Both the position numbers and the translations under genes were made by a program. A DNA stretch of 64,000 nt from an uncultured SAR116 cluster alpha proteobacterium (lineage in GTDB: Bacteria; Pseudomonadota; Alphaproteobacteria; Puniceispirillales; Puniceispirillaceae). Positions 1 to 64,000 of the stretch are shown here, piece after piece (the stretch's first letter is position 1; each line of letters begins with the position of its first letter). Location of the stretch: assembly GCA_902622515.1 (NCBI GenBank), contig CACNQE010000004.1, positions 1 to 64,000 of the forward strand, read 5' to 3'. The notes beneath the pieces are model-generated. The model ran no database searches. It was not told the DNA's origin and saw nothing but the letters and a program-made list of their open reading frames with translations.

Positions 1-35
1 GTTACAATAATTTTTAAAACTTTTATTATAAAGAA

Positions 36-59
36 GCGGGCAAAAGCCCGCTTTTTTTT
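36..59 (+). terminator. Rho-independent terminator of an upstream gene outside the window
   Basis: A 6-bp GC stem (GCGGGC/GCCCGC) with an AAAA loop is followed directly by eight T. The T run is on the + strand, so it ends transcription of a gene left of the window. The last T is also the first base of the sigma-54-like element that follows. Confidence 0.85.
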
Positions 60-74
60 GGCATAAAATTTGCA
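59..74 (+). promoter_or_regulatory. Sigma-54-type promoter for flmG operon
   Basis: TGGCATAAAATTTGCA carries GG and GC exactly ten bases apart, as in the -24/-12 consensus TGGCAC-N5-TTGCW. The predicted transcript would begin near 86. A TTG at 70 lies inside this element, so it cannot be the start codon of the following gene. Confidence 0.75.
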
Positions 75-102
75 AATTCTCCATGTTCTTATGGAGAAAA
101 TA

Positions 103-1842
103 ATGGAAGCGTTAGACTTATCAAAAATTGAAATAAATGCTGAAGAAAATGATAATAAAACTTCTTTATCAAAAAATCTTCGTGACCTAGAAAAATTCGA
201 AAAAAAGAATGGTAGAGGGTTTGATAGTCTTCTAGCCAGGGGGGCAATTTACTTTAATTCAAGAGATTTTGAAAAGTCAAAATTCTATTTTGAAAAAGCA
301 GCAAACATTAAATACGATATAAATATTATTTCTGCCTTGATGAAGCTTTACTCTAAAACTGACTGTATATCGGAGATTATACCTCATCTAGAAAAATCAA
401 AAGACACATTAGAATCAAATTTTACTTATTGGCAGTTAGCAGGTTTTGCGTATGCAGAATTGCTTCAGCCAGAAGAGACTGCCAATAATCTGATGAAAGC
501 AAGACAACTTGGTAGCAAAACAGAATTAACAACAAGTCTATTATTAAAAAGTCTCGGAAAGACTGACAGACTCGATGAGCAGTACGAGATTGCAAAAGAA
601 GAAATAGCCAAAAATAATCTTTCTAGTGTAGTTGTTATGTCTTTTGTATCTTCCTGCATAAAAACGCATAGATTTGAGGAGGTTCTTAATTTTTTCGAAA
701 CAACAGATTATGACTGGCAGTCTGAAGCAATATTAGCCGCATTTGCGGGAATAGCCCATCAATCCAATGGTAATATTGAGGAAAGTCTTAAATTAAACAA
801 ATTGGCTCTAGAAATAGAACCTGATAATATTGAAATAAGATGGAATCTTGCGTTAACTCAACTCAGATATGGAGATATAAGAGAGGGATTAGAAAATTAT
901 AAAGTAAGGTTTGATTGGAAAAATTTTCCAAGTCCCAAAAGACAATTTGACGTCCCAAAATGGCATGAGGGTGTTGATAAATATTCTAGAATTTTAATTT
1001 GGTCAGAGCAAGGTTTAGCGGACGAGATTTTATTTTCCACTGCCTTAAAATCATTTGCGAAAGAATTTCCAAATTTAATTTTTGAAACTCATTTTAAAGC
1101 CACCGAGATTTTGACTAGAAGTTTTCCAGAAATTCATTGTAGAACGGGTCTTTTTGACGACAATTCGTTAAAGCCATTTTATAACGATTTTCAATATCAC
1201 GTTCCTATGGGGGATATATTTCTTTGGTTTCTAAATAAAAATATAGAGAAGCTTGAAGCTGGGGAAACCTTAAAAAATCTTGATTATTTAAAGGCAGATG
1301 AACTTAGAAAGCAATATTGGGGATTAAAACTCAACAAAGAAAATAATAAGCCAAAGGTTGGATTTTGTTGGTCAAGCTCTATCCTTAGTGATGGTCGACA
1401 CACTCACCATACAAAACTGGACAATTGGGAGAGAGTTTTAAGCAGAAAAGATATAGATTTTGTGAGTTTACAATATGATGTCGATTACGAGGATATCTCA
1501 AAAAATCACTCTGAAATTTCAAAATACTTTATGGATACTGGTTTCCTAGACCAAATGGATGATGTAGACGGTGCGTTAGCATTGATGAGTAATCTTGATC
1601 TTGTTATAACATCCCCATCTGCTCCCTACGCTTTAGCTGGAGCCTTAGGTTTGGAAACTTGGTTTTATAGTGCCTCTTCTCATTTTATGCTTGGTAGAAA
1701 TGGAAAATTTATAGAGCATCCTTTGCTTCCAAATATGAAAAATTATGTGACCAAGTCTGCCCATAAAGACCAAAAATTAATAGAAGATTTTAACGAGAGA
1801 CTAGATTCGTTTGTAAAAGATTTTAAAAAGAAACAAGTGTGA
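103..1842 (+). CDS. flmG: FlmG-like TPR/glycosyltransferase (flagellin nonulosonic acid transferase)
   Basis: This 579-aa protein has helical TPR-like repeats over about residues 1-280 and a GT-B type region after about 290. That region holds 'IWSEQGLADEILF' and a C-terminal 'DLVITSPSAPYALAGALG' segment typical of TPR-linked family 9/41-like transferases. Caulobacter FlmG (formerly FlbA, about 600 aa) has this layout: its TPR part binds flagellin and its C-terminal part transfers a nonulosonic acid. The gene directly precedes a legionaminic acid pathway, which supports that role. ATG at 103 is chosen because GGAG lies six bases upstream and the sigma-54 element at 59-74 excludes the TTG at 70. 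ATG 91 is a less likely alternative. That its substrate is legionaminate is inference. Confidence 0.72.
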   Translation: MEALDLSKIEINAEENDNKTSLSKNLRDLEKFEKKNGRGFDSLLARGAIYFNSRDFEKSKFYFEKAANIKYDINIISALMKLYSKTDCISEIIPHLEKSKDTLESNFTYWQLAGFAYAELLQPEETANNLMKARQLGSKTELTTSLLLKSLGKTDRLDEQYEIAKEEIAKNNLSSVVVMSFVSSCIKTHRFEEVLNFFETTDYDWQSEAILAAFAGIAHQSNGNIEESLKLNKLALEIEPDNIEIRWNLALTQLRYGDIREGLENYKVRFDWKNFPSPKRQFDVPKWHEGVDKYSRILIWSEQGLADEILFSTALKSFAKEFPNLIFETHFKATEILTRSFPEIHCRTGLFDDNSLKPFYNDFQYHVPMGDIFLWFLNKNIEKLEAGETLKNLDYLKADELRKQYWGLKLNKENNKPKVGFCWSSSILSDGRHTHHTKLDNWERVLSRKDIDFVSLQYDVDYEDISKNHSEISKYFMDTGFLDQMDDVDGALALMSNLDLVITSPSAPYALAGALGLETWFYSASSHFMLGRNGKFIEHPLLPNMKNYVTKSAHKDQKLIEDFNERLDSFVKDFKKKQV

Positions 1843-1896
1843 GAAACTATAGAGTATTTGGTCAAAAATCTACAGCATAAAATTTAAGGATTTAAT

Positions 1897-2889
1897 GTGC
1901 GAGTATTGGTTACAGGTTCAGATGGATTTATTGGGTCTCACTTAGTGGAAGAGCTTGTGAGACGAGGATACGATGTGCGAGCATTCGTGATGTATAACTC
2001 GTTTAATTCTTGGGGTTGGTTAGACAAATGCGCCCCAGATGTAAAAGAAAATTTTGATGTATTTCAGGGTGATATTCGTGATCCAAATGGTGTGAGACAG
2101 GCGATAAATGGATGCGACGTTGTGTTACATTTAGCAGCTTTGATTGCAATACCCTTTTCATACCACTCTCCAGACAGTTATGTAGATACAAATATCAAAG
2201 GTACTTTGAATATTCTGCAGGCAGCACGTGAAAAAAATGTAAGAGTTATTCACACATCTACTAGTGAGGTTTATGGAACGGCAGATTTTGTGCCAATAAC
2301 TGAACTTCATCCTCTAAAAGGGCAGTCTCCATATTCAGCTACAAAAATAGCTGCTGATCAGCTTGCGTTTTCATTTTATAGTTCTTTTGAATTACCAGTC
2401 ACAATTATTCGCCCATTTAATACCTATGGTCCAAGACAATCATCACGGGCAGTTATTCCAACGATCATTTCTCAAATAGCATCTGGCGCAGGGAACATAA
2501 AATTAGGGTCTGTACATCCTACAAGAGACTTTAATTTTGTTGAAGATACAGTTGAGGGGTTCATAGCTTCTATGAATTCTGTCGATGCTTACGGAGAAGT
2601 CGTTAATTTAGGAAGTAATTTCGAAATATCTATAGCAGATACTGCTTTAATGATTGCAAATATCATGAGTAAGGACGTCAATGTCGATACGGATGATATA
2701 CGATTGAGGCCTGAAAAAAGTGAAGTTGAAAGACTATGGGCAGATAACAAAAAAGCAAAATCTTTATTAGGTTGGGAACCCAACTTTTGCGGGCTCGATG
2801 GTTTAGAAAGAGGTTTGAAAAAAACAATTACATGGTTTTCTGAACCAGAAAATCTTTCCCTCTATAAAACTGATAGATATACGATATGA
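1897..2889 (+). CDS. legB: LegB, nucleotide-GlcNAc 4,6-dehydratase (extended SDR)
   Basis: This 330-aa extended short-chain dehydrogenase has the N-terminal NAD motif VTGSDGFIGSH, the catalytic TSTSEVYG segment and the YSATK Tyr/Lys pair. In the legionaminate pathway LegB converts (GDP-)GlcNAc to its 4-keto-6-deoxy derivative in the cytoplasm. The start is GTG at 1897 with AAGGA six bases upstream. It overlaps the following aminotransferase by ATGA, so the two are translationally coupled. The family is certain; the LegB assignment comes from the legC-legH-legI-legG genes that follow in order. Confidence 0.85.
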   Translation: MRVLVTGSDGFIGSHLVEELVRRGYDVRAFVMYNSFNSWGWLDKCAPDVKENFDVFQGDIRDPNGVRQAINGCDVVLHLAALIAIPFSYHSPDSYVDTNIKGTLNILQAAREKNVRVIHTSTSEVYGTADFVPITELHPLKGQSPYSATKIAADQLAFSFYSSFELPVTIIRPFNTYGPRQSSRAVIPTIISQIASGAGNIKLGSVHPTRDFNFVEDTVEGFIASMNSVDAYGEVVNLGSNFEISIADTALMIANIMSKDVNVDTDDIRLRPEKSEVERLWADNKKAKSLLGWEPNFCGLDGLERGLKKTITWFSEPENLSLYKTDRYTI

Positions 2890-4070
2890 ATAATCATGAA
2901 CCTATAAACAACAGTTATCTAATATCAAGCAAAATTGTTAGGGCAATTCGTGCTGTCATCGGAGAAGAAAAAAATACGCTTCATGAGCCTACTTTTAAAG
3001 GCAAAGAATGGGAATATGTAAAAGACTGTCTTGATAGCGGTTTTGTTTCATCTGTTGGGCAATATGTTGAAAAATTCGAAAATAAAATTACAGAGTATAC
3101 AGGTGCAAAGTATGCAGTTGCAGTGGTTAACGGCACTGCAGCCTTGCACTTAGGGTTAATTGTAGCAGGAGTTAAGTTTGATGATGAGGTTTTAGTCCCC
3201 TCGCTTACGTTTGTTGCAACAGCAAATGCTGTATCTTACATAGGAGCTAAACCACATTTTGTAGATATTAATGCTAAAGATCTTGGAATAGATGCAAAAA
3301 AGCTAACAGCCTATCTCAAAGAGATTTCAGAGATTAAGAATGGGTTTTGCGTAAACAAGAAAACGGGCCGAGTGATTAGAGCTATTGTTCCAATGCATGT
3401 TTTTGGTCATCCTTGTAATCTAAAGGAATTATTACCTCTGTGTAATAAATTCAAAATAAAGGTTGTTGAGGATGCCGCAGAAGCTCTTGGAAGTTTTTAT
3501 GATAAAAAACATACGGGAACATTTGGTAACCTTGGTGTAATTAGTTTTAACGGAAACAAAACAATAACCACTGGTGGTGGTGGTGTAATTCTGACAGATG
3601 ATATTGATCTAGCCACTCATGCAAAGCATTTGTCAACGACTGCGAAATCAAATCATCCATTTGCCTATGTTCATACTGAAATAGGATTTAATTATCGAAT
3701 GCCAAACTTAAATGCAGCTCTAGGCTGTGCTCAACTTGAACAACTGCCAGAATTATTGAATTCAAAAAGACGATTATATAGGGCTTATTCAAAGGCATTT
3801 TCTGAAATATCAGAGGTGAGTCTTTTTCAAGAACCCCCTTTATGTCAAAGTAACTATTGGCTACAGACATTACTTTTGAACGAAGAATTTATGTCATGTC
3901 GAAAGGAAATTATAGAGAACTGTATAGAGGATGGTATAAGTACTAGGCCAGTTTGGAAACCCCTACATAAACTCTCTATATACGAAAATTCACCTGCATC
4001 TTCATTAGCTATTACTAATAATTTATCCGAGAGAATAATCAATATTCCAAGCAGTGCGGGGTTGGCATGA
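2886..4070 (+). CDS. legC: LegC, PLP-dependent sugar aminotransferase
   Basis: This 394-aa DegT/DnrJ/EryC1-family enzyme has the PLP-lysine segment 'FNGNKTITTGGGG', the 'VNGTAALHLGL' phosphate-binding region and the 'VVEDAAEALG' aspartate. LegC aminates the 4-keto sugar made by LegB, using glutamate. The N-terminal extension before 'EPTFKGKEWEYVKDCLDSG' is typical of the LegC subgroup rather than of ArnB. It overlaps legB and legH by four bases each, so it sits inside one tight operon. Confidence 0.86.
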   Translation: MNNHEPINNSYLISSKIVRAIRAVIGEEKNTLHEPTFKGKEWEYVKDCLDSGFVSSVGQYVEKFENKITEYTGAKYAVAVVNGTAALHLGLIVAGVKFDDEVLVPSLTFVATANAVSYIGAKPHFVDINAKDLGIDAKKLTAYLKEISEIKNGFCVNKKTGRVIRAIVPMHVFGHPCNLKELLPLCNKFKIKVVEDAAEALGSFYDKKHTGTFGNLGVISFNGNKTITTGGGGVILTDDIDLATHAKHLSTTAKSNHPFAYVHTEIGFNYRMPNLNAALGCAQLEQLPELLNSKRRLYRAYSKAFSEISEVSLFQEPPLCQSNYWLQTLLLNEEFMSCRKEIIENCIEDGISTRPVWKPLHKLSIYENSPASSLAITNNLSERIINIPSSAGLA

Positions 4071-4684
4071 CTTCAATAGTTCTTGTTGGCGGAGGAGGGC
4101 ACTGTAAGTCCTGTATAGAGGTGATTAATTCTGATGGTAGATACAGAATAGAAGGCGTTGTAGATAATCAATATACAACAGATGATAAATGTTTGGGTAT
4201 TCCATATATTGGACGTGATGAAGACCTAAAAGCCATTTTAACAAAATTTAAAATGGCATTAGTAACATTGGGGCAAATTAAGAACTACGAAGTTCGGAAA
4301 AACCTTTTTGAAATGATAAAAGCATTGGGTGCCCAAATGCCAATCATTCAAGCTTCATCTAGTATTGTTTCAAGTAACTCCGAAATAGGAGAGGGAACTA
4401 TTGTTATGCATGGTGCCATCGTGAATGCATGTGCTCAAATTGGGAAAAATGTAATTATTAACTCAATGGCTTTAATCGAACACGATGTTCACATCGGCAA
4501 TCATTGTCATATATCAACTGGCGCTCGTGTAAATGGGAATGTGAATATTTCTGATGGGTGCTTTATTGGGAGTGGAGCAGTGTTACACCAAAACATTAGT
4601 GTTGGGAAAAATGCTATAATCGCCGCTGGAGCTATCATATCCAAAGATGTCGGAGAGGGCGAGTTTGTGCAGGTGATATTATGA
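4067..4684 (+). CDS. legH: LegH/NeuD-family sugar N-acetyltransferase
   Basis: A 205-aa protein with an N-terminal Rossmann-like PglD domain ('SIVLVGGGGHCKSC') and a C-terminal left-handed beta-helix of hexapeptide repeats from about residue 95 ('IGEGTIVMHGAIVNA', 'IGNHCHISTGARVNG'). The catalytic His is probably the one in 'LIEHDVHIG'. It would N-acetylate the 4-amino sugar with acetyl-CoA. It overlaps both neighbours by four bases. NeuD-type O-acetyltransferases look alike, so the N-acetylation role is taken from operon position. Confidence 0.8.
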   Translation: MTSIVLVGGGGHCKSCIEVINSDGRYRIEGVVDNQYTTDDKCLGIPYIGRDEDLKAILTKFKMALVTLGQIKNYEVRKNLFEMIKALGAQMPIIQASSSIVSSNSEIGEGTIVMHGAIVNACAQIGKNVIINSMALIEHDVHIGNHCHISTGARVNGNVNISDGCFIGSGAVLHQNISVGKNAIIAAGAIISKDVGEGEFVQVIL

Positions 4685-5691
4685 GTAAGCCTAAAGTTGA
4701 AATCATTGCAGAGGCTGGTGTAAATCATAATGGTGATTTATCTATAGCACTGGAACTTATTGACGCAGCTGCCAATGCAGGAGCAGATCATATAAAATTT
4801 CAGACATTCAAGGCTGATAATTTGGCAACAAAGAAAGCTGAAAAAGCGCTTTATCAAATAAAATCCGATATCCCTAATGAAACACAGTACGAAATGTTAA
4901 GCCGTCTAGAATTAAGTTTTGAAGCACATCAAGTCTTACTTGAAAGGTGTGAGGAAAAAAAGATTGGCTTTTTATCCTCAGCTTTTGACTTTGATAGTTT
5001 AGATTTATTGTCATGTATAGATTTGCCAATGATTAAAATACCCTCTGGTGAAATTACTAATTTGCCATATTTGAAATATGTTGGAAAAATGAAAAAAAAG
5101 ATAATTTTATCAACAGGTATGGCAAATATTGATGAAATACAGGAAGCTATCTCAATCCTAATACAACAAGGAACAGAGCAAAAAAATATTATTATTTTAC
5201 AGTGTAACTCAGAATATCCAACTCCAATGGAGGACGTGAATCTTCTGGCAATGACTTTAATGGCTCAAAAATTTAATACTCAAGTTGGTTACTCAGACCA
5301 TACATTAGGAATTGAAGTGCCAATTGCAGCTGTAGCACTGGGAGCAGTTGTTATTGAAAAACATTTTACTCTTGATAGAAATTTTGAAGGGCCAGACCAT
5401 CATGCTAGTCTGGAACCAGAGGAATTGATTAGAATGGTGCAGTCAATTCGAAATATCGAGAAAGCATTAGGAGACAGTATAAAAAAGCCTTCAATAAGTG
5501 AAAAATTGAACATTCCCATTGTTAGAAAATCCATAGTTACTGCCTGTCCCATTAAGCAGGGAGAAAGGTTTAGTGAAAAAAATCTTTGTGTAAAGCGACC
5601 TGGTACTGGCGTTTCCCCCATGAGATGGGATGAAGTGATGGGTTTATATGCAAACAAAGATTATAATAAAGATGAATTAATCAGTCTATGA
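4681..5691 (+). CDS. legI: LegI, N,N'-diacetyllegionaminate synthase
   Basis: This 336-aa NeuB-family synthase condenses phosphoenolpyruvate with the 6-deoxy-mannosamine derivative. It shows the N-terminal 'IIAEAGVNHNGD', the TIM-barrel 'KIPSGEITNLPYL' and 'GYSDHTLG' segments, and 'VIEKHFTLDR' with the metal-binding His. A C-terminal antifreeze-like SAF domain lies at about 280-336. Length is usual for the family. It could make sialic acid or pseudaminate, but the surrounding legB/C/H/G set points to legionaminate. ATGA overlap with legG follows. Confidence 0.86.
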   Translation: MSKPKVEIIAEAGVNHNGDLSIALELIDAAANAGADHIKFQTFKADNLATKKAEKALYQIKSDIPNETQYEMLSRLELSFEAHQVLLERCEEKKIGFLSSAFDFDSLDLLSCIDLPMIKIPSGEITNLPYLKYVGKMKKKIILSTGMANIDEIQEAISILIQQGTEQKNIIILQCNSEYPTPMEDVNLLAMTLMAQKFNTQVGYSDHTLGIEVPIAAVALGAVVIEKHFTLDRNFEGPDHHASLEPEELIRMVQSIRNIEKALGDSIKKPSISEKLNIPIVRKSIVTACPIKQGERFSEKNLCVKRPGTGVSPMRWDEVMGLYANKDYNKDELISL

Positions 5692-6848
5692 AAAAAATAT
5701 GCGTTATTACAAGCTCACGGGCTGATTATGGTCTATTAAAGCATTTATTAAAAGAAATTAAAGTCTCCCCACTTTTGCACTTACAATTGATTGTATGTGG
5801 AAGCCATCTTTCTTCTTTTCATGGAATGACTATCAATGAAATTATTGATGATGGTTTTAAAATAGATGAAAAGGTAGATATAACCCAAAAAAATGATACA
5901 CAACTTGATATTAGCATATCAATTAGTTCAGGTATTAAGAGCTTTTCAAGAATATACGCAAGTCTTAACCCAGATGCTGTATTAATATTAGGAGACAGAT
6001 ATGAGATTTTAGCTGCCGCAATTTCAGCAACTATTGCTAATATTCCTGTTGTGCATTTGCATGGTGGTGAGATTACAGAGGGTGCTATCGATGATATGTT
6101 TAGACATTCTATTACTAAAATGTCTCATTTGCATTTTGTTGCGGCGGTTCCCTATAAGAAGAGAGTTATTCAACTCGGGGAAAATCCTAAAAATGTATTT
6201 TGTGTCGGCGGGCTAGGGGTAGATGCTCTAAAAAAAGTTCCCATCTTAAGTAAGGAAAATCTCTCAAAACAATTAAACATAAAACTAAAAAAACGCTCGT
6301 TTCTTGTCACATATCATCCTCTTACAGCTAATCCATCTACTGGCTACCTAGAACTTTCAGAATTACTACAGGCGTTAGAAAAATACGAAGATTGTTCAAT
6401 AATATTTACCATGCCAAATGCAGATGCCGATGGTTTGCAATTAGCAAAAACTCTTAAAACATTCGCAGATGCGCATATAAATAGTTATTATTTTTCGTCT
6501 CTTGGACAGGAAAAATATTTTTCTTGTCTGAGTAATTTTGACGCTGTTATTGGGAATTCTTCAAGCGGTTTGCTTGAAGCCCCAAGTTTTAAGATACCAA
6601 CGATAAATATTGGCGATCGTCAAAAAGGAAGGCTTAAAGCAGAGAGTGTAATAGATTGTGAAGCAAAGAAAGAAAACATACAGCAGGCTATTCAAAAAGC
6701 TCTCTCACCTGAATTTATTAAAAAAACCCAAAAAACCATTAATCCATATGGAAGAGGTGGTGCTTCAAAAAAAATCGTTAGAATTTTAGAAAACTCTGAC
6801 TTTTCAAAACTTTTTACAAAGGAATTTTTTGATCAGCATGTAAATTAA
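5688..6848 (+). CDS. legG: LegG, nucleotide-sugar hydrolysing 2-epimerase (NeuC family)
   Basis: This 386-aa protein has 'ITSSRADYGLLKHLL' at the N-terminus, 'ILGDRYEILAAA', 'HLHGGEITEGAIDD' and 'GNSSSGLLEAP', the signatures of UDP-GlcNAc 2-epimerase (hydrolysing). In the legionaminate route the enzyme releases the 2,4-diacetamido-6-deoxymannose used by LegI. Its start overlaps legI by four bases. It is the last gene of this run; a separate promoter element lies in the 91-bp gap after it. Confidence 0.85.
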   Translation: MKKICVITSSRADYGLLKHLLKEIKVSPLLHLQLIVCGSHLSSFHGMTINEIIDDGFKIDEKVDITQKNDTQLDISISISSGIKSFSRIYASLNPDAVLILGDRYEILAAAISATIANIPVVHLHGGEITEGAIDDMFRHSITKMSHLHFVAAVPYKKRVIQLGENPKNVFCVGGLGVDALKKVPILSKENLSKQLNIKLKKRSFLVTYHPLTANPSTGYLELSELLQALEKYEDCSIIFTMPNADADGLQLAKTLKTFADAHINSYYFSSLGQEKYFSCLSNFDAVIGNSSSGLLEAPSFKIPTINIGDRQKGRLKAESVIDCEAKKENIQQAIQKALSPEFIKKTQKTINPYGRGGASKKIVRILENSDFSKLFTKEFFDQHVN

Positions 6849-6891
6849 ATTCAACGAATTGAAATAGATTTTCAATGAGATTTTCCCTGAA

Positions 6892-6907
6892 AGGCACAGT
6901 AATTGCT
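6892..6907 (+). promoter_or_regulatory. Sigma-54-type promoter for ptmE-legF
   Basis: AGGCACAGTAATTGCT lies in the legG-ptmE gap, with GG and GC ten bases apart and a good TTGCT -12 block. The first base deviates from the T of the consensus. The predicted start of transcription is near 6918, about 20 bases before the ptmE ATG. Confidence 0.7.
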
Positions 6908-6939
6908 TAAATGTAGAATACATAAGTTTAGGAGAATAA

Positions 6940-8082
6940 ATGACTGTTGTTAAAAAAGTAGCCTTGGGAGCTTGCAGTCAGCCTAATAAAAGTAAGGCAA
7001 AGGCTGGATTATTAGATAATAATTGGAAGAAAACATTGTTGCCAATCAAGGCAACTGTGCAGGAGGCTATAACACGTCTTGACCAAGCGGCTATGCAGAT
7101 CGTCATGGTTGTAAATGAAAAAAATGAACTCTACGGAACTATTACAGATGGCGACATTCGTAGAGGCTTGTTAAATGGTTTAAAATTAGATAGCCCCGTT
7201 GAAGGTGTGATTCAACGTGAGGCTTTTGTAGTACCTGAGTCTATGGAAAATGAAATAATTCTGAAAATAATGTCTGCGAATAGTATACGGCAAATACCAA
7301 TAATAGATAATAAGCGAAAAGTTGTTGGTCTTCATACTTGGGAAAATTTAGCTGTTAAAACTGAACTCTCAAACCCCATGATTATTATGGCTGGAGGCAA
7401 AGGGAAACGGTTACACCCTTTCACAGAAAAGTGTCCAAAACCATTACTTCCTGTTTATGGGAAACCAATAATGGAGCATATTCTCATACAGGCTATTTCT
7501 GAAGGATTCACAAGTTTCTTTGTCTCAGTAAATTATTTATCTGAAATGATAGAAAGTTATTTTGGTGATGGTAAAAAATGGGGTGTTAAAATTAAATACA
7601 TACACGAGGAACAACCTCTAGGCACCGCAGGAGCACTTTGCTATTTAGAGAAAAATATAAATGTCCCTTTTGTAGTAACAAATGGTGATGTTTTAACTCA
7701 CATGCGCTATTCAGAATTCCTTGATTTTCATATTCATCATCATGCTGAGGCTACAATGGCAGTACGAACTTATGAGTGGCAGAACCCTTTTGGTGTAGTA
7801 AACATAGATGGTTTAGATATTATTAGCCTCGAGGAGAAGCCAATCGATAAAAGTCATATTAATGCAGGAATTTATGCGCTTGACCCAGTGGCCTTTGATC
7901 ATCTGAAAAAAAATGAAAAATGTGATATGCCAATGCTATTTGAGAGAATTAGAAAATCTGGAAATAGAACAGTCGCCTATCCTATGCATGAACCATGGTT
8001 AGATGTTGGTCGTCCAGATGATTTTAAACTTGCTGAAAACTATGTTCAAAACCATAGTGAAACAAATAATGTAGCCCAGTGA
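6940..8082 (+). CDS. ptmE: PtmE-like CBS-domain nucleotidyltransferase (glucosamine-1-P guanylyltransferase)
   Basis: This 380-aa protein joins two CBS domains (about residues 30-130, 'YGTITDGDIRRGLL' and 'QIPIIDNKRKVVGL') to a sugar-1-phosphate nucleotidyltransferase starting at 'IIMAGGKGKRLHPFTEKCPK' (about 147). The same arrangement is known from Campylobacter PtmE, which makes GDP-glucosamine for the legionaminate pathway. A good SD (AGGAG) precedes the ATG. Partner PtmA and PtmF genes are not in the window. GDP specificity is inferred from context. Confidence 0.8.
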   Translation: MTVVKKVALGACSQPNKSKAKAGLLDNNWKKTLLPIKATVQEAITRLDQAAMQIVMVVNEKNELYGTITDGDIRRGLLNGLKLDSPVEGVIQREAFVVPESMENEIILKIMSANSIRQIPIIDNKRKVVGLHTWENLAVKTELSNPMIIMAGGKGKRLHPFTEKCPKPLLPVYGKPIMEHILIQAISEGFTSFFVSVNYLSEMIESYFGDGKKWGVKIKYIHEEQPLGTAGALCYLEKNINVPFVVTNGDVLTHMRYSEFLDFHIHHHAEATMAVRTYEWQNPFGVVNIDGLDIISLEEKPIDKSHINAGIYALDPVAFDHLKKNEKCDMPMLFERIRKSGNRTVAYPMHEPWLDVGRPDDFKLAENYVQNHSETNNVAQ

Positions 8083-8084
8083 AG

Positions 8085-8732
8085 ATGAAATATCTTGCTA
8101 TTATTCCTGCTAGAGGTGGCTCAAAAGGGGTTCCAAAAAAAAATATTCGTAACTTTCGCGGAAAACCGCTTATTTCCTGGACTATAAATGCAGCCAAGGC
8201 GTCAACGTTAATTGATGATGTAATTCTATCATCCGACGACCCTGAGATAATAAGCGTTGCGAAGGAATATGGTTGTAGGGTGCCCTTCATTAGAGAAGCT
8301 TCTATTTCACAAGATAAAACTCCTTCGATAGACGTAATTTTTGATGCTGTAAAAAGATATCCAAGTTTTGATTGGGTTGTTCTTCTTCAACCCACTTCAC
8401 CACTTAGAACCAGCTTTCATATCGATGAAGCAATCACTCTATGTAAAAATAAAGGAGTAATGTCTTGCGCATCCGTAACTGAGGTAAGTCAGAATCCCTA
8501 TTGGATGTATTCGCTTGACAAAAATCAAGAGATCCAGCCTCTGATAAAAGGAAAATTGCCAAGCCGTAGGCAAGATTTGCCAGCTATTTACAGACTAAAT
8601 GGGGCAATATATATCTGTAATGTGGACTGGTTGAATAGAAATAAAAGCTTAATAGGAAGCAAAACCCTTGGTTATGTTATGAATAACTCAGACTCGTTAG
8701 ACATCGATACTGAAGAACAGTTTAATGTATAA
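8085..8732 (+). CDS. legF: LegF/NeuA-family CMP-nonulosonate cytidylyltransferase
   Basis: This roughly 215-aa acylneuraminate cytidylyltransferase carries 'IIPARGGSKGVPKKNIR', the 'LQPTSPLR' loop and 'IDTEEQF' near the end. It activates the nonulosonic acid with CTP so that FlmG-type transferases can use it. It ends the plus-strand legionaminate block. A GTG at 8079 overlapping the ptmE stop is an alternative start; ATG 8085 gives the usual family N-terminus. It converges with the next gene, with only 21 bp between stops. Confidence 0.86.
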   Translation: MKYLAIIPARGGSKGVPKKNIRNFRGKPLISWTINAAKASTLIDDVILSSDDPEIISVAKEYGCRVPFIREASISQDKTPSIDVIFDAVKRYPSFDWVVLLQPTSPLRTSFHIDEAITLCKNKGVMSCASVTEVSQNPYWMYSLDKNQEIQPLIKGKLPSRRQDLPAIYRLNGAIYICNVDWLNRNKSLIGSKTLGYVMNNSDSLDIDTEEQFNV

Positions 8733-8753
8733 AAATTGATAATTTGAATATCA

Positions 8754-10067
8754 TTAAATCAACTGTTTTGACTCCTCTGTAATCCAAATATTATTTGGAA
8801 GCCCTGTTCCCGCTAAATTATCAGTAGGCAGTCTTTTGTTGAGCGATTTAATATTTTTAAGCATTTGCTTGACAGCATTTGTGTTTTCGTGAGAGCTGAT
8901 TTTGCAAATTTCTATTCCCTTTCTTTTATATGGAATAGGTGAAAAAATATTTGAGATATCTCGCTCCAAAAGTTCTTTGAGAGATAAGACCTTAGATGAA
9001 CTGACTTCACGAAGTGGTACTATTTGATTTAAAGAATTTGCTCTTACATGTGTATAAGGAAAAACACTTAAGTATAACATGGGTCTTCCGAATTGATATG
9101 CTATGCTGCATGGTCCAGATGGATTTCCATAATAAAACAAGCAAGATGCGCTTAGGAAAATATCTACCTCCGGTGGTCTAGCAACATTTATTAAATCGAT
9201 TAATCCAGATATTTCTGGAGCTTTTGTCATCTTATTATGACCAATTCTTATAACCTTAATACCTTGCTTCGTTAAATACTCGATGGCTTCTATGTGGTCC
9301 TGGAGGTTAACGTTTCTCCAATTATGTCTTTCACCATCAACAAAACCACTCTCTCTTAAATGCAGTGTGACAAAATTATCTTCAGCCTCTAGACCAAATT
9401 GTTTTAGATATTCTAATGCTCTGATTTTTGTCACTTCTTTTAATGTGAATGCAAAATGAGGCAGGTTTTGATCAGTCAAAATCTTATGCACTCCTGGTGC
9501 CGCATCAGAGTAGTGTCCATATACATCATTTGAATATTTAATGAATGTTGTATTAAACGAGGAGATATTTGCATATTGTGAATAGTAAAGTGCCTCCTCC
9601 CCGCCATTTAAAACATGAAAGACATCCTCTAAATAGGGTAAAAAGGCACTGTTTGATAGAGTATTTGTCTTCAAAATCGGCAGAATAGGCTTCTTCTTTA
9701 TGTGTTTAAGTGTTAAAAGATGATGTATGCTAGCTGTTTGGTCAGCCATTTCACCTATCCGACCAAGCATCCAACTTGTATTGACCACAGGGTCCAAATT
9801 AAAATAGTTTTTTGCAAATTTGCATGTCTTATCATTTACGTCTGCATACAGCTTTGCGATAGATTTAGCTGCAGAGGTGCTCCCTATATCATTTAGCATT
9901 GTTGCATATAATGAGAGGAGAATATCTTTTTCAGTCGGAAAATTTTGGATATATTCTCTTATGTCAGAAAGAGCGCCTCTGATATCTGAATTTGACAGTC
10001 TGACTTTAAGTTTCTTAAATAAATTCTCTCTGTTATTGAATATGAATGTTGAGTTAATTGCGTTCAT
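8754..10067 (-). CDS. TIGR04372-type putative glycosyltransferase
   Basis: This 437-aa protein has an N-terminal helical part (about 1-90, TPR-like) and a catalytic-type region with 'FVTLHLRESGFV', 'RNVNLQDHIEAIEYLTKQG' and 'VIRIGHNKMTK'. This is the pattern I associate with the TIGR04372 family of putative glycosyltransferases in surface-glycan clusters. It is the last gene of the minus operon that starts at 17059, 36 bp after the E1-beta-like gene, with SD AAGGA. It may transfer the sugar made by the operon; acceptor and donor are unknown. Confidence 0.68.
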   Translation of the reverse strand: MNAINSTFIFNNRENLFKKLKVRLSNSDIRGALSDIREYIQNFPTEKDILLSLYATMLNDIGSTSAAKSIAKLYADVNDKTCKFAKNYFNLDPVVNTSWMLGRIGEMADQTASIHHLLTLKHIKKKPILPILKTNTLSNSAFLPYLEDVFHVLNGGEEALYYSQYANISSFNTTFIKYSNDVYGHYSDAAPGVHKILTDQNLPHFAFTLKEVTKIRALEYLKQFGLEAEDNFVTLHLRESGFVDGERHNWRNVNLQDHIEAIEYLTKQGIKVIRIGHNKMTKAPEISGLIDLINVARPPEVDIFLSASCLFYYGNPSGPCSIAYQFGRPMLYLSVFPYTHVRANSLNQIVPLREVSSSKVLSLKELLERDISNIFSPIPYKRKGIEICKISSHENTNAVKQMLKNIKSLNKRLPTDNLAGTGLPNNIWITEESKQLI

Positions 10068-10103
10068 TAATTTTTCCTTAAAAAGTAAAATACATATTTC
10101 ATC

Positions 10104-11201
10104 CTAGAAAGGACCATCAAAACGTTTTTTTGAAGAGGACTGGTATTCTTTTAGTTCATCGTCAATGTTAGGAAACGTTACATTAAGCATAGACTCAATT
10201 TTCTTGCATATATCGATTGTTGAAAAATAGAAGTCTTTCTCAATATTAAAAGATGTCCCCACTGGAAAATTTGGTAGAGCAATTCTTTCAGGCGCGATTT
10301 TTAGTTCAGCAAAATTTAAAGGTAATACTTGCGCGATAATTTCTGTTCCAATGCTGCAAAATTGATGGCTAAAGTCAACTGTAAGCAAACGCCCAGTCTT
10401 GGCAACACTCTTAGATATGGAATTTATATCAAAATCTCTAAGATTGAAGGCATCAATTACCTCTACACCGACGTTATATTTTTTTAATATGTTTGCTGCG
10501 TGATGTGAATATACAGAACCTATTGAATTTGAAACAATTGTAATATCACTTCCAGTTGAAACGCGGTTAGATTTTCCCAGTTGGGTTGGTGAAACAACTC
10601 TGCCCTCTCCATTCCAACTCATTTGATGAAGCCAACGATGTTCAATGAATATGACTGGGTTTGGATCAGCGATACTACTTCTAAACAAATTATATCCGTC
10701 TTTTGGGAAAGCAGGCATTATGACTTTCAATCCAGGTATTTGAGCAAACCAACTTTGAAGGGCCTGAGAGTGAGTGGGCCCTTGTCCCCACCCTTGGCCA
10801 ATAATCATCCTAATTACAAGGGGTACTGATTGTTGTCCGCCAAACATAAAATACCATTTCGCAGCGGCATTAACGATTTGGTCAATTGACAATAAGCTGA
10901 AATCCAAACGTTGATGCGTTAATACCGGTTTATAACCAGAAATAGCTAGTCCTATTGCCATTCCTGTCATAGCATTTTCAGATATTGGGGTGTCAAAAAC
11001 CCTCTCATTTCCGAACTCATCCTCTAAGCCTGCCATAGTGCCAAAAATATTTTTTGGGTCAGTCGCTCCCAATCCAAAGGCTAAAACTGTTGGGTCGTAT
11101 CTCATTGAGTCAAAAAAAGCAGCTGCAATTCCATCTGCAAAATTATTTATTCTCTTATTCTGCTTAAGTTCCTTTACGCTGTTTTTGTTAAGCATATTCA
11201 T
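10104..11201 (-). CDS. Transketolase-like E1 beta subunit (TPP enzyme)
   Basis: This 365-aa protein resembles the beta subunit of 2-oxoacid dehydrogenase E1: 'RVFDTPISENAMTGMAIGLA', 'AAAKWYFMFGGQQSVPLVIRM', 'THSQALQSWFAQIPGLKVIMP', then the C-terminal transketolase domain. ATG 11201 has AAAGGAG eight bases upstream and overlaps the alpha gene by 14 bases; the longer TTG start at 11219 is disfavoured. No E2 or E3 gene is nearby. In a sugar operon it more likely works with its alpha partner on a sugar or on an acyl/aldehyde group than in central metabolism. Confidence 0.78.
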   Translation of the reverse strand: MNMLNKNSVKELKQNKRINNFADGIAAAFFDSMRYDPTVLAFGLGATDPKNIFGTMAGLEDEFGNERVFDTPISENAMTGMAIGLAISGYKPVLTHQRLDFSLLSIDQIVNAAAKWYFMFGGQQSVPLVIRMIIGQGWGQGPTHSQALQSWFAQIPGLKVIMPAFPKDGYNLFRSSIADPNPVIFIEHRWLHQMSWNGEGRVVSPTQLGKSNRVSTGSDITIVSNSIGSVYSHHAANILKKYNVGVEVIDAFNLRDFDINSISKSVAKTGRLLTVDFSHQFCSIGTEIIAQVLPLNFAELKIAPERIALPNFPVGTSFNIEKDFYFSTIDICKKIESMLNVTFPNIDDELKEYQSSSKKRFDGPF

Positions 11202-12168
11202 AAGATATACTCCTTTCAATCTTTGGAAAAGGTGCTAGCGTTGCTTCTCTAAAGGCATTATCAATCTCTTCTTTAGTGTTTTCCTGTATTAATTTTTCCA
11301 GGGAGTCAGGACTTACCCCCAGTTCTTTTATCGCTTTTTTGGCGTTGGAAATTACATCGTAAGATTTCCAAAAATCGATTTCTTTTTTTGTTCTGTATCC
11401 AATATGATCATCATTATTAGGACCACAATGCTCTAAATATCTATAAGTCTCTAATTCAATAAGACATGGTTTTCTTTTTTTTCTGACATATTTTACAGCT
11501 TCGGATGAAATTGCTAAAGCCTCTTCAATGTTATTGCCGTTTCCCTTTAGAGATTTTATGCCGTGAGCTTCTGATATTTTAGTGATATGACGATTGCTTG
11601 ATTGTCTAGGGGATAGCGGTGAATATACAGAGTAACCATTATTCTCAACGAAGAAAATTAAGGGTAAATTTTTAACAGAGGCAATATTTAGCGTTTCACT
11701 AAATACTCCTTCTTCAGTTGCTCCCTCACCAAAACACACTACAGTAATATTTTTAGTTCTTGATAGTTTTTGGGATAGTGCCACCCCTGCAGCAATAGGA
11801 ATTGTATTGCCCACAATTGCTGTTGCACCCTCAAATCCACATGATTTGTCTATTAGGTGCATTGACCCGCCCATTCCACCACTGCAACCAGTTTCGCGGC
11901 CAAAAAATTCACTGATCATCATATTTAAATTTCCGCCTTTAGCCAGATAATGTGCGTGGCTTCGATGGGTACTTAACATTCTGTCCGAAGCATTTAATTG
12001 CATGGAAATAGCAACTGCAGGACCCTCTTGCCCTATGGATAAATGCATCGGGCATTTCATCTCCTGAGCGTGATAACGTTCTGCTATAGCCTGTTCTATT
12101 GTCCTTATTCGAACAATTTTAGAGAAAAATTCTTTGAAATCTTCAATAGTGATGGGCTCTTGTTTCAT
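11188..12168 (-). CDS. E1 alpha-like thiamine diphosphate enzyme subunit
   Basis: A 326-aa protein similar to pyruvate/acetoin dehydrogenase E1 alpha: 'HRSHAHYLAKGGNL', 'GCSGGMGGSMHL', and the TPP motif running from GEG at 147-149 to NN at 176-177. The usual GDG is GEG here, so the Asp that normally binds the metal is Glu. It overlaps the aminotransferase upstream by ATGA and the beta gene by 14 bases, so both subunits are coupled. Reaction unknown; a C-C bond forming or cleaving step in sugar or side-chain synthesis is my inference. Confidence 0.8.
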   Translation of the reverse strand: MKQEPITIEDFKEFFSKIVRIRTIEQAIAERYHAQEMKCPMHLSIGQEGPAVAISMQLNASDRMLSTHRSHAHYLAKGGNLNMMISEFFGRETGCSGGMGGSMHLIDKSCGFEGATAIVGNTIPIAAGVALSQKLSRTKNITVVCFGEGATEEGVFSETLNIASVKNLPLIFFVENNGYSVYSPLSPRQSSNRHITKISEAHGIKSLKGNGNNIEEALAISSEAVKYVRKKRKPCLIELETYRYLEHCGPNNDDHIGYRTKKEIDFWKSYDVISNAKKAIKELGVSPDSLEKLIQENTKEEIDNAFREATLAPFPKIERSISYEYA

Positions 12169-13295
12169 ACAGCTTCCTTCACTAGTTGAGTTTCCAAAAA
12201 AAAGCCTTTGACTTTTTGAGCTACATACTCGACCTCTATATCATTTAGTTCTGCATATATGGGCAGGCTCAATATTTCTTCTTTTTGTTTTTTTACGAAC
12301 GGTACAGGCTCGCTTTTTACTGATAATTTTTGCCAGGCTGGCTGTTCAACTATTGGAATTGGATAGTGAATTTTTGTTTCTATGCCATTCTCTTTAAGAT
12401 ATAACGATAATTCATTTCTATGCTGGGTTTGAATTACGTAATTATGATAAACTGACCTTACGTGTTCTCTCGTTTTGGGGACATAACAAAACTCTTTAAA
12501 TTCAGAATGATAATACTCTGCAATTTTAATTACCCTCTCAGTCCAGTCTTCAAGATAAGGAAGGAGGTATTTTCCATAACTAGCCTGTAATGCGTCAAGT
12601 CTGGAGTTTCTTGAAAATTCCTCGCACTTATTTCTGTCTATAAGCCCGTGGTTTCGTAACCTATCCAATTTAATCTTTATCTCGGTGGAATTCGTAGTGA
12701 TCATTCCGCCATCTCCAAACATATGGAAATTCTTTAGTGGATGAAGAGAAAAACAGCCGCATTCACCAAATGAACCAGTTCTTTTACCATTAATTTCTGC
12801 ACCAATTGATTGGGCAGCATCCTCTATGATCTTGATATTTGTGTTTTTAAATCTTTGTTCAATTTTCTCAATTTTAGCAGGATTACCGTTTAGATGAACA
12901 ACAATAATTGCCTTTGTTTTCTGAGTAACTGCTTTTTCAATGGCATCAATGCTAATATTTTGCTCAGTGTCTACATCCACACAGATTGGTATTGCTCCAA
13001 CTTCCACAACCGCTCCTGCAGTTGCTATAAATGAGTTAGCTGGAATAATCACCTCATCACCTGGACCAATATCAAGTGCGTGAAGACATAGAGCCAATGC
13101 ATCCGTACCATTGCCAACAGATATCGCATGATTTACGCCACAATAAGTGGCAAAATCTCTTTCGAATTCTTCAACAATATTTCCGAGAATATATATTCCA
13201 GAATTACCTACTTGATCTGTAAGTTCAAGAATTTTCGCTCTGTGATTTTTGTAAAATCTGCCTAAGTCTACGAAAGGAACTTTGATTTTATCCAT
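12165..13295 (-). CDS. DegT/DnrJ/EryC1-family sugar aminotransferase (second of pair)
   Basis: This 376-aa PLP enzyme has 'VGNGTDALALCLHALDIGPGDEVI', 'KIIEDAAQSIGA' and the Schiff-base lysine in 'FSLHPLKNFHMFGDGG'. It should transfer an amino group to a keto-sugar nucleotide, or act as the related dehydratase. ATG 13295 is chosen: GGAG lies eight bases upstream, it overlaps the previous stop, and the protein then starts with the family's 'KVPFVDLG'. A further-upstream TTG at 13355 would add an unlikely 20 residues. Substrate not predictable. Confidence 0.83.
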   Translation of the reverse strand: MDKIKVPFVDLGRFYKNHRAKILELTDQVGNSGIYILGNIVEEFERDFATYCGVNHAISVGNGTDALALCLHALDIGPGDEVIIPANSFIATAGAVVEVGAIPICVDVDTEQNISIDAIEKAVTQKTKAIIVVHLNGNPAKIEKIEQRFKNTNIKIIEDAAQSIGAEINGKRTGSFGECGCFSLHPLKNFHMFGDGGMITTNSTEIKIKLDRLRNHGLIDRNKCEEFSRNSRLDALQASYGKYLLPYLEDWTERVIKIAEYYHSEFKEFCYVPKTREHVRSVYHNYVIQTQHRNELSLYLKENGIETKIHYPIPIVEQPAWQKLSVKSEPVPFVKKQKEEILSLPIYAELNDIEVEYVAQKVKGFFLETQLVKEAV

Positions 13296-14439
13296 AATAA
13301 AAACTCCGAACCAAATTACCCATTTTTTCAATTTGTTCAGGCGATACAAACTCATGAACTGGAAGTGAAATTGTTGAGTCTGCTAACCTTTCAGCGATAG
13401 GGAAGTCACCTTTTTTATATCCCAAATAGGTTGCGGCTTTTTGAAGATGCATAGGAATTGGGTAGTGTTTTTTTGCATCTATACCGTTAGAAATGAGAAA
13501 TTCTACTAATTCATCTCGATTTTTGGCCTGAAAACAATAAAGATGAAAAACTTCATTTATTTCTTTTGACCGTAATGGTAGAGATATTTGTTTTATTTTA
13601 CCCAACATTTTATCAAGCATATGGGCGTTATTAATTCGCTTTTTGGTCAAATCTGGAAGTTTCAATAACAAATGATTTGCAACAACAGCTTGCAAGGTAT
13701 CGAGACGAGAATTATATCCAAATAAGACGCAGGAATCCCGACTTTCAAGACCATGATTACGCATTAGACGAAGTTTTTCTTCAATCGCTTTGTCGTCAGT
13801 ACAAATAAATCCACCATCTCCCCAGGCATTGAGATTCTTCAGAGGATGAAGGGAAAAACAGCCTATTTGTCCAATAGTTCCAGCATTTATCCTAGATCGA
13901 CTTGCCAAAATTGCATGACAAGCATCTTCTACAATTGGAATTGAAAATTCAGATGATATTTTTTGAAACGATTGCGGGTCCACCGGTCTTCCAGCCCAGT
14001 GAACTGGGACAATGGCTTTTGTTTTTTCAGTTATCGCGGCCCTTATTTTTTCTACATCTATATTGAAATCTTCGTCACAGTCTACAAATACAGGTTTAGC
14101 CCCTGCAGTAGCAATGGCGCCAACCGTAGCATGAAAGGTGTAGGGCGTGGTAATAACCTCGTCCTCTGATTTAATTCCTAAAGCTAATAATGAAAGTCTA
14201 ATAGCATCGGTTCCGCTTCCAACCGCAATACAATATTTACTTCCAATCATCGAGCTTATGTTTTGCTCAAATTCGTCAACCTCTCTACCAAGCGTAAAGT
14301 CATTATTTAAAACAACGTTTTCAATTTTTTCAAAAATGTTTTTGTAATCAGAAAATTGTTCTGATAAGTAATTATGTTTAATAGAATATAACTGGTCCAT
14401 ATCATATTGTTCTGGAAGAAAATTTCTAATTTTATTCAT
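13288..14439 (-). CDS. DegT/DnrJ/EryC1-family sugar aminotransferase (first of pair)
   Basis: This 383-aa paralogue of its downstream neighbour has the same 'FSLHPLKNLNAWGDGG' lysine segment, 'VGSGTDAIRLSLLALG' and 'IVEDACHAI'. It carries an N-terminal stretch of about 25 residues that the neighbour lacks. The two being adjacent suggests duplication followed by specialisation for two amination steps or a heterodimer. It overlaps the upstream SDR gene by eight bases and the downstream aminotransferase by eight. Confidence 0.83.
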   Translation of the reverse strand: MNKIRNFLPEQYDMDQLYSIKHNYLSEQFSDYKNIFEKIENVVLNNDFTLGREVDEFEQNISSMIGSKYCIAVGSGTDAIRLSLLALGIKSEDEVITTPYTFHATVGAIATAGAKPVFVDCDEDFNIDVEKIRAAITEKTKAIVPVHWAGRPVDPQSFQKISSEFSIPIVEDACHAILASRSRINAGTIGQIGCFSLHPLKNLNAWGDGGFICTDDKAIEEKLRLMRNHGLESRDSCVLFGYNSRLDTLQAVVANHLLLKLPDLTKKRINNAHMLDKMLGKIKQISLPLRSKEINEVFHLYCFQAKNRDELVEFLISNGIDAKKHYPIPMHLQKAATYLGYKKGDFPIAERLADSTISLPVHEFVSPEQIEKMGNLVRSFYYG

Positions 14440-15442
14440 AAGATTCTCTATATTTATGGTGGTAATTTAGTAAATGGGGGTTTATGCAATTAAGAGATTT
14501 TGTAACCCACTCAACAGTCTCACTGATGCCATTTTCAAGCGACACTTTAGGTTTCCAACCAAGTTCGGTTTTTGCTTTATTTATGTCCATAAAATAGCGT
14601 TGGTCTTTACCTGTTCTTTCAGCGCCATTTTTAGTAAAATTTTTAAATTCAATTCCACAGCACTCTGCGATTTGCTGCACAACTTGTCTTATAGAAACGC
14701 AATCTGTATCTGAAAAATGATAGGATTCTCCAATTTTTCCATTAGCTATTAAGGCATTCAAGGAGGAAGAAATATCATCTTTATAAATAAATGCTCGCTC
14801 GGAGATACCTCCACCATCTAGGGTAAGCATTTTATTAGTTAAGGCAAAAAAAGTTGCTTTAGGAACAATCCGGTAGAGTTGTTGCCCGGGACCATAAAAA
14901 TTTGCATATCTAGCAATTATAAAAGGAAAATTAGTTTGATTTGCCATCAATTTTATATGTTGGTCGATGGTGGCATGCGATAGAGCGTAAGGAGTGGAAG
15001 GGTTGAAAGATTTATTTTCCGTTATTATGCCGTCTACTGAACCAAAAACCTCTGGGGTAGATATTCTTACGTATAATTTTAGAAATTCTTTCCAATTGAG
15101 TCCTTTTAGCATTTCCGATTTTTTTGCTATGTTTGTATTATACCATTGATTTGGTGACTCCCAACTTTGTGCAACCATGCCTTGGCCCATAAAGTCTATA
15201 ATATAATCGGGCTTAAATTTATTAATACTTGAAATGATCTTTTTAGTGTCTAAAACAATATCTGCTACTATCCAATTCAATTTTTTTGAACCATAATTAT
15301 TGATAGTGAATGGTTCTTTTGGTGTCTCTCTTCTCGCAATGGCCAATACCTCATGTTTTTCCTTAAGAAGAGATTCTATAGTAGCTCGTCCCCCAAAGGA
15401 CGTTGCTCCTAACACACAATATTTCTCCTGTTTTTCTGACAT
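14432..15442 (-). CDS. NAD-dependent epimerase/dehydratase with altered YxxxH motif
   Basis: This 336-aa extended SDR is nearest to the GDP-mannose/dTDP-glucose 4,6-dehydratase group. It has 'LGATSFGGRA' for the cofactor, 'RISTPEVFGS' around the usual Ser/Thr-Glu site, 'PYALSH', and the C-terminal 'AKTELGWKPKVSLENGI'. Tyr152 is present, but the Lys normally four residues later is His156. It probably makes a 4-keto sugar nucleotide for the aminotransferases that follow. The changed Lys may alter or abolish the usual hydride chemistry. Confidence 0.76.
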   Translation of the reverse strand: MSEKQEKYCVLGATSFGGRATIESLLKEKHEVLAIARRETPKEPFTINNYGSKKLNWIVADIVLDTKKIISSINKFKPDYIIDFMGQGMVAQSWESPNQWYNTNIAKKSEMLKGLNWKEFLKLYVRISTPEVFGSVDGIITENKSFNPSTPYALSHATIDQHIKLMANQTNFPFIIARYANFYGPGQQLYRIVPKATFFALTNKMLTLDGGGISERAFIYKDDISSSLNALIANGKIGESYHFSDTDCVSIRQVVQQIAECCGIEFKNFTKNGAERTGKDQRYFMDINKAKTELGWKPKVSLENGISETVEWVTKSLNCINPHLLNYHHKYRESYE

Positions 15443-15450
15443 TTTTGGCT

Positions 15451-16062
15451 CTAACTTTTATCTTTCTTAAAAATATCAATTAGATCTAGAGAGATTGCGT
15501 GCCCTAAAATAATTTGAATATCTTCGCTCAATTGCATATTGTAAGTTTCTGTGTGAATACAGATATCGAGCAGTTTCTTTGCTTTTCCCCCATCAAAACC
15601 CAGAAAACCTGCAGTTTTTAGGCCAAGTGATTTTGCCGTTTTTAGACCATTAATAATATTTTTAGAATTGCCTGAGCCGCTAAAAACCAATAATATATCA
15701 CCCTCATTTGCAAGGGCATTTAATTGTTTGGAATAAATATGCTCATATCCTTCATCATTTGAAATAGCCGAACAAACTGAAGAATTTGTTGATAAAGAAA
15801 CAGCTTTTAGTCCTTTCGAAAAAGTGCTTTTTTCAAGGCCATAAATAAAATCATTTGCCAAATGAGTTGCGTTAGATTCGCTTCCTCCATTACCTGCAAG
15901 GTAAACAGTTTTGTTGACTTGCCAGCATTCAAAGAGAGCATCTCGCAACGAAACAACGGATTCAATATCTATTTTGGTCAAAAGAGATTTCATTCCATTT
16001 ACATAACCAATTATATTTTTTGATCCAGAGAAAGCATCAAGGTGCTTTATTTCATTTGGCAT
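15451..16062 (-). CDS. GmhA-like sugar phosphate isomerase (SIS domain)
   Basis: This 203-aa single SIS-domain protein has 'VYLAGNGGSESNATHLANDFIYG' and 'ILLVFSGSGNSKNIINGLKTA', matching sedoheptulose-7-phosphate isomerase GmhA. The 'GNGGS' and 'SGSGNS' phosphate-binding loops are intact. Together with the HldE-like and HddC-like genes on the divergent strand it suggests synthesis of an activated heptose. It sits 13 bp after the first SDR gene of the operon and 8 bp before the next SDR. Confidence 0.8.
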   Translation of the reverse strand: MPNEIKHLDAFSGSKNIIGYVNGMKSLLTKIDIESVVSLRDALFECWQVNKTVYLAGNGGSESNATHLANDFIYGLEKSTFSKGLKAVSLSTNSSVCSAISNDEGYEHIYSKQLNALANEGDILLVFSGSGNSKNIINGLKTAKSLGLKTAGFLGFDGGKAKKLLDICIHTETYNMQLSEDIQIILGHAISLDLIDIFKKDKS

Positions 16063-16075
16063 TCTAATTCCTTTC

Positions 16076-17059
16076 TTAAGCGCTTAAGGCAAACTGAGGT
16101 GAGAATTTTTCAGGGCCAAAATTATTTTTTTTCATCCAACTTACGGTATGCCACTCTGGTTTATTTGTGATAATTCCTTTTTTCCAGGCCTCAGAAATTT
16201 CTGAGATAGCATCCATAACAGTTTTTTGAGGTTTAAAACCCATTTCTAGAATTTTTTCAGAACACAACCTATAAGATCTTGGATCATTTGATTCTTTGAT
16301 TTGAATATCTGCCCCAGTTTTTCCTGCAATCATCTCTGCAATTTCAATAATTTTAAGGTTTTCGAAGCCTGCATTATAGATTCCATTTTTACTTTCTTCT
16401 GCCTCAACAAAAAATTTATAAAGAGCTGCTAAGTCGTCAATATGAATATTTGGTCTAATTTGTTCGCCACCAAGTACCGTAATTTTCTTATTTTGCAATG
16501 CTTGCACCGTAAGCATATTTACAGCCACATCGAGCCTCATCCTCGGAGACAAACCGCAAACTGTTGCAGGCCTTACAATTTTTAGATTTAAGGCTTTAGA
16601 ATAGCTTAGTAGAATTCTTTCCGCACACATCTTAGTTTTGTTATAAATAGAAAGAGGAACTAATTTTTCTTTTTCAGTAACTTTTTCAGAATCACTTAAC
16701 CCATAAACACTTCCGGAAGATGCATAAATGAAATCTCTTACCCCGCCCGAAATGGCAAGTTCAGCTAATTGTTGTGTGGCTAATACTGAAATTTCCCATG
16801 TAGGTGTTGGATTTAAGTCCCCACATGGATCGTTTGCTATTGACGCCAAATGAATAACAGTATCATATCCCTCTAGAGATAAATTTTTTAAATTTCTTAC
16901 ATCACCAGATATAACAGATAAATTTGTGTTAGAGGGAAGAAAATTCCCAAACCAAGTGGTATCAAAGACTGTTATTTTATGTCCTGACTTTAATAAAGTC
17001 GGTACAATCTTGCTACCTTTGTAACCACAACCTCCAGTAATAAATATATTCTTTTTCAT
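16076..17059 (-). CDS. NAD-dependent epimerase/dehydratase (extended SDR)
   Basis: This 327-aa SDR has 'FITGGCGYKGSKIVPTLL', 'ASSGSVYG' and an intact 'YNKTK' catalytic pair, so it should be active. It resembles UDP-glucose/GDP-sugar epimerases rather than a named pathway enzyme. First gene of the minus operon; its ATG lies about 20 bases downstream of the transcript start predicted from the sigma-54 element at 17091-17106. Substrate unknown; a heptose nucleotide is a guess from the neighbours. Confidence 0.8.
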   Translation of the reverse strand: MKKNIFITGGCGYKGSKIVPTLLKSGHKITVFDTTWFGNFLPSNTNLSVISGDVRNLKNLSLEGYDTVIHLASIANDPCGDLNPTPTWEISVLATQQLAELAISGGVRDFIYASSGSVYGLSDSEKVTEKEKLVPLSIYNKTKMCAERILLSYSKALNLKIVRPATVCGLSPRMRLDVAVNMLTVQALQNKKITVLGGEQIRPNIHIDDLAALYKFFVEAEESKNGIYNAGFENLKIIEIAEMIAGKTGADIQIKESNDPRSYRLCSEKILEMGFKPQKTVMDAISEISEAWKKGIITNKPEWHTVSWMKKNNFGPEKFSPQFALSA

Positions 17060-17090
17060 AATTATAACCTCAAAGATTTAAATGATTATG

Positions 17091-17106
17091 TGCAAAATTA
17101 ATGCCA
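17091..17106 (-). promoter_or_regulatory. Sigma-54-type promoter for the minus-strand sugar operon
   Basis: Read on the minus strand the element is TGGCATTAATTTTGCA, with GG and GC ten bases apart and a perfect TTGCA. It faces left towards the SDR gene at 17059. A second such element faces right 36 bp away. Confidence 0.75.
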
Positions 17107-17142
17107 AAAATATTTGACTAGAGGTTAAATGGAATTGGTAAT

Positions 17143-17158
17143 TGGCATGAAAAGTGCA
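17143..17158 (+). promoter_or_regulatory. Sigma-54-type promoter for the hldE-like/hddC-like pair
   Basis: TGGCATGAAAAGTGCA has the GG-N10-GC spacing and a GTGCA -12 block. It is divergent to the element at 17091-17106. The predicted transcript start is near 17170, about 60 bases before the ATG at 17229. Confidence 0.68.
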
Positions 17159-17228
17159 CAAATGTTTTGAAAGATAGTGAAGATTTTTTGACATCGATTA
17201 AATTCAACTTTTGGAGTCTCTGAAAACT

Positions 17229-18701
17229 ATGGGCCAAGTAAAAAAGATTTCTTTTATTGATGATGGGGCACACACTACCTTTGTCTCAGGTGTATTTAAT
17301 ATTCTTCACCCCGGTCACAGGCGGTTTCTTGATTTTGCAGCAAGTAAGAAAAAACATCTCATAATTGGTGTTTTTTCAGATAGCTTTGCTGGCGAAAAGG
17401 CCTATATGCCCGAGGAAGTCAGGTTAGCTGCTGTGAGGGCTTATTCAAAAAAAGCAAGAGTTTTTTTAATTAATGATAATTTGAAAAAAGTTTTATCAAA
17501 TTTAAAACCATCACTAATCATTAAGGGTCCTGAATTTAGAGATGCAGACAATGTTGAAAAAATAGTAAAATCTTGGGGTGGGGAACTTATATTTAGCGCA
17601 GGAAACGAAAAGACTGGCGTAAATGTCGAAAATGAAAAAATAGAATTGCGCATTCCATGGGATTCAAGAGAGATAAAAGAATATATTCACAGAAGAAATA
17701 TTTCTAAGTCAGCTATTATAAAAATTATAGAAGATTTTTCAAAACTTGAGGCTTTAACAATTGGTGATATTATTCTTGATATTTATCGATATTGTCGACC
17801 ATTAGGTATGAGCAAAGAAGACCCAACAATAGTTGTTCAACCAACTAGAGACGAGAGTTTTCTTGGAGGTGCTGGTATCGTGGCAGCTCATGCTCGGGGA
17901 TTGAATGCACAATCTCGTTTAATCTCGGTCGTGGGAAAAGATACTAATAGTCAATTAACTGCAAAATTTTTATCACGATATGATGTGGATAACAGTTTAC
18001 TTTATGATACCTCAAGAAAAACTACTACAAAAACAAGACTAAAGTGTGAAGGAAAAACGCTTCTTAGGTTATCAGATTTAGTTGAGGCAAATATTTCAAA
18101 AGAATTAATTGAGTTGGTAATTGGTGAAGTTAAAAGCTATTTAAAACATGCGAATATCATTATCTTGTCAGATTTTAATTATGGGATATTGCCTAATAAA
18201 TTAGTAAATAAGCTCAGTGAACTAGCAAATCAGAATAACATAGTTATAACGGCAGATAGTCAGTCATCATCCCAGTTTGGAGATATCAGCAGGTTCAAAA
18301 GAATGAACTTGATAACACCAACAGAATACGAAGCAAGATTAGCCCTCAATGATAAAGAGTCAGGCATTGTGTCCCTAGCTTATAATTTGATAAAAAAATC
18401 AGAGGCAAAAAATGCATTTATCACACTTGGCCAGGATGGTGTCTTGATTCAAGATGGTCAAAATATTGAAAATGCGGAGGGTGTAGACAGGCTTCCGGCA
18501 TTTGCTAGTGTTTGTCGTGATAATTCTGGAGCAGGGGACTCAATGTTTACAGCAGCCTCATTGGCTTTGGGCCTTGGAGCAGATATTTGGCATGCAGCAT
18601 TCATTGGTTCTATTGCAGCAGGTATACAAGTATCTTCGGTGGGGAATAATCCAATATCATCTGAAAACCTAATAGAAGCTATATATTCATGCGCGTCTTG
18701 A
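17229..18701 (+). CDS. HldE-like bifunctional heptose kinase/nucleotidyltransferase, domains in reversed order
   Basis: This 490-aa protein has a cytidylyltransferase-fold domain at about 15-140 ('VSGVFNILHPGHRRFLDFAA', the HxGH motif) and then a PfkB-family kinase at about 165-490 ('LTIGDIILD', 'FLGGAGIVAAHARGLNAQ', 'DNSGAGDSMFTAASLALG' with the catalytic Asp). Classical HldE (about 477 aa) has the kinase first. The likely reactions are phosphorylation of heptose-7-phosphate at C1 and nucleotidyl transfer. ATG 17229 is preferred to a TTG at 17211; GGAG lies 12 bases upstream, so the start is not certain. Confidence 0.8.
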   Translation: MGQVKKISFIDDGAHTTFVSGVFNILHPGHRRFLDFAASKKKHLIIGVFSDSFAGEKAYMPEEVRLAAVRAYSKKARVFLINDNLKKVLSNLKPSLIIKGPEFRDADNVEKIVKSWGGELIFSAGNEKTGVNVENEKIELRIPWDSREIKEYIHRRNISKSAIIKIIEDFSKLEALTIGDIILDIYRYCRPLGMSKEDPTIVVQPTRDESFLGGAGIVAAHARGLNAQSRLISVVGKDTNSQLTAKFLSRYDVDNSLLYDTSRKTTTKTRLKCEGKTLLRLSDLVEANISKELIELVIGEVKSYLKHANIIILSDFNYGILPNKLVNKLSELANQNNIVITADSQSSSQFGDISRFKRMNLITPTEYEARLALNDKESGIVSLAYNLIKKSEAKNAFITLGQDGVLIQDGQNIENAEGVDRLPAFASVCRDNSGAGDSMFTAASLALGLGADIWHAAFIGSIAAGIQVSSVGNNPISSENLIEAIYSCAS

Positions 18702-19408
18702 TATTAGCAGCAGGTTTAGGAACGAGATTAAGACCGTTAACAGAGACCATTCCAAAATGTCTTGTAACAATAGGCGAAAAACCAATGTTAAAACATTGGT
18801 TAGAAAAAATAGATAACTGTAAAATTAACCCCTCTGAGGTTTTTGTAAATTTGCATTATAAAAAAGATCTTGTTGAAAATTTCATTAAACTACAGGAATA
18901 TAAATTCCCAATTATACCGATTATTGAAGAAGAATTAATTGGAACTGGTGGCACATTTTTTAATCTAATCAAACATCAAGATAACAAAAATTTGTTGGTA
19001 ATACATTGTGATAATTATTATGGAGAGGATTTAGATAATTTTCTCAAATTCTCTTTAGAAAAAATAAATTGTTATAATTTTGATATGTCAATTCTAGCAT
19101 TTAGAACAGATGAACCGGAAAACTGTGGTACAATGCTCATTAAAGACGATGGTGAAGTATTACAATTTGAGGAAAAAGTTAGAAATCCAAAAACGAATCT
19201 AGCAAATGGAGCCGTATATTTTTTCTCAAGTAAATATCTTAAATCCATTAAGAAGGAATTCGCGGGATTAAATGACATAGCCAGAGATTTACTTGAGAAT
19301 AATCATGGAAAAATTGCTGCCTTCGAAACACAAAGTTATTTTTGTGACATAGGAACTTTGGAGAGATTGGAAAAGACTCGTTTTCACTTTAACGAACAGT
19401 TTCAGTGA
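18689..19408 (+). CDS. HddC-like heptose-1-phosphate nucleotidyltransferase
   Basis: This 239-aa sugar-nucleotidyltransferase has 'ILAAGLGTRLRPLTETIPK', the 'IHCDNYYGEDL' metal-binding Asp segment and a C-terminal 'CDIGTLERLEKTR'. The size and motifs fit D-glycero-D-manno-heptose 1-phosphate guanylyltransferase (HddC) and similar NDP-sugar synthases. It overlaps the HldE-like gene by 13 bases. A GmhB-type phosphatase, needed between kinase and HddC, is not visible in the window. Confidence 0.72.
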   Translation: MRVLILAAGLGTRLRPLTETIPKCLVTIGEKPMLKHWLEKIDNCKINPSEVFVNLHYKKDLVENFIKLQEYKFPIIPIIEEELIGTGGTFFNLIKHQDNKNLLVIHCDNYYGEDLDNFLKFSLEKINCYNFDMSILAFRTDEPENCGTMLIKDDGEVLQFEEKVRNPKTNLANGAVYFFSSKYLKSIKKEFAGLNDIARDLLENNHGKIAAFETQSYFCDIGTLERLEKTRFHFNEQFQ

Positions 19409-19438
19409 TGTGAGTATCTTTCATAGCAACATCATATT

Positions 19439-19459
19439 TATCGTTCTTTAAAAACGATA
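19439..19459. terminator. Weak hairpin between convergent genes
   Basis: TATCGTT and AACGATA can pair as a 7-bp stem with a 7-base loop in the 158-bp gap between the convergent hddC-like and PhyH genes. There is no strong T run on either side, so terminator activity is uncertain. The rest of the gap is AT-rich with no other feature seen. Confidence 0.3.
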
Positions 19460-19566
19460 CATATTTGTAATATTATTTCTTTTTAAAAATAAATTTCTTT
19501 TTTTGCGGATAAAATTGGAACTTTTTATTCTTTTTTAAAATACTTATTAATTTCAACAGCAGTTCT

Positions 19567-20328
19567 TTAAGATACTTGAATGGCAAATTCTATGCTTACT
19601 CTAGTGTAGTCTGCTTTATGAGAGACACCATAATGTAAAAGGTTTTTGTCAAAAATCACAGGTTCTCCCGGTTGTAATGGCAATAATATTTTTTCATGGT
19701 TTGGTAAATAATTTAACTTAGGTTTGATACGACCATCCTTTTTAACGGTATCGTAATCCCATTTCTTTAAGTGGGAGCCTGGGTAAACCCCTAAACCACC
19801 TTCATTTGGCAAAACTTCAATTGGTATCCAGATTTTAAATAGATTGTCTTGCTCTTTAGGTGTCATTTTGTTGGTATGTGTAAAAAACCAACTATCTGCG
19901 TGTATTCCTGAAACATCTTCCGTTTTATTTGGTCTAACAATCCTCCAGTAAATTTCTGGATACCCAATACCCTCAATGTCAGCAACTTTCAAAAAACCAA
20001 ACTGATTTTTAAGATAATCAAATAGTGAAAATTTTAAAAATTCTTCGCTTTCATATTCAGAAAAAATTCTTTGTTGTTTCCCCCAAATTTCCGAATGATT
20101 TTCAATAGATAGATTATGATAGTTAAATGGTTGCTTAAATTCATCATTTGTAAAATCAAAAATATGGAAATCTTCCAAGGTTTTAATATATTTTTTACGA
20201 ATTATAGTACGCAGAACCTCCAATTCCTTTTCATAAAGGGAAGGTAATATAGCGTATCCTCGCTCTGCAAAAGACAAGGTTTGTGAGTGTTCTATTTGTT
20301 GTTTTTGGTTATTAAATGAAGTTAACAT
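19567..20328 (-). CDS. Phytanoyl-CoA dioxygenase (PhyH) family Fe(II)/2-oxoglutarate oxygenase
   Basis: This roughly 253-aa protein has the iron-binding HxD in 'GIHADSWFFTH', the 'GGLGVYPGSHLKKW' segment typical of PhyH proteins, and a distal 'LLHYGVSHKADYTRVSIEF' with His and Arg. It probably hydroxylates an organic substrate. Last gene of a four-gene unit behind flgL; it overlaps the radical SAM gene. The start is uncertain: the ATG at 20328 has a weak SD, and a start up to 20382 is possible. Confidence 0.78.
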   Translation of the reverse strand: MLTSFNNQKQQIEHSQTLSFAERGYAILPSLYEKELEVLRTIIRKKYIKTLEDFHIFDFTNDEFKQPFNYHNLSIENHSEIWGKQQRIFSEYESEEFLKFSLFDYLKNQFGFLKVADIEGIGYPEIYWRIVRPNKTEDVSGIHADSWFFTHTNKMTPKEQDNLFKIWIPIEVLPNEGGLGVYPGSHLKKWDYDTVKKDGRIKPKLNYLPNHEKILLPLQPGEPVIFDKNLLHYGVSHKADYTRVSIEFAIQVS

Positions 20329-21436
20329 GTGCGGGCTCTTTTGAGACATTGAGCATCTCATCTGGGAAGGAGTTTTGAACAAATTTGTCTAGGAATTCAT
20401 TTGTTTTGTGTTGCAAACATAATGAGCCACACATTCTTTGAGCATTAAAGTTAGGCCCTGAGAGATGATTCATTACTTGCCAGTATCTATCTGAATTCCA
20501 GATATCTTTAAAACGATTCTCACATATATTACCAATATGAAATTTTTTATATTTCTCGTTAAATAACATACCACAGGGAGCAATTAGTCCACTTCCAGAC
20601 ATTTGCAATATAAATGGGGCACCATAGCACTGTTTATAGCTTCTGGCACCGTTTGCATTAATTTTGGACCATTTTACTATGCATTTATATTCTTGGTCAG
20701 ATAAAGCCTCGGCTTCCCTAAGTTTATTTTTCAACGCTTCGTAAGCAGAGTAGTCTACACCTAAGTCACCATCTTCATTATCTGAACAATGCTTAATTAC
20801 TAAATAATCAGGGCGAAGTTCTTTTCCAAGATTTGCTAGTGGGAGTATCTGATCCTCATACTCTGGCATCAATACCATTTGCATCCCTATAGTAACATTA
20901 AGATTACGCTCCTTTTTTATAGAAACCATTTCTCTAATATTTTCGCAGACTCGATCAAAATACTCTGGCTTTGTGCCCATGATTTCTGCATAGCGGTCAC
21001 GTTCGCCAGCTGAAATATTGATCCGTAAATATGTAAGTGTTGGGAGTAATTCTTCAAGTTTTCTTTTAGTTAGCACAAAACCGTTAGTGCCTACCGCCAT
21101 AGATAAACCAAGTCCATGCCCCTTTTTACAAGAGTGCATAAAATGTGGAGATATGGTACTCTCGCCGTCAGAAACAAAGCTTATCCCCTTGACGCCGATT
21201 TCTTTGCAATCTTCTAGAAAATCATCCATTACTTCAGATGTGATTTTTTTTCTATCATTTTCCTGCAACATTGCGTAGCAAAAGTGACAAGCATAATTAC
21301 ACGCTCTGGTAAGAGCCATATCAATAGTGATTGGTGCAATTCTTTTTCCATTTTTCCAATCATTTATGCGTTCTTTGTGCCAAGCGACCTTGGTGCCATC
21401 TAATATTAGGTCTACGTGTTCATTCATTTCAGACAT
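20312..21436 (-). CDS. Radical SAM/SPASM-type protein
   Basis: This 374-aa enzyme has the [4Fe-4S]/SAM motif CNYACHFC (Cys46, Cys50, Cys53) and a C-terminal Cys-rich region ('QCYGAPF', 'IAPCGMLFN', 'MCGSLCLQH') typical of SPASM/twitch auxiliary clusters. Such proteins modify peptides, sugars or proteins. It is cotranscribed with a PhyH oxygenase and two orphans, under an element of the flagellar promoter type. A target on a flagellar protein or glycan is my inference; no substrate is visible. Confidence 0.85.
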   Translation of the reverse strand: MSEMNEHVDLILDGTKVAWHKERINDWKNGKRIAPITIDMALTRACNYACHFCYAMLQENDRKKITSEVMDDFLEDCKEIGVKGISFVSDGESTISPHFMHSCKKGHGLGLSMAVGTNGFVLTKRKLEELLPTLTYLRINISAGERDRYAEIMGTKPEYFDRVCENIREMVSIKKERNLNVTIGMQMVLMPEYEDQILPLANLGKELRPDYLVIKHCSDNEDGDLGVDYSAYEALKNKLREAEALSDQEYKCIVKWSKINANGARSYKQCYGAPFILQMSGSGLIAPCGMLFNEKYKKFHIGNICENRFKDIWNSDRYWQVMNHLSGPNFNAQRMCGSLCLQHKTNEFLDKFVQNSFPDEMLNVSKEPAHVNFI

Positions 21437-21447
21437 ATTTTTAGTTC

Positions 21448-22140
21448 CTAAAGGCGACGTAATTTATGTACATCTTTTTTTTCTAAACAGAATAGTTCTA
21501 GTTCAAATCCAAGACTATTTGAGAGTTGACGTTCAATATTAAAAATTATATTTGGTTTTTCATTTACATTTATTTCATCATCGAAATGGCAAAAAATTCG
21601 ATCATGACGGTCTACAATTTCAACGTTGAGGTTGGTACTTTTTTTATTTTTTGTTTTTGTTAATTTTGAAATCTTAGTTTGAAGTATTTCTTTTTTTTCT
21701 TCAGATGAAATTTCGACCCACCAGTCTGGTTTGAACAGAGGAACTGGTTCTACGGATATGTCTCCTCTTAGTTCTGACGCTGAAATCTCCTGGGATAGTT
21801 CTGTTTTAATCAGTTTATCGATTTGTTGAATAATGTCAGGGCTATTTGAGACAAGCTGAATCCCGGATACTATTTCATTGCAGAATTCCTCTTTGTTTTT
21901 TTCAAGCAGAAGCATACTTCCTATTGAAAGAAAGTCTGCTAAAGGTAATCCTTGTAACTCATGACTTAATATCTTTCCAATTTCTCTTGATAACGGGTTT
22001 GTTTTTCCTTTTATTGATAATTCATGAATTCTAGAATCAGTAACTGAAACCTCAATGCAAATATTTTCATTCTCAACTTTAAATGAAATTGGCGTATGTG
22101 TTGTTTCGTTTATGCGACGAGCGTCAGTGATAGCATTCAT
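21448..22140 (-). CDS. Hypothetical protein of the radical SAM unit
   Basis: I do not recognise this 230-aa protein. It has a mixed alpha/beta N-terminal part with 'SRIHELSIKGKTNPLSREIG', a hydrophobic 'LPLADFLSIGSMLLL' stretch around residue 75, 'PLFKPDWWVEIS' near 145, then a Lys-rich segment. There is no signal peptide or obvious metal motif. ATG 22140 is chosen because GGAGAG lies just upstream and it overlaps the previous stop in TGATG. It sits 11 bp before the radical SAM gene and may supply its substrate or a partner. Confidence 0.6.
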   Translation of the reverse strand: MNAITDARRINETTHTPISFKVENENICIEVSVTDSRIHELSIKGKTNPLSREIGKILSHELQGLPLADFLSIGSMLLLEKNKEEFCNEIVSGIQLVSNSPDIIQQIDKLIKTELSQEISASELRGDISVEPVPLFKPDWWVEISSEEKKEILQTKISKLTKTKNKKSTNLNVEIVDRHDRIFCHFDDEINVNEKPNIIFNIERQLSNSLGFELELFCLEKKDVHKLRRL

Positions 22141-22454
22141 CAAATACTCTCCATAGTAACTTCGTAACATTCGTTATTTTGATTAAAAGTATAATTTACA
22201 GTTACATTAGTACTGAGAAACTGCTCAAGTTCTGAAAGTTGTTTCTCATTAATAAGTTCATTTTTAATATCTACTTTAAGTTTATCTATTTCTGCACATG
22301 ATGCAGCGTCCCACATATTTAAAATTGAACTTACGACATCTGGGTCAGGTACCCATAAATTCAAAAAACCATTCTCCATAGAATGACCGCGCAGTTTTTC
22401 TTGAAGGTCATTTTCAAACGCATTTAACTGTTCTTCATAATTTATGTGAAACAT
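22140..22454 (-). CDS. Small hypothetical protein, first gene of the radical SAM unit
   Basis: A 104-aa acidic protein with no recognised domain: 'HINYEEQLNAFENDLQEKL', a 'LNLWVPDPDVVSSILNMWD' segment, one Cys (in 'AASCAEIDK') and a Thr/Val-rich C-terminus. It has no signal peptide. It starts about 28 bases after the transcript start predicted from the sigma-54 element at 22494-22509. Size and first position would allow a substrate or chaperone for the radical SAM enzyme, but nothing proves it. Confidence 0.55.
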   Translation of the reverse strand: MFHINYEEQLNAFENDLQEKLRGHSMENGFLNLWVPDPDVVSSILNMWDAASCAEIDKLKVDIKNELINEKQLSELEQFLSTNVTVNYTFNQNNECYEVTMESI

Positions 22455-22493
22455 TAAACTCTCTGCAAAACTATTTTTTATCGATAAAAAAGT

Positions 22494-22509
22494 TGCAAAA
22501 ATTGTGCCA
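22494..22509 (-). promoter_or_regulatory. Sigma-54-type promoter for the radical SAM unit
   Basis: On the minus strand the element is TGGCACAATTTTTGCA, one of the closest matches to TGGCAC-N5-TTGCW in the window. It lies in the 65-bp gap right after the flgL stop, so the radical SAM unit has its own start as well as possible read-through from flgKL. Confidence 0.8.
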
Positions 22510-22519
22510 TCATTCAGCT

Positions 22520-23422
22520 TTATCTAAGAAAGTCGAATAGGCTTTGCTGCCCGATTTTAGCAAAGGCTTGTGTAGCTGCGTCCCTATTCACAAGCATTGT
22601 TTGTAATTCAGTTACTAGCTTGGTTATATCGGCATCCTCTAGTTTTGTGAGGTTCTCAGACATAACAATTTGTCTGCGTTGTAATGCTTCTTCTTGAATA
22701 TTAGCTTTGTTTAATTGTGCGCCGATATATGTTTGCTGAAGACTAAAATGCTCTATACCTCTTTGAAGGTCTGTAATAGCTACGTCAGGGAAATCTCCAT
22801 CATCAAAAGCATCCTCAATTGCTTCAATAACTCTAAAAACACTTTTGTGGTCATTTTCAGAGGGAACTCTTAGGAAAGCAGTGGCACCGTCAATACCAGT
22901 AATTATTGTCATATTTTCAGCAATTTTTAAATAGTTCTGTCCTCTATCACCCATATATTGGATATTGCCATCAAGGTCTTTGGCAAATGCATTTTTATTC
23001 ACTTTATATCCTGCAAATAGTGCTTGTCCGGAGGCATCTTCAGTATTAACAACCTGAAACATCGCATCCTTAAGTTGTGAAATTTCCATTTTAATGGCTG
23101 ACCGGTCTGAAGCTACATGAATATCATTCTCAGCTTGGATCGTAAGTTCATAAATTCGGGTTAGGATATTTACGGTTTGTTCCATTGCGCCATCAGCAAG
23201 TTCAAGTTTATTTTTTGCTCTATCGATATTATCTAAATATCGAGCCAATTCCTGTTTTTGTTCCTTGGCGACTGAAATGTTAACCGCTGCTATTGGGTCG
23301 TCAGAAGCCTTTAATAAATCTTTTCCTGTAGCTATTCTTGCTTGACGGTTTTGTATTTCGCCATGCAAGTCACTAAGGCGCTCGAGAGTTTGCTGATTAA
23401 ATAATTTTGTGCTGATTTGCAT
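22520..23422 (-). CDS. flgL: FlgL, hook-filament junction protein 3
   Basis: This 300-aa protein has the flagellin-like N-terminal helix 'QISTKLFNQQTLERLSDLHG', then 'ARIATGKDLLKASDDPIAAV', and the C-terminal coiled segment ending 'QAFAKIGQQSLFDFLR'. It forms the ring between FlgK and the filament. Ten bases separate it from flgK. Length is normal, unlike the enlarged FlgK before it. Confidence 0.93.
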   Translation of the reverse strand: MQISTKLFNQQTLERLSDLHGEIQNRQARIATGKDLLKASDDPIAAVNISVAKEQKQELARYLDNIDRAKNKLELADGAMEQTVNILTRIYELTIQAENDIHVASDRSAIKMEISQLKDAMFQVVNTEDASGQALFAGYKVNKNAFAKDLDGNIQYMGDRGQNYLKIAENMTIITGIDGATAFLRVPSENDHKSVFRVIEAIEDAFDDGDFPDVAITDLQRGIEHFSLQQTYIGAQLNKANIQEEALQRRQIVMSENLTKLEDADITKLVTELQTMLVNRDAATQAFAKIGQQSLFDFLR

Positions 23423-23432
23423 AATAAAATTC

Positions 23433-26400
23433 CTAGACAGAGTTGATTAGGGTATCGAATAATTCTCTAGCAGTAGAGAGAATGCGAGCTGAGGCTTGAT
23501 AAGCTTGTTGCAGCTCAATCAGCTTTGAAGCTTCTGTATCAAGATTTACACCAGAAAAAGAAGCCTCTGCTTCTAGACTTGCATTCTTAACAGAAGCAGC
23601 TGCCTCGGCTGCAAATTCACCAGTTTGAACTTTTGAACCAAGGCCTGTTATGATTGATCCGAATATCTCTTGGAAACCACCCGTATTACTGCCATCTGCA
23701 TCTGAGTTTTGGCGTGCGATTATAGCGTTAATATTTCTATTGTCTCCAACCCCTTTTTCGTTAGAGGCAATGAAAAATTTATCGTCGTAAGCAGCCTTAC
23801 CATCTAAATCAATTTTGTAACCCATTGCTTCCGTTCTACCAGCGGCATCTAAATATCTTGTTGCCAAAGATGTATTTGTCTCAGTATCAATGAATTCGAC
23901 TATAGGGGTAGTCTCTGTTTCTGTGATTCTTTCAGGATAGAAAATCTTATCATCACTCGAAACATAAACAGGCTCTTGAAGTCCTTGCATTTTATATGTA
24001 AATATTAGACCTGTTGACTCGTCATTCGATGAGACAAAAAATGGCAAATCCTGATAATTATCGTCGTCTTGAATAGCCTCAACTAATTCTTCCATATCTG
24101 TGACTGCGCTTGCGTCTACTACCATTTTATCTAGAACGAATAGGTCACTTAATATGGTAACATCAGGAATAATTACTTCGTGAATATCAACTTGTGATAC
24201 GATTTTTACTGTAACATCGCGCTCGATGGTTGGAGTCGTTTCTGGATTGATATCATAAGTAGCTGAAACTTTTTTTGTTCCACTTCCAGATAGAACTAAT
24301 ATTAGATCTTCGTCAGGTAAATCAGATAAGGTTATGCGCTCACCAATTACGCTAGAGGAGGTTGCTGAAACATTAATATCAGCTGTATTCCCAGTTGGAG
24401 AGGTTGTAATAATTTGGTCATCTTCCCTCCGAATATTGTAATCTAGTGGATAGCCGTCAATGATTTTTACGCTCAATTTTTCTATTAAAGGCTCACCTGA
24501 GTTTTCATCTTCAAAAACAAGTGTGTCAGTTCCTGCGCGCACGACTATTGATAATTGGTCGTAGTCTTCATGAGCCTGAATATATTCTACGAGTGTTTCT
24601 AAATCTTGTGGTGGAGAGTCAATCTCTAATAACAAAGTAGAGGAACCGTTGCTTATTGCTAATGCCTTATTCTCCAAATTACTTATATTGTCGTCATTAA
24701 AATCTGAAATAACACGTATTCCAGTTGTACGGGTAGGGGCTTCCTGAACTAAGCCACTATCCCCTGTGACTGTAAAAGTGATTTCTGCATCGTCAAATTC
24801 ACTATTTGCCTCACGATCGAAGGTTAAAAGAATATTTGTATCATCTTGCTGAACGCCTAAATTATCAATTGGGCTCCATTTTGAAATTGCGTCAGACGAG
24901 TTCGAGATAGTATTACCATCTAAGTCTATATACATACCCGATGAATCTACTAGTTTTGAGGAAATTTCGTTTTTCAACAGGTCGGCAAGCTCTGCATTAG
25001 TGTTTACACCTGCTGGAATGTAAACAGAAAATGATGATAAATCCTGTGTTAATGTAGCGGTCGCACTTGCTGTTCCGCCGTTAACGACGTCTGTTAAAAT
25101 TATAGAGTCTGTTCCTGCTGTAGCAACAAACTTGAGATCAGTGCTGTTACTAGCATTGTAAGCCGATATTTCGTTAGTGACTGCGTTAACAACGTCTGCA
25201 AGGGTTTCTATTGTCCCGCTAATAGGAAAAGCTACTTCAATTTGTGCACCGTTTCCATCATTTAGTGTTAGCGTTTTTCCAGCATAATAGGCAATTTCAC
25301 TCTCACCGAATCCAGTAAGTTCCTGAATAATGGGCAAATTATCAGAAGAGGTTTGAGTTATATTTAAAGACTGAGATGAAATGCGTGTTTCCTCAAGTTC
25401 TCCAAGATCTATATTTAATATTCCACCTGCACCATCGGAGGCGAGGTCGGAGAAAAAATCTTCGTCAAAACTTGACAGAGTCCAAGTCTCCAATTCTGAC
25501 TTTGTTTCTGAGATTGTAGTGTCCGTTGAGGAATTATCGTAAAAACCATAGTTTTTAAATGGAACTTGGGTATTTGTAACAAGACCAAATCGCATGGCTG
25601 CTTCAAAATTTCCGTTTATATCTTCAGCCTCAGCATCGACACCCGGTATTAAAATTTTAGCAGCGGAAAGACTTCCATCATTTGAAATTACTTTTATCTG
25701 CCTTATCTCTGAATTAATTTCAGCAATTCCAGTGGTGCTATCATATGCAATATCCAAACTAAGAGCATTATCGGCTCCCCCTGTGACGCTTAAATTTCCA
25801 CTAGCATCTTTTATTATACTATAATCAATCCCCTCAAATCGAACAGTTTTAGTTTCATTTAACTCCATCTGGCTAACTTCTTCTGTAACAGAGATCGACA
25901 GATTAGAATTAAAATAAGCTGTTAACCTATCCTCTTCTCCCCCTGTAACCTCAATCTCACCATTAACCATAGTAAGGGTATATTCTTGTTCTTCAAATTG
26001 AACAATTACGCTGTCTCCATCCTCAGGCTCGGTTGAAACTACAAAGGTGACCTGATTGTTATCGCTATCATAGGCAAGAGTTGATAAAGCATTAGATGGG
26101 CCACCGGAAACTGATATTTCCCCATTATTGTTAGTAAGACTATATCGAATGTTATTTGTTAGGAATGATGTTGTCTCTCCATCATTTGGCGCTATAAAAT
26201 CGATAGGCGGATTGATTTGTTGCTCATCAAGTAAAATAGCAGAGCCAGTAAGAACAGATATGGGCGCTTCGTTTCTGAGCGCAGAGGTCATAGCTTTCGC
26301 AATAACTGTAGAGCTGTTACCAGCAACTTGCCCTTGATAAATGGTTTTATTAATCGGGGTGTTTACGCCATCGTCCAAAGTGATTTGATAGAAAGAAGTA

Positions 26401-28664
26401 CTTGCACCTGCTTTCTTTCCATCAAAGCTTGTTTCTGTAGTGTCTACTCCATCCACAAAATCTATGTTAAAAGAAATAACAGTATCCTGCTCAGTGTTAG
26501 AGACGTTTATCAATGGGTTACTTTCACTCGACTTGTAAACGCTGGTCATACCCAGGTAACCTTTTTCTTCGCTAAGGTTTAGATAATCACTCCTATAGGT
26601 TGCATTTTCATTAAAACCATTTTCAGGAACAAATAGTTCTTTATACTGAATATCATCTAGGCGACTGCCAGCTACATGACGACCTTCCCTTGTAAAGATT
26701 TGTACGGATGAAATATCATCATTTCTTACTGTAAGTGTCCCATTTAAATTTTGGCTGTTTGCATATATTTCTGAATCTTGTGTGAATTGATCGTTCGCAA
26801 GGGCGAAAGTAAGTTGATTGCCTTTTCCTGAGGCAAAACCGCCAAAATCTTGTATGCTATAACTAATGCCATCTGCGATCCAATTCTCTACACCTCCAGC
26901 GGAAACTAAATCAAAACCATCAGCCCTTATTAGGCCAAAGTTTAACAATTTGGCTATAGCTTCTGCGTCGTATAAAGCGCCTTCTTCAATTACAGCATCG
27001 ATATCATCAGGGTCAGTAACTGTAAAAACATATTTTTTCAGTGAAGTCAGAGATGAGCCATCACTTCCTTCATTTTCAGATGATACAACAAGTGTCATGG
27101 AAGCTATTGATGAAATTTCGTCATCTGTCAGTGAAAAGCTGAGTTGGGATTGTTGTATCATACTTATTAAATCAATATTGGAGGTATTTGCTGGAATAAT
27201 TGCTACAGAACCATTCCGAATAAAGTTTGTCGCAGCGTTCATTGTAAGGTTGTTACTGAAACTATCCTCAATAGTTGGTAAATTATCCGTTGGAACTTCT
27301 AGTGAAGTTATTTCTGCTGACATTTCTGCCATTCCTGCATTCCGGTAATCAGATGATACTAATTGGCGAGATGCGGCGGCAAAATCTTCAGCTCGGTTGA
27401 TAGCCAATTTTATGTTTGCTGCAGAGTTATAAGCAGGTCGAATAAAAATTTGGTCACCTTCTTTTGCGTCACCAGCAAAATTAACAACAAAGCCCGAAAA
27501 ATTTACAGTTCCTCTTCCTTGAGCAATAATTTGATTAGAATTATTTCTGCCAATCCATAGGTTTTTTTCTTCTTGATAAGTAAAGGTTACTGGTTGGTTC
27601 TCAATTTTTCTAAAATCAGTGATTTCTACATCTGCCGATGCAACACCCATATTGGTGGGGTTAACTTCAGTCTTCATTGATACGGTATGAAAAAGTGGCC
27701 TTCCATCATTTCCCTCTAAGTCTAATCCATTCATATGGAGAGAATTTAAGTCTCGAGAAAAAACGTAGGCGAGATTATCAATAGATGCTTCCACAGCCTG
27801 TATTGTCTCATAAGCATTTGCTAATCCCCTCAAAGAGCCATTAGTAATTTGAGAAGTGGGGGTGTTTTCGGATCCTGGTTCAATTACAAAAGTAGGCTTA
27901 TCAGAAATGAGCTCAAAACCTAGTTTTACATGTTTAAGTGGTGTTAAAAGTTGAGGTCCTTTTCCAGTATTTCCTAATGTTAACCCAGCCGCACCTGTCG
28001 GTTCTAAGGTTGTAGTAACTTCTGCGAACTCATTTAACTTATTTACAAGTGTGTCTCTACTGTCAAGCAAAGCATTAGGTGCATTCTTATTTCGAGAGCC
28101 ACTTAGTTGAGAATTAAGATTAAACAACTCTTCATTGAGAACATTTATATCGTTAATGTCCTGTTGAATTTGAAATTCCACTCCTTGCTTTAATTCACTA
28201 GTTAAATAAGCTAGCTGATTAAACGAATTTGCAACAGCATGACCACGTTCTAGGGCGGCAACTCTTGGAGCCAAATCTGCGGGTGAAGAAGCAACTTCCT
28301 GAAGGCCGTCAAAGAAATTTGCTATCATAGCTCCTAAATTTGAATCTCCAGGAAGCAAAATATCCTCTAGTTGTTTTAATGTCTCAACAAAATGCTCGTT
28401 TGTTTCTGAATAAGAAGTTGCACTACGAGCTTTGTTCAAAAGAAATTCATCAAAAGAGCGTCTGATGTCAGAAACTCGCACTCCAAGACCAGTTTGAGCA
28501 TTAGTGCTAGAAATACCGCCTTGATTTGCAATTACCTCCTCTAAGTCTGCAGAGCGGCGTTTGTAGCCCTCTGTATTAATATTAGATATATTCTGGCCAG
28601 TAACCGCCAGAGCTTGACGGTAGGATTGTAACCCAGATTTTCCAATATCAATTAAACTTGCCAT
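23433..28664 (-). CDS. flgK: Giant FlgK, hook-filament junction protein 1
   Basis: At 1743 aa this is about three times a usual FlgK. The ends are canonical: 'LIDIGKSGLQSYRQALAVTG' with 'NISNINTEGYKRR' at the start, and 'EASKLIELQQAYQASARILS' at the end. In between (about 450-1600) is an acidic, Ser/Thr/Asp-rich insert. It contains three tandem ~54-residue units with 'GG' near residues 854, 908 and 962. Three looser copies of an 'L..LV.aI....f.a.AGTD' motif lie near 1128-1190, 1335-1388 and 1505-1555. The reading frame is open throughout, so this is not an assembly fusion of two genes. The insert is expected on the outer surface. Confidence 0.92.
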   Translation of the reverse strand: MASLIDIGKSGLQSYRQALAVTGQNISNINTEGYKRRSADLEEVIANQGGISSTNAQTGLGVRVSDIRRSFDEFLLNKARSATSYSETNEHFVETLKQLEDILLPGDSNLGAMIANFFDGLQEVASSPADLAPRVAALERGHAVANSFNQLAYLTSELKQGVEFQIQQDINDINVLNEELFNLNSQLSGSRNKNAPNALLDSRDTLVNKLNEFAEVTTTLEPTGAAGLTLGNTGKGPQLLTPLKHVKLGFELISDKPTFVIEPGSENTPTSQITNGSLRGLANAYETIQAVEASIDNLAYVFSRDLNSLHMNGLDLEGNDGRPLFHTVSMKTEVNPTNMGVASADVEITDFRKIENQPVTFTYQEEKNLWIGRNNSNQIIAQGRGTVNFSGFVVNFAGDAKEGDQIFIRPAYNSAANIKLAINRAEDFAAASRQLVSSDYRNAGMAEMSAEITSLEVPTDNLPTIEDSFSNNLTMNAATNFIRNGSVAIIPANTSNIDLISMIQQSQLSFSLTDDEISSIASMTLVVSSENEGSDGSSLTSLKKYVFTVTDPDDIDAVIEEGALYDAEAIAKLLNFGLIRADGFDLVSAGGVENWIADGISYSIQDFGGFASGKGNQLTFALANDQFTQDSEIYANSQNLNGTLTVRNDDISSVQIFTREGRHVAGSRLDDIQYKELFVPENGFNENATYRSDYLNLSEEKGYLGMTSVYKSSESNPLINVSNTEQDTVISFNIDFVDGVDTTETSFDGKKAGASTSFYQITLDDGVNTPINKTIYQGQVAGNSSTVIAKAMTSALRNEAPISVLTGSAILLDEQQINPPIDFIAPNDGETTSFLTNNIRYSLTNNNGEISVSGGPSNALSTLAYDSDNNQVTFVVSTEPEDGDSVIVQFEEQEYTLTMVNGEIEVTGGEEDRLTAYFNSNLSISVTEEVSQMELNETKTVRFEGIDYSIIKDASGNLSVTGGADNALSLDIAYDSTTGIAEINSEIRQIKVISNDGSLSAAKILIPGVDAEAEDINGNFEAAMRFGLVTNTQVPFKNYGFYDNSSTDTTISETKSELETWTLSSFDEDFFSDLASDGAGGILNIDLGELEETRISSQSLNITQTSSDNLPIIQELTGFGESEIAYYAGKTLTLNDGNGAQIEVAFPISGTIETLADVVNAVTNEISAYNASNSTDLKFVATAGTDSIILTDVVNGGTASATATLTQDLSSFSVYIPAGVNTNAELADLLKNEISSKLVDSSGMYIDLDGNTISNSSDAISKWSPIDNLGVQQDDTNILLTFDREANSEFDDAEITFTVTGDSGLVQEAPTRTTGIRVISDFNDDNISNLENKALAISNGSSTLLLEIDSPPQDLETLVEYIQAHEDYDQLSIVVRAGTDTLVFEDENSGEPLIEKLSVKIIDGYPLDYNIRREDDQIITTSPTGNTADINVSATSSSVIGERITLSDLPDEDLILVLSGSGTKKVSATYDINPETTPTIERDVTVKIVSQVDIHEVIIPDVTILSDLFVLDKMVVDASAVTDMEELVEAIQDDDNYQDLPFFVSSNDESTGLIFTYKMQGLQEPVYVSSDDKIFYPERITETETTPIVEFIDTETNTSLATRYLDAAGRTEAMGYKIDLDGKAAYDDKFFIASNEKGVGDNRNINAIIARQNSDADGSNTGGFQEIFGSIITGLGSKVQTGEFAAEAAASVKNASLEAEASFSGVNLDTEASKLIELQQAYQASARILSTARELFDTLINSV
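25760..26170 (-). repeat. Three degenerate ~54-codon tandem repeats within flgK
   Basis: The encoded units share the pattern Y-(S/T)-(L/I)-x(5)-G-(E/N)-(I/L)-x-V-(S/T)-GG-x(4)-(A/R)-L. The GG pairs fall near residues 854, 908 and 962, a regular spacing of about 54 residues. Identity is at protein level only; the DNA has diverged. Confidence 0.65.
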
Positions 28665-28673
28665 GGGTTGCTC

Positions 28674-28961
28674 CTAGTCCCTTTTAAACTGTCGAACAAG
28701 AGCATCAGCAATACCAATATTAACATGTGAAGCGATATTTTTTGACGTCTCTGAATCAAGTAATTGCTCATAAGTAGTTGTGGCAGAACTACCTAACAGA
28801 TCGTCGGCGAGTTTAGTCTCACGAGATTGCTTAAGAATCTGATTAATAAAGATAGCTTCAAATTGTTCAGCAACCTCTCGCAAATCTGAATTTCTGTCAG
28901 GAATTTTATTAAGCATATGGCCCTGAAATATATTTTCTTTTGATAGGGAAGGAAGTTCCAT
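28674..28961 (-). CDS. flgJ: FlgJ, rod-binding domain only
   Basis: This 95-aa protein matches only the N-terminal rod-cap domain of enteric FlgJ: 'LREVAEQFEAIFINQILKQS' and 'YEQLLDSETSKNIASHVNIGIADALVRQF'. The muramidase domain of the enterobacterial form is absent, as usual in alphaproteobacteria, where a separate lytic enzyme is used. It lies between flgI and flgK in the order flgG-H-I-J-K-L. Confidence 0.88.
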   Translation of the reverse strand: MELPSLSKENIFQGHMLNKIPDRNSDLREVAEQFEAIFINQILKQSRETKLADDLLGSSATTTYEQLLDSETSKNIASHVNIGIADALVRQFKRD

Positions 28962-28986
28962 AAGTTTCTCGTCTAATTTAATTATC

Positions 28987-30126
28987 TTAAATAACCACTA
29001 TTTCAGCCCTTAGTGCCCCTGCTTGTCTGAGTGCGTCCAGTATGGAAACAAGGTCTGCTGCGGATGCTCCAACATTATTAACTGCATCTACAATATCTGA
29101 GAGCTCAACCCCAGTATCAAATACGAAAGCTCTTGCTGTTTCTGCTTCAAAGCCAACGTCAGAATCCGGTGTTTGTACAATATCTCCACCAGCTACAATT
29201 GCATTTTGCCCGGCAGCTAAAATATTCTGTTCTTGTGCAGTATTTATATCTTCTTTAACTCTCACGGTTAATGAACCGTGTGTTACAACAGCAGGAGTGA
29301 CTCTCACATCCCCGCCTATAACAATGGTTCCCGTTCTTGCATTTACAACAACCTTAGCTGCAGGATTAGCAGGCTCTACTTGAACATTTTCAAGTAAACT
29401 CATAAATGTCACCTTTTGAGATTTATCTATTGGAGCTCTCACTCTAATAGAAGACGAGTCTAACGGCACAGATACCTCTGGTCCAAAAACATCATTTATT
29501 GCTTCTGATACTCGGCTGGCAGTGCTGAAATCTGATTGGTTTAGATTCAAAATAAGAATGTCACTATTCAAAAAAGGTGTTTCAACCATTTTTTCAACTG
29601 TTGCACCTTTGGGAATCCTACCGACTGTTGGAATGTTGACGATAATAGATGAGCCATCGCCACCTTCTACCCCAAGACCACCAACGACTAAATTACCTTG
29701 CGCGATTGCATAGGTTTCTCCATCTGCACCTTTTAATGGTGTCATTAAAAGAGTGCCACCCCTTAATGATTTTGCTGTTCCGAGTGTAGAGACGGTAATA
29801 TCGATGGCCTGTCCGGGCTTCGTAAAAGCTGGAAGTTCTGCTGTCACCATTACAGCCGCTGCATTTTTACCAGACAAACCTGACGCATTAGTGACTAAAC
29901 CAAATTGGCTAACCATTGCTTGCATTGATTGCAAAAGCAAACCAGAGTTTCCGTCACCAGAACCAGCTAGGCCTACTACTATTCCATATCCTACTAATGG
30001 ATTATCTCTAACGCCGCTGATTGAGGTTAAATCTTTAAGTCTGTCCGCATGTGAATTTGAGATACTCAAAAAAGCGATACAAATAAAAAGCGTATTGGAG
30101 ATAATGTGTTTAACTAATTTTAACAT
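28987..30126 (-). CDS. flgI: FlgI, flagellar P-ring protein
   Basis: This 379-aa protein has an N-terminal signal peptide with likely cleavage after 'SNSHA', then '[21 protein letters not shown]', '[21 protein letters not shown]' and '[22 protein letters not shown]'. These are hallmark P-ring segments. It is exported to the periplasm and assembles around the rod at the peptidoglycan, with FlgA as chaperone. It sits 11 bp after flgH. Confidence 0.95.
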
Positions 30127-30137
30127 TCAAAAGTTCC

Positions 30138-30827
30138 TCAAAAGGGAGAAATTGTTCTCATTGCATTACTTAACCACCCTTTTTTGCCTGTATCAGCAAC
30201 TTGTCCTGCACCTACATATGTGATTTCAGCATTAGCTATGCGGCTGGAGTCAACCAGGTTAGCAGCAGATATATCATTTGGGCGGATAATCCCGGTTAGG
30301 CGAACATATTCGTCACCATTATTTAAGTTAAGTTTTTTTTGACCTGCGATTTCCATATTTCCATTACTATGAACGCGGACTACTGTAACAGCTAGAAATC
30401 CAGATAATGTGTTGGATTGTGCAGCTGCTCCTGAACCAGTAAATGATTGCTCTGTTCCACTTGTGAGTGAGTTTGGAGTGCTAAATCCACCAGTTAACAT
30501 ATTTGGAAGACCGACAGGCATAGTAACGTCAAATGAGTCTGATTTACTAGATGATGCTGTTTGCGCTTTTGTTGCTGAAAAAGATTCAGACAAATTCACT
30601 GTTAATATATCACCAACAACATTTGCTCGTTTATCTGTAGCAAAGAGACCTCCCTTTGCCTCTGAATAAATTCCTCCAGTAGGTTCCGATTGCACCGGAA
30701 GATCAAGATCGCTTGGATAAATTGGCTCGAATTCTAATGCTGCTTTTTCCTGTACATATGTACTGCAGCTTGTAAATGCAATGGATGCAGAGCCAACCAA
30801 CGCTAATGTGAAATTACGAAAGTTCAT
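30138..30827 (-). CDS. flgH: FlgH, flagellar L-ring lipoprotein
   Basis: A 229-aa protein with a lipobox near residue 20 ('SIAFTSC'), 'GGLFATDKRANVVGDILTVNL', and the C-terminal 'NGNMEIAGQKKLNLNNGDEYVRLTG' and 'RPNDISAANLV' typical of L-ring proteins. It forms the outer-membrane bushing. It lies between flgG and flgI. Confidence 0.94.
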   Translation of the reverse strand: MNFRNFTLALVGSASIAFTSCSTYVQEKAALEFEPIYPSDLDLPVQSEPTGGIYSEAKGGLFATDKRANVVGDILTVNLSESFSATKAQTASSSKSDSFDVTMPVGLPNMLTGGFSTPNSLTSGTEQSFTGSGAAAQSNTLSGFLAVTVVRVHSNGNMEIAGQKKLNLNNGDEYVRLTGIIRPNDISAANLVDSSRIANAEITYVGAGQVADTGKKGWLSNAMRTISPF

Positions 30828-30848
30828 TTTAATAGCTCATTGCTCTAA

Positions 30849-31637
30849 CTAAAGGTTCTGTGAGAGGAAGCGAAGCATCTCATCCACAGATGAAATTGAC
30901 TTTGAGCTTACTTCGTAAGCACGCTGAGTTTCTATCATATCAACTAGTTCTTGCACGACATTCACGTTGGAAGACTCCAGAGCACCTTGTACCAGTTTAC
31001 CAAAACCTTCTTCTTGTGGGTTTGCAATGATAGGCGGCCCACTTGCTTGAGTTTCAACTGAGAAACTCTCACCAACAGGCTGTAGACCGCGAGGATTTGC
31101 AAAATCTGCAAGGGTAAGCTGTCCAACTTCCTCTGCTACAACAGCACCATCAGCCACAATAGAAACAATACCATTACCGGATATATTTATTTGGGAAGCT
31201 CCTTCGGGTATTTGAATTTCCGGTTGTACCACATAGCCGCTACCAGTTGTAAGAACTCCCTCTGCATTGCGAGAAAAAGTGCCATTTCTAGTATAACCAA
31301 TTCTATCGTCTGGAAGAAGTACTTGGAAAAAACCACTCCCCTCTATCGCTGCATCCAATGCGTTATCAGTAGTAATCAAGCTACCTTGTGTGAAAAGTTT
31401 TTGGGTGTTTAACACTCTTGTTCCGGTGCCTACAGCAAAGGCAGATGTTAGATTAGTTTCTGCTGATGTTTGATCACCTGAATTACGTCTTATTTGATAT
31501 AGAAGAGATTCAAAATTTGCACGATCCTTCTTAAAACCGGTTGTATTTACGTTTGCCAAATTATTGGCAATCACTTGCATTCTAGTTTGTTGAGCATTTA
31601 GGCCAGTTTTTGCTACATGCATTGAGTTTGTGGACAT
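30849..31637 (-). CDS. flgG: FlgG, distal rod protein
   Basis: A 262-aa protein with the rod/hook N-terminal motif 'QVIANNLANVNTTGFKKDRA', 'FESLLYQ', and the C-terminal 'ESSNVNVVQELVDMIETQRAYE'. Length matches E. coli FlgG (260 aa). ATG 31637 is chosen, with GGAG about ten bases upstream; a start at 31655 would lie upstream of that SD. First gene of flgG-H-I-J-K-L. Confidence 0.95.
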   Translation of the reverse strand: MSTNSMHVAKTGLNAQQTRMQVIANNLANVNTTGFKKDRANFESLLYQIRRNSGDQTSAETNLTSAFAVGTGTRVLNTQKLFTQGSLITTDNALDAAIEGSGFFQVLLPDDRIGYTRNGTFSRNAEGVLTTGSGYVVQPEIQIPEGASQINISGNGIVSIVADGAVVAEEVGQLTLADFANPRGLQPVGESFSVETQASGPPIIANPQEEGFGKLVQGALESSNVNVVQELVDMIETQRAYEVSSKSISSVDEMLRFLSQNL

Positions 31638-31676
31638 TTCGTGCTTCTCCTGCAAAAAAAATTACAAGATATACTA

Positions 31677-31692
31677 AGCAATTGTCATGCCA
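31677..31692 (-). promoter_or_regulatory. Sigma-54-type promoter for flgG-H-I-J-K-L
   Basis: Minus-strand TGGCATGACAATTGCT, with exact GG-N10-GC spacing and a TTGCT -12 block. It lies in the 99-bp gap between flgF and flgG. The transcript would start near 31665, about 28 bases before the flgG ATG. Confidence 0.8.
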
Positions 31693-31736
31693 ATGAAACA
31701 GAGTAATTTAGAAGAATTAAATTTAAAATGGCTCGT

Positions 31737-32495
31737 TTAAGAGGGCATTCTTAAGAGACTAGTTCCACCTTGGTCAATTGCCTCGGCAGATTTTATCATT
31801 TTTACATTAACTTCATAGCGCCTTTGCTCTTCAATAGAACCAACTAATTGGTCAATAATATTTACGTTACTCTCTTCTAGGTAACCTTGAGCAATTCTGG
31901 CTTGTTGGTCAGCTGCTGGTATGCCACCATTATTTGTTCTAATTTTTCCATCCACCGATTTTGATAATGGTTCTTCCCCTCCTAGTGTTAATCCAATTGT
32001 CGCAATTTGAACCACTGTACCTGGAGGGCTGTTCATAGGTTCAATAGAAATATTACCTTCCTCAGAAATTGTCATTCTTCGATGCGGAGGAATCACGATA
32101 GGATTAAGTTCATTGCTTAAGATTATTTCATCGGCAGCGTTGGTAAGGATATTTTCATTATTAATTTGCATGTCACCGCGTCTGGTAAGAAATGGCGGAA
32201 ACCCCTCTTTTTGTGCGAAGAAAAATCCATCTCCGCGGATTGCCAGGTCAAGGTACTGGCTCGTTTGTTTCATTTGACCAGGTGCTGAAACAAAACCACT
32301 TCGCTCTTCAATGACGGGAAATGCTCGTGTGTAGAGGGTATCAAATTGCTCAAGATATCCAGACCCAGACCCACCAAGACTCATATCTGCTCTAAAACCG
32401 GGTGTATTTGTACTTGCGAGGTTCTGTGAACGTATGGATTTATTGTCCAAAGCGTTATTAATCGACTGAAACGCAGTATAAATTAACTTATCCAT
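31737..32495 (-). CDS. flgF: FlgF, proximal rod protein
   Basis: This 252-aa protein has 'SIRSQNLASTNTPGFRADM', 'YLDLAIRGDGFFFAQ' and 'LEESNVNIIDQLVGSIEEQRRYEVNVKMI', matching FlgF of the proximal rod. It is exported by the flagellar type III system. Last gene of the flgB-C-D-E-F unit, 38 bp after flgE. Confidence 0.93.
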   Translation of the reverse strand: MDKLIYTAFQSINNALDNKSIRSQNLASTNTPGFRADMSLGGSGSGYLEQFDTLYTRAFPVIEERSGFVSAPGQMKQTSQYLDLAIRGDGFFFAQKEGFPPFLTRRGDMQINNENILTNAADEIILSNELNPIVIPPHRRMTISEEGNISIEPMNSPPGTVVQIATIGLTLGGEEPLSKSVDGKIRTNNGGIPAADQQARIAQGYLEESNVNIIDQLVGSIEEQRRYEVNVKMIKSAEAIDQGGTSLLRMPS

Positions 32496-32533
32496 ATTAG
32501 GCCCCTATTTTTTTGTTAAAACGATATTTTTCA

Positions 32534-35500
32534 TTACATTCTAATATTAATAATAGTCTGCGTTAGGCCGGTTGTAGTCTCAATAGCCTTTGCAGATGCT
32601 TGGAAGTTTCTTTGTGCTGTGATTAGGTTAACTAGTTCTTCAGTGATATCAACATTAGACCTTTCAAGCGAACCAGAGAGAATGTTACCAAATCCCTCAG
32701 CACCGGCTTCACCCACTTGAGGTGTGCCGGAAACAGCAGTTTCAACATAGGTGGCATTACCAATTTGTTTCAAGCCATTCTGGTTGTTAAAGTTAGCAAC
32801 CACAATTTTTCCTAAAGGATTATTTTGCCCGTTTGTGTAGTTTGCACGAATTGTACCAGAGGCATCAATCTCCAAACCATCCAATCTTCCAGAAGTAAAA
32901 CCATCTTGTTCGACTGAAAGAACAGAGAAGGGCTGAGATAATTGAGTAGATGAGCCAAAATCAACATCCAGCGCGATTGAAAAACCCTCTTCTTGCTTTT
33001 CGTAGTGAACATTATTTTTTGGTGAAATTAACTTACCAGTTTTATCGAAAGTAAGCTCACCCTCATCTATATATAAAGGAAAAAATCCGTCAACCATGTT
33101 TTCTGGGGGTGTCTCTACCACATTCCCTGAGGCATCAACAAAAAGCGCTACCCCTTGTGCATTAGTTGCTTGAACTAGGTTATAAATCTGTGGAACTGAT
33201 CCAACCCCAAGTGGCACATTATCAAGTCCTAATCTAGCAGTCCCTTTCACTTTAATAGTTGAGTCAGACCCAGATGTTCCTGTTGTAAATGTAAAGTTAT
33301 TGGTACTTGAATTGTATTTAACTGTAACACCACCAACAGTCTCACCAGTATTAGGGTCAACAATTTGATTGATTCTTTCCTCAAGTGCTTCAGCTAAAGT
33401 AGAACCAACATAAAACTGCGATGGAATTTCTATTAGACCATTTATACCATTAACAGAAACATTAAAAATATTTTCGTTATTGTCCGTTCCAAGTCGAAAG
33501 ACTTCGGTTAAATCCTCTCGAGCAGTTGCTCCTTCAGAAATAGCTGGTTCTGAACGAAGGCCAGTTCCATTGGTGAAAACGGTGTCTGCAGTTGCACCAA
33601 TACCCATCAAAAGATTATCACCCAAGAAATCGGCATTTCCCTGAGAGGAAAGTATTTCTTCGTTAGTGAGAGCTGTTCTTCCAACTTGGATAAATGATGC
33701 CTTCTGGTCTGAGGTCACTCCTAAAGCCCCATTGGCAGCAATTTCCTCACCAGTCGTTCCACTCGCAAAGGTAAAAGATTTTGTGTCTGAGTTATATTTA
33801 ACGGAAAGACCAAAGCTTTTATCTGCAGCTAGTTCCGCTCCAGAAGCAACAAAAGTACCAGTAAGCAACCTTTCTCCACCTCTTATTAACCCGTCTGTAG
33901 CATCATCTCTTGCAGGAATGCCAAGATTATTTGTCTCTTGGGCTTCGTCACTTCCAAACACCGTAAACGAGTTAAAGTTACTGTCAGTTCCAGTTCCAAG
34001 CACTGTTCGGTCAACTGAAAATTCAAGTTTTTGAGACAATGCGTCGTAATTCACTCTCAAGGGGGGATTTTTTTCATCAACCCAAACTGTTTTGGTGTCA
34101 CTTTGAGCTAGGTTATCCAAGCCTAAAATATTTAAAGATGTTTGAGTAGAACCATCGACATCTTGGTCCAAATCAAAAACAGTCTCTGTGATTTCAAAGA
34201 TACCATTTCCTCCAGTAATATTGGCTATATCATCATTTGTGTAGGCATGTTTATTAGAGTTTCCGGTTTCTCTCAAAACAATTTTCTGACTATTGAATGC
34301 GATTGGGGCATCTTCATACACATTTTCTGCACCTTCGAAATAAGCTTCAACGCTTGTCGACTCATCGCTTAAGACATGAACATCTGTTGAGGTAAACATC
34401 AATGTTTGCGCATTTGTCTCAAAACCAAGACCTTGAGTAGATATGGTTATGAAGTTATTAGTGGTATCTATACTGGCAATTGTAAATTCCCTTCCATTAA
34501 TGAGATTATTAGCGCCACTATCAATATCATCATCACTAAAATTCCCAGCAATTCTAATGTTTTCTAGCTGGTTAAAACCTGATGCATCAGCAACGTAAAT
34601 TTTTAGTGTGTCTGTTCCATCGTACTCGATTGTTTGACCGTCATCTGCCGCTGTTACCGCGGTCATTTTATCGTACACGCTCAATTGCGGGCGTGAGCCA
34701 TAATATGAATGCACCATAAATTTGTCTGATACTGAAATATCATTTGTGGAATTTGAAGATTTGGTTATTGTGGCTCCAGCCTCAATTTCGGTTAAAGGGT
34801 TGGTAATTGTGGCTGCGGCAATTGTAAGTTGACCTAAATTTGTACCATCTTGCGTAATTGTAAAGCTTGACGGACTTAAGTCTGTGGCAATATTAGTAGC
34901 AATTGATTGGGCCGTTGCAGCCGTATTTGCTCCGATATCATCAGTTGTAACAGTATAAGACACAGTTTCCTGAACATCATCAATTACAGCTGAGAATGTA
35001 AGTTGGTCACCAATCGCATAATTCGCAACAGAATCAGTTTCTAAATTAAAAATATGTGAAGTTGCGGAGAATTCATCTGCGGCTGCGGATGAATCATTCA
35101 TAGCGGTGCCTGTAAAATATGTGTTAGTTGAGGAATTTTGAAGATAATCTGAAAAAGTTGCGGTAAAAGTAAAATTATTTGTTTCATCATCTGCCGTAAC
35201 AATGAAATTAGACAATTTATTGTTACTGTCCTCTGTAGTAGTAATAGTATATTCGCCGTCTAATTCAGTCCCAATAAGGCTTATTAAACCAGAAATAACT
35301 TCATTTCTACCATCTCCAGAGCTAGCTGTATAAGTATAGGAGTTATCTCCACCAATATTTATAGAAAATGAGTCTCCACTGTCAAAGGTTTCGTTGGAGA
35401 CACTCCAGTTGTAACTTTTTAATGTGCTACTATTATCATCATTGGAAAGTATATCCCCATCCTCTATATTTGTGTTGTCTGTGATAACAAACTTACTAGG

Positions 35501-37051
35501 ATTATCTAAAGATGAAGAATAATGCTTAAACTTCACTACTTCGGTAGCTTCCAAAACGTCAGACATTTGAGTACCAAGTGTTCGCGCGAACAATTTATCA
35601 TTTACACCTAGAGCCGTAGCATATTGGACTGTGTCATCTGAAGATGAGACAGCATACTCATTCAAGGCATCATTTATTCTTGCTTGTGCATGTGCTAAAA
35701 ATTGTTCTTTTGTAAAGTCTGGAGAAGCTCCGTCTAAATCTATTCCATTCACATCGGTTACAAATGAGCGGTCTAGTAAATCAACCTCTATTTCACCATT
35801 TGATAATCCTGATGATGTTCCATCAGCGAGAAGTTTGAAAAAATTAAAGTTGAGTGTGTCGTCGACGTTTTGTACAATTTGAAATTTTCTATCATCACCG
35901 AATTTGTGGTTTATTGCTCTCGTTACCTCGGTAGCAAGTTGTTCAGCGTTATACTTTCCTGGCCTTATATCAATGTTTACTGGAGTATCAATATCATCAA
36001 CTTTGATACTCATAAAATTTTTGCCCCAGAATACTTGGCTATCTGCGACACCGGACTCACGTGTTGCATTGAATAATACAGGGTCTGTTACGATTTCAAC
36101 TAATTTGTCACCCTCATCACCAAAATCAAAAGCTGAGATTTGGCCTCGAACCTTTGTGGGCTCTGAGTCCACCAAGGATTGTAAATCGTCTAATTTATAC
36201 AGCGGGGAGCCTTTCCCCTCTAGGAAGTAGTTATCATCAGGAACTTGTGTGGTTTGTGCTCCAAAACGGTCAATAAAGATTTGGTTGCCTGCATCGTCCA
36301 CAGAACTTACGAGGTCTGGGTCAATAACAGTGTCGTTAATTACTAAGCGTGTATCATACTTATTTGTAGGGTCTTCAGCAGAAGCATTCTGAGTTTTTAT
36401 AAAATAAATTGTTGCAATAGTAGGGTTACCCAAATCGTCAAATATTGTTATTGATGTTGAATTTGTATATGTCTCTGGATTAGATGGATTAAATGAATAT
36501 CCATCAGCAAATTGAGTTTTATCAGGCACCACCTCTGCTGCCGCAGGAACGTTAACACCCAATTGAATATTTCCAGTAGCTTTTGGGTCACCCGAAGTAA
36601 CTGGAAGCTGCATCGGAAGAGCACTATCCAAATCCTTGGCTGTAACAGAACCATCCTCGTTAACAGGATAAACAAGTAAATACTGACCAGCAGAGTCAAC
36701 CACATAACGATCGTTGTTTACGTTAAGTGAACCATTCCTTGTGTAAACTGTTTGAGTAGAAGTAAGAGATGGTTTCAAAGCAAAAAATCCTTGGCCTGAA
36801 ATAGCGAGATCAAGTGCGTTCAAGGATGCCGCAATGTTACCTTGTGTGAACTGTTGTTTAATACCTTTAAGGATTGTACCTGAACCAATTGAAGATGATG
36901 CGTTCTGTAATGGCGATGTTGCAAAAATATCACCAAATTCTGCACGACTTCTTTTGAAACCTGTGGTACCAACGTTGGCTATATTATTTGATGAGGCTGA
37001 TATATCTGCCTGAGAGCCGTTCAATCCTGTAAGCGCGGTATAGAATGACAT
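32534..37051 (-). CDS. flgE: Giant FlgE, flagellar hook protein
   Basis: At 1505 aa this is more than three times E. coli FlgE (about 400 aa). The ends are canonical: 'FYTALTGLNGSQADISASSN', 'NIANVGTTGFKRSRAEFGDI', and C-terminal 'LERSNVDITEELVNLITAQR'. The middle (about 340-1300) is an Asp/Thr/Ser-rich insert. Two copies of a 'VKYNS.T..FTF..GT.G' motif sit near residues 1083 and 1240, and hook 'IN'-like units near 347-405 and 1190-1225. No stop or frame change interrupts it. The insert would form extra outer domains of the hook. It follows flgD. Confidence 0.93.
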   Translation of the reverse strand: MSFYTALTGLNGSQADISASSNNIANVGTTGFKRSRAEFGDIFATSPLQNASSSIGSGTILKGIKQQFTQGNIAASLNALDLAISGQGFFALKPSLTSTQTVYTRNGSLNVNNDRYVVDSAGQYLLVYPVNEDGSVTAKDLDSALPMQLPVTSGDPKATGNIQLGVNVPAAAEVVPDKTQFADGYSFNPSNPETYTNSTSITIFDDLGNPTIATIYFIKTQNASAEDPTNKYDTRLVINDTVIDPDLVSSVDDAGNQIFIDRFGAQTTQVPDDNYFLEGKGSPLYKLDDLQSLVDSEPTKVRGQISAFDFGDEGDKLVEIVTDPVLFNATRESGVADSQVFWGKNFMSIKVDDIDTPVNIDIRPGKYNAEQLATEVTRAINHKFGDDRKFQIVQNVDDTLNFNFFKLLADGTSSGLSNGEIEVDLLDRSFVTDVNGIDLDGASPDFTKEQFLAHAQARINDALNEYAVSSSDDTVQYATALGVNDKLFARTLGTQMSDVLEATEVVKFKHYSSSLDNPSKFVITDNTNIEDGDILSNDDNSSTLKSYNWSVSNETFDSGDSFSINIGGDNSYTYTASSGDGRNEVISGLISLIGTELDGEYTITTTEDSNNKLSNFIVTADDETNNFTFTATFSDYLQNSSTNTYFTGTAMNDSSAAADEFSATSHIFNLETDSVANYAIGDQLTFSAVIDDVQETVSYTVTTDDIGANTAATAQSIATNIATDLSPSSFTITQDGTNLGQLTIAAATITNPLTEIEAGATITKSSNSTNDISVSDKFMVHSYYGSRPQLSVYDKMTAVTAADDGQTIEYDGTDTLKIYVADASGFNQLENIRIAGNFSDDDIDSGANNLINGREFTIASIDTTNNFITISTQGLGFETNAQTLMFTSTDVHVLSDESTSVEAYFEGAENVYEDAPIAFNSQKIVLRETGNSNKHAYTNDDIANITGGNGIFEITETVFDLDQDVDGSTQTSLNILGLDNLAQSDTKTVWVDEKNPPLRVNYDALSQKLEFSVDRTVLGTGTDSNFNSFTVFGSDEAQETNNLGIPARDDATDGLIRGGERLLTGTFVASGAELAADKSFGLSVKYNSDTKSFTFASGTTGEEIAANGALGVTSDQKASFIQVGRTALTNEEILSSQGNADFLGDNLLMGIGATADTVFTNGTGLRSEPAISEGATAREDLTEVFRLGTDNNENIFNVSVNGINGLIEIPSQFYVGSTLAEALEERINQIVDPNTGETVGGVTVKYNSSTNNFTFTTGTSGSDSTIKVKGTARLGLDNVPLGVGSVPQIYNLVQATNAQGVALFVDASGNVVETPPENMVDGFFPLYIDEGELTFDKTGKLISPKNNVHYEKQEEGFSIALDVDFGSSTQLSQPFSVLSVEQDGFTSGRLDGLEIDASGTIRANYTNGQNNPLGKIVVANFNNQNGLKQIGNATYVETAVSGTPQVGEAGAEGFGNILSGSLERSNVDITEELVNLITAQRNFQASAKAIETTTGLTQTIINIRM

Positions 37052-37096
37052 TTCATCTTTCTCCTAAATTTCTAATTTACTAGTCTTTATTTTATT

Positions 37097-37792
37097 TTAT
37101 TTTCTAAACTTTTGGACATCTGATGCAAGAATCTCGCCATAATCGCGAACGTCTAAAACAACACCTCTCGTCTCATCTCCTGTGGAAGCTGCTAATACCT
37201 CTGCAAATATTGATGGGGTAAGGCTTTCCATACCATTTCCAAAATCAGCGAAGGCTTCAATTCTTAGTGGTTCATTCATGTCTGCAATTTCTGTTGGTAT
37301 GTTTTCCCAACTGAAACCAACCAGACCTGACGCTTGCGCACCAAGTTGTTTACTGTGCAAAATATTACCTGTTGCGTCAGTAAAACGAATTTCAGTTTGT
37401 GCTGAGGACTTTGGAAGATCGAGCATGCCATGTATTGTTTGGTCAGAGTCAATTCGAGCATAATTTCCCGGTATCATTACTGAGCTTCCCAGCATATTTG
37501 AGGCAGTAGCAATCCGAAATTCTTTTAATTGAGAGCTTATTGATTTAAGGGCCTCTCCCATTTCTGCTATTCCTGTAACAGTTGAAAATTGAGCCATTTG
37601 ACCGATAAATTCAGCATTTTCCATTGGAGCAAAGGGGTCTTGATTTTGTAGTTGAGTTGTCATTAGTTTCAAGAAATCTTCTTGACCTAAATTATCCTTA
37701 GAAGCAGGTTTTTTTGCTTCTGCGTTTTTGACCCCAATTTTGTCAAGAATTGTGTTTAAATGTGCTTGGCTATTTGAGTCTATGCTACTCAT
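37097..37792 (-). CDS. flgD: FlgD, hook cap/scaffold protein
   Basis: This 231-aa protein has 'LGQEDFLKLMTTQLQNQDPF' and 'NAEFIGQMAQFSTVTGI', the conserved FlgD N-terminus, followed by the FlgD Ig-like/tudor region. It caps the growing hook. ATG 37792 has GGAGAAA just upstream; the ATG at 37804 overlaps that SD and is less likely. Confidence 0.94.
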   Translation of the reverse strand: MSSIDSNSQAHLNTILDKIGVKNAEAKKPASKDNLGQEDFLKLMTTQLQNQDPFAPMENAEFIGQMAQFSTVTGIAEMGEALKSISSQLKEFRIATASNMLGSSVMIPGNYARIDSDQTIHGMLDLPKSSAQTEIRFTDATGNILHSKQLGAQASGLVGFSWENIPTEIADMNEPLRIEAFADFGNGMESLTPSIFAEVLAASTGDETRGVVLDVRDYGEILASDVQKFRK

Positions 37793-37809
37793 AATTTTCT
37801 CCATTAATT

Positions 37810-38226
37810 TTATTTGCCCATACTTATGGTTCGCATCATCAGTGTTCTTAGAGTAGTGATGACTTCTACATTATTTTGGTATTGACGACTTGCCTCCATC
37901 ATTTCGACGTATTCTTCTTCTATATTTACAGCAGCACTATATACGAAACCGTCCTTTCCCGCGCTCGGGTGATCTGGCATATAAAGCTTTTCGGGAAGCC
38001 TATTAGATTCAACAATATCAATGGCTTGCGCTGTTGCTACACCATTTTTACGCACCTCATCTGCGTACTTTGTTTCAAAAACAGGTTTTAAAGATCGATA
38101 GGCCTCGTCTGGAGTAGAGGCTAAGTTTCCAGCATTTGCTAGATTACTAGCTATTGTATTGAGGCGCACCAATTGTGCAGCCATAGCTCTCCCAGAAATA
38201 TCGAAAACATTTTTGATATCTGCCAT
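37810..38226 (-). CDS. flgC: FlgC, proximal rod protein
   Basis: A 138-aa rod protein with 'AAQLVRLNTIASNLANAGNL', 'PDEAYRSLKPVFE' and 'VNIEEEYVEMMEASRQYQNNVEVI'. Length is usual for FlgC. Its start touches the flgB stop, so the two are coupled. Confidence 0.95.
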   Translation of the reverse strand: MADIKNVFDISGRAMAAQLVRLNTIASNLANAGNLASTPDEAYRSLKPVFETKYADEVRKNGVATAQAIDIVESNRLPEKLYMPDHPSAGKDGFVYSAAVNIEEEYVEMMEASRQYQNNVEVITTLRTLMMRTISMGK

Positions 38227-38612
38227 TATTCGCCCTTTATAGCTGACATAAGGCCCGCTATTCGTTTGTTCAAAAATTCAAGAGATGTTTGATATCGAAC
38301 AGAGTTCTCAGAAAACTCCAGTTGTTCGACACTTAATTCTACAGTATTCCCATCTAATGAAGGATTAATTGGTTGCCTATAAAAAAGTGTTTGATGTGGG
38401 TTTTTTACCGCTATCTTGAAGTGTTTACTATCGGTTGCCTTTAAAGGACCGGATCCTTCTACTTGACGAATTTGTTTTTCATAATCAAGGTCGCGTGCCT
38501 TAAACTTTGGAGTGGCAGCATTTGCTATGTTCGAAGCTAGAATATCATTTCTTCGGGAACGCAATTGCAATGCAGACGCGTGAAAACTTAAATGTTCGCC
38601 TATACTTTTCAT
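38226..38612 (-). CDS. flgB: FlgB, proximal rod protein
   Basis: A 128-aa rod protein with 'ALQLRSRRNDILASNIANAA' and 'PKFKARDLDYEKQI', the FlgB signature. ATG 38612 is chosen (GAGG about nine bases upstream), since an upstream start at 38636 adds residues not seen in the family. It heads flgB-C-D-E-F. Confidence 0.94.
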   Translation of the reverse strand: MKSIGEHLSFHASALQLRSRRNDILASNIANAATPKFKARDLDYEKQIRQVEGSGPLKATDSKHFKIAVKNPHQTLFYRQPINPSLDGNTVELSVEQLEFSENSVRYQTSLEFLNKRIAGLMSAIKGE

Positions 38613-38676
38613 TTTTTGTGGACCTCTTAAATCCAAACCAATAATCTAATAATTTAAATATGGATATCCCATAACT

Positions 38677-38692
38677 TGGTGTAGAAATTGCA
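38677..38692 (+). promoter_or_regulatory. Possible sigma-54-type promoter for the acidic protein gene
   Basis: TGGTGTAGAAATTGCA keeps GG-N10-GC and a perfect TTGCA, but the -24 block is TGGTG instead of TGGCA. The transcript would start near 38703, about 25 bases before the ATG at 38728. It overlaps the element for flgB on the other strand. Confidence 0.5.
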
Positions 38693-38704
38693 AGTAAGAT
38701 GCCA
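38689..38704 (-). promoter_or_regulatory. Sigma-54-type promoter for flgB-C-D-E-F
   Basis: Minus-strand TGGCATCTTACTTGCA, with exact GG-N10-GC spacing. The predicted transcript starts near 38677, leaving a leader of about 65 bases before flgB. Confidence 0.8.
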
Positions 38705-38727
38705 AAATTAATTATTGAGGTTAAAAA

Positions 38728-39333
38728 ATGGAATTCTCATTAGAAGATAACCGTGCAGGTGCTGGAAGTTCTGTTCTTCTTTCACCTGAAATAGTTGCTA
38801 TAAGAACAAAATTAATTGAGGCCTGTGATGGTAAAACATTTGCTGACACAATCGAATTTTTAAAACAGTTACTCAATAAAGAAGAAGATGAACAAAAAAG
38901 ATTGGGAATATTGGCTGCGCGTGTATTAGTTCTCAGACAGCGGGTTTCTCATATTCAGGAAAAAGAAGATGCATCTGATACATCTCAATTTGTTGCACTA
39001 ACTCAAAGTGTTGTCGATGATGATGATGAAAAAGATACAGAGGATGAAGCTGACGCGAGCGATAATGAAAGTTGGATAAGAGTTCGAATTACTGAAAACA
39101 GTATTGTGAAAGGGGTCCGATTTCCAAAAGGAGTAATCGTTGACGTTCATCATGAGGAGGCAGATGCCCTTATCGAAGCCGGTAAGGCAGAAGTGATTGA
39201 ATCATCCGAAGAAAAAAATGACGCAGAAGCAGAAACAGAGGTAGAAGCAGAAACAGAGGTAGAAGCAGAAACAGAGGTAAATACTGATGCAAAAGTTGAT
39301 GCGGAACCAGATACAGAAGATAAATCTGCATAA
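38728..39333 (+). CDS. Acidic hypothetical protein with EAETEV repeats
   Basis: This 201-aa protein has a helical N-terminal half (about 20-85), an acidic linker ('DDDDEKDTEDEADASDNE'), and a small folded domain at about 110-155 ('WIRVRITENSIVKGVRFPKG', then 'EADALIEAGKAEVIE'). That domain resembles short domains often seen in phage head proteins. The tail carries three EAETEV units. I do not recognise a function. It is divergent from flgB and shares the promoter region, so a flagellar role is likely but unproven. Confidence 0.6.
   Translation: MEFSLEDNRAGAGSSVLLSPEIVAIRTKLIEACDGKTFADTIEFLKQLLNKEEDEQKRLGILAARVLVLRQRVSHIQEKEDASDTSQFVALTQSVVDDDDEKDTEDEADASDNESWIRVRITENSIVKGVRFPKGVIVDVHHEEADALIEAGKAEVIESSEEKNDAEAETEVEAETEVEAETEVNTDAKVDAEPDTEDKSA
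39226..39279 (+). repeat. Three perfect 18-bp tandem repeats in a coding region
   Basis: The unit GAAGCAGAAACAGAGGTA occurs three times without a mismatch and encodes EAETEV each time. An in-frame 18-bp unit lets copy number change without breaking the gene. Confidence 0.9.
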
Positions 39334-39398
39334 GAAAAAGAAGAAAAAGGAAAAAATATTAGCTTAGTTGGACTAAGGGGAATAATTTAGGAACTTTT

Positions 39399-39743
39399 AT
39401 GAAATCTTCAAAAAACTTGTTTATATGTTTGACCGTCTGTTTAATCATATTAACAGGATGTGATGATTTATCTAGATTCAGCTATGAAAATTATAATTGT
39501 CAACCTAGATTAACGTCCCTTTACGAAATAAGGATTAGTCAACCAAAACCCGGTGCTTTTGCGAATATTTTATACGCAAAAGACCAATCAAAAGCTAAAA
39601 TTACATCGTTAACAAAAACACAAATCATAATTGAATCTAAAAGCTTGCGTCTTATTGTCGATAGGCAAACAGGCTTTACTAAAGTTTATAAGGACAATAT
39701 TTATGAAAGTGTTAGCTGCGTTGTTGATAAGTTTAAAATGTAG
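39399..39743 (+). CDS. Small putative lipoprotein
   Basis: A 114-aa protein with a signal peptide ending in the lipobox 'IILTGC' near residue 21. The mature part has two further Cys ('YNCQPRL', 'SVSCVVD') that could pair, and predicted beta strands ('KAKITSLTKTQIIIESKSLR'). No family recognised. It is 65 bp after the acidic protein gene and probably in the same transcript; it converges with the DUF2802 gene. Confidence 0.6.
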   Translation: MKSSKNLFICLTVCLIILTGCDDLSRFSYENYNCQPRLTSLYEIRISQPKPGAFANILYAKDQSKAKITSLTKTQIIIESKSLRLIVDRQTGFTKVYKDNIYESVSCVVDKFKM

Positions 39744-39804
39744 CTAGTTTTGTTTAAATTGTTGTCTATGTGTGTTAAATTTGTATTTTTTGTGGTTTAT
39801 TGAA

Positions 39805-40242
39805 TTATTTTAGACTTTTATCTCCGTGAAATTTAACTATGGCATCTGCTTCTTCTGTAGAAAGCCCTGTTTTTTCAACTATTAATTTTGTACTTGATCC
39901 TTTTCGAGCGAGCTCAATTGCCTGGGTAACTTGTTTGTTATCCGAATAATCGCTAGATAATAGGGATAGTTCTTGTTGTAAGGATGTTAATTTTTTGTTT
40001 ACTTCTTCGTTTTCTGCAGATAATCGCTCGCTATTTGTATAAAGTGAAACCAGAACTTTCTGACTATCTTCGTAGTTTTTATTCAAAGCATTCAATTCAG
40101 AAGTCTGAGTTTCTATTTGTTTTGCTAATTTATTGGCAACTTTCTGCATGAACAAAATAAATAAGATCATCACGACTGCAAGAATTACTAGTCCAATGAA
40201 TTGGGTTATTAAATAATATGTTATATCTGCATTTTGTTGCAT
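39805..40242 (-). CDS. DUF2802-type membrane-anchored coiled-coil protein
   Basis: This 145-aa protein has one N-terminal membrane segment (about 10-32), a coiled coil (about 35-95), and a C-terminal helix-turn-helix-like part, 'AIELARKGSSTKLIVEKTGL' followed by 'STEEADAIVKFHG'. This matches the DUF2802 proteins often found in proteobacterial flagellar loci. Function unknown. Last gene of the flgP-to-DUF2802 unit. Confidence 0.65.
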   Translation of the reverse strand: MQQNADITYYLITQFIGLVILAVVMILFILFMQKVANKLAKQIETQTSELNALNKNYEDSQKVLVSLYTNSERLSAENEEVNKKLTSLQQELSLLSSDYSDNKQVTQAIELARKGSSTKLIVEKTGLSTEEADAIVKFHGDKSLK

Positions 40243-40278
40243 CTTATTCCCCTTTAAGTCTTATTCACTTGACTTGGA

Positions 40279-40584
40279 TTAAATCTCCTTTGCAAGAGAT
40301 TGCTTCAGATGCTGATCTAAATCCTGAAACCAATTCAATTTGGCATTCGTTTTTAATTCAAGAGTTTTTAAAAGTCTCAATATACCTCTAATTTTTTCAA
40401 CCTGAGAATTATTTAAAGATTCCATTTGTATTTCTGCTATTAGATTTGGAGAAGCATCTAACAAGTTTTTTTCGAGTACTTTTATTTTTTCGTTAAAAAG
40501 GTTTTCATTCTCCAGGCATGACAAAGCACTCTCGAGATTCGACTCGAAAGTGTCAAAAAAAACATCTAAATTATGTTCAGACAT
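40279..40584 (-). CDS. Small helical protein, possible FlgN
   Basis: A 101-aa all-helical protein ('NLDVFFDTFESNLESALSCL', then 'GILRLLKTLELKTNAKLNWF'). Its place straight after flgM is where flgN, the export chaperone for FlgK and FlgL, is found in many species. Similarity to FlgN is too weak to be certain. A chaperone here would have to handle the 1743-aa FlgK. Confidence 0.45.
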   Translation of the reverse strand: MSEHNLDVFFDTFESNLESALSCLENENLFNEKIKVLEKNLLDASPNLIAEIQMESLNNSQVEKIRGILRLLKTLELKTNAKLNWFQDLDQHLKQSLAKEI

Positions 40585-40613
40585 ATACTTCCCCTTTTAA
40601 AAGAGATATATGT

Positions 40614-40919
40614 CTATGATTTCATATCGCGATATGCGTCCATTAGTGCATCTGATACTGCGTCAATATCAATCGGGTATTTGCCATCAGCTATAGCGTT
40701 TTTAATGCGCGCAACGGCTTCTGTATCAATTGGCGGTTGTTTCGCCAATTGAGCTACCTTTTCAGATATTTCTACCTTACTTGTGTCAGCGGAAGCATTA
40801 TCTACTTTTAGTCCCTTACTTAAAGCAGAGGGATTAGAGTCAGACTTTATGTCATTTTCACTAACACGTGAACGCTGTATATCGATTCGATTCATTGAAT
40901 GTTTTATTGAATCAACCAT
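40614..40919 (-). CDS. flgM: FlgM, anti-sigma-28 factor
   Basis: A 101-aa protein with the disordered N-terminal half and the C-terminal FliA-binding pattern 'VARIKNAIADGKYPIDIDAV' followed by 'SDALMDAY', which is diagnostic. It inhibits FliA, encoded at 48339 in this window, until exported through the finished hook. It follows flgA. Confidence 0.92.
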   Translation of the reverse strand: MVDSIKHSMNRIDIQRSRVSENDIKSDSNPSALSKGLKVDNASADTSKVEISEKVAQLAKQPPIDTEAVARIKNAIADGKYPIDIDAVSDALMDAYRDMKS

Positions 40920-40968
40920 TTTTTTACTCCTCAGATGTAGTAACGACCAGCTTTCTTAAAATATTAGT

Positions 40969-41700
40969 TTATACGTTCACTTTTTTTTCGGCAACTACCT
41001 TTGCCAAAATAATTCGACCACTTTTTATATTTTTTACTTTAATCCAGTCACCAAATTGACCGTTTTCTAGAGCAATTCCCTCCATTTGTACAGAAATATG
41101 AGTGCTGTGATGGATAATTTCGACTTGCATATCTTCTTCAATCATAAAATTAGTTTCTAGCTGTCGGGAGTATACTGGTGTGAGTGCCTTAATAGTTGTT
41201 TTTGCACGTCGTCCAATTAAATCCTTAAAATTTGGAAAAATATCAGTCGCTTTATTTTCTGGAATACTGATCTCAATAACGTCTGTTGGCGTTATCACAT
41301 CACCTCGTCTTATACTTCTTTTAATAGCAGCAACTTTTACTTCTTTGATGGTGCGTTTTTCTAATATGATTGCTTGAGATTCTTTGTTTAAATTAAAACT
41401 AGACACATTTTGAGTAGAACTAAATTTATTTCTTATTATTATTTTCCAAGGGAATGTTCCGATACATTCAACACTTACTGTTTTCCAGTTTTGGTGCATT
41501 GGGTTTACGTTTAAATCATGCGCACATTTTGGAAATAGTTTTTTTTCATTTATAACTGGTGTGGCATTGACGTTGTTTAAAGCAAGAGTATTTTCAATAG
41601 CCTTTTTTATTATGTTGCCTGGTATTTTATTTTCAGCAGTCAACTTCGACGGATTTAGTAGGGTTAGAAAAGTGAAAATCAGGATAATATAGCGGGCCAT
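40969..41700 (-). CDS. flgA: FlgA, P-ring assembly chaperone
   Basis: This 243-aa protein has a signal peptide with likely cleavage after 'SKLTA', and a C-terminal SAF domain: 'AIKRSIRRGDVITPTDVIEI', 'RRAKTTIKALTPVYSRQL', 'VQMEGIALENGQFGDWIKVK'. It acts in the periplasm during FlgI ring formation. Two bases separate it from the LysM-like gene. Confidence 0.92.
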   Translation of the reverse strand: MARYIILIFTFLTLLNPSKLTAENKIPGNIIKKAIENTLALNNVNATPVINEKKLFPKCAHDLNVNPMHQNWKTVSVECIGTFPWKIIIRNKFSSTQNVSSFNLNKESQAIILEKRTIKEVKVAAIKRSIRRGDVITPTDVIEISIPENKATDIFPNFKDLIGRRAKTTIKALTPVYSRQLETNFMIEEDMQVEIIHHSTHISVQMEGIALENGQFGDWIKVKNIKSGRIILAKVVAEKKVNV

Positions 41701-41702
41701 AA

Positions 41703-42167
41703 TTATCCTCCAATGAAGTAAATTTCTTGGTTCCTCATTCCTCCATTTTGAGGCTCTTGCATACTTTTAGGGGTGTTTTTTCCTAAAAGCATCGCTTGAA
41801 TTTGGTTAAGAGAAGGAAGTTTTAAGGTTTTATCTGCGAATAAGAAATTTGGATTATTTTTGACAAATGCGTGTTTGTTATGTGCAACTATTGCTAATTC
41901 AACGAATTTCATGTTTAGTCCACTGCCAGAATAATAGTCCTCTAATATATGACTCAGAGTTTCGTCTGGTCGTACTTTGTGAGTTGCTGAATAATTGTGA
42001 TCTTGAACAAATGCGTTATCTGAGTTTATTTGTGAATTATTTCTAAAATTTGGATATTCTAAAACTACAATCGGTTGAGATTGTGAATATGCAATTGCTG
42101 GAAGAAATAAAATCAAAGCACTTGCTAGTAAAACGCTGGAGATTAGTTTTATGTTCATGATTCGCAT
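41703..42167 (-). CDS. Exported LysM/FimV-like protein
   Basis: This 154-aa protein has a signal peptide (cleavage near 'AIAYSQ') and one LysM-like unit at about 60-120: 'HKVRPDETLSHILEDYY', then 'NKHAFVKNNPNFLFADKTLKLP'. This resembles the N-terminal module of FimV, which helps place polar structures at the peptidoglycan. It overlaps the flgT stop as TAATG. In vibrios a different protein, FlgO, accompanies FlgP and FlgT; this is not clearly FlgO. Confidence 0.6.
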   Translation of the reverse strand: MRIMNIKLISSVLLASALILFLPAIAYSQSQPIVVLEYPNFRNNSQINSDNAFVQDHNYSATHKVRPDETLSHILEDYYSGSGLNMKFVELAIVAHNKHAFVKNNPNFLFADKTLKLPSLNQIQAMLLGKNTPKSMQEPQNGGMRNQEIYFIGG

Positions 42168-43330
42168 TAGTTTAGCTCCATAAATTCAACTGTTTTTCCA
42201 TCTAGTTCACTTAATTCTCTTGCTTTATCCAATGGTTCAAGTACTGACGCATTGGCAGAAGCTGACACCACTCTTAACATAGTCCATGGTGTATGTTTAC
42301 CAGATGTCACAGCTAGCATATTTGTTTTGATGCCTTGGTTATACCCTATCTGTGCCAAAAGCTGTTCAGAATTGAAAAAAAGTGTGTCTTTTAATGACTG
42401 ACAGCCAAGAGTTTCCGTCATTTCTGAGATAAGCGGTTGAACTAAGGATCTCATTGTATTAATTAAGTCTTCTCTGCTTTTTTTGTCTAGGTCTGCTAGT
42501 GTCTGGAAAACTGTAATTCTGTCATTTTCAAAAGTCTTGAAATCCTCAAATTTTTCAATCAATTCGTAAGTTTCACCTTTAAAAACATTCAAGCCTAATT
42601 TAATTTCAATGTTATTAGAATTAGAAAAACGGCTCGCCGTGTTACGAGTTGAAATTGATAATGTCGGAACAACCGCAAAATCACCTTTCCTGACGCGAAC
42701 CTGCGGAGATATCAAACTTGCATAATCGTATCTTTCATCGATATTTTCCAATTTTTTGGGAGAGAGTACAACATTCATTGCATTATTGACGGAGAGACGA
42801 GTATTGTTGCTAAGCAGAAATAAAATTTCATTAAATAACTTCGAATGATAAATTTCTATCCATGCAGGAACGTTCATATCTATTGTGGTAGTTGGTCTGT
42901 ATAACGTGATATTAAGGGGTCTTGAACTTTGACATTTTTTGGCAGGTAGATTTCCAACCGCTGCTCTAATAATTACCTCAATCTGTGAATCAGATTTATT
43001 CTCTGATAAAACCGTATAATCTAAAATTTTACTTGAGGGGCGAATAACGAAATGATCCTGAAGAGAGGTATCAGTTGAGACAGAAGTAAAACCATTAATA
43101 TCTGCACCACCTTGCAATGCTGCCAAATATAGAGCATCTTCTAGAGCCCTCAATCTGGCAATTTCCTCAGTAACATTTTGGGTGATCGCAGCTCTACCGG
43201 TAGCTGTTGTAAATTTGAATGATTGTTCATTGTTGGCATTCGCGACAGAAGCATTCATTAGCAAAAAAGATGTTTTGACGAAAACTAATAACGCTGACAA
43301 AAATTTTGTATTTAAAGTTAATTTAAACAT
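42167..43330 (-). CDS. flgT: FlgT-like H-ring protein
   Basis: A roughly 387-aa protein with a signal peptide (cleavage near 'SVANA') and the FlgT N-domain: 'TATGRAAI', 'ARLRALEDALYLAALQGGAD', 'DHFVIRPSSKILDYTVLSE'. In vibrios FlgT builds the H ring around the LP ring and helps hold stator proteins. The start is uncertain: ATG 43330 gives the clean signal peptide, and a TTG at 43381 overlapping the flgP stop is the alternative. Confidence 0.8.
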   Translation of the reverse strand: MFKLTLNTKFLSALLVFVKTSFLLMNASVANANNEQSFKFTTATGRAAITQNVTEEIARLRALEDALYLAALQGGADINGFTSVSTDTSLQDHFVIRPSSKILDYTVLSENKSDSQIEVIIRAAVGNLPAKKCQSSRPLNITLYRPTTTIDMNVPAWIEIYHSKLFNEILFLLSNNTRLSVNNAMNVVLSPKKLENIDERYDYASLISPQVRVRKGDFAVVPTLSISTRNTASRFSNSNNIEIKLGLNVFKGETYELIEKFEDFKTFENDRITVFQTLADLDKKSREDLINTMRSLVQPLISEMTETLGCQSLKDTLFFNSEQLLAQIGYNQGIKTNMLAVTSGKHTPWTMLRVVSASANASVLEPLDKARELSELDGKTVEFMELN

Positions 43331-43373
43331 CTTTGTAATTCTTATTTTATGTTTATGAACATTCCTTAAAAAA

Positions 43374-43913
43374 TCAGACAACCCTTCGTCCGGTATTGAG
43401 CAGGTAGTTAATCATTTCGCGGTCTATTTCTAATACAATTTCATACGTATCGGCTCCAGTAGGATTAATTCGCACAGTACGTGCTCCTCTAATTGTACCA
43501 GAAACTATACCTCTGAAAGTATCATTCTGAACCATAAGGTCTATAACCGTAGTCGAACTATCAACCTGAAGTCCATGTATCTGTTCGGCCAGGTCACGCA
43601 TTGCGGCCATCCTTGCTGAACGTATTGCCATAAGGCGACGTTGTGATTCTGACTGTCCTGGCTGAGATGATACAACCGCATATCCCACAGCTGTTAAGGT
43701 TGGAATGTTTTCTGAATTTGCCTCGAAAATCTCGCGTACTGAATTTAGGGATGATGTTGGTGAATTTTCATTATTGGCAGCTAATTCTGCGGGTGATATA
43801 ATCGAATTAGCACCCGTCTGTAAATTAGCGTTATTAGTTGACAAGTCATGCCCACAGCTACTTAATGCAACGGATGCGACTACTGGCAGTAAAATAGAAA
43901 ACGATTTTTTCAT
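43374..43913 (-). CDS. flgP: FlgP-like lipoprotein (LPP20 family)
   Basis: A 179-aa lipoprotein with lipobox 'VALSSC' (Cys near 20) and an LPP20-type domain: 'LTAVGYAVVSSQPGQSESQR', 'MAIRSARMAAMRDLAEQIHG' and a C-terminal 'EIVLEIDREMINYLL'. FlgP forms outer-membrane disk or H-ring structures round the motor in Vibrio and Campylobacter. First gene of this minus unit. Confidence 0.82.
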   Translation of the reverse strand: MKKSFSILLPVVASVALSSCGHDLSTNNANLQTGANSIISPAELAANNENSPTSSLNSVREIFEANSENIPTLTAVGYAVVSSQPGQSESQRRLMAIRSARMAAMRDLAEQIHGLQVDSSTTVIDLMVQNDTFRGIVSGTIRGARTVRINPTGADTYEIVLEIDREMINYLLNTGRRVV

Positions 43914-43958
43914 TTCTGGACTCTCTTAAGATAGTTAACCGTAATTTTTGTATTGTCA

Positions 43959-43974
43959 TGCATTAATCATGCCA
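43959..43974 (-). promoter_or_regulatory. Sigma-54-type promoter for the flgP-flgT-flgA-flgM unit
   Basis: Minus-strand TGGCATGATTAATGCA with exact GG-N10-GC spacing and an ATGCA -12 block. The transcript would start near 43947, about 34 bases before flgP. Confidence 0.7.
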
Positions 43975-44026
43975 GCGAATTACTATTTGTTTTAAAAGCT
44001 ATATTTATTCATAAAATTATAATAAT

Positions 44027-44042
44027 TGGCACGATTTTTGCC
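44027..44042 (+). promoter_or_regulatory. Sigma-54-type promoter for flhA-flhF-flhG-fliA
   Basis: TGGCACGATTTTTGCC is a full match to the -24 block and close at -12. It is divergent to the element at 43959-43974, 52 bp away. The transcript would start near 44054, giving an unusually long leader of about 170 bases before flhA. Confidence 0.8.
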
Positions 44043-44106
44043 TCTATTTCTTTGTTCGTGTTTCACGTTCACGTTTTTGACTACGAAATTAAGGTAAACT
44101 GACAAA

Positions 44107-44232
44107 ATGCAAAAATTAGGCCATATACCCGGAAAACCAAGTAAATTTGGCTATTTGTCTCATGATTTCAAAGAATGTTTAACATTTAATTATGAAATTT
44201 TTCTCAATGAAAGGCACATGTCATGGAAATGA
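44107..44232 (+). CDS. Possible 41-aa leader ORF before flhA
   Basis: An ATG at 44107 opens a 41-codon frame ('MQKLGHIPGKPSKFGYLSHD' to '...ERHMSWK') that ends at a TGA overlapping the flhA start by ten bases. It lies inside the long leader predicted from the sigma-54 element. The only SD-like run (AAGG) is over ten bases upstream. It may be chance, or a leader peptide coupled to flhA. Confidence 0.25.
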   Translation: MQKLGHIPGKPSKFGYLSHDFKECLTFNYEIFLNERHMSWK

Positions 44233-46340
44233 CACTTAAGCGTCTAGGTTTGACAGATTTAAAGGGTATATTGACGTCGGCCACGATGCCCTTGGGTATT
44301 TTAATGTTGGTAGCAATGATGGTATTACCACTTCCAGTCTTTTTGTTGGATACCTTTTTCGTCTCTAATATACTTATTTCACTAGTCATTTTAATGGTTT
44401 CTTTACAAACTTACCGTCCATTAGATTTTTCAAGTTTTCCTGCTCTTTTGCTAATAGCAACTGTCTTGCGTCTTGCATTAAATGTGGCATCAACTCGAAT
44501 TGTTTTAAGTGAAGGGCATACTGGCCCGGACGCAGCTGGGCAGGTTATCAAAGCATTTGGTGAATTTGTAATCGCAGGGAATTATGCTGTTGGGATTTTT
44601 GTATTTGTAATTTTGGTGATTATAAATCTTTTGGTAATTACCAAGGGTGCTGGGAGGGTATCAGAAGTCTCAGCTAGGTTTACACTTGATGCAATGCCTG
44701 GAAAGCAAATGGCTATTGATGCTGACCTAAACGCTGGAGTTCTCACTAATGAGGAGGCAACTTTACGCAGACAAGAAATAAGTAATGAAGCAGATTTTTA
44801 TGGTGCGATGGATGGTGCTTCAAAATTTGTAAAAGGAGATGCAATAGCTGGCATTTTAATTCTTATTATAAACATTGTCGGTGGTCTTATTATTGGTTTG
44901 GCACAGCATTCTCTTAGCTTTGAGGTAGCTGCCCAGAACTACATACTTCTCTCTGTAGGTGACGGTTTGGTTGCACAAATTCCGTCCCTCCTTTTAGCTA
45001 TTTCTACTGCAGTAATTGTGACCCGGGTATCTTCAACTCAGGATATGGCTCAGCATATCGGAGAACAGGTAAGTCTCACACGTGCTTGGTATCCAGTTGC
45101 TGGAGTTTTATTAATTCTCGGGTTTGTTCCTGGTATGCCAAATTTATTATTTCTGATCGCAGCGATTGTTGCAGGTGGTGTTGCCTACTTAGTCAATCGA
45201 AATTTACAATTTCATTCTCAAAATGATCTTGTTGACGGTGAACAGGGTGAAATGCGTTTGGAAGGTGATGGAGCAAAGCCTGAACAGATTGAACTATCTG
45301 AAATTGCTGATAATTCTCCCATATCTATTCAGCTTGGTTATGGTCTCGTTGATATGGTGAACGAAGAAAATGGTGGGACCTTGGTTAACAGGGTTACTGG
45401 CATCAGAAGACAAGTATCGAAATCACTTGGTTTTGTTGTTCCTGCTGTCAGAATCCGAGATGACCTAACTTTAGAAGCAAATACCTATCGATTAAGAATT
45501 GGTCAGACGATCGTCGGTGAGGATAATGTGTATCCAGATAGAAAGCTTGCTATACCTGGAGAAAATGCATCTATAAAGATAGAGGGTATAGAGGTAAAAG
45601 ACCCAACTTTTGGTATGGATGCTGTTTGGATTATGGAGAAGGATGTTCTTGAAGCAGAGAGTAAAGGCTTTGTAATTGTTGCACCTGATTCCGTTATGAC
45701 TACACACCTCAGTCAAATATTGTATAAATACGCTGGGCAACTCATTGGACAAGATGATGTGCAGTCTTTACTAGACAATCTTTCAGAAACTGCGCCAAAC
45801 TTAGTTCAGTCTGTAGTGCCTAAATTAGTGCCTCTACATCAACTAACTGGAGTATTACGCGCCTTACTAGAAGAGCGAGTGCCAATTAGTGATTTAAGGC
45901 GGATTTTAGAAAATCTTGCGTCACTTGCAGGCCGAAATTTGAATATAATTGATACAGCGGAAATGCTGCGCCCAGAACTTGCAGGGTTGTTGATTCAACA
46001 AGTTTCTCCTCTTAACCAGCCCTTGCCAGTGATTACACTCGGGTCTGAACTAGAACATATGCTAATTACTATGGCCCGTCAAAGTGGAGAAGAGGGTCTT
46101 GTAATTGATAATACCCTTGCTCAACAATTGCTTCGTAAGATTTCTGATACAAATGACTCGCTTGCTGCAAAGGGAAGACAACCTGTCGTTGTGGTATCTC
46201 CCGCTATTCGAAAAGAATTCTCAAAAATAATACGTCAACATATTGATGATATTGTAGTTTTAGCATTCACAGAATTACCTGAAACAAGAAAAATAGAGGT
46301 AGTTGCAACCATAACTGGTGAACCTGAATCTGATAATTAA
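44223..46340 (+). CDS. flhA: FlhA, flagellar export gate protein
   Basis: A 705-aa protein with about eight membrane segments in the first ~330 residues, the FHIPEP-type loop 'RVSEVSARFTLDAMPGKQM' followed by 'AIDADLNAGVLTNEEA', and a C-terminal cytoplasmic platform ('EEGLVIDNTLAQQLL' near the end). It forms the ring of the type III gate. AAAGG lies about eight bases before ATG 44223. First gene of flhA-flhF-flhG-fliA; no flhB is visible here. Confidence 0.96.
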   Translation: MEMTLKRLGLTDLKGILTSATMPLGILMLVAMMVLPLPVFLLDTFFVSNILISLVILMVSLQTYRPLDFSSFPALLLIATVLRLALNVASTRIVLSEGHTGPDAAGQVIKAFGEFVIAGNYAVGIFVFVILVIINLLVITKGAGRVSEVSARFTLDAMPGKQMAIDADLNAGVLTNEEATLRRQEISNEADFYGAMDGASKFVKGDAIAGILILIINIVGGLIIGLAQHSLSFEVAAQNYILLSVGDGLVAQIPSLLLAISTAVIVTRVSSTQDMAQHIGEQVSLTRAWYPVAGVLLILGFVPGMPNLLFLIAAIVAGGVAYLVNRNLQFHSQNDLVDGEQGEMRLEGDGAKPEQIELSEIADNSPISIQLGYGLVDMVNEENGGTLVNRVTGIRRQVSKSLGFVVPAVRIRDDLTLEANTYRLRIGQTIVGEDNVYPDRKLAIPGENASIKIEGIEVKDPTFGMDAVWIMEKDVLEAESKGFVIVAPDSVMTTHLSQILYKYAGQLIGQDDVQSLLDNLSETAPNLVQSVVPKLVPLHQLTGVLRALLEERVPISDLRRILENLASLAGRNLNIIDTAEMLRPELAGLLIQQVSPLNQPLPVITLGSELEHMLITMARQSGEEGLVIDNTLAQQLLRKISDTNDSLAAKGRQPVVVVSPAIRKEFSKIIRQHIDDIVVLAFTELPETRKIEVVATITGEPESDN

Positions 46341-46372
46341 AAATTAAAGTTAAAAATTAAGGACAATAGAAC

Positions 46373-47503
46373 ATGGCAACAATAACGGTAACAGCGAAAG
46401 ACACCGCATCTGCAATGGAAGATGTTTTTGAGCAACTAGGTGACGATGCCTACATCATTGAAACCACCAAAAAAAATGGCAAAGTTTCTATGCACGCTAC
46501 CAATGATTCACTGCTTCTAAAAGAAAAAAACCGTTCTTCTGTGAAGGCTTTTTCTAAAATTTTTGATTCTAAATTAATTGATCCAAATTTAACACCAAAA
46601 AAGGCTATCTCTGAAATTGTTTCTACAGAGGACGTGTTATCCTCAAAAAAAATATCTCCAGTGTCGAAGGATGATTTCGAAATACTCAAAAATGAGATTT
46701 CCTCCTTAAAATCTATGATGGGAGGATTAATGATTACACAACGTGACGGTCTCAAAGTTGAATTAGGTTATTCATTGCCAGTACAATTAATGCAAGCTGG
46801 TTTTTCTTCAGAATTAATTGAGTCATTTTCAAATAATTTTAATGAGTTGGATGAGGAGAGAGGTAGATTTTCATTTTTACGTTCATTATCTCGCAGGTTA
46901 GTTGCGCCGTTTGCAGAAAATATTTACGATACGAGAGTAGTTGCTTTAATTGGAAGTAGTGGTTCAGGAAAAACAACCCTGGCCGCTAAGATTGCAGCCT
47001 GTTGTGCTGAAACAGCGAAATTTGACACACTAGTGTTGGTATCGGTTGCTGAAACGTCATCTCAATCAACTGACGATTTAAAAGCATTTGGAAGGTTACT
47101 TAACATGCCTGTAAAGCAGGTTGGCATAAAATCCATACCAAATCTTTTCAAAGAAAAAGGTACACAATACATACTAGATATTTCAATGGAGACCTCAAAA
47201 ACTATAAAATTTCTAGAAGAGGCAACCAATCTTTTTTCTCCATCAGAATTTAAGGTTGTTCAAACATTAGCAGGTAATTTTAATAAACAAATGATTTCCC
47301 ATCAAACTGCTCTTTTTGATAAGTTAGAGCCGCTTATTGCACTCACTAAACTAGATGAGTGTGAATTATCACCTATCGAATTATCTGCTCTTGTTTCAGC
47401 AAGGGCGCAAATTGCTTTATTGACGGGAACTAAATCAATTGTAGGTGCTATAGCAATAGCGAGTGAGGCTATTTTATCACAATATTTGAAAGAAAACTGT
47501 TGA
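46373..47503 (+). CDS. flhF: FlhF-like SRP GTPase with degenerate G motifs
   Basis: A 376-aa protein placed and shaped like FlhF. Its N-terminus matches ('DTASAMEDVFEQLGDDAYII'), the P-loop GSSGSGKTT (194-202) and the TKLD motif (325-328) are intact, and position and length fit. But where SRP GTPases have the DTAG motif there is LDISME (268-273), and the DxxR segment after the P-loop reads 'VAETSSQSTDDLKAFGRLL'. GTP hydrolysis may be lost or changed. FlhF sets the polar site and number of flagella with FlhG, encoded next. Confidence 0.82.
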   Translation: MATITVTAKDTASAMEDVFEQLGDDAYIIETTKKNGKVSMHATNDSLLLKEKNRSSVKAFSKIFDSKLIDPNLTPKKAISEIVSTEDVLSSKKISPVSKDDFEILKNEISSLKSMMGGLMITQRDGLKVELGYSLPVQLMQAGFSSELIESFSNNFNELDEERGRFSFLRSLSRRLVAPFAENIYDTRVVALIGSSGSGKTTLAAKIAACCAETAKFDTLVLVSVAETSSQSTDDLKAFGRLLNMPVKQVGIKSIPNLFKEKGTQYILDISMETSKTIKFLEEATNLFSPSEFKVVQTLAGNFNKQMISHQTALFDKLEPLIALTKLDECELSPIELSALVSARAQIALLTGTKSIVGAIAIASEAILSQYLKENC

Positions 47504-47535
47504 ACTGGTAAGCTTATAGTAGAAAGAGATAAATT

Positions 47536-48339
47536 ATGGCAACATCAATAGCAATTGCAAGTGGTAAAGGGGGAGTTGGCAAGACCAGCATGTCGGTCAA
47601 TCTGAGCCTCACACTTGCGCAAATGGATAAAAGAACTACTCTATTAGATGCTGATTTTGGCATGGCTAACGCGCACATTCTTTTAGGTGTTAAACCTGAC
47701 TATTTCATAAGTGACGCGTTAAAGGGAACTGTATCTATTTCTCAGACATTATGTTCGGGACCAAAGGGACTCAAGTTTGCATCTGGTGGCAGTGGATTAA
47801 TTGATATGCTGAATCTTGATAAAAAGACTAGATATCAGACAATTAGACTTTTTGACGAAATTGCAAATGACACAGATATTCTTGTTGCTGATGTGCCAGC
47901 GGGTGCGTCTGATAGTTCACTTGCATTTGTTTCAGCTGCGGATAAAGTGTTGGTTGTGTTAGTCGGGGAACCAACAAGTTTTCTCGATGCTTATTCACTT
48001 ATTAAGGTAGCACATTTAGAGGCTGGTTTATCTAATTTTTCTGTTGTGGTAAATATGACCCAGAGTGAAACACAAGCAAAAGCACATTTTGAGAAATTTA
48101 ATGCAATTGTTCAAAAATTTTTGGATGTAAACTTGGATTACGTTGGTCATTTGCCTTTATCTACACGTCTTCGGCAATCAATTATTACTAGAAAACCTAT
48201 CACTATAGATGCTAAAGATAGTAGAGAAAATGCTTGTTTCCAGAAAATAACAAAAAATTTATTGAATTCACCCAAGAATGAAACAGGCGGAATACGGTTT
48301 TTTGATCAGCAAATAGTTCAAAACAAGAGAGTTGGCTGA
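47536..48339 (+). CDS. flhG: FlhG/FleN-type MinD-like ATPase
   Basis: A 267-aa MinD/ParA-family protein with the deviant Walker A 'ASGKGGVGKTSMSVNLSL', 'LLDADFGMANAHILLG' and 'ILVADVPAGASDSSLAFVSA'. It starts directly at 'MATSIAIASGKGG', so the N-terminal DQAxxLR segment with which FlhG normally activates FlhF is missing. No candidate upstream start restores it, since flhF ends 32 bp before. It overlaps fliA in TGATG. Confidence 0.9.
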   Translation: MATSIAIASGKGGVGKTSMSVNLSLTLAQMDKRTTLLDADFGMANAHILLGVKPDYFISDALKGTVSISQTLCSGPKGLKFASGGSGLIDMLNLDKKTRYQTIRLFDEIANDTDILVADVPAGASDSSLAFVSAADKVLVVLVGEPTSFLDAYSLIKVAHLEAGLSNFSVVVNMTQSETQAKAHFEKFNAIVQKFLDVNLDYVGHLPLSTRLRQSIITRKPITIDAKDSRENACFQKITKNLLNSPKNETGGIRFFDQQIVQNKRVG

Positions 48340-49058
48340 TGCGTGCGAGTTATCCTGAACAAAAACCCAATGTTGAGGATCTTGTTTCCAGTAATCTCGA
48401 ACTGGTTAAAAAAATAGCTTGGCACATTTATGGAAGAGTTCACGCCTCTGTCGAAATAGAGGATTTGATTCAGACAGGTTATTACGGTCTTGTGCTTGCA
48501 GCACAAAATTATACCGTCCAGGAAGGTGCTAGCTTCTCTAGTTATGCAAGCATACGGGTACGTGGGTCAATTATAGATCACCTTCGAAAATCATCTAATT
48601 TGTGTAGAACCACCATCCAAATGCAACAGAAGGCGAAATTAGCTAAAGACAATTTACGCCAAGTTCTTGGCAGGGAACCCAATAGCAAAGAGCTCGCTGA
48701 AAACTTAGGAATTTCAGACCAGGAAATGATGGATTGGGAACAGGCGTTTCAGGCAAATGTGCACCAATCTCTAAATGGCATTTATGACGAATTTTCAATA
48801 TGGTTTGTATCGGACGAAAATACGCCAGAAGAGCAACTTAATGAAGTAGAAATGAAAGAGCTCCTGAAAGAAGCTCTTAGAACACTTCCTGAAAAAGAGG
48901 CTCTAGTTATTCAACTCTATTACGTTGAGGAACTCAATGTATATGAAATAGCTGAGGTACTAGAGGTTACAACTGGGAGAGTGTCACAAATCAAGAAGTC
49001 AGCAGTACGAAAATTACGAGAATTCATGCAAAAAGCATATCAACAAAATGTCGCCTGA
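48339..49058 (+). CDS. fliA: FliA, sigma-28 factor
   Basis: This 239-aa sigma factor has region 2 ('DLIQTGYYGLVLAAQNY', 'FSSYASIRVRGSIIDHLRKS') and region 4 ('VIQLYYVEELNVYEIAEVLE', 'TTGRVSQIKKSAVRKLREF'), typical of FliA. It directs late flagellar genes and is held by FlgM (40614-40919). Start overlaps the flhG stop by one base. Confidence 0.94.
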   Translation: MRASYPEQKPNVEDLVSSNLELVKKIAWHIYGRVHASVEIEDLIQTGYYGLVLAAQNYTVQEGASFSSYASIRVRGSIIDHLRKSSNLCRTTIQMQQKAKLAKDNLRQVLGREPNSKELAENLGISDQEMMDWEQAFQANVHQSLNGIYDEFSIWFVSDENTPEEQLNEVEMKELLKEALRTLPEKEALVIQLYYVEELNVYEIAEVLEVTTGRVSQIKKSAVRKLREFMQKAYQQNVA

Positions 49059-49500
49059 AAATTTGGAATGGAGTCAAACCAATTCAATTCAAATGTCTGT
49101 TCAAACAGCAGATTTATTCTTATTAAATAAAACTCAGAATGAACAACTAAACTTATCCTGTACACTGCTAACAATAGCACGCGGAAAATGTAATGTGGAA
49201 ATAAGACCCCAAATAGAGACGTCTGTCAGCATTTCAAACGAACAACAAAAAGACAATTTTTATGGAAATATCGTTATCCCAAAAGAACGGCCCGTAATGG
49301 AATGTGAAGGTTTAATCCCACCAAATACCTTCAAGGCCTTGTATGAAAAGTTTGTCTCAATACAATCTGTAGGAAGGCCTATAATTCTTACTATTTTTCT
49401 TGATGAAAAGCTAAGTGTTAGCGTGAATGGGGACTTATTTATCGAGGATACACGAAAGATTCTTATCAATCATATTGACTTTATATTTCCTCTCAGGTGA
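49048..49500 (+). CDS. Orphan protein coupled to fliA
   Basis: I do not recognise this 150-aa protein. It overlaps fliA by 11 bases, so it is translated with it. It looks beta-rich, with two Cys in 'LSCTLLTIARGKCNVEI' and the C-terminal 'RPIILTIFLDEKLSVSVNGD' that could be a small sheet domain. No signal peptide or membrane segment. It ends two bases before the stop of the convergent rod/hook paralogue. A role in sigma-28 control or motor assembly is possible from position only. Confidence 0.6.
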   Translation: MSPENLEWSQTNSIQMSVQTADLFLLNKTQNEQLNLSCTLLTIARGKCNVEIRPQIETSVSISNEQQKDNFYGNIVIPKERPVMECEGLIPPNTFKALYEKFVSIQSVGRPIILTIFLDEKLSVSVNGDLFIEDTRKILINHIDFIFPLR

Positions 49501-49502
49501 GT

Positions 49503-50279
49503 TTATCCCATAAGTCGTTTAGTTATATCCGCCTCAGCTTGAAGCATTCTAGATGATCCCGAAAATGCCTGTTGCGCTTTTATCATTTTAGCCATCTCTG
49601 CCGTTGCATCTGTGTTAGACGCCTCAAGCGCTCCTGACTGAATTCGCCCAAAATTTGGTTCACCTGCCCTACCAATTATTGGAGCGCCAGACATCGGTGT
49701 TGGGGAGTATTGGTTCATCCCTATTTCCTTAAGTGCAGTTTCATTTGCAAAGATTGCCATTCCAACAATTCCTACAACAGTACTTGAGCCATTACTATAA
49801 ATTGAGTTTACTGCTCCACTCTCATCTATTCTCACCTCGGCAAGAGACTCAATCTGATTATTTTGATTCTTTACTTGAAATGGAATTCTCAGGGGTTGGC
49901 CAGTTTCTGACAGAATAAATTGGCCATCACTTGAAATTATATTACCCTCATTATCAATCGATAGTGACCCATCTCTGGTGTATGAAACAGCTCCGTCCTT
50001 ACCCTGAGCAAGAAAATAACCTGTTCCATTTATAGCAAGGTCAAGTGCTCCATTGGTTTGTATGAAGCTTCCTTGTTGATGATTACGCTGTGCACTTACG
50101 AACCTTGTTCCAACTCCTAAATCTAGATTATTTCTTAATTCCACTTGTTCTGTGTACATGTCTGTAAAACCTGCAGAACTTCTTTTAAATCCAATAGTAG
50201 AACCATTAGCAAGGTTATGTGATATAGTTGAAATTTCTTTATTAGAGGCATCTAGTCCGGTTCGAATGATATTGATCAT
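49503..50279 (-). CDS. Extra FlgE/FlgG-family rod or hook paralogue
   Basis: This 258-aa protein has the family's N-terminal helix 'GLDASNKEISTISHNLANGS' with 'TIGFKRSSAGFTDMY', 'ALDLAINGTGYFLAQ', and C-terminal 'LEASNTDATAEMAKMIKAQQ'. FlgF, FlgG and FlgE are already encoded at 31-37 kb, so this is an additional member. The 'NLANGSTIGFK' motif departs from the usual N-T-x-G. It could be a short hook-like or rod-junction subunit. A weak sigma-54-like element lies at 50327-50342. Confidence 0.83.
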   Translation of the reverse strand: MINIIRTGLDASNKEISTISHNLANGSTIGFKRSSAGFTDMYTEQVELRNNLDLGVGTRFVSAQRNHQQGSFIQTNGALDLAINGTGYFLAQGKDGAVSYTRDGSLSIDNEGNIISSDGQFILSETGQPLRIPFQVKNQNNQIESLAEVRIDESGAVNSIYSNGSSTVVGIVGMAIFANETALKEIGMNQYSPTPMSGAPIIGRAGEPNFGRIQSGALEASNTDATAEMAKMIKAQQAFSGSSRMLQAEADITKRLMG

Positions 50280-50326
50280 AAAAAAGTTTCCTCAAGATAA
50301 ATAAGTTTTAAATTGTGTTTTGGTAA

Positions 50327-50342
50327 TTCAAGATTCATGCCG
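50327..50342 (-). promoter_or_regulatory. Weak sigma-54-like element before the extra rod/hook gene
   Basis: Minus-strand CGGCATGAATCTTGAA keeps the GG of the -24 block and spacing, but the -12 GC is GA. Position, about 36 bases upstream of the predicted leader and start at 50279, is right. Listed as possible only. Confidence 0.3.
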
Positions 50343-50417
50343 AATGAACTAAAATTTAAAATTTTTAGCTAAATCTTTTGAAATTTTCATATTGATTGAA
50401 TAACACTATTTTCTTGC

Positions 50418-50433
50418 TGGCTAATTTATGGCA
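50418..50433 (+). promoter_or_regulatory. Weak sigma-54-like element before the NHLP-like gene
   Basis: TGGCTAATTTATGGCA has GG and GC ten bases apart, but the -12 block is TGGCA rather than TTGCA. The transcript would start near 50444, about 26 bases before the ATG at 50470. It is divergent to the weak element at 50327-50342. Confidence 0.35.
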
Positions 50434-50469
50434 TGATAATACAGGTTAGAAATTGTTTTGGAAGCAGAA

Positions 50470-50859
50470 ATGAATAGCAATAACTCTAATGCTTTAGTTC
50501 CGCTAAAGAACGGAAATTTACCTGCGGTCGTGAATAAAAAGCGAGAATTACCTACTTTATCTTTGGTAAGAGAGGAATTGTACCTTGCAGACCGGCAAGC
50601 TGTAAGAGAACAACTGCCTGATATACTCGGTAGAGTATTAGCAAGAATATGGATAGATGAGAAATTTCATCATGATTTTTCTATGAACCCTAGAGGAACA
50701 TTGGAAACTAATGGTGTTTTTCTACCTGAAACTATGGACGTTGAATTTCAGAAGCCAAATTCTTCTCGTCCCAGAATTGTTGTTTATGAAAAAAGTAGAG
50801 AATCTAAATTTCGGACTCGTATCTTTTACCTTCAGCTTGTTATGATGGCTGGCCGGTAA
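50470..50859 (+). CDS. NHLP/nitrile hydratase alpha-like small protein
   Basis: A 129-aa protein whose middle (about 50-105) reads 'ARIWIDEKFHHDFSMNPRG', 'GVFLPETMDVEF', 'RPRIVVYE'. This is the pattern of the nitrile hydratase alpha-like domain, used as leader (NHLP) in some modified peptides. Here no Gly-Gly cleavage site or Cys/Ser/Thr-rich core follows; the C-terminus is basic and hydrophobic. A precursor role is therefore doubtful. ATG 50470 follows GGAAG by five bases. It is four bases before the Sel1-repeat gene, with flagellar genes on both sides. Confidence 0.6.
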   Translation: MNSNNSNALVPLKNGNLPAVVNKKRELPTLSLVREELYLADRQAVREQLPDILGRVLARIWIDEKFHHDFSMNPRGTLETNGVFLPETMDVEFQKPNSSRPRIVVYEKSRESKFRTRIFYLQLVMMAGR

Positions 50860-50863
50860 GCCT

Positions 50864-51496
50864 ATGTGCTTAAAAGCAGCAGCTAAACCAACTAATTTTT
50901 TAGTAATCTTCTTATTTTTCATATTACCTTCAAAATTTATCTTAGCCGATATCACTACCAGTAATGTGACTTTCGCTGAAGCAGTGCAGGCGGTTAAAGA
51001 TAAAAATTATCAGCATGCAGTAAATTTATTTGAACTTCAAGCTTTTGCAGCTCAGCATGACGCCCAATATAATCTTGCTTTATTACTCCAATCTGGAAAA
51101 GGACGGCCACAAAATTATCAGCAAGCACTTTTTTGGGCATGGTCGGCTTACCTCGGGGGTATAGAGCCTGCAAAAGAACTTAGCGAAGGTTTAAAAAATA
51201 CACTGCCAGAAGATTCGCTGAAAATGACCAGAGAAAAATTAATTGAAACGCTTACGGATCGAATAAATGCAGGAGATAGGTCGGCCCTTATGGAATTAGC
51301 ACTCTTTTATAAAGAAATTTCCGAGGAACCAAATTTTGAAGAAGCATATTTATGGTATTCAATAGCTAGTGCTTTTTTGCTTGAAGGGGCAATTTTAGAA
51401 CGCAATGAGGCAGCAGGTAGGGTTGAAACTAAATCATTGGTTGAATTGCAAGATAGAGCAGGTAAGATATTTGAAAAACTTTCTTTGGACAAATGA
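50864..51496 (+). CDS. Exported Sel1-repeat protein, possible MotX-like T-ring protein
   Basis: This 210-aa protein has a signal peptide (cleavage near 'KFILA') and Sel1-type repeats: 'AQYNLALLLQSGKGRPQNYQ', 'QALFWAWSAYLGG', 'EEAYLWYSIASAFL'. Vibrio MotX, a periplasmic T-ring protein that holds stators, is of the same length and repeat type. With FlgT and FlgP homologues in the window, a motor role is reasonable, but Sel1 proteins are diverse. It is coupled to the NHLP-like gene. Confidence 0.62.
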   Translation: MCLKAAAKPTNFLVIFLFFILPSKFILADITTSNVTFAEAVQAVKDKNYQHAVNLFELQAFAAQHDAQYNLALLLQSGKGRPQNYQQALFWAWSAYLGGIEPAKELSEGLKNTLPEDSLKMTREKLIETLTDRINAGDRSALMELALFYKEISEEPNFEEAYLWYSIASAFLLEGAILERNEAAGRVETKSLVELQDRAGKIFEKLSLDK

Positions 51497-51565
51497 TATA
51501 GTATTATAGATGCATGACGTTAGTTTTACAGTCTCTTAGTTTCAATAGTGAAGGATGGGAAAAAT

Positions 51566-51778
51566 ATGAAAGTAAAAGTTCACTGGATTATAGATGGAAT
51601 TGCAGAAATAGAGGCAGAAACATTAGAACAAGCAGAGCAGTTAATAGAGAATAGATTAAATATTTTGGCTGAATCTAAATCAGAGGAAATGAAATATCTT
51701 GGGGCTCGAGCAATGCAGGGAAAGGCTTATTTGCCCGGGTCAGATGAAGATAAACAAAATTTAAGTTCGGAGGTTTGA
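51566..51778 (+). CDS. Small acidic hypothetical protein
   Basis: A 70-aa protein, 'MKVKVHWIIDGIAEIEAETL' followed by 'EQAEQLIENRLNILAES', which looks like a ferredoxin-like beta-alpha unit. No family recognised. ATG 51566 is preferred; a GTG at 51548 is possible. Four bases separate its stop from the next gene's start. Confidence 0.5.
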   Translation: MKVKVHWIIDGIAEIEAETLEQAEQLIENRLNILAESKSEEMKYLGARAMQGKAYLPGSDEDKQNLSSEV

Positions 51779-51782
51779 AGTA

Positions 51783-52058
51783 TTGACAAAGATAAAATGG
51801 CTTCTGGCAATATCCAGTATTATATTGTTTTGCTTTGCTGCACCTATGAACGCAAGTGCAGAGGGTAGAACATATGTGTCAAAAAAGGAGCGGGAGAAAG
51901 AAGTAAAGTATCAAATATGTCGTTTAAGTAAGACTGAAAGAACGGCTTCAAGCACATCCTGTTATTATAAGGCCCAAATACCTGAAGACAGTATTGTTGT
52001 CTCAACTGAAAGTCCCAAAACAGTTTGCCAAAGAGAATTTGCTTGTAAAATTCAATGA
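51783..52058 (+). CDS. Small exported protein with four cysteines
   Basis: This 91-aa protein has a clear signal peptide (about 1-26, cleavage after 'MNASA') and a basic mature part with four Cys ('YQICRLS', 'TSCYY', 'KTVCQRE', 'FACKIQ') that could form two disulfides in the periplasm. It starts with TTG, supported by GGAGG nine bases upstream. Function unknown; probably cotranscribed with the 70-aa gene. Confidence 0.55.
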   Translation: MTKIKWLLAISSIILFCFAAPMNASAEGRTYVSKKEREKEVKYQICRLSKTERTASSTSCYYKAQIPEDSIVVSTESPKTVCQREFACKIQ

Positions 52059-52117
52059 GTTACAATAATAAGCTGAGTAGCCATTAAAAAATGGTAGTTT
52101 ACTACAGAGTTAATTAG

Positions 52118-53302
52118 TTAAACCGCGGTGTCAATAATCACACTTATTCCTTGGCCACCGCCGATACACATTGTTGCCATACCGTATCTTCCTTTTGTGC
52201 GTATCAACTCATGAACAAGTTTGGTCAGTATTATTGTGCCTGTCGCCCCAATGGGATGCCCTAGAGCAATAGCACCCCCATTAGGATTTACTATTTTTTG
52301 AGGTAGTTTAAGGGCTTTTGAAACAGCACAAGCCTGAGCAGCGAAAGCTTCATTGCTCTCAATTAAATCCAGATCACTAATTTTAAGCTTTGCTTTCTCA
52401 AGTGCCATTTTACTTGCTGGTATTGGTCCCATGCCCATTATATTCGGAGCAACACCTCCAAATCCATAGCTCACGATTCTAGCCAATGGGGAACTTTTTG
52501 CCATTTTAATTAATTCCTCATTTGCCAATACAATTGAGGAAGTGCCATCGTTAATACCTGAGGAGTTTCCTGCTGTTACCAATCCATCTGATTTAAATGC
52601 AGCTCTCAAACTTGCTAAATTTTCTATGGTGGTATTTGGTTTAATATGCTCGTCTTCTTCGAATATTGTTATTTTACGGTTTTTCTTTACTTCAATACCA
52701 ACTATTTGGTCCTTAAAAAGACCAGCCTTAACAGCTGCCATTGCCTTGTTCTGTGAGTCCAAGGCAAACCTATCCATTTCTTCACGAGAAATATTATATT
52801 CATAAGCAATATTTTCAGCAGTTATACCCATATGAATGCTGCTGAATGGATCATGAAGTGCTCCCATCATCATGTCTTTGACAGGCTCATCACCCATTTT
52901 GGAACCAAAGCGATGATTTTGAAGGAGATAACCAGAGCGTGACATCACTTCCACCCCTCCTGTCAAAGCAGCTTGAGTATCACCAAGTTCAATTAGTTGG
53001 CAGCCACTCACCACAGCTTGTAATCCAGAACCACATAATCTATTGACCAGAAAAGCTGATGATGTTTCTGATAAACCAGCGCCTATTGCTATACATCTTG
53101 GAGAATACATATCTCTCGGTTCAGTATGGATAACATGGCCGTAAATAGCATGTCCTATATGTTCTGAACTAAGGCCTGACTTTTTAATAGCCTCGCTAGC
53201 AACTCTAGTGCCGAGGTCGATTGGAGACATATCTTTTAATGCTCCACCATAACCTCCGATAGCTGAGCGCAATGCAGAGAGAATAAAAACATATTTGCTC
53301 AT
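52118..53302 (-). CDS. Acetyl-CoA C-acyltransferase (thiolase)
   Basis: This 394-aa thiolase has the nucleophilic Cys90 in 'VNRLCGSGLQAVVSG', 'NPNGGAIALGHPIGATG' with the active-site His, and 'CIGGGQGISVI' with the C-terminal Cys. It cleaves or forms acetoacetyl-CoA or longer 3-ketoacyl-CoA in fatty acid or polyhydroxyalkanoate metabolism. Which one cannot be told. It is followed by a 24-bp gap from the methyltransferase upstream. Confidence 0.92.
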   Translation of the reverse strand: MSKYVFILSALRSAIGGYGGALKDMSPIDLGTRVASEAIKKSGLSSEHIGHAIYGHVIHTEPRDMYSPRCIAIGAGLSETSSAFLVNRLCGSGLQAVVSGCQLIELGDTQAALTGGVEVMSRSGYLLQNHRFGSKMGDEPVKDMMMGALHDPFSSIHMGITAENIAYEYNISREEMDRFALDSQNKAMAAVKAGLFKDQIVGIEVKKNRKITIFEEDEHIKPNTTIENLASLRAAFKSDGLVTAGNSSGINDGTSSIVLANEELIKMAKSSPLARIVSYGFGGVAPNIMGMGPIPASKMALEKAKLKISDLDLIESNEAFAAQACAVSKALKLPQKIVNPNGGAIALGHPIGATGTIILTKLVHELIRTKGRYGMATMCIGGGQGISVIIDTAV

Positions 53303-53326
53303 AGAAATTTTCCTTTAAAAATAACT

Positions 53327-53938
53327 TCAAGGTATTGTTTTAGTAAAATGTAGTCTGTTTATAGATGCAAGTCCAACATGGCCCGGTGCATCATTGAGAA
53401 ACTCTTCTGTAATTATCGACTTTATTAATGTAAATGAAGATAGTTCTTTTATAATTAATTGTGTGTCATATAGTAAATTTGGGTCACGCGGACCACCTGA
53501 GTGATATAGCATCTGTTGGACCGAAAAACCCTCAATAAATAAATTTCCTCCCATATGAAGATTCTTTGTAATATTGGAAAAAATAGCTTGTCTCTCTTTT
53601 TCAGGGACATGCAAAAAAATCATAAAGCAACTTTGAAACTTTTTATTTTTATCATTCCAATACTTTGCATCTGCAATGTATCTATTGACCTGAATCCCTA
53701 ATTTTTTATCTTCATCATGCGCCTTCTTTGTTGCCACTTCTGAAAAATCAATAGCAGTCACGTCTATATTTGACTTCGCTATAAATCGACTATTTCTTCC
53801 TTCTCCATCGCCAATAAATAAAGATGGGCTTAGATCAATGGCGGGTAAATTTTTATATTCTTGGCAAATTAACGATGGATTTTCGCCGAAAAGTGGCTGC
53901 GTGCTCTGGGCATATTTATAATTCCATTTATATTTCAT
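53327..53938 (-). CDS. Class I SAM-dependent methyltransferase
   Basis: A 203-aa protein with the SAM-binding 'SLFIGDGEGRNSRFIAKSNI' and 'VTAIDFSEVATKKA', then 'CFMIFLHVPEKERQAIFSNI' and 'KNLHMGGNLFIEGF'. It resembles small TehB/thiopurine-type methyltransferases. Substrate unknown. It lies between the thiolase and an MFS transporter on the same strand; spacing suggests one transcript with them. Confidence 0.8.
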   Translation of the reverse strand: MKYKWNYKYAQSTQPLFGENPSLICQEYKNLPAIDLSPSLFIGDGEGRNSRFIAKSNIDVTAIDFSEVATKKAHDEDKKLGIQVNRYIADAKYWNDKNKKFQSCFMIFLHVPEKERQAIFSNITKNLHMGGNLFIEGFSVQQMLYHSGGPRDPNLLYDTQLIIKELSSFTLIKSIITEEFLNDAPGHVGLASINRLHFTKTIP

Positions 53939-53967
53939 TAGCGATTATGTTGTCCATGAAATAACAT

Positions 53968-55185
53968 TTAAGTTTTAGAAAATATTGTCTCGTTGCCGGG
54001 AAAAGGATTTTCTGGCACTGCAAAAGATATAAGCAAAGATGATAATGCTAGAAATGTTGCTAATATGAAAACAAGTGGTGGTGATATTATCCAAACGTAA
54101 CCTAAAATAACTGGTAAAAAAACAGCCGCAATATGATTTATTGTGAAAGCTACGGCTGTAGTCGAGGCCAAGTCTTCTTTTAATGCAATTTTTTGTAGAT
54201 AAGTTTTTTGGGCAATCATCATCGCGTAAAAAAGATGATCAATTATGTATAAGGCTGCAGCAACCCAAGCAGGCCAATCTAAAAAATAAATTAGGCTATA
54301 AGCAAAGAATACTATGGATAGTCCCGAATACTCGGTAATTAATGTCCATTTCTCACCAATACGTCCTATCAGCCAACCAACAAAGGGAGCAAATATTAGA
54401 TTTACAGAAAAGTTTAATAAAAGGAGCCAACTTACCTGGTGGACCTCTAGCCCAAATTTCTCAACTAGCATAAATGCAGCGAAAACAGAAAATATTTGCC
54501 GTCTTGCTCCACATATAAACTGTAAAACGTAATAAAGCCAATAAGCTTTTTTTATAATTAACTTCTTTGTTGTTTGTTTTTGGGTCGGATATTTTGGCCA
54601 AAATATAAAAGCAATAATAGCAAGAAAAATAGTAATACTGCCGCAATAAATGTACATTTGTTTATAAGTAAAATCAAAATGAGAATACATTATTGCAATT
54701 GTCCCAAATGTTAGAAGAGATGCGCCGGATGATGCCGCTAGTAACCAGCCTAAGATTTGAGGAGCCTTCTTTTTGTTTAGCCATTGTAATTGTAATGTTT
54801 GTTGAGCAGCCTCGAAATAATGAAATCCAATTGAACTTACTAAGGTAGTTATCATAAGCCCAGTAAAAATTGGATAATACCCTACCACTGCCACAGCACC
54901 ACCAAGAGTTATAAGAGATAAAATTATTAGTCTTTGTTCACGGATAAATGGTAAAACAAAAACAATAGATAAAGTAAGAAAACCAGGTATTTCTCTAACA
55001 GTATGTAACCATCCAATTTCGGCACCAGAAAAATTAGCTCTCTCTATAACAAAGTTGTTGAGCAATGCTAACCATCCTGACATTCCTATTGGCATCGCTA
55101 TTGACACAAGAATCAAGAAACCAACAGGTGTTCGTAAATATTCTTTAAATATTGTTTTCAAGTAGCTGAAGCTATATTCTAACAT
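53968..55185 (-). CDS. MFS transporter
   Basis: A 405-aa protein with about twelve hydrophobic segments and no long soluble region. Segments such as 'TPVGFLILVSIAMPIGMSGW' and 'FVGWLIGRIGEKWTL' (a loop motif of the MFS) support the family. Substrate not predictable. It follows the LysE-family gene by 26 bp on the same strand. Confidence 0.8.
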   Translation of the reverse strand: MLEYSFSYLKTIFKEYLRTPVGFLILVSIAMPIGMSGWLALLNNFVIERANFSGAEIGWLHTVREIPGFLTLSIVFVLPFIREQRLIILSLITLGGAVAVVGYYPIFTGLMITTLVSSIGFHYFEAAQQTLQLQWLNKKKAPQILGWLLAASSGASLLTFGTIAIMYSHFDFTYKQMYIYCGSITIFLAIIAFIFWPKYPTQKQTTKKLIIKKAYWLYYVLQFICGARRQIFSVFAAFMLVEKFGLEVHQVSWLLLLNFSVNLIFAPFVGWLIGRIGEKWTLITEYSGLSIVFFAYSLIYFLDWPAWVAAALYIIDHLFYAMMIAQKTYLQKIALKEDLASTTAVAFTINHIAAVFLPVILGYVWIISPPLVFILATFLALSSLLISFAVPENPFPGNETIFSKT

Positions 55186-55211
55186 TTAAATAGAAAAACC
55201 AATTTTATAAT

Positions 55212-55832
55212 TTAAAAACTATCTTGGATGACAGATAAGGCTAAAATGATTAGCAATGAACCAAATACATAATCGCGAATGTGAGCATAGTTTAAAAATA
55301 GATATTTGACTAGCAGTGTATTTGAAATAAGTGCAGCTAAACAATAAGCCGTCATATCAATTAAGCCAGCTATACCAGCCATTATTAGGCTAATAGAAAA
55401 ACCCTGTGTTGGTTCAACAAATTGGCTAAAAAGAGATGCAAAAAAAGCTGCAATTTTGGGATTAAGTATACCGATGAGAAAGCCATTTCTAAAAGCAAAC
55501 ACAAGGTTTTTTGGAATTTTAGGATTTTTTGCATCGTTATTTGCATTACTAGCAGAAATCATCATCGATGCTCCCATCCAAAGAAGTAATAATGCTCCTG
55601 CTAATTTTACAAAGAAAAAAAAGCTATTTGTTACATCGGAAAGAAAACTTATACTTACTGCTGTAGTTATAGCATAAATAAAAACAGCTAATCCATGTCC
55701 AGCTGCACTTAGGAAACCAGCTTTTCGTCCAAATTTTGAAGAAATAGATATAATTACAATTAAACTTGGTCCAGGCGAAATTGCTCCCGCTACACAGATT
55801 GCAACTAATGCGCCCCAATCATTAAAATCCAT
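55212..55832 (-). CDS. LysE/RhtB-family amino acid exporter
   Basis: This 206-aa membrane protein has the family N-terminus 'AICVAGAISPGPSLIVIIS', 'GRKAGFLSAAGHGLAVFIYA' and 'FRNGFLIGILNPKIAAFFAS' with the conserved NPK. About six membrane segments. It would export amino acids or related compounds. First gene of the minus run ending in the thiolase. Confidence 0.88.
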   Translation of the reverse strand: MDFNDWGALVAICVAGAISPGPSLIVIISISSKFGRKAGFLSAAGHGLAVFIYAITTAVSISFLSDVTNSFFFFVKLAGALLLLWMGASMMISASNANNDAKNPKIPKNLVFAFRNGFLIGILNPKIAAFFASLFSQFVEPTQGFSISLIMAGIAGLIDMTAYCLAALISNTLLVKYLFLNYAHIRDYVFGSLLIILALSVIQDSF

Positions 55833-56197
55833 CTAAAAAATTCCTGTCCATTTAGTTAATTTAGATAATACCATATATGGAAACATGTAAAATTAATGCG
55901 TATTATTTATTAAAATGTTTCAAAAATTTACGCATGGCTTTTAAAAATTGTTTTCAATTTTTTTATTAAATTTAAATGCTTACAATTAAAATTTTAAAAA
56001 ATTTCCAACTTAAGAATATTTTGTTATTAAATTATTGGCTTAAACAGATGTAACTGATATCCAAGAAAAAAATTTGGTAGATTCTTCCCAAGAGAATTTT
56101 CTAATAATATTTATGCAGGTTTTTAGCTTTAATTACTGCAAGGCCGAGAAGGATTTAGACTAAAATTGCTTAGATTATAACATTCATATCGTTTAAA
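55833..56197. other. 365-bp AT-rich gap without a clear gene
   Basis: This divergent gap separates lysE-like and dabB. It is strongly AT-rich, with several runs of A or T. A 30-codon frame at 55877-55969 has no SD. I see no sigma-54-like element and no structured RNA. It should hold the promoters for both directions, perhaps with a regulator site, but I cannot name one. Confidence 0.5.
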
Positions 56198-58759
56198 ATG
56201 ACTCTTAACCAATATCCATTATTGATTCCACTTGCACCTTTAATTGCTGCTTTGATTACTGCGTTTCCTTTTCGGAATAAAATTTTACCTAACTATCTTT
56301 TTAGTTGGTGGTTAATGATTGTTAGCTTTTTAGTGTCTCTGTTGCAGCTTGTTCAGGTAATACAGGAACCTGAATTTAATCAAATAGTTTTATTTTCTTG
56401 GGGATGGAGTCTCTTGCCAGAGGTTGCCATGTCTGTGGACCGACTTTCTTCTGTAATGATGGTATTTATATCAGGATTTGGTGTTCTTTTGTATCGCCAT
56501 TCTGTCCGATATCTCCAACAAGACGCTGGGCATGATAGATATCTCACCCTATTTGCGCTTTGCATCTCCTCTTTATTATTTATGGTTTCATGTGCCGATT
56601 TCATTATGCTGTTTATTTTCTGGCAACTATTGAGCTGGTTTCTTTCTTTGCTCTCGCATAATTATTTGCATGGTCCAACAATTAAAAGTAGCTTTCGAAC
56701 TTTTATCATTTTACGAGCAGGGGACTTAACGTTTATTGCGGGAATTGCAATTGCCTATCATTTATATGGCACTCTAGAATTTAATCTTATTTTTGCGCGT
56801 GCGTCTATCGACCAAACAATTTTTTCAATCTTTGGCTCAGGGTTGCAAATAACTGGCGTAACGTTAGTTACTATCTTGATTTTTGTTGGTGCCATGAGTA
56901 AATCTGCTCAAATACCACTTCATATGTGGTTGCCGGATTCTCTTTTTGCACCCACTCCCATACACGCACTTTTACACGCTGGATTAATTAATGCAGGTGG
57001 TTTCTTGCTTGCTCGTTTAGCACCATTATTTTCACTGAGCTCAACTACTTTGCATATTGTTCTTTTTATTGGGCTGCTTACAGCAATTTTAGCTTCGTCG
57101 ATGATGTTGGTACAAAACGACATAAAAAAAACATTAGGTTACTCAACTATTGGTCAAATGGGATATATGATGATGGAATGTGGGCTTGGGGCATTCCATC
57201 TTGCCATTTTTCACCTAATGGCCCACGGACTTTTTAAAGCTGATATATTTCTCAATATCGGAAAAGGTATTCAAAACGCAAGGCTATATCCTTCTAAACC
57301 TTTTGAAACTAACCATTTTAAATTTTCTAATTATTCAAGCTTGATATCTGCGTTTGTTTTTTCCTTTCTTTTTCCAATAACAATTTTATTTGGGTCTCAT
57401 ATCTTTCTTGGGGTCCACTTTTTAGATTACCATGCGCTGATCATTTTTTTACTTTTTAGTTGGGCCACCACATCCCAAGCAATGCTTACTCTTGTAAAGC
57501 TTGAAAAACCGCTAAAAATAAAAATTGGTATGTTATTGGGGATTTCTTTTGTTGGGACAGTCTATTTTTTTGCGGCTGAGAGTTTCGCGCATTTTCTTAT
57601 TACAAGTCCGATTGAAATTCAAAGATATCTTCTTGCGGGTGCATTACCATCCCATTTCTTTTTACTTTTAGTAACAATAATAATACTTTCAATTTCTTTA
57701 AGTTGGTTTTTTTCTCTATTTCATTTTTCAAACATTTTAACTTTTCCATTTGGTATTTGGTTAAAAAGAAATATGTATTTATTATTTTTAAACCGTTTAT
57801 ATTTTGATCATTTTTCTGAACAGTTTTTTAATTTCCTTAGAATGTTTGGTAAAAAGTTGAATAAGAATCGATTTATTTTTACAATTTTTTTGATTATTTC
57901 ATTTTTATTTTTATATTTTCAAAAGGCTAGTTTTTCAGGGTTATCCGTTGAAACAGGTATCAAATTAGTGGCTTCAGCATTATGTCTTCCTCTTTTTCCT
58001 TTCCATGGTTTATATGTAATTGGGATAACCAAAACTTCTAGGATTTCTAGGCTAGTTTTAGCACTCATTTTTCCTATTGTCGGTTTTTATTTTCTAGATT
58101 CAGTAATATCTGGATTACCTGAGGAGATACTGCCTGCAATAACTGTTTTTGCAACTATTGGAGCCTTGTGGGCTATAATTAAAACGCTAACCCAAGTTTC
58201 CATTTTAAGCTTAATTACATATGGTGGACTGGCGCTCTACTCTATTTTTTGGTTGGTTATAGGACTAAACGGATATATTTCGGATTATTCCATTGCTTAT
58301 GTTTGGTCATTAACCATTGTCATTTGGGGACTGGTTTTTTCAGTGGGTCAATTAATTATGCGTTATGGCGAATTCAAGATAACAACTATCACGGGCCTTT
58401 TTAAAACCATGCCATATTTTACTTTACTTTTTGGGCTACTTATAATGGCTGCGATAGGGTTGCCCCCATTTAGCCTTTTCTTCGGTTATGTAGGTATTTT
58501 AATAAGTCATTCTATTGTTATTTCATTTGAATTTGTTGGAATAATTATAATTTGGTTCATGTCTTGTTGGTATTTTTTTAAAATAATGCAGTCTTTGCTT
58601 TTTGGAGTAGCAAGAGAAGATATTTATTATAAAGACCTATATTTTCTCGAAATAGCAGTATTAACTGTCGTTCTCATATTGTTAATAATCCCAGCCAGTA
58701 TACTCATTAACTGGCTAAATCTAATGGTTAGTTCATCCATGCTAATCCTTGGTATTTAG
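56198..58759 (+). CDS. dabB: DabB-like NuoL/NuoM-type transporter subunit, enlarged
   Basis: This 853-aa membrane protein starts as a NuoL/MrpA-type subunit (about 1-545), with 'MSKSAQIPLHMWLPDSLFAP', 'TPIHALLHAGLINAGGFLLA' and 'DIKKTLGYSTIGQMGYMMME'. A second part follows (about 600-853), which looks like the C-terminal half of NuoM ('CLPLFPFHG', 'MPYFTLLFGLLIMAAIGLPP'). DabB normally has about 500-560 aa and passes cations to drive DabA. It is two bases before dabA. SD before ATG 56198 is poor. The extra module is unusual. Confidence 0.82.
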   Translation: MTLNQYPLLIPLAPLIAALITAFPFRNKILPNYLFSWWLMIVSFLVSLLQLVQVIQEPEFNQIVLFSWGWSLLPEVAMSVDRLSSVMMVFISGFGVLLYRHSVRYLQQDAGHDRYLTLFALCISSLLFMVSCADFIMLFIFWQLLSWFLSLLSHNYLHGPTIKSSFRTFIILRAGDLTFIAGIAIAYHLYGTLEFNLIFARASIDQTIFSIFGSGLQITGVTLVTILIFVGAMSKSAQIPLHMWLPDSLFAPTPIHALLHAGLINAGGFLLARLAPLFSLSSTTLHIVLFIGLLTAILASSMMLVQNDIKKTLGYSTIGQMGYMMMECGLGAFHLAIFHLMAHGLFKADIFLNIGKGIQNARLYPSKPFETNHFKFSNYSSLISAFVFSFLFPITILFGSHIFLGVHFLDYHALIIFLLFSWATTSQAMLTLVKLEKPLKIKIGMLLGISFVGTVYFFAAESFAHFLITSPIEIQRYLLAGALPSHFFLLLVTIIILSISLSWFFSLFHFSNILTFPFGIWLKRNMYLLFLNRLYFDHFSEQFFNFLRMFGKKLNKNRFIFTIFLIISFLFLYFQKASFSGLSVETGIKLVASALCLPLFPFHGLYVIGITKTSRISRLVLALIFPIVGFYFLDSVISGLPEEILPAITVFATIGALWAIIKTLTQVSILSLITYGGLALYSIFWLVIGLNGYISDYSIAYVWSLTIVIWGLVFSVGQLIMRYGEFKITTITGLFKTMPYFTLLFGLLIMAAIGLPPFSLFFGYVGILISHSIVISFEFVGIIIIWFMSCWYFFKIMQSLLFGVAREDIYYKDLYFLEIAVLTVVLILLIIPASILINWLNLMVSSSMLILGI

Positions 58760-58761
58760 AT

Positions 58762-61548
58762 ATGACATTGGCTCAAAAACAAGAATTTGAGGACTTGGTT
58801 AACTTAGTAGAAAAAGCAAGCCATATTATTGGATATAATTGGCCGATGACCTATTTTGTGCATCATAATCCAATAAATAGCCTTGAGAATTTACCTTTTC
58901 ATGAGGCTATTCTTTTAGCTAACCGTTTTTTAGGTAGCCTAGGTTATCTCACTAACGAAATTTACAGAAACGAGGTAAATGCAGGCAGAATAAAACTCTC
59001 CCATCTTGATGCTGCAATCAAGTCATATATTTCAAAAACTGGCATCGATGACAGCATAGAATTAAGTGGAAAAAAAATAAATAAATCCTCAGTCATTCGC
59101 ACTCACCTTTTAATAGGCATAACTGCTCCTTTTTCTCAGTTTTTAGGTAAATTCATAGACGCTCATCCAGATGAAAAAGCAATAAGATTACTTGCCAAAA
59201 AAATACATGTAAAACATAACAAAGGAGTTGCCTCTTCATTAGTTTACAAAAATATGACCGCAATTGAATGGTGTGATTTGGTTTTTGATTCTAATTTAGA
59301 AGTCCATATAAATAACGAACTTATAAAATGGTGTGAGGCTTTTTTAGATGAAGGACACGCTACATGGTCTATGCCAGGCCGAGAAAAAGGTTTTTATGAG
59401 GCTTGGCGAGCTTTAGCAATAAATGAGTGGTCAACTTGCGGAATAAGAAATAGCAATAGCAAAATTAGGGCATTGTCTATTGATCCTGTAGCTACCGTTC
59501 TCGAGAAACTAAATAGGCTTTGTATTCCAAAGGAATATTGGCAAGATTATATTTCTCGTCATCTCGCGAGTCTGCATGGATGGTCTAGTTTTATTAATTG
59601 GAGATCAAAAAATAGCGAATATGAATGGCAAAAGGTATATCCCATCGATTTGCTTCAATATCTTGCTGTAAGATTATTTTATGAATGTGAATTAGTTGAG
59701 CAAATTTGCCAAAATGAAATAAAAGAAGAGGGTAACTTTGACACAATTGTATCTTTTGAAGAAAATAAATTTAAGGAAAACTCTTCAATAGAAAATGAAA
59801 AACTTGAGGCTGCTTGGAAACTTATTTGTTTAGCGGATGCTTCGGGAATAGGTAAACATACAATTCTGGAGGCTTCACCAAAAAAATTAGAAAACTTACT
59901 TCTTTGGATCAATGAGTTGTCAGAGAAAGAACATGGACCTATTTGGCTTGATGCTTACGAGCAAGGGTATATCAATGAGTTAATTTGTAAGCTAAAAACA
60001 AGTTTTTACGATAAAGAAGAAAAAAATGTCCAAATTCAAAGACCTTTAGCGCAATTGATGTTTTGTATAGATGTAAGGTCAGAGCCTTTTAGAAGAAATT
60101 TAGAATTAATGGGAAACTATGAAACATATGGTTTTGCAGGGTTTTTTGGCATACCAATAAGTTTTTGCGCGCATGATACGCAACATTTTACCGCACAGTG
60201 TCCTGCAATTATTCAGCCGAAGCATGTCGTTCATGAGGTCATAAGGGATAGTGAAAAAAACAAAGAAACGAAAAATAAGAGTGTTAAAAAACTATCAGAA
60301 TTAATTAAAGACATTTTCAAAAATATGAAAAATCATTTCATTGCTCCTTTTGTAGCTGTTGAGGCTTTTGGCTGGTTTTTTGGTTGGCATTTAATTGAGA
60401 GAACTTTTTATCCAGGTATTTACAGGAAGTGGCAGGAACGGTTAACAAATTTTTTGATCTCACCTGTAAACACAGAAATTTTGCCAAACTTAGAGGGTCT
60501 TAACCAAGAATTTAGCCACGAAAAGCAGGTTTCTTATATAGAGGATGCTCTTAGGACTATCGGTCTAACAGAAAATTTTGCAAGAATTATTCTGGTGACT
60601 GGTCATACAAGTTTATCTGATAATAATCCATATGAGGCAGCGCTGAACTGTGGAGCCTGTGGAGGCAATTCTGGAGAGCCAAACTCTCGTTTATTTACTA
60701 AAATTGCTAATAATAAAAATGTACGCCAACAAATCAAAAAAAATGGTATCGTGATACCAGAAGATACAATCTTCATAAGTGCAGTTCATAATACTACCAC
60801 AGATGATATACAATTTTTTGACACTGAAGATATTCCAGAGACGCATTTAAAAGAATTAAACGACCTAAAATTTGATCTGGAAGAGGCATCAATTAAAAAT
60901 CGTATTGAGAGGTGTAAAAAATTACCGGGTGGAATTAACACATTCACGGCAAAAAAAGTAAAAAAGGAGGTGCTTAGAAGGTCTGGCGATTGGAGCGAAA
61001 CTAGACCAGAATGGGGGCTCTCTGGAAATGCATCTTTTATCGTCGGTAGGCGCAATTTGACACGTAACGTAAATCTAAATGGTAGAGCATTTTTAAATTC
61101 CTACGACTACACGGATGACCCAAAGGGAATTTATTTAGAGGGTATTTTGATGGGGCCCATGATTGTTGGTCAATGGATAAATGCTGAGCATTATTTTTCT
61201 ACCACTGATCCAGAGATTTTTGGCAGTGGAAATAAGATATATCATAATATTGTTGGAAACATTGGTGTAATGTCTGGTCCACAGAGTGATTTAAGGGTGG
61301 GGCTTCCAATTCAGACAACTACTAATGGCAAGATAAATTTTCACGAACCTTTGAGGCTATGTGTATTAATAGAAGCTCCTCGAAAACAGATTCTTGATAT
61401 TATAAATAGAAATACATCTTTGAAATTATTATGTGAAAATGAATGGGTTCGTTTTTTTTCAATCGAAACATTAAACAGCATCGAGGTTTTTGCTTATAAA
61501 CCAAGTAATGGTTGGGAGATATTGAAGGAAGACGAACATTTGAACTGA
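58762..61548 (+). CDS. dabA: DabA, inorganic carbon uptake protein (DUF2309)
   Basis: A 928-aa DUF2309 protein. It shows a carbonic-anhydrase-like zinc site: Cys435 and Asp437 in 'LMFCIDVRSEPFRRN', and His615 and Cys630 in 'GHTSLSDNNPYEAALNCGAC'. The 15-residue spacing from His to Cys equals that of Halothiobacillus DabA2, so the site looks complete. With DabB it takes up CO2 and converts it to bicarbonate using the ion gradient. No Rubisco or carboxysome gene is in the window. Confidence 0.9.
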   Translation: MTLAQKQEFEDLVNLVEKASHIIGYNWPMTYFVHHNPINSLENLPFHEAILLANRFLGSLGYLTNEIYRNEVNAGRIKLSHLDAAIKSYISKTGIDDSIELSGKKINKSSVIRTHLLIGITAPFSQFLGKFIDAHPDEKAIRLLAKKIHVKHNKGVASSLVYKNMTAIEWCDLVFDSNLEVHINNELIKWCEAFLDEGHATWSMPGREKGFYEAWRALAINEWSTCGIRNSNSKIRALSIDPVATVLEKLNRLCIPKEYWQDYISRHLASLHGWSSFINWRSKNSEYEWQKVYPIDLLQYLAVRLFYECELVEQICQNEIKEEGNFDTIVSFEENKFKENSSIENEKLEAAWKLICLADASGIGKHTILEASPKKLENLLLWINELSEKEHGPIWLDAYEQGYINELICKLKTSFYDKEEKNVQIQRPLAQLMFCIDVRSEPFRRNLELMGNYETYGFAGFFGIPISFCAHDTQHFTAQCPAIIQPKHVVHEVIRDSEKNKETKNKSVKKLSELIKDIFKNMKNHFIAPFVAVEAFGWFFGWHLIERTFYPGIYRKWQERLTNFLISPVNTEILPNLEGLNQEFSHEKQVSYIEDALRTIGLTENFARIILVTGHTSLSDNNPYEAALNCGACGGNSGEPNSRLFTKIANNKNVRQQIKKNGIVIPEDTIFISAVHNTTTDDIQFFDTEDIPETHLKELNDLKFDLEEASIKNRIERCKKLPGGINTFTAKKVKKEVLRRSGDWSETRPEWGLSGNASFIVGRRNLTRNVNLNGRAFLNSYDYTDDPKGIYLEGILMGPMIVGQWINAEHYFSTTDPEIFGSGNKIYHNIVGNIGVMSGPQSDLRVGLPIQTTTNGKINFHEPLRLCVLIEAPRKQILDIINRNTSLKLLCENEWVRFFSIETLNSIEVFAYKPSNGWEILKEDEHLN

Positions 61549-61582
61549 AATTAGATTAAACAAAAATAACAACAATAAAGAG

Positions 61583-61605
61583 AAAACTGTTTTGAAAACA
61601 GTTTT
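61583..61605. terminator. Bidirectional hairpin between dabA and the DUF952 gene
   Basis: AAAACTGTTTT and AAAACAGTTTT, one base apart, are an 11-base inverted repeat that can form a stem with flanking A/T runs on both sides. It lies between two convergent genes. GC content is low, so strength is doubtful. Confidence 0.5.
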
Positions 61606-61634
61606 GAGTATTTAGGTTTATCCCATTTCCTTTA

Positions 61635-61967
61635 TTAAATAGGGATTAAAGGAATGTCACTCTCGTCAAGAGATAATATCCACGTTTTTTCCAAACCACT
61701 TAATTTCCATTTCACATATAAATGAGGAAATAAGTCACCACCTCTAGAAGGTTCCCATTTGAGCGGTAAGGTTAGGGCATCAACTTCAATTAAAACCAAA
61801 TTTTTTTGGCCTTTGAAATGTTTTCTCGCTGTAGTTTTTAATTGGTCTTTAGTGGAAAAGTGGATAAATCCGTCCGACAAATCTATCTTTGAGCCATAAA
61901 AAACCCCTTTTTTTGCAGCTATTTCCCATTCATTAAAATCACATATTTTGTAAATCTTATTTTTCAT
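61635..61967 (-). CDS. DUF952 family protein
   Basis: A 110-aa protein with 'IYKICDFNEWEIAAKKGVFY' then 'GSKIDLSDGFIHFSTKDQL', and 'FPHLYVKWKL', matching DUF952, a small family common in alphaproteobacteria with an ADP-ribosyltransferase-like fold. Role unknown. ATG 61967 is preferred; a GTG at 61976 is possible, and neither has a good SD. Confidence 0.8.
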   Translation of the reverse strand: MKNKIYKICDFNEWEIAAKKGVFYGSKIDLSDGFIHFSTKDQLKTTARKHFKGQKNLVLIEVDALTLPLKWEPSRGGDLFPHLYVKWKLSGLEKTWILSLDESDIPLIPI

Positions 61968-62008
61968 TTTTTTCACAAATAAAAATTACACACATTAACA
62001 ATGTTACC

Positions 62009-62037
62009 CTTGAATACTATTCTAGAGATGCCTAAAT
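62009..62037 (+). promoter_or_regulatory. Possible heat-shock (sigma-32) promoter for htpG
   Basis: CTTGAA at 62009-62014 and CTAAAT at 62032-62037 are 17 bases apart, close to the alphaproteobacterial sigma-32 pattern CTTGAC-N17-CYTATNT. It lies about 70 bases before htpG, a classic heat-shock gene. Confidence 0.45.
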
Positions 62038-62108
62038 GCTAGTCAGACAAAACATAATCTTTTGACGAGAAAAATTCGTTATCATAATCATAAAGGAATA
62101 CGGTAAAA

Positions 62109-63995
62109 ATGACTATTGAAAATAGAGCCTTTGAAGCAGATACCAGTAAAATATTAGATATCGTTATTCATTCGCTTTATTCTAACCGGGAAATTTTTTT
62201 ACGGGAATTAATATCTAATGCGTCTGATGCAATTGATAAAAGACGTTTTCTTGCCTCAACAAACCAGTCTATGCAAGCCAGTCAGGAATTACAAATTCAA
62301 ATAAAGTCTGATAAAAAAGCCAAAATCCTCACTATTTCTGATAACGGCGTTGGAATGGACTCAGACGATTTAGTATCTTCTCTTGGTACGATCGCTCGCT
62401 CTGGCACAAAGAGTTTCATAGAGCAACTCGAATCATCAAAACAAAATGACGAAAATAAGCTTTCTTTGATTGGGCAATTTGGTGTTGGTTTTTATGCGGC
62501 ATTTATGGTCGCAGAGACTGTTGATGTTATCTCGAGAAAAGTGGGAAGTGACAAAGCGTATAAATGGCATTCAGACGGGTCTAATGGATATAGTCTTGAT
62601 GATGCTGAACGTGGAGAAGAGGGGACGGACATTATTCTTCACCTGAAAAAAGATGCCAAGGAATTTTTAGAGGAGCAACGAATTTCATATATGGTCAAAA
62701 AATATTCTGACCATCTTTCTGCTCCGATATATTGGCAAGATGGTGAAGCAAGCACTATGTTAAATAGCGCTTCCGCTATTTGGACGAGATCTAAGTCGGA
62801 AATTACAGAAGAACAATACAACTCTTTTTATCAGCAAGCTAGCTCTGCTTACGACACACCCTATCTTACAATGCACAATGTAACTGAGGGTGTTACAAAT
62901 TTTACAAGTCTTCTATTTATCCCTAGTACGCGACCTATGGATTTATTTAACCCTGAGCGCAAATCTCGACTACAACTTTACATTAATCGTGTTTTCATTA
63001 CCGACGAATGTGAAGAATTGGTTCCTAATTGGCTTCGATTTGTTCGTGGAGTGGTTGATACACCTGACCTTGATTTAAATGTAAGTAGGGAAATGCTACA
63101 ACAAGTTCCTGCTATTAATAAAATCAAAAAAACAATAATAAGACGTGTTTTATCTGAATTAAAAAAACAAGCGGGAAAAAAACAAGAGGAGTACCAGAAA
63201 TTTTGGCTGGATTTTGGTCTTGTTATCAAAGAAGGTTTATACGAGGATCAGGATTTTAGAGAGAAAATCCTCGAACTTTGCAGATTCTATTCATGTAGAA
63301 AAGGTGATTACATAAGTTTAGCGCAATACGTTTCGGAAATGAAAGAAAAACAAGAAGAAATTTATTATTTGTCCTCTGAGACAGTTGAGCAAGCTGAAAT
63401 GAGCCCACATATTGAAGGGTTCAAAGCACGTGATATAGATGTGATCGTGTTAAGTGACCCAATCGACGAATTCTGGATACCATTAGTTCCCGACTTTGAA
63501 GGTAAAAAATTTAAGTCTGCTAGTAGAGGCGCTCTTGACCTTGACAAATTTGAGTCAGAGAATTCCGAAAAGAAAAAAGCAGACCCCTCAAAATTTGATT
63601 TGCTTATAGCTCGAATTAAAACCAATTTGGGTGAGAAAATTTCAGATGTTCGTTTGTCATCAACTCTCACAGAGAGCCCCGTTTGCCTTGTTGCAGACGA
63701 AGGCGGTATGGATATCCAGATGGAACGTCTGATGAAAGCTCATAACAGAGATTTTCAAGGAGCACCTCGAATCTTGGAGATAAATCCAGACCACGAACTT
63801 GTGATTGCATTGAATAAATTGGCAGATGCGAAATCGAGTAGTAAAGAGAGCGAATTGGTGGATGACGCAGCATTACTTTTATTTGACCAGGCCCAAATTA
63901 TCGAGGGACGAATGCCTGCAGATTTAACAGCATTTTCTAAACGTATGACTCGTATAATGTCATTCTCATTAAAGAATGACTCAGGGCAAAAATGA
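62109..63995 (+). CDS. htpG: HtpG, Hsp90 chaperone
   Basis: A 628-aa Hsp90 with the GHKL ATPase motifs 'FLRELISNASDAIDKRRF', 'ISDNGVGM' and 'GQFGVGFYAAFMV', the middle domain 'RVFITDECEELVPNWLRFVR' with 'GVVDTPDLDLNVSREMLQQ', and the alphaproteobacterial-style 'SPHIEGFKARDIDVIVLSDP'. Length is complete; the stop falls six bases before the window ends. AAGGA precedes ATG 62109. Confidence 0.97.
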   Translation: MTIENRAFEADTSKILDIVIHSLYSNREIFLRELISNASDAIDKRRFLASTNQSMQASQELQIQIKSDKKAKILTISDNGVGMDSDDLVSSLGTIARSGTKSFIEQLESSKQNDENKLSLIGQFGVGFYAAFMVAETVDVISRKVGSDKAYKWHSDGSNGYSLDDAERGEEGTDIILHLKKDAKEFLEEQRISYMVKKYSDHLSAPIYWQDGEASTMLNSASAIWTRSKSEITEEQYNSFYQQASSAYDTPYLTMHNVTEGVTNFTSLLFIPSTRPMDLFNPERKSRLQLYINRVFITDECEELVPNWLRFVRGVVDTPDLDLNVSREMLQQVPAINKIKKTIIRRVLSELKKQAGKKQEEYQKFWLDFGLVIKEGLYEDQDFREKILELCRFYSCRKGDYISLAQYVSEMKEKQEEIYYLSSETVEQAEMSPHIEGFKARDIDVIVLSDPIDEFWIPLVPDFEGKKFKSASRGALDLDKFESENSEKKKADPSKFDLLIARIKTNLGEKISDVRLSSTLTESPVCLVADEGGMDIQMERLMKAHNRDFQGAPRILEINPDHELVIALNKLADAKSSSKESELVDDAALLLFDQAQIIEGRMPADLTAFSKRMTRIMSFSLKNDSGQK

Positions 63996-64000
63996 GCTGT

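Follow-up and report, generated by a model that had tools for sequence, protein, structure and literature searches.

According to excerpts of the published account, the Fla1 system of Rhodobacter (Cereibacter) sphaeroides uses RpoN2 with FleQ/FleT, activators that work together, one of them encoded in the fliEFGHIJ operon, and has motAB under sigma-54 and sigma-28/FlgM below (PMC7277832); the stem "glycosyl" is absent from the main text of that paper. In Helicobacter pylori, excerpted work with rpoN and promoter mutants describes a putative flagellin glycosyltransferase gene, in flaB-jhp0106, driven by RpoN (PMC5368276). Caulobacter FlmG (596 aa, with an N-terminal TPR and a C-terminal GT-B-like domain) works with NeuB, and flmG and neuB are described there as CtrA-controlled (PMC7591256, in part). 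In Plesiomonas shigelloides, which has an FlrA/FlrC sigma-54 system, legionaminate genes lie between flagellar regions and the flagellins carry a legionaminate-like glycan; the available portion of that account assigns no sigma-54 promoters to the sugar genes, whereas such sites are present at the locus described here (PMC4481668).

We analysed a 64-kb stretch of DNA from a marine bacterium of the SAR116 type, referred to as a whole as the window. Like Fla1 as excerpted, it belongs to an alphaproteobacterium with sigma-54 flagellar promoters, two activators and a motA site (PMC7277832), and the two activators beside fliE, together with sigma-54 sites at the rod/hook, flhA, flgA and motA operons, place it with the FleQ/FleT type. 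Unlike in Fla1, each activator here lacks a different domain, and the likeness concerns organisation. Whereas the H. pylori glycosyltransferase gene, in the part of the account available, rides on a flagellin promoter, the sugar-synthesis operons of the window own their promoter elements. The 579-aa TPR gene that heads the NeuB operon recalls Caulobacter FlmG/NeuB as excerpted, by its TPR and its operon; unlike the CtrA-controlled Caulobacter genes, this operon has sigma-54 sites, and the GT-B fold is not confirmed in its TPR protein.

We consider it very probable that these are sigma-54 (RpoN) promoter elements, of the kind that serves rod, hook, export gate and sigma-28/FlgM genes, and that the flagellar RpoN regulon takes in the sugar and radical SAM units. 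This promoter type also precedes the radical SAM unit and two sets of nonulosonate/heptose-type operons, so their enzymes would be made when the hook and basal body are made, presumably ahead of filament assembly, and the sugars probably glycosylate flagellin. A cell has to have flagellin glycosylation in place by the time it builds the filament, and here that coupling may be legible from DNA: the rod/hook promoter type fronts sugar operons, sugar operons elsewhere in the same genome are without it, and a radical SAM/sugar module that is otherwise uncommon next to flagellar genes has it. The locus would be a specific example of how glycan pathways that spread horizontally come under a developmental regulon.

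Sigma-54 elements and flagellar genes

An earlier note on this DNA had listed ten GG-N10-GC elements, each upstream of a gene start in the right orientation, and had called the one at 38677 weaker. All of this was borne out: a sequence check of the window found 10/10 at those positions and strands (Table 1), each 5' of a called gene start with 28-180 bases between element and start codon. Scores from a sigma-54 matrix with weights not drawn from a database are at least 13 in nine elements and 8.66 at 38677. The gene 3' of element 59 was called from ATG 103; a TTG at 70 overlaps the element and was not used. The exact 10-base GG/GC spacing upstream of genes, taken with the spacer controls given below, assigns the elements to the sigma-54 (-24/-12) type. 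An eleventh element, 44108(-), scores 13.95, was absent from the list of ten and also occurs in the relatives G005, G001 and G003; it is possibly a distal promoter of the flgP operon.

Table 1. Positions of the sigma-54 elements and gene groups in the window.
Feature	Coordinates	Strand	Remarks
sigma-54 element TGGCATAAAATTTGCA	59..74	+	28 bp from ATG 103, where the TPR gene heading the legionaminate operon starts
579-aa TPR protein	103..1842	+	FlmG-like candidate flagellin glycosyltransferase
legionaminate-type genes: LegB, LegC, acetyltransferase, NeuB, NeuC, CBS-nucleotidyltransferase, CMP-sugar synthetase	1897..8732	+	
sigma-54 element AGGCACAGTAATTGCT	6892..6907	+	before 6940
second sugar operon: epimerases, SIS isomerase, two DegT aminotransferases, TPP-dependent E1-like pair, 437-aa protein	8754..17059	-	
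sigma-54 element TGGCATTAATTTTGCA	17091..17106	-	before second sugar operon (16076-17059 and on)
sigma-54 element TGGCATGAAAAGTGCA	17143..17158	+	before heptose-kinase-like gene
PfkB/cytidylyltransferase fusion (HldE-like), sugar nucleotidyltransferase	17229..19408	+	
radical SAM unit: 104 aa, 230 aa, radical SAM/SPASM, PhyH	19567..22454	-	
sigma-54 element TGGCACAATTTTTGCA	22494..22509	-	10 bp after flgL stop, before radical SAM unit
rod/hook genes flgB C D E F G H I J K L	22520..38612	-	flgB, flgC, flgF, flgG presumably so, by order and length
sigma-54 element TGGCATGACAATTGCT	31677..31692	-	between flgF and flgG
mirror-image double sigma-54 element TGG-N8-TTGCAA-N8-CCA	38677..38704	.	between flgB and 201-aa gene
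201-aa acidic protein	38728..39333	+	downstream of weak arm
LPP20 lipoprotein, FlgT, 154 aa, FlgA, FlgM, SiaC-like protein	40279..43913	-	SiaC-like match below gathering score
sigma-54 element TGGCATGATTAATGCA	43959..43974	-	before LPP20/flgP-flgT-flgA-flgM
sigma-54 element TGGCACGATTTTTGCC	44027..44042	+	before flhA-flhF-flhG-fliA
eleventh element TGGCCTAATTTTTGCA	44108..44123	-	
flhA, flhF-like GTPase, flhG-like ATPase, fliA-type sigma factor	44223..49058	+	flhF, flhG presumably so, by order and fold class

The flagellar sites are conserved among relatives. The flgB site was seen in 23/23 upstream regions, the 31677(-) site of flgG in 11 relatives, which are all those whose fetched DNA spans the position, and the LPP20 site 43959(-) and the flhA site 44027 each in 8/8 aligned genomes. 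The flhA and flgA promoters of R. sphaeroides are divergent, as they are here. Elsewhere in the genome strong sites stand at fliD, fliK, fliO and one activator gene on contig C3, and a motA site with a TGGTAY -24 occurs in all 10 genomes in which motA was found (11 looked at). What we call fliE and motA we take to be these genes from sequence recognition and gene order, with no family search.

A mirror-image element upstream of flgB

The elements at 38677 and 38689 form one symmetric element, TTGG-N8-TTGCAA-N8-CCAA, made of two opposed sigma-54 elements with a common -12. Its strong arm (38689-38704, minus strand) faces flgB and its weak arm (38677-38692, plus strand) faces the gene of the 201-aa protein, for which profile searches gave no family match. 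TTGCAA with both arms was found in 20/23 flgB upstream regions versus 1/85 other strong sites, and the mirror element is kept across three families of the order. One set of 18 surveyed stretches comprised 10 from genomes in which the pattern was already known and 8 from genomes that have flhA but no flgB-type match on the list. The sigma-70 bidirectional promoters described by Warman and colleagues have, in the excerpts available, a symmetric core common to opposed promoters, on which polymerase binds either way, with a shared -10 and starts usually 18 bp apart (PMC12825309, PMC10268837). The flgB element likewise has a symmetric shared core; this core is a sigma-54 -12 and not a sigma-70 -10, so the element is not a member of the sigma-70 type but may work alike, with sigma-54, a shared -12, activator dependence and predicted starts 25 bp apart.

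On balance we favour the reading that the flgB element is a predicted sigma-54 bidirectional promoter, occupied by one RpoN polymerase orientation at a time, that couples hook/rod output to the divergent acidic protein, and that the site after flgL is a resident promoter receiving different surface-sugar cassettes. RNA polymerase would bind the shared TTGCAA facing either way, each orientation excluding the other, and each predicted start would land on the -24 GG of the opposite promoter. New here, as a prediction, are two opposed sigma-54 promoters with a common -12, and they raise the question of the outcome when two activator-dependent promoters use one -12. The arm at 38677 could instead be an operator half, with a dimeric regulator on the dyad blocking or tuning flgB, which we judge doubtful yet worth weighing. 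Dyads are typical of regulator sites, and in most genomes the weak arm retains only TGG of the -24 (here TGGTGT). Against an operator, the arm keeps the exact GG-N10-GC spacing, and the divergent gene it points to is conserved along with it; the arm is strong by itself in G010 (TGGCCCGTATTTTGCA, 17.34) and G020 (TGGCCCACATTTTGCA, at least 15), and it is lost in three genomes in which the 201-aa gene match is about 29-33%, arm-bearing genomes reaching down to 32%.

Sugar and radical SAM units

LegB, LegC, NeuB/LegI and NeuC/LegG score above the NCBIfam cut-offs (TIGR04180, TIGR04181, TIGR03569, TIGR03568), which identifies a legionaminate-type operon. The best model for the CMP-sugar synthetase is PseF, at 175.7 bits under a cut-off of 205.7, and the gene at 4067-4684 is presumably an acetyltransferase, named by recognition only. 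The N-terminal part of the 579-aa protein matches TPR chains of solved structures and a number of TPR models, none of which reaches its gathering score. The predicted fold (mean pLDDT 44.9) has helical repeats at residues 18-256 but no usable C-terminal half; that half has no Pfam match, and a profile of it gave no credible match to a solved structure (best E 0.3). Seven genes of the second sugar operon were assigned, all under model cut-offs, and the profile search assigned no family to its 437-aa protein. The same holds for profile searches with the 230-aa protein of the radical SAM unit. Since the radical SAM/sugar module occurs widely but rarely next to flagellar genes, its presence at the flagellar locus looks like recruitment.

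In the diverged relative G001, whose proteins are mostly 57-77% identical, 4/4 sugar-cluster sites are retained, with cores kept and spacers and flanks diverged: the core of element 59 reads TGGCATAAATTTTGCA, element 6892 reads AGGCACGGTTTTTGCT, and 17091(-) and 17143 are both present. Conservation of the legionaminate sites rests on this one relative, since G005 is nearly identical to the window. A comparison of nonulosonate operons across genomes points the same way. An upstream site of at least 13 precedes 4/6 operons that share a stretch with flgL or flagellins (two of the six from one genome, G008) versus 0/17 elsewhere (five of which run to the end of the DNA examined; Fisher P 0.0017), under a same-stretch rule chosen after a first rule that asked for a flagellar gene within 12 kb. 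Under the 12-kb rule the contrast is weaker (P 0.12 at score 13, 0.02 at 12.5), because the cassettes of the window and G001 lie more than 12 kb from flgL. Lowering the threshold to 12.5 under the same-stretch rule gives 5/6 versus 0/17, a count that includes a G023 site of 12.88 and scores as a miss G003, whose operon start is on another contig (site 12.83). Sites had to lie within 300 bases upstream, which leaves outside the weak sites (12.84, 12.86) of the G010 NeuB operon (L215); a second NeuB was merged with the first as one operon in L208, G010, L216 and L221, and the G005 cassette, being nearly identical to that of the window, was not counted. In G008, the operon that follows flgL has a site of its own scoring 14.81, and was credited with the flgB site reached via the gene chain.

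It is improbable that the sugar and radical SAM genes are transcribed mainly from sigma-70 promoters or by read-through from flgL, with the sigma-54 sites adding little. Some relatives probably do use read-through: the next gene begins 4 bp past flgL in G001 and 18 bp past it in G004, with no strong site between; against it as the main route here, the cores are retained in otherwise diverged G001 gaps, and the plus-strand units at 59, 6892 and 17143 are out of reach from flgL.

RpoN and its activators

Control of the legionaminate, second sugar and radical SAM units by RpoN together with the hook and basal body, which the earlier note had called probable, is supported by placement, conservation, rpoN, activators and the contrast with sugar operons elsewhere. 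The note had also asked for rpoN and an FlbD/FlrC-type activator; the genome has rpoN and a flagellum-linked activator pair. The rpoN product, 496 aa long, has the domains for activator interaction, core binding and DNA binding. The pair of activator genes lies in the fliS-fliE gap on C3; by domain scans one is an AAA+ protein with a Fis-type HTH and without a receiver domain, and in the other an N-terminal region is present and an HTH was not found. The genome thus has rpoN and at least one AAA+ activator, as sigma-54 promoters require. The activator family also matched in 14/14 control genomes, so it is the domain scans that carry this point. Tight co-occurrence of rpoN with flhA was not seen across 41 genomes and was rejected: each is found in 28/41, both in 20, rpoN only in 8, flhA only in 8 and neither in 5. 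Searches for rpoN found none in G003 (90% complete), G004 or G005 (95%), and only a partial gene in G001, G006 and G018.

The flagellum-linked pair on C3 most likely drives the RpoN promoters; we infer from sequence both promoter activity and which activator serves the sugar promoters. It is likewise improbable that the sites are real sigma-54 promoters of which those at the sugar and radical SAM units are controlled by a different activator pair, linked to nitrogen supply or some other signal. Two further activator-family genes, at C1:174591 and C1:178244, are presumably NtrC/NtrX, and a motif search of the promoters found no shared enhancer motif linking sugar and flagellar ones. The best dyad, TGGT-N6-GGTA, came from flanks common to neighbouring promoters and was dropped; looser forms of it are common inside genes. 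In the sampled 461 kb, moreover, only 4/10 strong upstream sites outside the window are tied to flagellar genes, the other six preceding a bactofilin, an SLT transglycosylase, a PfkB-like gene and unassigned ORFs, so the promoter alone is no proof of flagellar control; judging by these sites, RpoN in this genome serves more than flagella. Against the C1 pair stand the interleaving of sugar and flagellar promoters on one stretch, the lack of strong sites at sugar operons away from flagellar genes, and the position of the C3 pair.

Placement beyond chance

The pattern TGGCACN5TTGCW, with up to 3 mismatches, occurs 291 times in the window versus 255.6 expected (sd 16.5). This count is only slightly high, so the number alone proves little, and it was rejected as evidence. 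A reversed-pattern control (269 versus 37) was set aside in favour of spacer shifts, because the reversed pattern contains CG, a dinucleotide expected to be rare. In a 461-kb sample of the genome (20 stretches, 12 of them picked near perfect matches or activators), 20 strong sites with native spacing lie in gaps upstream of genes, versus 1, 0, 1, 1, 0 and 0 with spacers of -3, -2, -1, +1, +2 and +3; inside genes the native count is 55 and the shifted ones (-3 to +3) 55, 40, 26, 51, 32 and 57, with no excess. The earlier view that chance would not place the elements so regularly in gaps is upheld by these spacer controls, and the density check that went with it gave unequal densities, with a large excess in gaps and none inside genes. 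Chance matches are hardly credible as an explanation: the near-expected raw count, the intragenic matches as frequent as with shifted spacers and a whole-genome exact-pattern spacing test that is only mild (16/93 at N5, the other ten spacings averaging 7.7; P 0.009) speak for them, against the upstream excess and order-wide conservation.

Eight stretches taken regardless of sites had 0 strong intergenic sites in 14,661 intergenic bases. The window has 10 in 2,916 intergenic bases, as delimited by a simple gene calling of our own; a further 9 strong matches fall within genes. Perfect TGGCAYN5TTGCW occurs 16 times in the 2.11-Mb genome, five of them within this 64 kb (binomial P 8e-5).

Sigma-54 elements precede flagellar, sugar and radical SAM genes

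The earlier note proposed that RpoN switches on the legionaminate genes, a second sugar cluster and a radical SAM unit together with the hook and basal body; its observation was right and so, as far as sequence can show, was this regulon reading. All ten of the GG-N10-GC elements on which it rested are present in the window, the one at 38677 scoring, on its own, only 8.66 on our sigma-54 matrix. Loose matches in the window are barely more numerous than in shuffled sequence, too slight an excess to carry the claim, and we instead compared the native with six shifted spacings, counting strong sites (score >=13) in 461 kb made up of the window and 20 further stretches, 12 of them picked near perfect matches or activators and 8 unpicked. 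With the native spacing there were 22 intergenic sites, and 20 stood ahead of a gene start, against 1, 0, 1, 1, 0 and 0 so placed in the six controls, a placement beyond chance, as had been supposed. Inside genes there was no excess, the native count of 55 lying within the control range (26-57). The window holds 10 strong intergenic sites in 2,916 intergenic bases, and the eight unchosen stretches 0 in 14,661. The tenth of these is an eleventh sigma-54-like element that the earlier note did not list, at 44108-44123(-), between the element at 44027 and flhA and pointing to the flgP operon; it is also present in three relatives (G005, G001 and G003), and in four less closely related genomes no counterpart reaches 12.5.

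Gene layout of the window and strong sites outside it (gene borders from an ORF listing and a simple purpose-made gene caller)
Feature	Position	Strand
Legionaminate-type operon	103-8732	
Second sugar operon	8754-17059	minus
Two-gene sugar unit, divergent from second sugar operon	17229-19408	
Radical SAM unit	19567-22454	minus
flgL back to flgB	22520-38612	minus
flgM/flgA/flgT/LPP20	beyond flgB	minus
flhA-flhF-flhG-fliA	beyond flgM/flgA/flgT/LPP20	plus
Strong sites outside the window, flagellar genes	before fliD, fliK, fliO, second activator	
Strong sites outside the window, other genes	before bactofilin, SLT transglycosylase, PfkB-like gene, three unassigned ORFs	

We take the source genome (2.11 Mb in 39 contigs, 95% complete; the window is the first 64 kb of contig C4, with a GC content of 36%) to be that of a SAR116-clade alphaproteobacterium, and the window's radical SAM protein shares 99% identity with its counterpart in the SAR116 single cell AG-894-M09. 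Two flagellar proteins of the window are very large, the hook protein FlgE (1505 aa, 32534-37051; 1390-1575 aa in those calls from relatives that appear complete) and the hook-associated FlgK (1743 aa, 23433-28664). Three large downstream genes (853, 928 and 628 aa, 56198-63995), which lie outside the finding, carry no strong intergenic sigma-54 site.

RpoN and its probable activators

The rpoN gene is present at C10:25355-26845 (C3 and C10 denote other contigs of this genome) and carries all three sigma-54 domains. The activator AAA+ family matches seven places in the genome, three of them strongly; since it also matches 14 of 14 control genomes, domain scans weigh more. FliD and FliS were named by Pfam, and the genes that we take to be fliE to fliP, flhB and motA by recognition of sequence and gene order. 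Two of the strong activator genes lie back to back between fliS and fliE (C3:6043-8543), providing a candidate for the flagellum-linked activator that the regulon reading called for. One has the AAA+ domain and a Fis-type HTH, without an N-terminal domain; the other has an N-terminal region and AAA+, and the domain scan found no HTH in it. The pair appears to resemble FleQ/FleT of the R. sphaeroides Fla1 system, described as working as a mixed complex (PMC7277832).

Ten further strong sites were found outside the window in the sampled 461 kb, and the genes in the last row of the table indicate that RpoN here is not purely flagellar. The bactofilin gene (L079 11875-12303, C10:21875) lies near rpoN, with its strong site at C10:22442. 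Of 11 genomes examined for motA, 10 showed the gene, and in each of the 10 a TGGTAY-type site precedes it (in this genome at L079 local 17969, C10:27969; the others in stretches L278-L287), so the matrix gives T too little weight there.

Conservation, and sugar operons elsewhere

The flgG site is present in 11 of 11 relatives whose fetched DNA spans that position, the flhA and LPP20 sites each in 8 of 8 aligned genomes, and the flgB site in 23 of 23 flgB upstream regions, the remaining 4 of 27 stretches having no flgB. For the sugar-cluster sites the informative relative is G001, with proteins mostly 57-77% identical to the window's (50% for the 437-aa protein and 54% for the second nucleotidyltransferase) and all four sites retained, with spacer and flanks altered. 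G005 retains them too, being nearly identical and so proving little. G008 has a strong site ahead of a TPR gene pair beside the flagellins, the TPR proteins being 31% and 37% identical.

Beyond the earlier note, we add a contrast with sugar operons elsewhere, a module that looks recruited and a putative mirror-image promoter. A strong site lies upstream of 4 of 6 NeuB operons that share a stretch with flgL or flagellins (two of the four from G008). Of 17 NeuB operons whose fetched stretches show no flagellar gene, two of them in the window's genome, none has one (Fisher 0.0017, under a same-stretch rule set after a 12-kb rule, which placed the window and G001 in the unlinked class, had given P 0.12 at score 13 and 0.02 at 12.5); 5 of the 17 run up to a stretch end, and a promoter beyond it is possible. 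The two linked misses have sites of 12.83 (G003, where the operon start lies on another contig) and 12.88 (G023). It is already on record that sigma-54 governs exterior polysaccharides in general (PMC3162934) and, in H. pylori, a putative flagellin glycosyltransferase (PMC5368276); among the matches listed in the open-access literature, no title or abstract start dealt with SAR116 sugar or radical SAM genes under sigma-54.

A probable glycan module beside flgL

Close relatives of the radical SAM protein were located at 35 loci in other organisms, and proteins of the window's second cluster recur nearby: NAD-epim3 in 26, PfkB-HldE in 23, each DegT in 22, SIS in 14, each TPP subunit in 11 and NTP-transf2 in 9, with the 104-aa, 437-aa and 230-aa proteins in 9, 7 and 2; these being broad enzyme families, some matches may be relatives and not the same gene. 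Nine second-cluster proteins, searched for as a control in the 8 unchosen stretches of this genome, were not found there. With neighbours recurring in this way, the radical SAM unit and the second sugar cluster have the look of a single, widespread module for glycan synthesis. The 35 loci together (614 kb) hold 9 strong intergenic sites, and flagellar matches occur in one, from Colwellia, in a survey where stretch lengths vary and diverged flagellar proteins may escape detection. In that locus (L061 10001-21089) a flrA-flrB-flrC-like set with a sigma-54 site stands downstream of the radical SAM/sugar cassette, possibly a second case of recruitment to flagellar genes. Within the order, 4 of 121 genomes match the 230-aa protein: the window's, two near relatives and, weakly, a fourth.

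What follows flgL varies. The radical SAM unit stands there in G000, G005 and G009, whereas G003 and G008 carry another nonulosonate cassette; both kinds have a site 10 bp past the flgL stop (12.83 in G003). In G025 the next gene is a different one, its site lying at 32 bp. No strong site follows flgL in the remaining 7 of the 12 relatives, and in G001 and G004 the genes are closely packed there on the same strand. In this small sample of 12 relatives, such varied genes behind a site suggest a resident promoter that receives different cassettes.

A mirror-image element at flgB

The elements at 38677(+) and 38689(-) form a single symmetric 28-bp element, in which a self-complementary TTGCAA holds the GC of both opposed promoters. 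By position arithmetic, the predicted starts (38703 on the plus strand, 38678 on the minus) each fall on the opposite promoter's -24 GG. We read this as a putative sigma-54 analogue of the bidirectional promoters described for sigma-70 (PMC12825309, PMC10268837); alternatively, the weak arm may be one half of an operator. Among the matches listed in the open-access literature, no title or abstract start described a sigma-54 promoter pair sharing its -12.

The mirrored-arm TGG was present in 9 of 9 genomes fetched through flgL before the symmetry was noticed. Among flhA-bearing relatives plus G008 (29 genomes, 23 flgB upstream regions seen), the mirrored CCA stands at the exact spacing in 20 of 23 regions (14 distinct sequences) and is missing in G030, G033 and G039, all of one family. 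The floor is thus 20 of 29 genomes, the uncovered ones having a stretch without flgB (G006, G018, G024, G040) or too short a contig (G004, G029); a whole-genome pattern search that included five of these six, all except G006, gave no flgB-type match in them. The mirrored CCA accompanies 23 of the 110 sites scoring >=15 in the same stretches; these are the flgB sites (20), two of their mirror arms (G010, G020) and, of the 85 others, one in G022. Fisher's test gives 6e-16 for the mirrored CCA at flgB, computed with 3/87 and ignoring kinship among genomes. The mirror pattern occurs in at least 54 of 121 genomes; among the matches listed, a TGGCAY arm is found at 42 of 75 places, spread over 40 genomes; of 30 pattern loci inspected, 18 sit between flgB and its divergent neighbour, the 201-aa gene. 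At motA a mirrored arm is present in 4 of 5 genus members seen, this genome's copy being broken, and in 0 of 5 from other genera. A flagellar stretch of G022 (its contig C1, L269 local 1843) contains another symmetric sigma-54 site, TGGCAT-N5-ATGCAT-N5-ATGCCA-like.
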